Shown: in pieces, positions 1-15,552 of the stretch | Numbering within the stretch: position 1 is the stretch's first letter | Layout: the number at the start of each line of letters is the position of its first letter | NCBI GenBank assembly: GCA_013298595.1 | Contig: JAAFIG010000056.1 | Location: 1-15,552 of the forward strand | Origin: Deinococcales bacterium | GTDB lineage: Bacteria; Deinococcota; Deinococci; Deinococcales; JAAFIG01 | Reading direction: 5' to 3' | Length of the DNA: 15,552 nt | Notes under the pieces: generated by a model | What the model was told of the DNA's origin: nothing | Database searches by the model: none | The model's input: only the letters and a program-made list of their open reading frames with translations | Program-made: the position numbers and the translations under genes

Positions 1-622
1 TGAGGTTGGGCATGGGATTGCTGCTCAGTTGTTGCCTTTGGCGGATAGGGTGCATAAGTTGACGATTGTGCCTCGTGGTGGAGCGGCTGGGTTTATGATG
101 CCGTTACCATCAGAAACACAGCATTACAGTAAATCTAGATTGCTTGATAGCATTGCGGTTTTTCTGGCTGGGCGAGTGGCTGAAGAGTTACAATTCTCGG
201 ATGTGACAACAGGTGCACAAAACGATTTTCAACGCGCCACCAGTATTGCTAAGCGCATGGTTGCCGAATGGGGCATGAGTGATCACCTTGGACATGTTGC
301 GTTAATCGAAGAGACCCAGAATTTTCTGGGGTATGGCTCGGAAAGCCGCTCCTACAGTAATGCCACAGCCCAAGCCATAGATGCCGAAGTCAAAAAAATT
401 ATTGAAACACAATACACTCGAGTCAGACTGATCCTTGAACAAAATCGTCATGCTATGGATCGAATTGTGGCTGCTTTGCTCGAGCGTGAAACTCTGACTG
501 GTGAAGAATTTGTGACTGTGTTTGAGGGTGGTATTCTGCCTGAGGAAACCGAAACCAGCAAACCACCCCTCGAGCCTGGATTTACGCCAAACAATTTATT
601 ACCCAAAACCGGCGGTGTGTAG
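1..622 (+). CDS. ftsH: ATP-dependent zinc metalloprotease FtsH, C-terminal part (5' end outside window)
   Basis: Open from the window edge; the first full codon is at base 2 and the stop is TAG at 620-622, giving about 206 residues of the peptidase domain. The first residues read EVGHG, and base 1 fits the last base of a His codon, so the zinc site would be HEVGH cut by the edge. The stretch TTGAQNDFQRAT carries the Asp expected as third zinc ligand (near residue 75 of the visible part). The segments VPRGGAAGFMMPLP, SIAVFLAGRVAEEL and RMVAEWGMSDHLG are typical of the M41 family. FtsH normally degrades membrane and regulatory proteins as a membrane-anchored AAA hexamer; the AAA and membrane parts would lie upstream. 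The end is a Pro/Glu-rich tail without family motifs. The Nudix gene starts inside the stop codon, suggesting cotranscription. Many genomes carry several FtsH paralogues and I cannot tell which this is. Confidence 0.93.
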   Translation, partial: EVGHGIAAQLLPLADRVHKLTIVPRGGAAGFMMPLPSETQHYSKSRLLDSIAVFLAGRVAEELQFSDVTTGAQNDFQRATSIAKRMVAEWGMSDHLGHVALIEETQNFLGYGSESRSYSNATAQAIDAEVKKIIETQYTRVRLILEQNRHAMDRIVAALLERETLTGEEFVTVFEGGILPEETETSKPPLEPGFTPNNLLPKTGGV

Positions 623-1092
623 TGCATGAAGTGGTTTTGGTGTTTTTGCGACGAAGTCAAGAAGTGTTGCTGGGTATCAAACAAAAAGGTTTTGGTCAGG
701 GGAAATTAGTTGCAGTTGGTGGGCATATCGAAGCTGGCGAAACAGCAGTGCAGGCAGCCACTCGAGAATTTTTAGAAGAAACTAGTGTGCAGATTAAACC
801 CACAGATTTAATTGAAATCGCTCGAGTAGAATTTGTTTTTATTGCCCAACCAAACTGGCATATGCGAGCCGTGGTGTTTGAAGCTTGGCAATGGCAGGGA
901 ATACCAATAATCAGCCCTGAAATCGCTCCTGAATGGATTGAGGTAGCCGCTTTGCCACTCGAGCGAATGTGGGATGACGCGCAGTACTGGGTGGCACAAG
1001 TACTCGCTGGACAGCGTTTTGATGCGTACCTCGAGTATGGCACCGATAATGCAGTGGTGCAAAAAGCTCAGCTAACCCCTTGGCGCAAATAA
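622..1092 (+). CDS. Nudix hydrolase resembling MTH1 (oxidised purine dNTP diphosphatase)
   Basis: A 156-residue single-domain Nudix protein. The Nudix box spans residues 34-56 (G34, E40, R48-E49, E52-E53) and fits the consensus except that Ser55 replaces the usual second Gly. The sequence around it (LLGIKQKGFGQGK before the box, MWDDAQYW and RFDAYLEYG near the end) resembles the MTH1/NUDT1 group, which hydrolyses 8-oxo-dGTP and 2-hydroxy-dATP to monophosphates. MTH1 has MWPDDSYW at the base-recognition site; here one Asp aligns with Asp119 and an Ala with Asp120, so base preference may differ. The start is GTG at 622, sharing one base with the ftsH stop, which suggests coupling; no ATG is available nearby. 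The last 25 bases overlap the convergent photolyase gene. The family is certain, the substrate is inferred. Confidence 0.9.
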   Translation: MHEVVLVFLRRSQEVLLGIKQKGFGQGKLVAVGGHIEAGETAVQAATREFLEETSVQIKPTDLIEIARVEFVFIAQPNWHMRAVVFEAWQWQGIPIISPEIAPEWIEVAALPLERMWDDAQYWVAQVLAGQRFDAYLEYGTDNAVVQKAQLTPWRK

Positions 1093-2414
1093 TTTTTGGC
1101 AGTCTCGAGGAAACGATCTCTGCCAAAAGCCAATGGCAAGATCGGTGCTGGATAATTTTTTGGTGGGCGTAAACTTGTCCAAGGCTGATGAGCTTCTTTA
1201 TTGGCTAAACCCTCGAGTTCAGGAATAAAGCGTTTAATGTACTTGGCACTCGAGTCGAATTTTTCACCTTGGGTTACGGGGTTAAACACCCGAAAGTACG
1301 GTGCAGCATCCACGCCACAGCCTGCACTCCATTGCCAACCACCGTTGTTACTGGCAAGATCGCCATCGAGTAGCAAGGTATTAAAGTGTTGTTCGCCTAA
1401 CTGCCAATTTATGAGTAAATGCTTACACAAAAAACTTGCCACAATCATCCGAACTCGGTTGTGCATCCACCCTGTTTGCTCGAGTTGCCGCATTCCTGCA
1501 TCCACAATTGGATACCCTGTTTGCCCATGTTGCCAAGCCTCGAGAGCCTGTGTATCTTTGCGCCACGGAAAATCAATCCAATCTTTACGAAAGGCTTCGT
1601 GTCCCAGACGAGGTTCATCGACTAAAATATGTCGGTAAAAATCTCGCCAACACAATTCTCGCACCCAACCTGTCATGCCAGCTTGACTGGCTCGAGATGC
1701 CGCGACACGTGGTGAAATCGTACCAAGATGCAAATCCAAAGACAACCGACTTGTTCCCTCGAGATTTGGGTAATCGCGTTCAGTTTCATACTTTAAGCCA
1801 GTGCGTCGAATAAAGACTTCAAGCCGATTCAGCGCCGCTATTTCGCCTGCTGCTGGCAAAGTAAAATTGGTTACTGGTTTAGGAATCTCGAGACTGGCAA
1901 TACCGTGTGGCTCGAGCCGATTTGGTGCCGCATAGAGGTTTGGCATCGGAATGGTATGCCAAGTTTTCCAAAAAGGTGTAAAGACTTTATACCCAGTCCC
2001 AGCCCCGTTTTTCACCAAACCCGGTTCGAGAATGCAATCGCCTGCAAATAATTTTAATTCGATACCAGCGGCGGCTAAAACACTTTTTACTCGAGCATCC
2101 CGAGCCATCCCAATCGGTTCGTAACTCCGAACAGCATACACGGCTTTGGCATCGGATTCTCGAGCCAAGCGTAACAACTCAGCTTCGGGAGAACCCGCAC
2201 CGACAACCAAACTCGAGCCAATTGCTTTGTACGACTCGACAAGAGCAAGCAAGCAAGCATACAGCCATTGCACGCGGTTATTACCCGTGTAAGGCGCAAC
2301 CAACAAACTCGGATCAAGAATAAAACACGGCAAGACCGCACCTCGAGCCGCCGCCTCTGCCAAAGCAGGATGATCCAAAGTACGTAAATCCGCCCGATGC
2401 CAAACAACAATCAT
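1068..2414 (-). CDS. phrB: Deoxyribodipyrimidine photo-lyase, class I (FAD, CPD repair)
   Basis: A 448-residue protein, close to the 470 or so of E. coli PhrB. The N-terminal antenna-chromophore domain starts MIVVWHRADLRTLDHPAL. The C-terminal FAD domain has TSRLSLDLHLG (221-231), CWRDFYRH (255-262), GWMHNRVRM (315-323), the DGDLASNNGGWQW stretch (350-362) and FNPVTQGEKFD (377-387). By spacing against remembered E. coli PhrB, the electron-transfer triad W306/W359/W382 corresponds to W284, W337 and W360, and the substrate contacts W277 and W384 to W256 and W362, so a working light-driven cyclobutane dimer lyase is expected rather than a sensory cryptochrome. The ATG at 2414 fits the usual start just before the first beta strand. 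CTCGAG sits three bases upstream of it. The stop lies inside the convergent Nudix gene. The antenna cofactor cannot be told. Confidence 0.95.
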   Translation of the reverse strand: MIVVWHRADLRTLDHPALAEAAARGAVLPCFILDPSLLVAPYTGNNRVQWLYACLLALVESYKAIGSSLVVGAGSPEAELLRLARESDAKAVYAVRSYEPIGMARDARVKSVLAAAGIELKLFAGDCILEPGLVKNGAGTGYKVFTPFWKTWHTIPMPNLYAAPNRLEPHGIASLEIPKPVTNFTLPAAGEIAALNRLEVFIRRTGLKYETERDYPNLEGTSRLSLDLHLGTISPRVAASRASQAGMTGWVRELCWRDFYRHILVDEPRLGHEAFRKDWIDFPWRKDTQALEAWQHGQTGYPIVDAGMRQLEQTGWMHNRVRMIVASFLCKHLLINWQLGEQHFNTLLLDGDLASNNGGWQWSAGCGVDAAPYFRVFNPVTQGEKFDSSAKYIKRFIPELEGLANKEAHQPWTSLRPPKNYPAPILPLAFGRDRFLETAKNYLRQGVS

Positions 2415-2440
2415 AGCCTCGAGCCTACGATGAAGACAAA

Positions 2441-2472
2441 ATTGTAACTGTACGATACCTCGAGTTTGTCAA
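2441..2472 (-). promoter_or_regulatory. Possible weak sigma70-type promoter for the photolyase gene
   Basis: Read on the minus strand, a perfect TTGACA (2472-2467) is followed after 20 bases by TACAAT (2446-2441), about 27 bases before the photolyase ATG. Both hexamers are good but the 20-base spacer is longer than the usual 16-18, so this is tentative. A CTCGAG (2459-2464) lies inside the spacer. The photolyase gene sits 167 bp downstream of regulator gene 2582-3226 on the same strand, so read-through is also possible. Confidence 0.25.
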
Positions 2473-2581
2473 AAATATCAGATTGCTTGTATCAATTTCA
2501 TCACTTGAAAATAGGGCGATGACAAGCATCACCGTTACGAAAATCAGGTTTTGTAGGAATTTTTCTGTCTTATGCAGGAGG

Positions 2582-3226
2582 TCAAGGCGACTCGAGCACA
2601 GGACTCATGGCAACGCGAACCAAAAATGCTTGCTCATCAGCTACATTCTTTGCCGCATACCGCGCAACCAAAGCAGTTAAATCGTTCAACAAAGCATCAG
2701 CATCGGCTGCATGCAAATGCCATTGTGAAAAATGCGAAAATACCGCAGGTGCTGTTGGTACAGGCACATCCGATGGCACAAAAACAGGTGCTTGAGCCAC
2801 CAACTTGCCACTCGCTGCCCGAAAATACGTCGTCCCCCAACCTCGATTATCAGGTGCATACTTTCTCCAATTCTGTGCAACAGCAGCAACAAAACGCTGC
2901 TCGAAATTCAGATTATGCTCGAGTAACACCTCCTCGAAACTCTGATCCAAAAAACGAATAAAAAAAGTATCACTGACCGCCTGATAATACTGAATCCCAC
3001 GACCAACTCGCGCCTCGAGCCGAGTTTTTTCAAGCAAACCCAACTCGAGCATACGTTGCACTTTACGAAAAATACGTTGCAAAGATTCACCTAAACGCTC
3101 AGCTGCTTGCTTCATCGAAGATTCAGAACCCATAAAACACTCGAGATACCGCTGATTGTTGGCATCGGTAAGGAATTGAATGGCATCTGACCGCGTTATC
3201 ATCCTACTTTTTGTAAAGTCTTTCAT
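2582..3226 (-). CDS. Winged-helix transcriptional regulator (ArsR-like), copy 1
   Basis: About 214 residues from the ATG at 3226. The N-terminal 75 residues form a winged helix: a helical lead RYLECFMGSESSMKQAAERL, a recognition helix region SLQRIFRKVQRMLELGLL, then a wing containing GRGIQYYQAVSDTFFI. The C-terminal half contains HLHAADADALLNDLTALVARY, probably a ligand or dimer domain. It is homologous to the protein at 4199-4858 along its length. Family knowledge suggests a dimeric DNA-binding regulator; the ligand is unknown, and no cysteine or histidine metal site of the classical ArsR type is evident. The start is uncertain: ATG at 3238 and ATG at 3202 are in frame and the frame stays open to a TTG at 3247; alignment with the second copy favours 3226 or 3238. 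It is divergent from the CPBP gene with only about 30 bp between starts, so it probably controls that gene and itself. Confidence 0.82.
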   Translation of the reverse strand: MKDFTKSRMITRSDAIQFLTDANNQRYLECFMGSESSMKQAAERLGESLQRIFRKVQRMLELGLLEKTRLEARVGRGIQYYQAVSDTFFIRFLDQSFEEVLLEHNLNFEQRFVAAVAQNWRKYAPDNRGWGTTYFRAASGKLVAQAPVFVPSDVPVPTAPAVFSHFSQWHLHAADADALLNDLTALVARYAAKNVADEQAFLVRVAMSPVLESP

Positions 3227-3257
3227 TGGAAGTAGCATACCGCCCAAAATACGGTCA

Positions 3258-4121
3258 ATGTTGATTCAGTTTGCTCGGCAACAAGCTCTGAGCTTGTATT
3301 TTGCTATCACTTTTTTGCTCTCTTGGACAATTTGGTTCTCTGGGGCTGCCTTGGGTTACGCAGCATCGCTTGAGCATTTTGCCACATTTTTATTCTTAGG
3401 TTCTTTTGCTCCAGCCTTGGCTGCTTTGTTGGTCTCGGCATGGCGAGGTGGTGCACAAGAAGCACAGACATTGCTCAAGCGAATCGTGCAAGTTCGAGTG
3501 CCTTTTATGGTGTATTTAGCAACATGGTTTATTTTTCCAAGTGTAATCAGTTTAGGTTTGGTTGTGCTTGGGTTTCCTTTCAAAACAGACGCAGCTCTCA
3601 ATATTGGCACACTAATTATTGCCATGCCTATCAATGGTTTTCTAACCGCTTTTTTGTCACCAGGACCACTTGGCGAAGAACCCGGTTGGCGCGGATTTGC
3701 CACGCCGCAAATGCAACATTTACCCGAATGGCAAGCCAATATAGTGCTTGGTTTGATCTGGGCTTTTTGGCACCTACCCATAGCTATACTTTTCCCTGAG
3801 TGGCGCGAGCTAATGCCAAATGTGGATGTGGGATTACCACTCTGGTTGGTCTTGTATCCGATTTCTATCATTGCCCTGACAATCATGTTGGCAAAATTAT
3901 GGAAATGGTCTGGGCAAAGTATTTTTATTTGTATTTTATTTCATGGCGTGATCAACACAACTTTTCATAATTTTGACAAAGTGAGTACGCCATACTCGGC
4001 TACGGTTTCTTTTATTTTACTTGATGTATTACTTTGGTTGATTGTACTAATTTTTTTGATTTTGGATAAATTTGTTTTTGAGGCTAAACGCTTGCCAAAT
4101 AATAACCAAAAAAACGCGTAA
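3258..4121 (+). CDS. CPBP-family intramembrane glutamic endopeptidase (CAAX/Abi type)
   Basis: A 287-residue polytopic membrane protein with about seven or eight hydrophobic segments. The three CPBP motifs are present: EEPGWRG (E140, E141, R145), WHLP with H172 after WAF, and HGVIN (H229, N233). These carry the catalytic Glu/His set of Rce1-type proteases. Bacterial members process membrane or peptide substrates, and some act in bacteriocin self-immunity; the substrate here is unknown. ATG at 3258 puts the start just before the first membrane helix. An in-frame ATG at 3180 would add 26 residues overlapping the 5' end of the divergent regulator and is less likely; neither start has a clear ribosome binding site. 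It is flanked by two homologous regulators. The gene contains no CTCGAG at all, unlike every other gene in the window, which hints at recent acquisition. Confidence 0.9.
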   Translation: MLIQFARQQALSLYFAITFLLSWTIWFSGAALGYAASLEHFATFLFLGSFAPALAALLVSAWRGGAQEAQTLLKRIVQVRVPFMVYLATWFIFPSVISLGLVVLGFPFKTDAALNIGTLIIAMPINGFLTAFLSPGPLGEEPGWRGFATPQMQHLPEWQANIVLGLIWAFWHLPIAILFPEWRELMPNVDVGLPLWLVLYPISIIALTIMLAKLWKWSGQSIFICILFHGVINTTFHNFDKVSTPYSATVSFILLDVLLWLIVLIFLILDKFVFEAKRLPNNNQKNA

Positions 4122-4127
4122 CTCGAG

Positions 4128-4154
4128 TTGGGCAAGGCATGCCTTGCCCCTACG
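4128..4154. repeat. Dispersed palindrome, copy A
   Basis: A perfect 20-base palindrome, GGGCAAGGCATGCCTTGCCC (4130-4149), is flanked by TT on the left and CCTACG on the right. The same 27 bases recur exactly at 8813-8839, and a diverged relative lies at 10818-10842. It sits seven bases after the CPBP stop codon, between two convergent genes, and could form a hairpin in RNA. There is no U-tract, so it is not a typical intrinsic terminator. It looks like a REP-like dispersed intergenic repeat. Confidence 0.75.
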
Positions 4155-4198
4155 GAAAAATGAAAACCATGCGTTGTAGCTTAGAAAACAACAATTGT

Positions 4199-4858
4199 TT
4201 AACCAGCATCTTCGACAAAACCAACGTGCATGGTAAAACGTGGCAGATCAGGTTCAAGCTGCACCGAGGTTTTGAAGCGTTCAAATAATGCCTCGAGTTC
4301 CAGACGAAATTCAGCCGCTTTTTCAATTGGCATGGTGATATCTGCCCAGTCATGCAGTGGGCGTTTTGGTAGTTGACGCAGCATTTGAGGCTCGAGTTGT
4401 GCTTGGGTAAACATTGGCTCGAGATGCAATCCATAGCCAAAATTATCGCGGAATAAGCGCAATCGCCAATCAGGGGTTAGACGTGTGCCAAATTCTGCCA
4501 CACTGCGACTAAATTGTCGGTAATGTCGTAGCATAATGCTTTCTAAAATTTCGGTATTACTAAATCCCTCGAGTAAGGTGCTCGAAAAAACAAATTCTGC
4601 GGCAACACTTTGATAATGTTTGATGGCACTTCCACCTCGAGTTTCGACCCGAGTAACCCGAATTAAACCCAGTTGGCAAAAACGATTCGCCCAGTATGCC
4701 ATGACATTGAGTTTTGTTTTTGTCTGCTGTGCCGCTGCTTTGACTGTTGTTTCTGAACCAATAAATTGGGCTAAATACGCTGAGACATTTTCTTTAATCA
4801 GTAAAGCAGCTATTTTTGCATCGGTAATTTCGAGTCTGGTCAGGGCAGGTGCTGTCAT
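4199..4858 (-). CDS. Winged-helix transcriptional regulator (ArsR-like), copy 2
   Basis: A 219-residue homologue of the 2582-3226 regulator. Matching blocks are YLAQFIGSETTVKAAAQQ against YLECFMGSESSMKQAAER, LGLIRVTRVETRGGSAIKHYQSVAAEFVF against the wing of copy 1, and a C-terminal acidic helix EKAAEFRLELEALFERF. The winged helix occupies about residues 25-95; the remainder is probably a sensing or dimer domain with no recognised ligand site. ATG at 4858 aligns with the start of the homology, though no good ribosome binding site precedes it. It is divergent from the lipoprotein gene with 26 bp between start codons, so the two promoters must overlap each other or the coding sequence; local autoregulation is likely. 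It converges on the CPBP gene from the other side. The two copies are similar but clearly diverged, so they are not a recent duplication. Confidence 0.85.
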   Translation of the reverse strand: MTAPALTRLEITDAKIAALLIKENVSAYLAQFIGSETTVKAAAQQTKTKLNVMAYWANRFCQLGLIRVTRVETRGGSAIKHYQSVAAEFVFSSTLLEGFSNTEILESIMLRHYRQFSRSVAEFGTRLTPDWRLRLFRDNFGYGLHLEPMFTQAQLEPQMLRQLPKRPLHDWADITMPIEKAAEFRLELEALFERFKTSVQLEPDLPRFTMHVGFVEDAG

Positions 4859-4884
4859 TTGACCAGCTTAACAATTAAATTGAA

Positions 4885-5646
4885 ATGATGAATTTACCTC
4901 GAGCTTTAACACTGATACCGTTCGCCTTTGGTGCTGTTTCTTGTACATGGTTAGCCGAACCAAAATTGCTCAACGAACGCCAAACCTTGGATTTCACAGG
5001 CATCAGCAAACTCGAGGTGGTTGGAATTGCAGGAAACTTTAGTGTTAAACGCGGGCAAACAGGATTGTTAACTGGTCAGGGTGTTGGCAGAGTCAGCCTC
5101 AATTGGCAACGGGAAGGAACAACCTTACGGGTCAGCAGTAGTGGCGATACCAATTGCTACCCATGTACCGTGGACATCGAAGTCCAAGTGGTACAACCGC
5201 TCGAGTTAGCCTTAAATGCCAGCAATGGTAACGTAACAGTAACCGACGCAGCCACCAACGCTGAGTTAAAATCGGGTAACGGTAGCATTCGTATTTCAGG
5301 AGCCACCAATGTGACTGCCAAAACAGGCAACGGCGAAATCTATGCCGCTAAGGTAAACGGAAAAATCAATCTCTCGAGTAATAACGGTAAGATTACCCTC
5401 GAGAACGCAGAATTACCTGTTGCTTCGCAAAATAGTATCAACACAAAACTTGGAGATATCCGTATCAATGGACTCAAAACAGCCAATGGTTTTGTCATAA
5501 CGGGCAACAGCAGCAGACCTGTGTTTGCCTTATCCGACTTTGAATTAAAAACCACAACTAACACTTTTATAGCCACTCGAGCAGGAGCAAACCCAACCAT
5601 ACTCAATCTCGAGACAAACAACGGCACAATCCATATCAACCCATAA
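4885..5646 (+). CDS. Putative lipoprotein with DUF4097/GIN-like beta-helix domain
   Basis: 253 residues. The N-terminus, MMNLPRALTLIPFAFGAVSC, is a short lipoprotein-type signal with a possible lipobox GAVSC and acceptor C20; the positive region is weak, with a single Arg. After it comes LDFTGISKLEVVGIAGNFSVKRG and then repeated short beta units rich in Asn and Gly (NASNGNVTVTD, KSGNGSIRISG, KTGNGEIYAA, SSNNGKITLEN, TNNGTIHINP). That spacing of about 20 residues is characteristic of the right-handed beta-helix of DUF2807/DUF4097 proteins, generally surface or periplasmic proteins of unknown role. ATG codons at 4885 and 4888 are both possible starts. It is divergent from regulator copy 2 and upstream of the metallopeptidase on the same strand, 108 bp apart with a separate promoter candidate. 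Function unknown; envelope location is inferred. Confidence 0.75.
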   Translation: MMNLPRALTLIPFAFGAVSCTWLAEPKLLNERQTLDFTGISKLEVVGIAGNFSVKRGQTGLLTGQGVGRVSLNWQREGTTLRVSSSGDTNCYPCTVDIEVQVVQPLELALNASNGNVTVTDAATNAELKSGNGSIRISGATNVTAKTGNGEIYAAKVNGKINLSSNNGKITLENAELPVASQNSINTKLGDIRINGLKTANGFVITGNSSRPVFALSDFELKTTTNTFIATRAGANPTILNLETNNGTIHINP

Positions 5647-5698
5647 GCCACTCGAGTTTGACTGTGTTGCAAATCAACCTCGAGATAGACTTTTGTGG

Positions 5699-5727
5699 TT
5701 GAGAACCGATCTTAAAAACACTATAAC
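5699..5727 (+). promoter_or_regulatory. Sigma70-type promoter candidate for the metallopeptidase gene
   Basis: TTGAGA (5699-5704) and TATAAC (5722-5727) are separated by exactly 17 bases and each differs from the consensus at one position. The predicted transcript would start near 5734, about 20 bases before the ATG at 5755. It lies in the 108-bp gap after the lipoprotein gene. Confidence 0.45.
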
Positions 5728-5754
5728 CTCACCCGAAACAGCTATAAACTAAAC

Positions 5755-6477
5755 ATGTTCAAGCGCAAACGAAACATCATTGCATTGGCAGTTGGCATCC
5801 TTGTTCTAGCCCTAGCAACACTGGCATTTGCTTTTCCCGGACAAGCAGCTTGTGCGCTTGTAGACATTTCTGGATTGGACACACTGCCAGACGGAACTCG
5901 AGTGCAACAAGCTATTTCGGCAACCGAAAAACAACGTATTCTCGAGTTAATCCAACAAGGCAAAACCCGTATTGCTAAGATGTTCGGAGAACCTCGAGCC
6001 ACACCAAAACTTGTTTTTCTGAAAGATACCAACGCATGGTTTCCGTTTCGTTTTAATGAATACGGAACTACTTTTTATCTAGCAAACCGAGCCTGTATTA
6101 TCATTGGATATAAAGGCACAAACCTCGATGTTGTCGCCCATGAATTGATGCACAGCGAAATTTTTGCTCGAGCAGGTGCATGGCAAATGGTTGCTGAAAT
6201 TCCCAAGTGGTTTGACGAAGGGCTTGCTATGCAAGTAGATTATCGCCCTCGATTTATTCGCACCCAACCACTTGAGCCAGCAGAAATTGCTTTAGTTCGC
6301 AGTTTACAATCCTCTAGCCAATTTAGTAGTGGCACCGACGAACAAACCACACAACATTACACACTGGCAAAAACACTGGTGCAACAATGGTTAGCTAAAA
6401 TAGGTGATAAAAACCTGTACTCGAGCTTAGAACGCCTCCGTCAAGGCGAAAAATTTATCAGTGTTTTTGGACAGTAA
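5755..6477 (+). CDS. Membrane-anchored or secreted zinc metallopeptidase (HExxH, peptidase MA-like)
   Basis: 240 residues. A basic start (MFKRKR) is followed by a hydrophobic segment (about 8-27), so the protein is exported and either anchored or cleaved near FPGQAA. The zinc site is HELMH (H129, E130, H133), followed 22 residues later by WFDEGLA, whose E155 is the expected third ligand, the layout of the gluzincin peptidase-MA-like group. The rest is a helical domain with no further motif; at 240 residues it is a minimal catalytic unit. The substrate is unknown. It lies downstream of the lipoprotein gene on the same strand but appears to have its own promoter, and ends two bases before the convergent membrane-protein gene. 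There is no purine-rich ribosome binding site before the ATG, as for several other genes here. Confidence 0.82.
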   Translation: MFKRKRNIIALAVGILVLALATLAFAFPGQAACALVDISGLDTLPDGTRVQQAISATEKQRILELIQQGKTRIAKMFGEPRATPKLVFLKDTNAWFPFRFNEYGTTFYLANRACIIIGYKGTNLDVVAHELMHSEIFARAGAWQMVAEIPKWFDEGLAMQVDYRPRFIRTQPLEPAEIALVRSLQSSSQFSSGTDEQTTQHYTLAKTLVQQWLAKIGDKNLYSSLERLRQGEKFISVFGQ

Positions 6478-6479
6478 AT

Positions 6480-7568
6480 TTAGGAACTTGTCTCGAGATT
6501 TTCAGGAATGGATGGTGGTACAACCAAAACACTCAAGACCAAACCTGTCAGACCAGCCATAACGGTAATACCTGTCCAGAATTCACGCTCAAGGGAAATA
6601 CCGCCTCCGAGGTGACGTACCAAGTAATGCAAGCCCCAAATAACTAGTGGTAATAATAAAGCTAAAGCACGAAACTCGAGTATGCGTTTTGGTGATGGTT
6701 TATAAAAGGCAATGAAGGCATCGGCGAATAAACCAGCGGCTGCACTGGCAGTAACGCTGTACCAACCAACAGAACCACCGATCACGGTCATGCCGATGGT
6801 ATTGAGGGCAAACATCAGGGTGAATGTACCAAATGGCGTTTGCCAACGGCGCAGCAACAGTAAAACAGGTGCGAGCAAAATAACATTGCTAAACAAAACT
6901 GCCATTGCTGAGAGTTTCGAGGCATGGTCAAACATCACACTGCCACCATTTTGTTTCAGCCAATCCATGTACCCAACACCATCGGGGACATTGGTTAAAC
7001 CCCAGGCATACAAATGAAAAAAAGTGGCAAAAGAAAAAGCAGTAAAACTCGAGAGTAAAGTTGGTAGAAACTCGAGGAATTTTGGTTGCCGACTAAGTGT
7101 TGCCCAACCTGAACGCAGTGGGCTGGTGACGAGTAAAGTACCACCTGTTAAAAGCAGTAAGTGTGTAGGAGAAAGCAGTGCGGCATTGCCAACTTCGATA
7201 CCAAAAACACTGTGCCAAATCATATCGCCGATGCCACCCAGCCCGAAAATTGCCACGCCAGCTAAACCAAGATCGTAACCAATAGGAATAGCAGCAAATC
7301 CTGTGCGACCCTTGCGTACTTCACGCACCACAAGCCACATTGTCCACAGTGCCGCAGCCGTAAAACCAGAGTACAAAATGCCATGCCAAGGAGTGAAAAA
7401 ACTTTCGATTGTGCCACGCAAATTTGCGTGAGCAAAACCATCCACGAAGACACCAGCAATGAGCCATAACCCCATAACAATGGTAATTAAATTATCTGTC
7501 CAACCAGCCCGAGGACGCTCGAGGTTTTGCGAATACGCATTGGCATTACCAGAAAAAGATGTGTTCAT
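6480..7568 (-). CDS. Multi-pass membrane protein of unknown function
   Basis: About 362 residues from the ATG at 7568; the frame extends six codons further to a TTG at 7586, which is less likely. After a polar N-terminal tail (NTSFSGNANAYSQNLERPRAGW) there are about ten hydrophobic segments. The first half has several histidines in or at the ends of helices: GFAHAN, FTPWHGILYSGF, GDMIWHSVFGIEVG, LLSPTHLLLLTGG and FFHLYAWG. Their placement suggests a metal, haem or proton-linked role, but I do not recognise a named family and this is only inference. It ends two bases from the convergent metallopeptidase gene. It lies 69 bp downstream of the LRR gene on the same strand, with a CTCGAG in the gap, so it could belong to that transcript. 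It is one of the less CTCGAG-dense genes, in keeping with its hydrophobic coding. Confidence 0.7.
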   Translation of the reverse strand: MNTSFSGNANAYSQNLERPRAGWTDNLITIVMGLWLIAGVFVDGFAHANLRGTIESFFTPWHGILYSGFTAAALWTMWLVVREVRKGRTGFAAIPIGYDLGLAGVAIFGLGGIGDMIWHSVFGIEVGNAALLSPTHLLLLTGGTLLVTSPLRSGWATLSRQPKFLEFLPTLLSSFTAFSFATFFHLYAWGLTNVPDGVGYMDWLKQNGGSVMFDHASKLSAMAVLFSNVILLAPVLLLLRRWQTPFGTFTLMFALNTIGMTVIGGSVGWYSVTASAAAGLFADAFIAFYKPSPKRILEFRALALLLPLVIWGLHYLVRHLGGGISLEREFWTGITVMAGLTGLVLSVLVVPPSIPENLETSS

Positions 7569-7637
7569 AAAATTACTGTACTGCAAAAGCAGGTCAGAAA
7601 ATAGTCAAAAACTCGAGTAGTGCTGCGTAAAAGTAAT

Positions 7638-8393
7638 TCAGGCTTCAATAACAGGTTTGTACGCATCAGGGTTATCAAAACCTGCCACCCAAGCAATGGC
7701 TTGACGGCAAGAACGCATAAACGGTGGGACTCGCAACACATATTGGTGTGCGGTACTTGGACAAATAACCGATACCATGACAATATCTTCGTCGTCATCT
7801 AACGGAATACGAATCAATTTGCGTTCACCGCCAGCGTCTACATCCCGATCCAGAATCAAACCACCAACCTCGAGCATTAAGCGTTCGTAGCCAACTCGCT
7901 CGAGCATAATTCGCCGCAATTCAAGGTTTTCCTCGAGCAGAACAGCTTGTCCCGAAATGGTTTCTGGGTAAAAAGCAAGACGCTCGGGAATATGCACCCC
8001 TTCCCAATGCAAACGTACTTGCAAAGCACTGGGCAAACCGCGCAAACCACTACCTGCCATCTCGAGGACACTGAGGATTTTTGTGCTGCTGGGTAATTCA
8101 GTGATTTGTGTGCAACCACTAATATCAAGAAAACGGGTCTCGAGGTTATCAGGGATTTGTTGTAAAGTATGGCAATTTGCAACATTTAAGCTGGCGCATT
8201 GCAAACCATCAGGTAACCACTCAAGTTTGCTATTGGCAAAATCTAATGCACCAGCTACTCGCATGTTTTCCCAACCACGCCCTGCCAGTAAAATCTTTTG
8301 AGCCTCGAGTGCCGAAATAGTGGTTTGTGACTCGAGTTGTGTTTGTGGTAAACGAATTGAACGCATTCCACCACGATTGAGGACAGCGTACAT
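7638..8393 (-). CDS. Leucine-rich-repeat protein with DUF6745-like C-terminal domain
   Basis: 251 residues from the ATG at 8393; the open frame runs further upstream, but that part lies antisense-offset inside the neighbouring gene. Residues about 48-125 hold roughly four 20-residue leucine-rich units with an LP signature (KLEWLPDGL, TLQQIPDNL, QITELPSST, GLRGLPSAL), the short bacterial type also seen in YopM/IpaH proteins. The C-terminal part (about 160-251) contains ERVGYERLMLEVGG, LDRDVDAGGERKLIRIPL, VSVICPSTAHQYVLRVPP and AIAWVAGFDNPDAYKP, which I recognise as resembling DUF6745, of unknown function. No signal peptide is seen, so it is probably cytoplasmic. Its ATG follows the stop of the 99-residue gene by one base (TAG-C-ATG), so the two are very probably translated together. 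Confidence 0.78.
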   Translation of the reverse strand: MYAVLNRGGMRSIRLPQTQLESQTTISALEAQKILLAGRGWENMRVAGALDFANSKLEWLPDGLQCASLNVANCHTLQQIPDNLETRFLDISGCTQITELPSSTKILSVLEMAGSGLRGLPSALQVRLHWEGVHIPERLAFYPETISGQAVLLEENLELRRIMLERVGYERLMLEVGGLILDRDVDAGGERKLIRIPLDDDEDIVMVSVICPSTAHQYVLRVPPFMRSCRQAIAWVAGFDNPDAYKPVIEA

Positions 8394-8394
8394 G

Positions 8395-8694
8395 CTAATC
8401 CTCGACCCAACGATTAGCATCGGGGCGGTATTCGCGTTGCATCCAGACTTTGTAAATACCTCGCTCGAGCACAATCGGATGGTGTTCCTCGTGGATGAGC
8501 GTGGCTTTTTCGCTCCGAATCTCGAGGAAAGTATCAAACGGTGTGTTGTACATTTGGGCGTGTTGTGCCTCGAGAATGCGGTGACTATGACCTGTCACTT
8601 CACCTCTGGCAAGTATCACACCTGTTTTCGCTTGGGCATGACGAGGAATTTGTTGAACCTTAGCGAGTAGTACATCTCCGTGACGATATAACAT
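8395..8694 (-). CDS. Small conserved-looking protein, partner of the LRR-DUF6745 gene
   Basis: 99 residues, predicted mostly beta. It starts MLYRHGDVLLAKVQQIP and contains a His-rich pair of motifs, GEVTGHSHRIL and HEEHHPIVLERGIYKVWMQ, then REYRPDANRWVED. The pattern (GDVLL, GHSHR, HEEH, QREY-P) is one I associate with small uncharacterised bacterial and phage-context proteins, without a function name. The clustered histidines could bind metal. The start is well supported: a purine-rich AAAGGAA sits seven bases before the ATG. It is the first gene of a two-gene unit with the LRR protein and is divergent from the vWA gene. Function unknown. Confidence 0.75.
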   Translation of the reverse strand: MLYRHGDVLLAKVQQIPRHAQAKTGVILARGEVTGHSHRILEAQHAQMYNTPFDTFLEIRSEKATLIHEEHHPIVLERGIYKVWMQREYRPDANRWVED

Positions 8695-8700
8695 GGGTTC

Positions 8701-8707
8701 TTCCTTT
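8701..8707 (-). promoter_or_regulatory. Ribosome binding site of the 99-residue gene
   Basis: On the minus strand AAAGGAA precedes the ATG at 8694 by about six bases. It is one of only two strong Shine-Dalgarno-like sites in the window and fixes the start of this gene. Confidence 0.6.
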
Positions 8708-8758
8708 CTCGGTGGGGCTTATCTGATTTCGCTCGAGGTTTTCCAAAAGCGTGGTATT

Positions 8759-8787
8759 ATGATATCAGCATAATTTTATTTTTGCAA
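8759..8787 (-). promoter_or_regulatory. Sigma70-type promoter candidate for the 99-residue/LRR unit
   Basis: On the minus strand TTGCAA (8787-8782) and TATCAT (8764-8759) are separated by 17 AT-rich bases. The -10 matches the consensus at five of six positions and the -35 at four. It would give a leader of about 55 bases before the ATG at 8694. Confidence 0.35.
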
Positions 8788-8812
8788 GAGTGGCATTTGC
8801 AAACCATTGGCT

Positions 8813-8839
8813 TTGGGCAAGGCATGCCTTGCCCCTACG
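8813..8839. repeat. Dispersed palindrome, copy B
   Basis: Exact 27-base duplicate of the element at 4128-4154, with the perfect 20-base palindrome at 8815-8834, in the same orientation. It lies in the 283-bp gap between the divergent 99-residue gene and the vWA gene, upstream of both, so it cannot be a shared terminator here. That argues for a mobile or duplicated intergenic element rather than a gene-specific control site. Confidence 0.75.
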
Positions 8840-8966
8840 AAGTTTTCTCAATCAGCACCACATTTTTAACAGCAACAAATCATGGTCATTTCAATTAGCA
8901 AAGTAAGCCGTAACCATGCCAACCACAACCGAATTCTCATTGCCATAAAATAAGCTAAACACCCTC

Positions 8967-8973
8967 AAGGAGA
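8967..8973 (+). promoter_or_regulatory. Ribosome binding site of the vWA gene
   Basis: AAGGAGA ends four bases before the ATG at 8978; the AAGGAG core leaves five bases. It is the best Shine-Dalgarno match in the window and confirms the start. It suggests strong translation of the vWA protein. Confidence 0.7.
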
Positions 8974-8977
8974 AAAC

Positions 8978-10813
8978 ATGATAAACACCGATTATGCCTT
9001 TGCACAAAGCATCCTACCAATAGGCTCGAGCGGCGCAACCGACGTGCTGCTGCGTTTTCGCGTTCAAAGCTCGGGCAAACCACGTCGTAAACTCAACATT
9101 GCCTTGGTCATAGACCGCAGCGGTTCGATGGCAGGCAGCCCCTTACATCATGCGATCAAAGCCGCCCAAGCTGTCATAGATGCCCTCGAGCCAACTGATA
9201 TGATTACCGTGGTTGCCTTCGACGATCATGTTTCCACCGTTATTGCCCCACAAGCCGCCACCGACCCCAAAGCCTTAAAAGAAAAAATTCGTGGTATCCG
9301 TGCAGGCGGCACTACCAATCTGTCTGGAGGCTGGCTCGAGGGTTGCAAACACGTCAAGAGCAATTTCGACCCACAAGCCATCAATCGCGTACTGATTCTC
9401 ACCGACGGGCACGCCAACGAAGGTATTACCGACAGTAAAATCCTAATGAAAACCGCTGCTCAAAAACTCGAGGAAGGTATTATTACCACCACCCTCGGCT
9501 TTGGTAACGGCTTTGAAGAAGACTTACTGGTTGGCATGGCTCGAGCCGCCAATGGTAATTTTTATTTTATTCAAAACACCGACGAAGCCGCGCAAGTGTT
9601 TAGCATCGAACTCGAGACCATGAAATCGGTGTTAGCCCAAAACTTGGTTGTGCAATTAACCTTGCAAAACGGAGCCAAACTGCTCAACACCCTCAGCCTC
9701 GCGCCACTCGAGAATAAAAACGGAGTCCTCAGCGTAGCTCTTGGTGATATTTTTGATGGCGAAGACAAATTACTGGGCTTAACCCTCGACTTACCCGAAC
9801 TCAGTAAAGCAGGCAATCTCGAGGTACTTAGTGCCAGTTATACTGCCGATACCATCGTCGATGATGCAATCCAAAACAACCAAGGCACAATCAATGTCAG
9901 CGTACAAGCAGGCAGCATCGAAGAAGCCGCAGCTGCCGCACCAACAGGTGTAAAAGTCGAACTGGCACGCTTAAAAATTGCTCATGCCAAAGACAAAGCA
10001 CTGGATTTCACCGACCAAAACAAATACAGCGAAGCCGAAAAAACCTTGCGCGACACCATGAAAAACATCCGCGACCAAGGACTCCACGAACACTTTGAAA
10101 TCGCTGAAGAACTCGAGCAACTCGAATACTTTGCCACACGCTTTAGCAGCAAAAATATTTCCTCCAACACCCGCAAAGAACTCCGCGACCAATCCTTCCA
10201 AGGACTGAGCCGCAACCGCGCCGACCTCGCAGGACGCGGTATCGAAACAACCGACGAAATCCGCAGCCTGACCACAGTCAGCGAAATCGGCAACGGCATC
10301 GAACTCGAGTGCATCCGCGAAAACGGCAAACTCAAAATCAAAGTCAACAACCCCCAATACGACACCAGCATGAACGTCCAATTCCCTCGAGCCATCCGCG
10401 CTGAAGGAGTCAAATACGTCGTCGAAAGCCTAGAACGCAGCAACGACGGCACTTTCTACCGAGCCAAAGGCACCATACAACGCCTCCTCCGCCCCGGCGA
10501 AACCGACACCTTCACCGCACCAAGCCGCTCGAGTATTGTCCGCACAGGCAAAGCCAGCAGCGCACCCGCCACTGCCGCTGATCTCGAGGTCACATCAGAT
10601 ACTACCGACGCAGTGCTAATCCAATGCGTCAAAGATGGCAGTAAACTCCGTGCTCGAGTCGTCTCGGACGGTTACGAACCCACATGGAACATGCGATTCC
10701 CACGCAGCATCCGCGAAGACGGAATGCTATACGTTGTAGACGAAGTGATAACCGCACCCGATGGAAAATCCTACATTGCCTGCGGCAAAATCAAACGCTT
10801 TGAACAAACCTAA
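8978..10813 (+). CDS. Cytoplasmic von Willebrand factor A protein with two C-terminal 63-residue repeats
   Basis: 611 residues without signal peptide or membrane segment. The vWA domain (about 38-215) has a complete metal-ion-dependent adhesion site: DRSGS (46-50), Thr in GGTTNLSGG (T112/T113) and TDG (142-144). A beta-rich region (about 220-310) and a helical segment (about 325-420), rich in Glu and Lys, follow. The C-terminus holds two equally long repeats, 441-503 and 546-608, identical at 22 of 63 positions without gaps, sharing C, KL, FPR-IR, G, YVV, DG, Y-A-G-I-R. Between them is a Ser/Thr/Ala-rich linker (504-545). vWA proteins of this type often scaffold protein complexes, for example with MoxR-type ATPases or phosphatases, but none is adjacent here. 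The repeat resembles domains I have seen in uncharacterised vWA proteins; I cannot name it. Its codon use looks more CTC/CGC-rich than the neighbours. Role unknown. Confidence 0.9.
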   Translation: MINTDYAFAQSILPIGSSGATDVLLRFRVQSSGKPRRKLNIALVIDRSGSMAGSPLHHAIKAAQAVIDALEPTDMITVVAFDDHVSTVIAPQAATDPKALKEKIRGIRAGGTTNLSGGWLEGCKHVKSNFDPQAINRVLILTDGHANEGITDSKILMKTAAQKLEEGIITTTLGFGNGFEEDLLVGMARAANGNFYFIQNTDEAAQVFSIELETMKSVLAQNLVVQLTLQNGAKLLNTLSLAPLENKNGVLSVALGDIFDGEDKLLGLTLDLPELSKAGNLEVLSASYTADTIVDDAIQNNQGTINVSVQAGSIEEAAAAAPTGVKVELARLKIAHAKDKALDFTDQNKYSEAEKTLRDTMKNIRDQGLHEHFEIAEELEQLEYFATRFSSKNISSNTRKELRDQSFQGLSRNRADLAGRGIETTDEIRSLTTVSEIGNGIELECIRENGKLKIKVNNPQYDTSMNVQFPRAIRAEGVKYVVESLERSNDGTFYRAKGTIQRLLRPGETDTFTAPSRSSIVRTGKASSAPATAADLEVTSDTTDAVLIQCVKDGSKLRARVVSDGYEPTWNMRFPRSIREDGMLYVVDEVITAPDGKSYIACGKIKRFEQT

Positions 10814-10817
10814 ACCG

Positions 10818-10842
10818 TAGTGGCGAGGCGTGCCTCGCCATA
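10818..10842. repeat. Dispersed palindrome, diverged copy C
   Basis: The arms TGGCGAGGCG and TGCCTCGCCA (10821-10840) form a near-perfect palindrome with one mismatch, preceded by CGTAG. Aligned with the reverse complement of copies A and B it differs at only a few positions. It begins a few bases after the vWA stop and could fold at the end of that transcript, but has no U-tract. Confidence 0.6.
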
Positions 10843-10897
10843 CACCACAGCATCAGGTCAAAAGCAAAGGCTTTCCAGCATACAAAGAATCGCGGTC

Positions 10898-10970
10898 AGT
10901 TAGCCCCTCTCCCGACTCGCTTGAAGCTCGTCACCCTCTCCCAAAATCGCTTCGCTGGGAGAGGGTTTCG
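10898..10970. repeat. CCCTCTCCC/GGGAGAGGG inverted repeat with partial duplicate
   Basis: The arms CCCTCTCCCA (10934-10943) and TGGGAGAGGG (10956-10965) give a perfect ten-base stem with a 12-base loop that itself contains GCTTCGC. A half copy, CCCCTCTCCCGACTCGCTT, lies just upstream (10901-10919). This form is common as dispersed repeats in several bacterial phyla. No U-tract follows, so termination is doubtful. Confidence 0.65.
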
Positions 10971-11053
10971 CCTTTGCTAAATTTCTTTGTGGCTTTTCAA
11001 GAAATTGCTTCTGTGGCAACAGTGTTCTCGCGTCTGTGACGTATTGGGGTTTT

Positions 11054-11083
11054 GTAGGGGCGAACCTCTGTGTTCGCCCTTTA
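11054..11083. repeat. GTAGGGGCGAAC hairpin repeat
   Basis: GGGCGAAC (11058-11065) and GTTCGCCC (11072-11079) form a perfect eight-base stem with a six-base loop, starting with GTAG. The GTAGGGGC start is shared with the reverse complement of palindromes A and B, so it probably belongs to the same broad family with a different stem. The loop-side text (CCTCTGTG) is close to versions found widely dispersed in cyanobacteria and Chloroflexota. Confidence 0.65.
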
Positions 11084-11150
11084 GGAGAACACAATCTGGA
11101 TTTGTGCTAAGAAATGTTGTGAACTGTTAAACACAACACAAAACAAAAAT

Positions 11151-12104
11151 CTAAAACTCGAGGGGCTTCAAATGCTTTTCTATATCAGCTCTTTTTGGCT
11201 CGAGAAAGGGTGGTAAAGCTAATCGTTGCCCAAGGGTTTCAGCGCTTTCATCGGTGGCAAACCCAGGATCATCGGTGGATATTTCAAATAAGATACCGTT
11301 GGGTTCGCGGAAATACGCAGCTTTGAAATAAAACCGGTCTATTAACCCCGAGTGACGAATCCCAAAAGCACTCAGATGCTCGAGCCAAGCAGCATGGCTG
11401 GTGGCATTCGCTACTCGAAATGCAACATGGTGCATACCACCAGCGCCCGAACGAGCAGGAGCAAGGTCTGGGCGGATCTCGAGATGCAGTTCGGTATTGC
11501 TACCGCCTTGGGTCATTTGAAAAACCGCCACACCATATTTGGAATTGTTCGGCGAAGGGTATTCTGCAATTTGCTGCATATTCAAAACTTTGCTTAGCAC
11601 TTCAGCTGTTGGGCGCAATTGTGGAATGGTCAGTGTGACTGCACCCAAACCACGAATACTATACTCAGCAGGAATATGCGCTGTCCAAGGCAGAATATTA
11701 TCTTCGCTCGAGTCAGCAATCAAACTCAAACGCTGCCCCTCGAGATCAGCAAAATCCAGAGTTAAACGATTGTGGCGCACCTCAAGACTCGAGGTGGTAA
11801 TACCAGCATTGTGTAATCGCTCCTGCCACCAAGCAATACTTTCGTTACTTGCCACCCGTAAACCCGTGCGACTAATACTATGACTGCCAAAGCGTTCAGG
11901 GGCAGCGTGCGCCCAATCAAAAAAAGTCACATCCGAACCCGGCGAGCCACGCTGATCGGCGTAAAACAAATGATACGCCCGCACATCATCTTGATTAACC
12001 GTTTTTTTGACTAAACGCATACCCAGTGTTTGTGTGTAAAAAACATGGTTCTGCTCGATTTTACCCGTGATACCCGAAATATGATGCAGACCAAGTAAAT
12101 TCAT
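11151..12104 (-). CDS. Two-domain VOC (glyoxalase) family ring-cleaving dioxygenase, MhqO-like
   Basis: 317 residues, the usual length for the MhqO/MhqA/YkcA group. Two VOC modules are visible: an N-terminal one starting LLGLHHISGITG with FYTQTLGMRLVKKTVNQDD, and a C-terminal one with GLGAVTLTIPQ, GGMHHVAFRV and NGILFEISTDDPGFATDE. The expected metal ligands are H8 (or H7), H226 and E274. Members open hydroquinone or catechol-type rings using Fe(II) and are often induced by quinone stress; the substrate here is inferred only. The C-terminal LALPPFLEPKRADIEKHLKPLEF closely follows the family pattern. ATG at 12104 is preceded after two bases by CTCGAG, and no separate ribosome binding site is seen. 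It stands alone, with repeat-bearing gaps on both sides and no MarR-type regulator adjacent. Confidence 0.88.
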   Translation of the reverse strand: MNLLGLHHISGITGKIEQNHVFYTQTLGMRLVKKTVNQDDVRAYHLFYADQRGSPGSDVTFFDWAHAAPERFGSHSISRTGLRVASNESIAWWQERLHNAGITTSSLEVRHNRLTLDFADLEGQRLSLIADSSEDNILPWTAHIPAEYSIRGLGAVTLTIPQLRPTAEVLSKVLNMQQIAEYPSPNNSKYGVAVFQMTQGGSNTELHLEIRPDLAPARSGAGGMHHVAFRVANATSHAAWLEHLSAFGIRHSGLIDRFYFKAAYFREPNGILFEISTDDPGFATDESAETLGQRLALPPFLEPKRADIEKHLKPLEF

Positions 12105-12412
12105 ACCTCGAGGTTAAACTGTTTTTGAGGGTTGTTGTGCAAGTCAGATAACCAAAACTGTCAAGACAGAACGTGAACTCCTACGGACTCCCCCAGCCGC
12201 GCTTCTTGACCACATACGCACACCTGACGGGCGTGGTCGCTTCGCTTGGCAGCCCCCTCAAAAGAGGGAGCTTAAAATCATGACCTTGTGTTGACTCGAG
12301 TGACCATGTTCGGAGGTGCGTGTTTATGGTCAAGAGAGTGGAGTAGGTGGGTATTGCGGTTTTCAAAAAATTCTTTCAAAACTGCTTTCATCCTTCATCT
12401 TTTTCCTCGACT
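12105..12412. other. Intergenic region with degenerate dispersed repeat
   Basis: 308 bases between the IDH stop and the dioxygenase start, both on the minus strand, so it must hold the dioxygenase promoter, although I see no convincing -35/-10 pair. It contains a repeat-like block (12184-12274), described separately, and two CTCGAG sites (12107 and 12295). The short frames across it are not supported as genes. Confidence 0.6.
12184..12274. repeat. Dispersed-repeat block with CCCCCAG ... CCCTC/GAGGG hairpin
   Basis: The block starts CGGACTCCCCCAGCC and ends CAGCCCCCTCAAAAGAGGG, a layout typical of dispersed repeats in many bacterial genomes. Inside it are a six-base inverted repeat GACCAC/GTGGTC (12208-12213 and 12233-12238) and a five-base stem with an AAAA loop, CCCTC/GAGGG (12255-12259 and 12264-12268). 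The TCGCTTCGCTT text resembles the loop of the repeat at 10898-10970. Confidence 0.45.
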
Positions 12413-13858
12413 CTACTGTCCTTGCCCGAGCGAAAATCCTGGCTCACCATCAAAGGTGCATAAATTCTCGGTTTTAATAAAATCGAGTCCCTCGAGGGCA
12501 ACTCTGCCTAGCAGTGTCACAATATCTTCGTGACTGATAGATAATCCTTCTGGGACTGTGAATCTACCACGCCAATGGTCAGTGCGGAAAGTCTCTGGGA
12601 AGCCTCCGGGCCAGACTTTTACGCCTCGGTTGGTAATCATGGTCAGTTTTAGGTGCTCTAAGTTGGCTCGTTGTAATTGCACGGCTAAATCTTCGGCTGT
12701 TTGCCCTCGCCAATTGACAAAGACATCCACACCAACTGTTTCTTTACGCGCAGGTAAACGACGTACCAGTTTAGCGTGTGGTTGACGCTCGAGGTCAGCA
12801 GCGGCAAAATGCGTGACAGGTAAATGCTGTGGTTCTCGTCCGAGGTTAGCAATCAAGGTATCGGCAAATTCTTGCGTTCCCACTTTTTTGATACTCGAGC
12901 CTGCTTCAAAAATATCAGCTGTGTGATGCCCTTCCTCGAGTGTGACCAGCCAAGCATTTTTGATTTTGGCAGCCACAGCGGGTTGTCCAATGTGGACTAG
13001 CATCAGCACGGCGGCGTTGAGTAATCCGCTGGGGTTAGCAATATCTTGTCCTGCAATATCTGGAGCGCTGCCGTGAACAGCTTCAAACATAGCGACTTCA
13101 TCGCCAATGTTAGCACTACCTGCCAGACCAACACTACCTGTTACCTCAGCCGCAATATCCGAGAGGATATCGCCATACAAATTTGGTGCCAGAATCACAT
13201 CGAATTTATCAGGATTTTCGGCGAGTCGTGCCGCGCCAATATCAACAATCATGTGGTCTTTGCTGATTTCTGGATACTCAGCGCCGAGTTCATCAAAAAC
13301 CTTGTGGAACAAACCATCGGTCAGTTTCATGATGTTGTCTTTGGTCACACAAGTCACGTGCTTGCGACCATGCCTGCGGGCGTACTCGAACGCATAACGC
13401 ACAATTCGTTCTGTGCCCGGTCTCGAGATCAGTTTTAAGCATTGCACCACTTCATCAGTTTGGCGATGCTCGATACCTGCGTATAAATCCTCTTCGTTTT
13501 CGCGGACAATCACCAAATCTATTTTTTTGTGTTTGGTGCTGACAAATGGGGCAAAACTTTGGCACGGGCGAACATTAGAATACAAACCAAGGGTTTTACG
13601 AATCGTCACGTTCAGGCTTTTAAAACCACCACCTTGTGGTGTGGTAATCGGGCTTTTTAAGAATACTTTGGTACGCCGCAAACTTGCCCAAGAACTGGGT
13701 TCGATCCCGCTCGAGTGACCACGTTCATATACAGCTTTACCAATCGCAATTTCCTCGAGTTCAAGTTCGGCACCTGCAGCTTCCAGAATCCGCAAAGTTG
13801 CTTGCATGATTTCTGGTCCGATACCATCGCCATGCGCCACTGTAATAGGTATTTTCAT
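12413..13858 (-). CDS. icd: Isocitrate dehydrogenase, long single-subunit type, probably NAD-dependent
   Basis: 481 residues, like the Thermus/Rickettsia-type enzymes that carry an extra C-terminal domain of about 120 residues. It converts isocitrate to 2-oxoglutarate in the TCA cycle. Seen in the sequence: VAHGDGIGPEIM (7-18); the substrate loop SPITTPQGGGFKSLNVTIRKTLGLYSNVR, positions 69-97, with S81, N83, R87 and R97; RENEEDLYAGIE (R119, Y126); K173; and metal Asp residues in NLYGDILSD (D230, D234). The cofactor loop is HGSAPDIAG with D267-I268; Asp-Ile here is the known NAD signature, while NADP enzymes have Lys-Tyr. The long tail and the TTPQGGG loop argue against isopropylmalate dehydrogenase. 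ATG at 13858 has no evident ribosome binding site. It follows the two-component genes on the same strand after 86 bp. Confidence 0.92.
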   Translation of the reverse strand: MKIPITVAHGDGIGPEIMQATLRILEAAGAELELEEIAIGKAVYERGHSSGIEPSSWASLRRTKVFLKSPITTPQGGGFKSLNVTIRKTLGLYSNVRPCQSFAPFVSTKHKKIDLVIVRENEEDLYAGIEHRQTDEVVQCLKLISRPGTERIVRYAFEYARRHGRKHVTCVTKDNIMKLTDGLFHKVFDELGAEYPEISKDHMIVDIGAARLAENPDKFDVILAPNLYGDILSDIAAEVTGSVGLAGSANIGDEVAMFEAVHGSAPDIAGQDIANPSGLLNAAVLMLVHIGQPAVAAKIKNAWLVTLEEGHHTADIFEAGSSIKKVGTQEFADTLIANLGREPQHLPVTHFAAADLERQPHAKLVRRLPARKETVGVDVFVNWRGQTAEDLAVQLQRANLEHLKLTMITNRGVKVWPGGFPETFRTDHWRGRFTVPEGLSISHEDIVTLLGRVALEGLDFIKTENLCTFDGEPGFSLGQGQ

Positions 13859-13944
13859 GGGTGTAGCCTAAACGATTCTTGGCACTTAGGATTCCGTGAT
13901 GGCTCACATTTTTTTTACACTCTGTCTAAGAAAGAAGTTTACAA

Positions 13945-14586
13945 TTAACCAATTCCCGCATTTTTTGCCACCCAAATTGCTTCGGAACGATCAGCAACTT
14001 GTAACTTGGCAATGATATTTGATACATAATTTCGCACCGTTTTTGGACTTAACTCGAGCCGCAAAGCAATCGTAGCGTTAGAGCAAAGCTGCGTGATTAA
14101 CTCGAGAATTTCACGTTCTCTTGCAGTTAATTCTGGAAACACTTGCATTGCAATTGGGCGGGTGGCTGCAAAGTACTGCAATACTCGTTCAGCCACACCT
14201 GCTCCAAAAACCGCTTCTCCTCTGGCAACACCACGAATAGCTTGAGCGATTTCTTCTTGGGTTGCGCCTTTTAACAAATACCCTTGTGCGCCTGCTCGAA
14301 TGGCAGCAAACACAGAATCATCATCTTGAAACATGGATAACATCAGAATTTGAATCCGTGGATTAACACTTTTGATTTGTCTGGTGGCTTCAATACCATT
14401 CATATTTGGCAATTGAATATCCATTAAAATCACATCGGGTTGCAATTCGGCAGCTAAACGCAGACCAGCTTCGGCACTTTCGGTATCAGCAATAATCTCG
14501 ATACCTGTTTCAGACTCGAGTAGTAAACGTAAACCGCTTCGTAAAACCAAGTGGTCGTCTACAATTAAAACGCTGATATTATGCAT
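13945..14586 (-). CDS. NarL/LuxR-family response regulator
   Basis: 213 residues. The receiver domain (1-120) has acidic D10-D11, the phosphoacceptor D56 in ILMDIQLPNMNG, S84 and K106. The C-terminal LuxR-type helix-turn-helix (about 152-205) contains LTAREREILELI, a recognition region LSPKTVRNYVSNIIAKL and a final ADRSEA. It is a standard transcription factor activated by phosphorylation from the kinase encoded just upstream; its targets are unknown. The ATG lies inside the end of the kinase gene (ATGCATAA, eight-base overlap), so the two are translationally coupled. One oddity is TQLCSNATIALRL, where the usual G-x-x-N-xx-IA segment has a Cys-Ser in place of the Gly-Leu/Tyr. The IDH gene lies 86 bp downstream on the same strand and may be cotranscribed or have its own promoter. 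Confidence 0.95.
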   Translation of the reverse strand: MHNISVLIVDDHLVLRSGLRLLLESETGIEIIADTESAEAGLRLAAELQPDVILMDIQLPNMNGIEATRQIKSVNPRIQILMLSMFQDDDSVFAAIRAGAQGYLLKGATQEEIAQAIRGVARGEAVFGAGVAERVLQYFAATRPIAMQVFPELTAREREILELITQLCSNATIALRLELSPKTVRNYVSNIIAKLQVADRSEAIWVAKNAGIG

Positions 14587-15552
14587 CGGTTTCTCCTGTT
14601 GTTTTTACGGGCAACCAAGCCAGTACTCGAGTACCCTGACCAGATTCAAGCTCGAATTTACCACCAAGCTCTGTGGCTCGTTCACGCATTGAATACAGTC
14701 CAAGACCACTTTCTGGTAAGGCTGGTAAGCCAACACCATCATCGGCAATCTCGAGTAACAATCCTGTTTGGTCTTGGTACAAATTAAATTTGACATGTTT
14801 AGCATTGGCATGCTTGGCAATGTTATTCAGCGCTTCGCTGGTAATTCGGTAGACTGCCACTTCAATAGCAGCTGGTAACGGCTCGAAGATGACAATATGA
14901 ATCTCGGGAATCACCACTAACATCTGTCCAAGTTGTTGACGCAACGCTCCTTCTAAACCCAGATTATCCAAAGCTGGAGGGCGTAAATCGTAAACCAATC
15001 GCCGAATATCGGTAATCGCAGTTTGAACACTTTGTGCCGAAGCAGCAATCATTGTTTCGGCTCGAGCAGGATTTTGTCCAATCAAATTCTTTGAAACTTG
15101 TAAGTTCATCGAAACACTGGCAAGTGTCGCACCAAGCCCATCGTGCAAATCTCGGCGAATCCGTTTACGCTCTTCTTCTCTGGCAAAAACAATGGCTTCC
15201 TTGGAGCTTTGCACTTCCTGAGTTAATAAAGCTTCTTGCACCGCCACAGCTGCTCGAGCTGCTAAATCCTCGAGCAAACGCATTTCGATAGGCGTAAAAG
15301 TTTCTGTGGTAGATCGTTGCGAAACCAGTAAAACACCTACAGGTTGTTGTTTTATTCGCATTGGAAACTCGAGAATTTGCCCAACAGCACTGCCCACTGC
15401 CACAATTTGCCCAGCCGAGGGTTGTAATGCCACATATGGTAAACGCAGCGTTGAAGCCAAGGTTTGCACAATCGTAAATGCCAATTCCTCGGGTTTATGA
15501 GCACCCTCGAGTTGCCGACCTAAATTACTAATGGCTCGGTACGGGTCGTGGC
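14579..15552 (-). CDS. GAF-containing NarL-type sensor histidine kinase (N-terminus outside window)
   Basis: The frame is open to the window edge; translation of the edge gives HDPYRAISNLGRQLEGAHKPEE before LAFTIVQTL, so the TTG at 15484 is not the true start and about 324 residues are visible. A GAF-like domain comes first (LRLPYVALQPS to EDLAARAAVAVQEALL). Then follows a HisKA_3 dimerisation helix with the phosphoacceptor in EEERKRIRRDLHDGLGATL, and DIRRLVYDLRPPALDNLGL. The HATPase domain has SEALNNIAKHANA (N-box), DDGVGL (G1) and GLGLYSMRERATELGG. This is the NarX/DegS-type kinase family; the missing N-terminus probably holds sensing or membrane segments. The signal is unknown. It overlaps the response regulator by eight bases. 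Confidence 0.95.
   Translation of the reverse strand, partial: HDPYRAISNLGRQLEGAHKPEELAFTIVQTLASTLRLPYVALQPSAGQIVAVGSAVGQILEFPMRIKQQPVGVLLVSQRSTTETFTPIEMRLLEDLAARAAVAVQEALLTQEVQSSKEAIVFAREEERKRIRRDLHDGLGATLASVSMNLQVSKNLIGQNPARAETMIAASAQSVQTAITDIRRLVYDLRPPALDNLGLEGALRQQLGQMLVVIPEIHIVIFEPLPAAIEVAVYRITSEALNNIAKHANAKHVKFNLYQDQTGLLLEIADDGVGLPALPESGLGLYSMRERATELGGKFELESGQGTRVLAWLPVKTTGETDA

Follow-up and report, generated by a model that had tools for sequence, protein, structure and literature searches.

Dense genome-wide iteration and short-range self-exclusion of the palindrome CTCGAG in an uncultured family of the order of Thermus

The highly iterated palindrome HIP1 was described in 1995, and the function of such palindromes has been open since, with the debate centred on cyanobacteria and on methyltransferases. 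Other words over-represented genome-wide include Chi sites, which are non-palindromic and strand-biased, and DNA uptake sequences, which in known cases occur about once per kb. Two restriction-modification systems also bear on the hexamer considered here: PaeR7I/XhoI acts on CTCGAG itself, and TaqI/TthHB8I recognises TCGA, the core of CTCGAG.

HIP1 is the cyanobacterial sequence GCGATCGC, beside which alternate HIPs were described by Elhai 2015 (PMC4390886). According to that article, HIP1 and the alternate HIPs accompany cognate methyltransferases, a pattern that is general in cyanobacteria with exceptions, and a ratchet of the repair-bias type is proposed for HIP1 in a model that saturates near one site per kb. 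A second article (PMC6604393) gives a density of one HIP1 per 1,131 bp in Synechocystis 6803 and cites Xu et al. 2018 for the maintenance of HIP1 by selection.

The CTCGAG hexamer in the stretch of DNA analysed here (15,552 bp, hereafter the window) resembles HIP1 in being a short palindrome that is over-represented genome-wide and shared by relatives at varying density. It occurs far above compositional expectation, both within genes and between them and in every frame, and is filed here, by analogy, as a further variant of the HIP class and not as HIP1 itself; the likeness drawn in the first-pass annotation was the right one. The traits that differentiate it from HIP1 are (i) another sequence in another phylum, CTCGAG in place of the cyanobacterial GCGATCGC, (ii) a density about six times higher (169 versus 1,131 bp per site), (iii) no cognate methyltransferase found among five Pfam families and two XhoI-linked types, and (iv) an exclusion of 15-20 bp between sites and a dipeptide effect, neither of which is mentioned in the passages on HIP1 that were consulted. 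Unlike Chi, CTCGAG is palindromic and has no orientation, and it is several times denser than uptake sequences. Among the open-licence papers searched, none describes an iteration of CTCGAG of this kind in the phylum.

The window contains exactly 104 copies of CTCGAG (Table 1), the number that had been estimated by hand, compared with a mean of 1.68 and a maximum of 9 in 200 dinucleotide shuffles. The copies are spaced 146 bp apart on average, with a shortest spacing of 16 bp and a longest gap of 982 bp. The second-ranked 6-bp palindrome has 11 copies and no single-base variant of CTCGAG exceeds 9; the last-position variants, which the first-pass annotation had called far rarer, number 9, 4 and 6. 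The excess is a trait of the genome and is not confined to the window, so that the refuting condition set in the first-pass annotation does not hold: the window's own assembly (G000; 4.58 Mb in 68 contigs, 94% complete) holds 27,159 CTCGAG, or one per 169 bp, whereas GAGCTC, the reversed control, has 15 copies. An order-2 model with the motif masked predicts 36 copies for 413 kb of G000, where 2,431 are present, a 67-fold excess. A maximal-order Markov test is blind here: the sub-words of CTCGAG are themselves dominated by CTCGAG, and 87 copies are expected in the window.

Table 1. Coordinates of features in the 15,552-bp window.
Feature	Position	Strand	Basis or remark
CTCGAG array, 104 copies	417..15511		exact count
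Two of the ten intergenic CTCGAG sites	2418..2464		gene model
Eight further intergenic CTCGAG starts	4122, 5651, 5679, 7612, 8569, 8732, 12107, 12295		gene model
Longest CTCGAG-free gap	3140..4127		flanking sites at 3140 and 4122
Rce1/CPBP-like protease gene	3180-4121	+	exactly fills the 982-bp CTCGAG-free gap
Isocitrate dehydrogenase-like gene	12413..13858	-	used for comparison with relatives and named genomes

The protease-gene gap has a GC content of 0.417 versus 0.467 for the whole window, and the CTCGAG-free gene was possibly acquired recently. It is flanked by genes for two proteins of about 220 aa (2582-3247 and 4199-4858) that lack a Pfam match and are alike by eye, including a helix-turn-helix-like N-terminus.

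By the gene model, the window sites fall in the three codon frames as 61/19/14, with ten intergenic sites at 6.2 per kb. The occurrence in different frames and noncoding gaps is as previously annotated, while the occurrence on both strands is trivial for a palindrome. Long reading frames carry 5.98 sites per kb and the remaining DNA 5.43. Since the most frequent frame is CTC GAG, encoding Leu-Glu, an artefact of codon or dipeptide composition may be considered, but its probability is negligible: synonymous codon shuffling within genes leaves 216 ± 13 sites versus 2,023 observed, with G001 and G003 matching G000 in this respect, noncoding DNA is equally dense, and Glu-Leu is at expectation. A codon-usage origin is rejected on the shuffle and the noncoding density, in keeping with the earlier statement that the excess is not a codon effect.

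Synonymous positions are nearly saturated with CTCGAG. The motif encodes 66-75% of Leu-Glu dipeptides, and of the protein contexts compatible with it in the two remaining frames, 37-63% contain it. The odds of CTCGAG at Leu-Glu are 24- to 77-fold above the codon-context expectation, for which the controls were Leu codons preceding Asp, and Glu codons following Ile, Val or Phe. The effect is strong enough to shift the proteome. Leu-Glu has an observed/expected ratio of 2.2-2.3 and Glu-Leu one of about 1.0, so the motif also drives amino-acid composition. A DNA-level signal thus alters protein composition, with Leu-Glu at more than twice its expected frequency.

The trait is shared by the family. 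The congener G001 has 26,619 copies and two other family genomes have 27,118 and 28,178 (relatives of 4.2-4.5 Mb), with at most nine GAGCTC in each of the three. The sister family includes the saturated genomes G012 (21,868 in 3.5 Mb) and G016 (14,690 in 1.9 Mb) as well as G008, which is intermediate, and G004, which has 683 copies in 2.3 Mb. The remaining families of the order have lower densities than the saturated genomes; in adequate samples of the same families, CTCGAG is the dominant TCGA context, with G004 alone showing no preference, a comparison that rests on sampled DNA of each genome. G041 and G052, like G004, are low in CTCGAG. The RpoB of G007, a member of the same order, matches Thermus RNA polymerase over its whole length, which places the window in an uncultured family in the order of Thermus. 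The best named match of the isocitrate dehydrogenase, at 70%, is an uncultured Meiothermus bin, within a mixed match list. Among 80 named loci across Bacteria, picked by this gene and hence independently of CTCGAG content, the median is 0.13 CTCGAG per kb and the highest value, 1.9, belongs to a Meiothermus bin.

Individual sites turn over. Of the aligned coding sites of G000, 56% are kept against G001 and 39% against G003. At shared Leu-Glu positions that are CTCGAG in G000, G003 uses CTCGAG in 88%, and it still does so in 75% of those that are not, so that sites have been lost and regained at constant density. This comparison of homologous positions in relatives had been proposed on first reading of the window. 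CTCGAG is maintained genome-wide, site by site, independently of frame, and with turnover between genera at the same density.

CTCGAG sites exclude one another within about 15-20 bp, and the exclusion acts on synonymous codon choice. Over 6,844 CTCGAG intervals, the per-base hazard of a following site rises from 0.0014 at a distance of 6-10 bp through 0.0022 (11-15 bp) and 0.0030 (16-20 bp) to 0.0064 (21-25 bp), after which it levels off at about 0.007. Leu-Glu at 15 bp or less from another CTCGAG is written as the motif in only 32-35% of cases, whether or not the neighbour is in frame, compared with 77.5% for isolated Leu-Glu. Leu-Glu near a non-motif Leu-Glu retains 68-70%, which rejects clustering of the dipeptide as the cause. 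Hairpin avoidance is likewise rejected, as pairs of other 6-mers, whether inverted or direct, show no shortage at close spacing. No saturation of occupancy was seen at 20-300 bp, which argues against functions that need one site per region.

The reading tentatively preferred, ahead of each of its rivals although somewhat less likely than not, is that each CTCGAG is kept individually as the binding site of a DNA-binding protein with a footprint of 15-20 bp. Sequence-specific binding was among the explanations first offered, and binding by such a putative protein fits best because of the short-range exclusion. The exclusion is the trace that would be expected of a bound protein covering about 15-20 bp, with each site valued singly. 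An abundant protein, dimeric given the palindrome, would occupy each CTCGAG and would most simply be a nucleoid-organising or chromosome-maintenance protein. Occupancy per unit length would be what matters, so that the gain of a copy would be favoured and its loss disfavoured, and a second CTCGAG inside the footprint would add little. Counting against this reading, one site per 169 bp would call for a protein of very high abundance, flank preferences that might have marked a longer consensus largely disappeared under controls, and a modifying or repair enzyme could also be the source of the exclusion. Tens of thousands of selected sites imply a small effect per site, and a directional repair bias would give the same.

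Under such a directional bias in repair or mutation, a mismatch-processing system that may take its cue from a mark on the site would correct losses of CTCGAG better than gains, and the word would accumulate unused. This is a conceivable but rather unlikely alternative. It accommodates the equal density of coding and noncoding DNA, the lack of any visible position preference along genes, and the near saturation of permitted sites. Why such a bias should cease within 15-20 bp of an existing site is not apparent. Beyond 20 bp, neighbouring sites do not lower occupancy, and the model published for HIP1 saturates near one per kb (PMC4390886) versus about 6 per kb here. Near-miss variants bear on both accounts. 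One-off transition variants are about 2- to 3-fold enriched over the order-2 model, also outside CpG; a bias acting only on new mismatches predicts such undepleted variants as well as selection does. Vsr-type rewriting of near misses is rejected, as it would deplete CTTGAG and CTCAAG, each of which is 1.9-fold enriched. The joint excess of CTTGAG and CTCGAA was also considered as a strong decay flux, a reading weakened by the Leu-before-Asp control.

No extended consensus emerged beyond the hexamer. In noncoding DNA, G at -3 seemed avoided, and flanks affected Leu-Glu occupancy, but similar effects in other CTC contexts and other dipeptides led to an extended consensus being dropped. C at +3 is the sole flank preference that stays motif-specific under the controls in coding DNA.

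A second alternative, slightly less likely than repair bias, is a methyl mark: a solitary methyltransferase would methylate CTCGAG, and the modification would be used in maintaining the chromosome, a role also proposed for HIP1. Its appeal derives from the association of HIP1 and the alternate HIPs with cognate methyltransferases, as given in Elhai 2015 (PMC4390886), and from the at least six methyltransferase genes of G000, which would be candidates for the role. A search of 14 to 18 genomes covered the families PF01555, PF00145, PF07669, PF02384 and PF02086, and none of the five yielded a methyltransferase common to all four family genomes. The best-shared enzyme is a C5 methyltransferase in G000, G001 (74%) and G012 (59%), with no comparable relative in G002 or G003. 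G016, the densest genome (58% complete), has no match to the five families. Moreover, the variants show no excess of CpG transitions and hence no sign of 5-methylcytosine deamination.

The XhoI-family endonuclease (PF04555) occurs in four of 111 genomes, three of one genus (G018, G042 and G048) and G009, where the gene (L349, G009:C1:1095688-1096226) is broken by in-frame stops; it is absent from the window's genome and the other saturated genomes, which separates CTCGAG there from the PaeR7I/XhoI system. The broken gene adjoins an open PaeR7I-like methyltransferase frame. Within the XhoI genus, genomes with the endonuclease have 0.70-0.97 CTCGAG per kb versus 1.65-1.97 without it, a halving that restriction avoidance predicts. 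Apart from the broken gene, XhoI-type endonucleases are found solely in genomes with a lowered CTCGAG density.

The endonucleases of the order are adjoined by methyltransferases of a beta and a gamma class. The gamma type is 53-54% identical to the enzyme beside an XhoI-family endonuclease on a Pseudomonas aeruginosa plasmid. It is also found solitary in several genomes of the order, a point in favour of a methyl mark, with the G102 copy 48% identical to the plasmid enzyme and the order's copies 50-77% identical to one another. Without endonuclease it is scattered in two genera (g13 and g28), and g13 carriers and non-carriers have similar CTCGAG densities, which speaks against such a mark. Relatives of the beta type at 58-69% in most Thermus-type genomes could again support it; there the following gene (L362, L365) differs from the XhoI type, so that the enzyme may have another specificity. 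Four of these relatives (L355, L360, L362 and L365; 61-69%) share chromosomal surroundings that recur between genomes. A gene of about 230-240 aa comes next in L362 and L365 (the L365 one without a Pfam match) and could encode the endonuclease of this methyltransferase. Both types are absent from G000, G001, G003, G008, G012 and G016, and G002 has only a 30% relative, so that four of the five saturated genomes other than G000 lack them as G000 does. Genomes of the order that have XhoI-linked methyltransferases are no richer in CTCGAG. The solitary XhoI-like methyltransferase suggested at the outset was accordingly not borne out for the window's genome, as neither the five families nor the two XhoI-linked types gave one shared by the saturated genomes. 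These results therefore give no proof that CTCGAG maintenance requires a methyltransferase, though an unrecognised one may exist.

In Thermus, the motif has a different standing. G007 has a TaqI-type system (RE_TaqI, E = 9e-76) adjoining a TaqI-like methyltransferase, and of the 40 TCGA in 40 kb of DNA from elsewhere in this genome, 39 lie inside CTCGAG. On 100 kb of the T. thermophilus HB8 plasmid pTT27, 104 of 110 TCGA are CTCGAG, compared with 6 of 29 in phage P23-45 and 0 of 29 in phage YS40 (loci L486, L488 (HB8 pTT27), L182 and L183). The survival of TCGA almost solely in CTCGAG despite a TCGA restriction system again favours a methyl mark. CTCGAG is about as frequent as GAGCTC in Thermus, which means that it is spared there and not enriched, in contrast to its roughly 67-fold enrichment in the window's genome. 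The sparing could reflect a separate CTCGAG enzyme or a function.

The two phages, which lack the host TCGA/CTCGAG pattern, also bear on whether CTCGAG marks own DNA for natural transformation or defence. AT-rich genes for surface polysaccharides are among the longest stretches examined that lack the motif, consistent with recent arrivals, and the absence of CTCGAG from such stretches agrees with a mark of self. This account is nevertheless improbable: an uptake signal needs far fewer sites, a higher local density does not reduce occupancy beyond 20 bp, and foreign GC-rich DNA contains any palindromic hexamer too often for good discrimination. CTCGAG-dense viral contigs were also considered in 80 loci, which are mostly GC-rich; the one AT-richer viral candidate (L445) is a repeat-rich collagen-like gene and uninformative.

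With binding by a protein as the preferred reading, a bolder and doubtful proposal is that the approximately 27,000 palindromes form a chromatin-like, methylation-free grid, dense enough to alter the proteome, in which each is kept for binding by an undiscovered, very abundant and sequence-specific DNA-organising protein, the grid being graded across the order of Thermus. CTCGAG represents an independent highly iterated palindrome outside cyanobacteria, much denser and without a recognisable cognate methyltransferase, and its spacing rule can be measured from codon choice alone. Its weaker forms occur in lineages with culturable relatives, which makes binding, methylation and function testable in the laboratory.

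Two further features were noted in these genomes. Two intergenic segments of the window (10813-11114 and 12164-12340) have no Rfam match; dispersed relatives of them are numerous in G001, and G002 and G003 contain shorter matches, certain 38-bp stretches being 95% identical across genera. The copies are partly in inverted orientation, as in a family of small mobile or structured repeats. GGCC is nearly absent, at 1-2% of expectation in G000 (30 observed versus 2,321 expected), G001 and G003, where CCGG stands at 14-28% (stretches of 813, 378 and 790 kb, respectively), pointing to long-lived pressure from GGCC-cutting restriction in the family.
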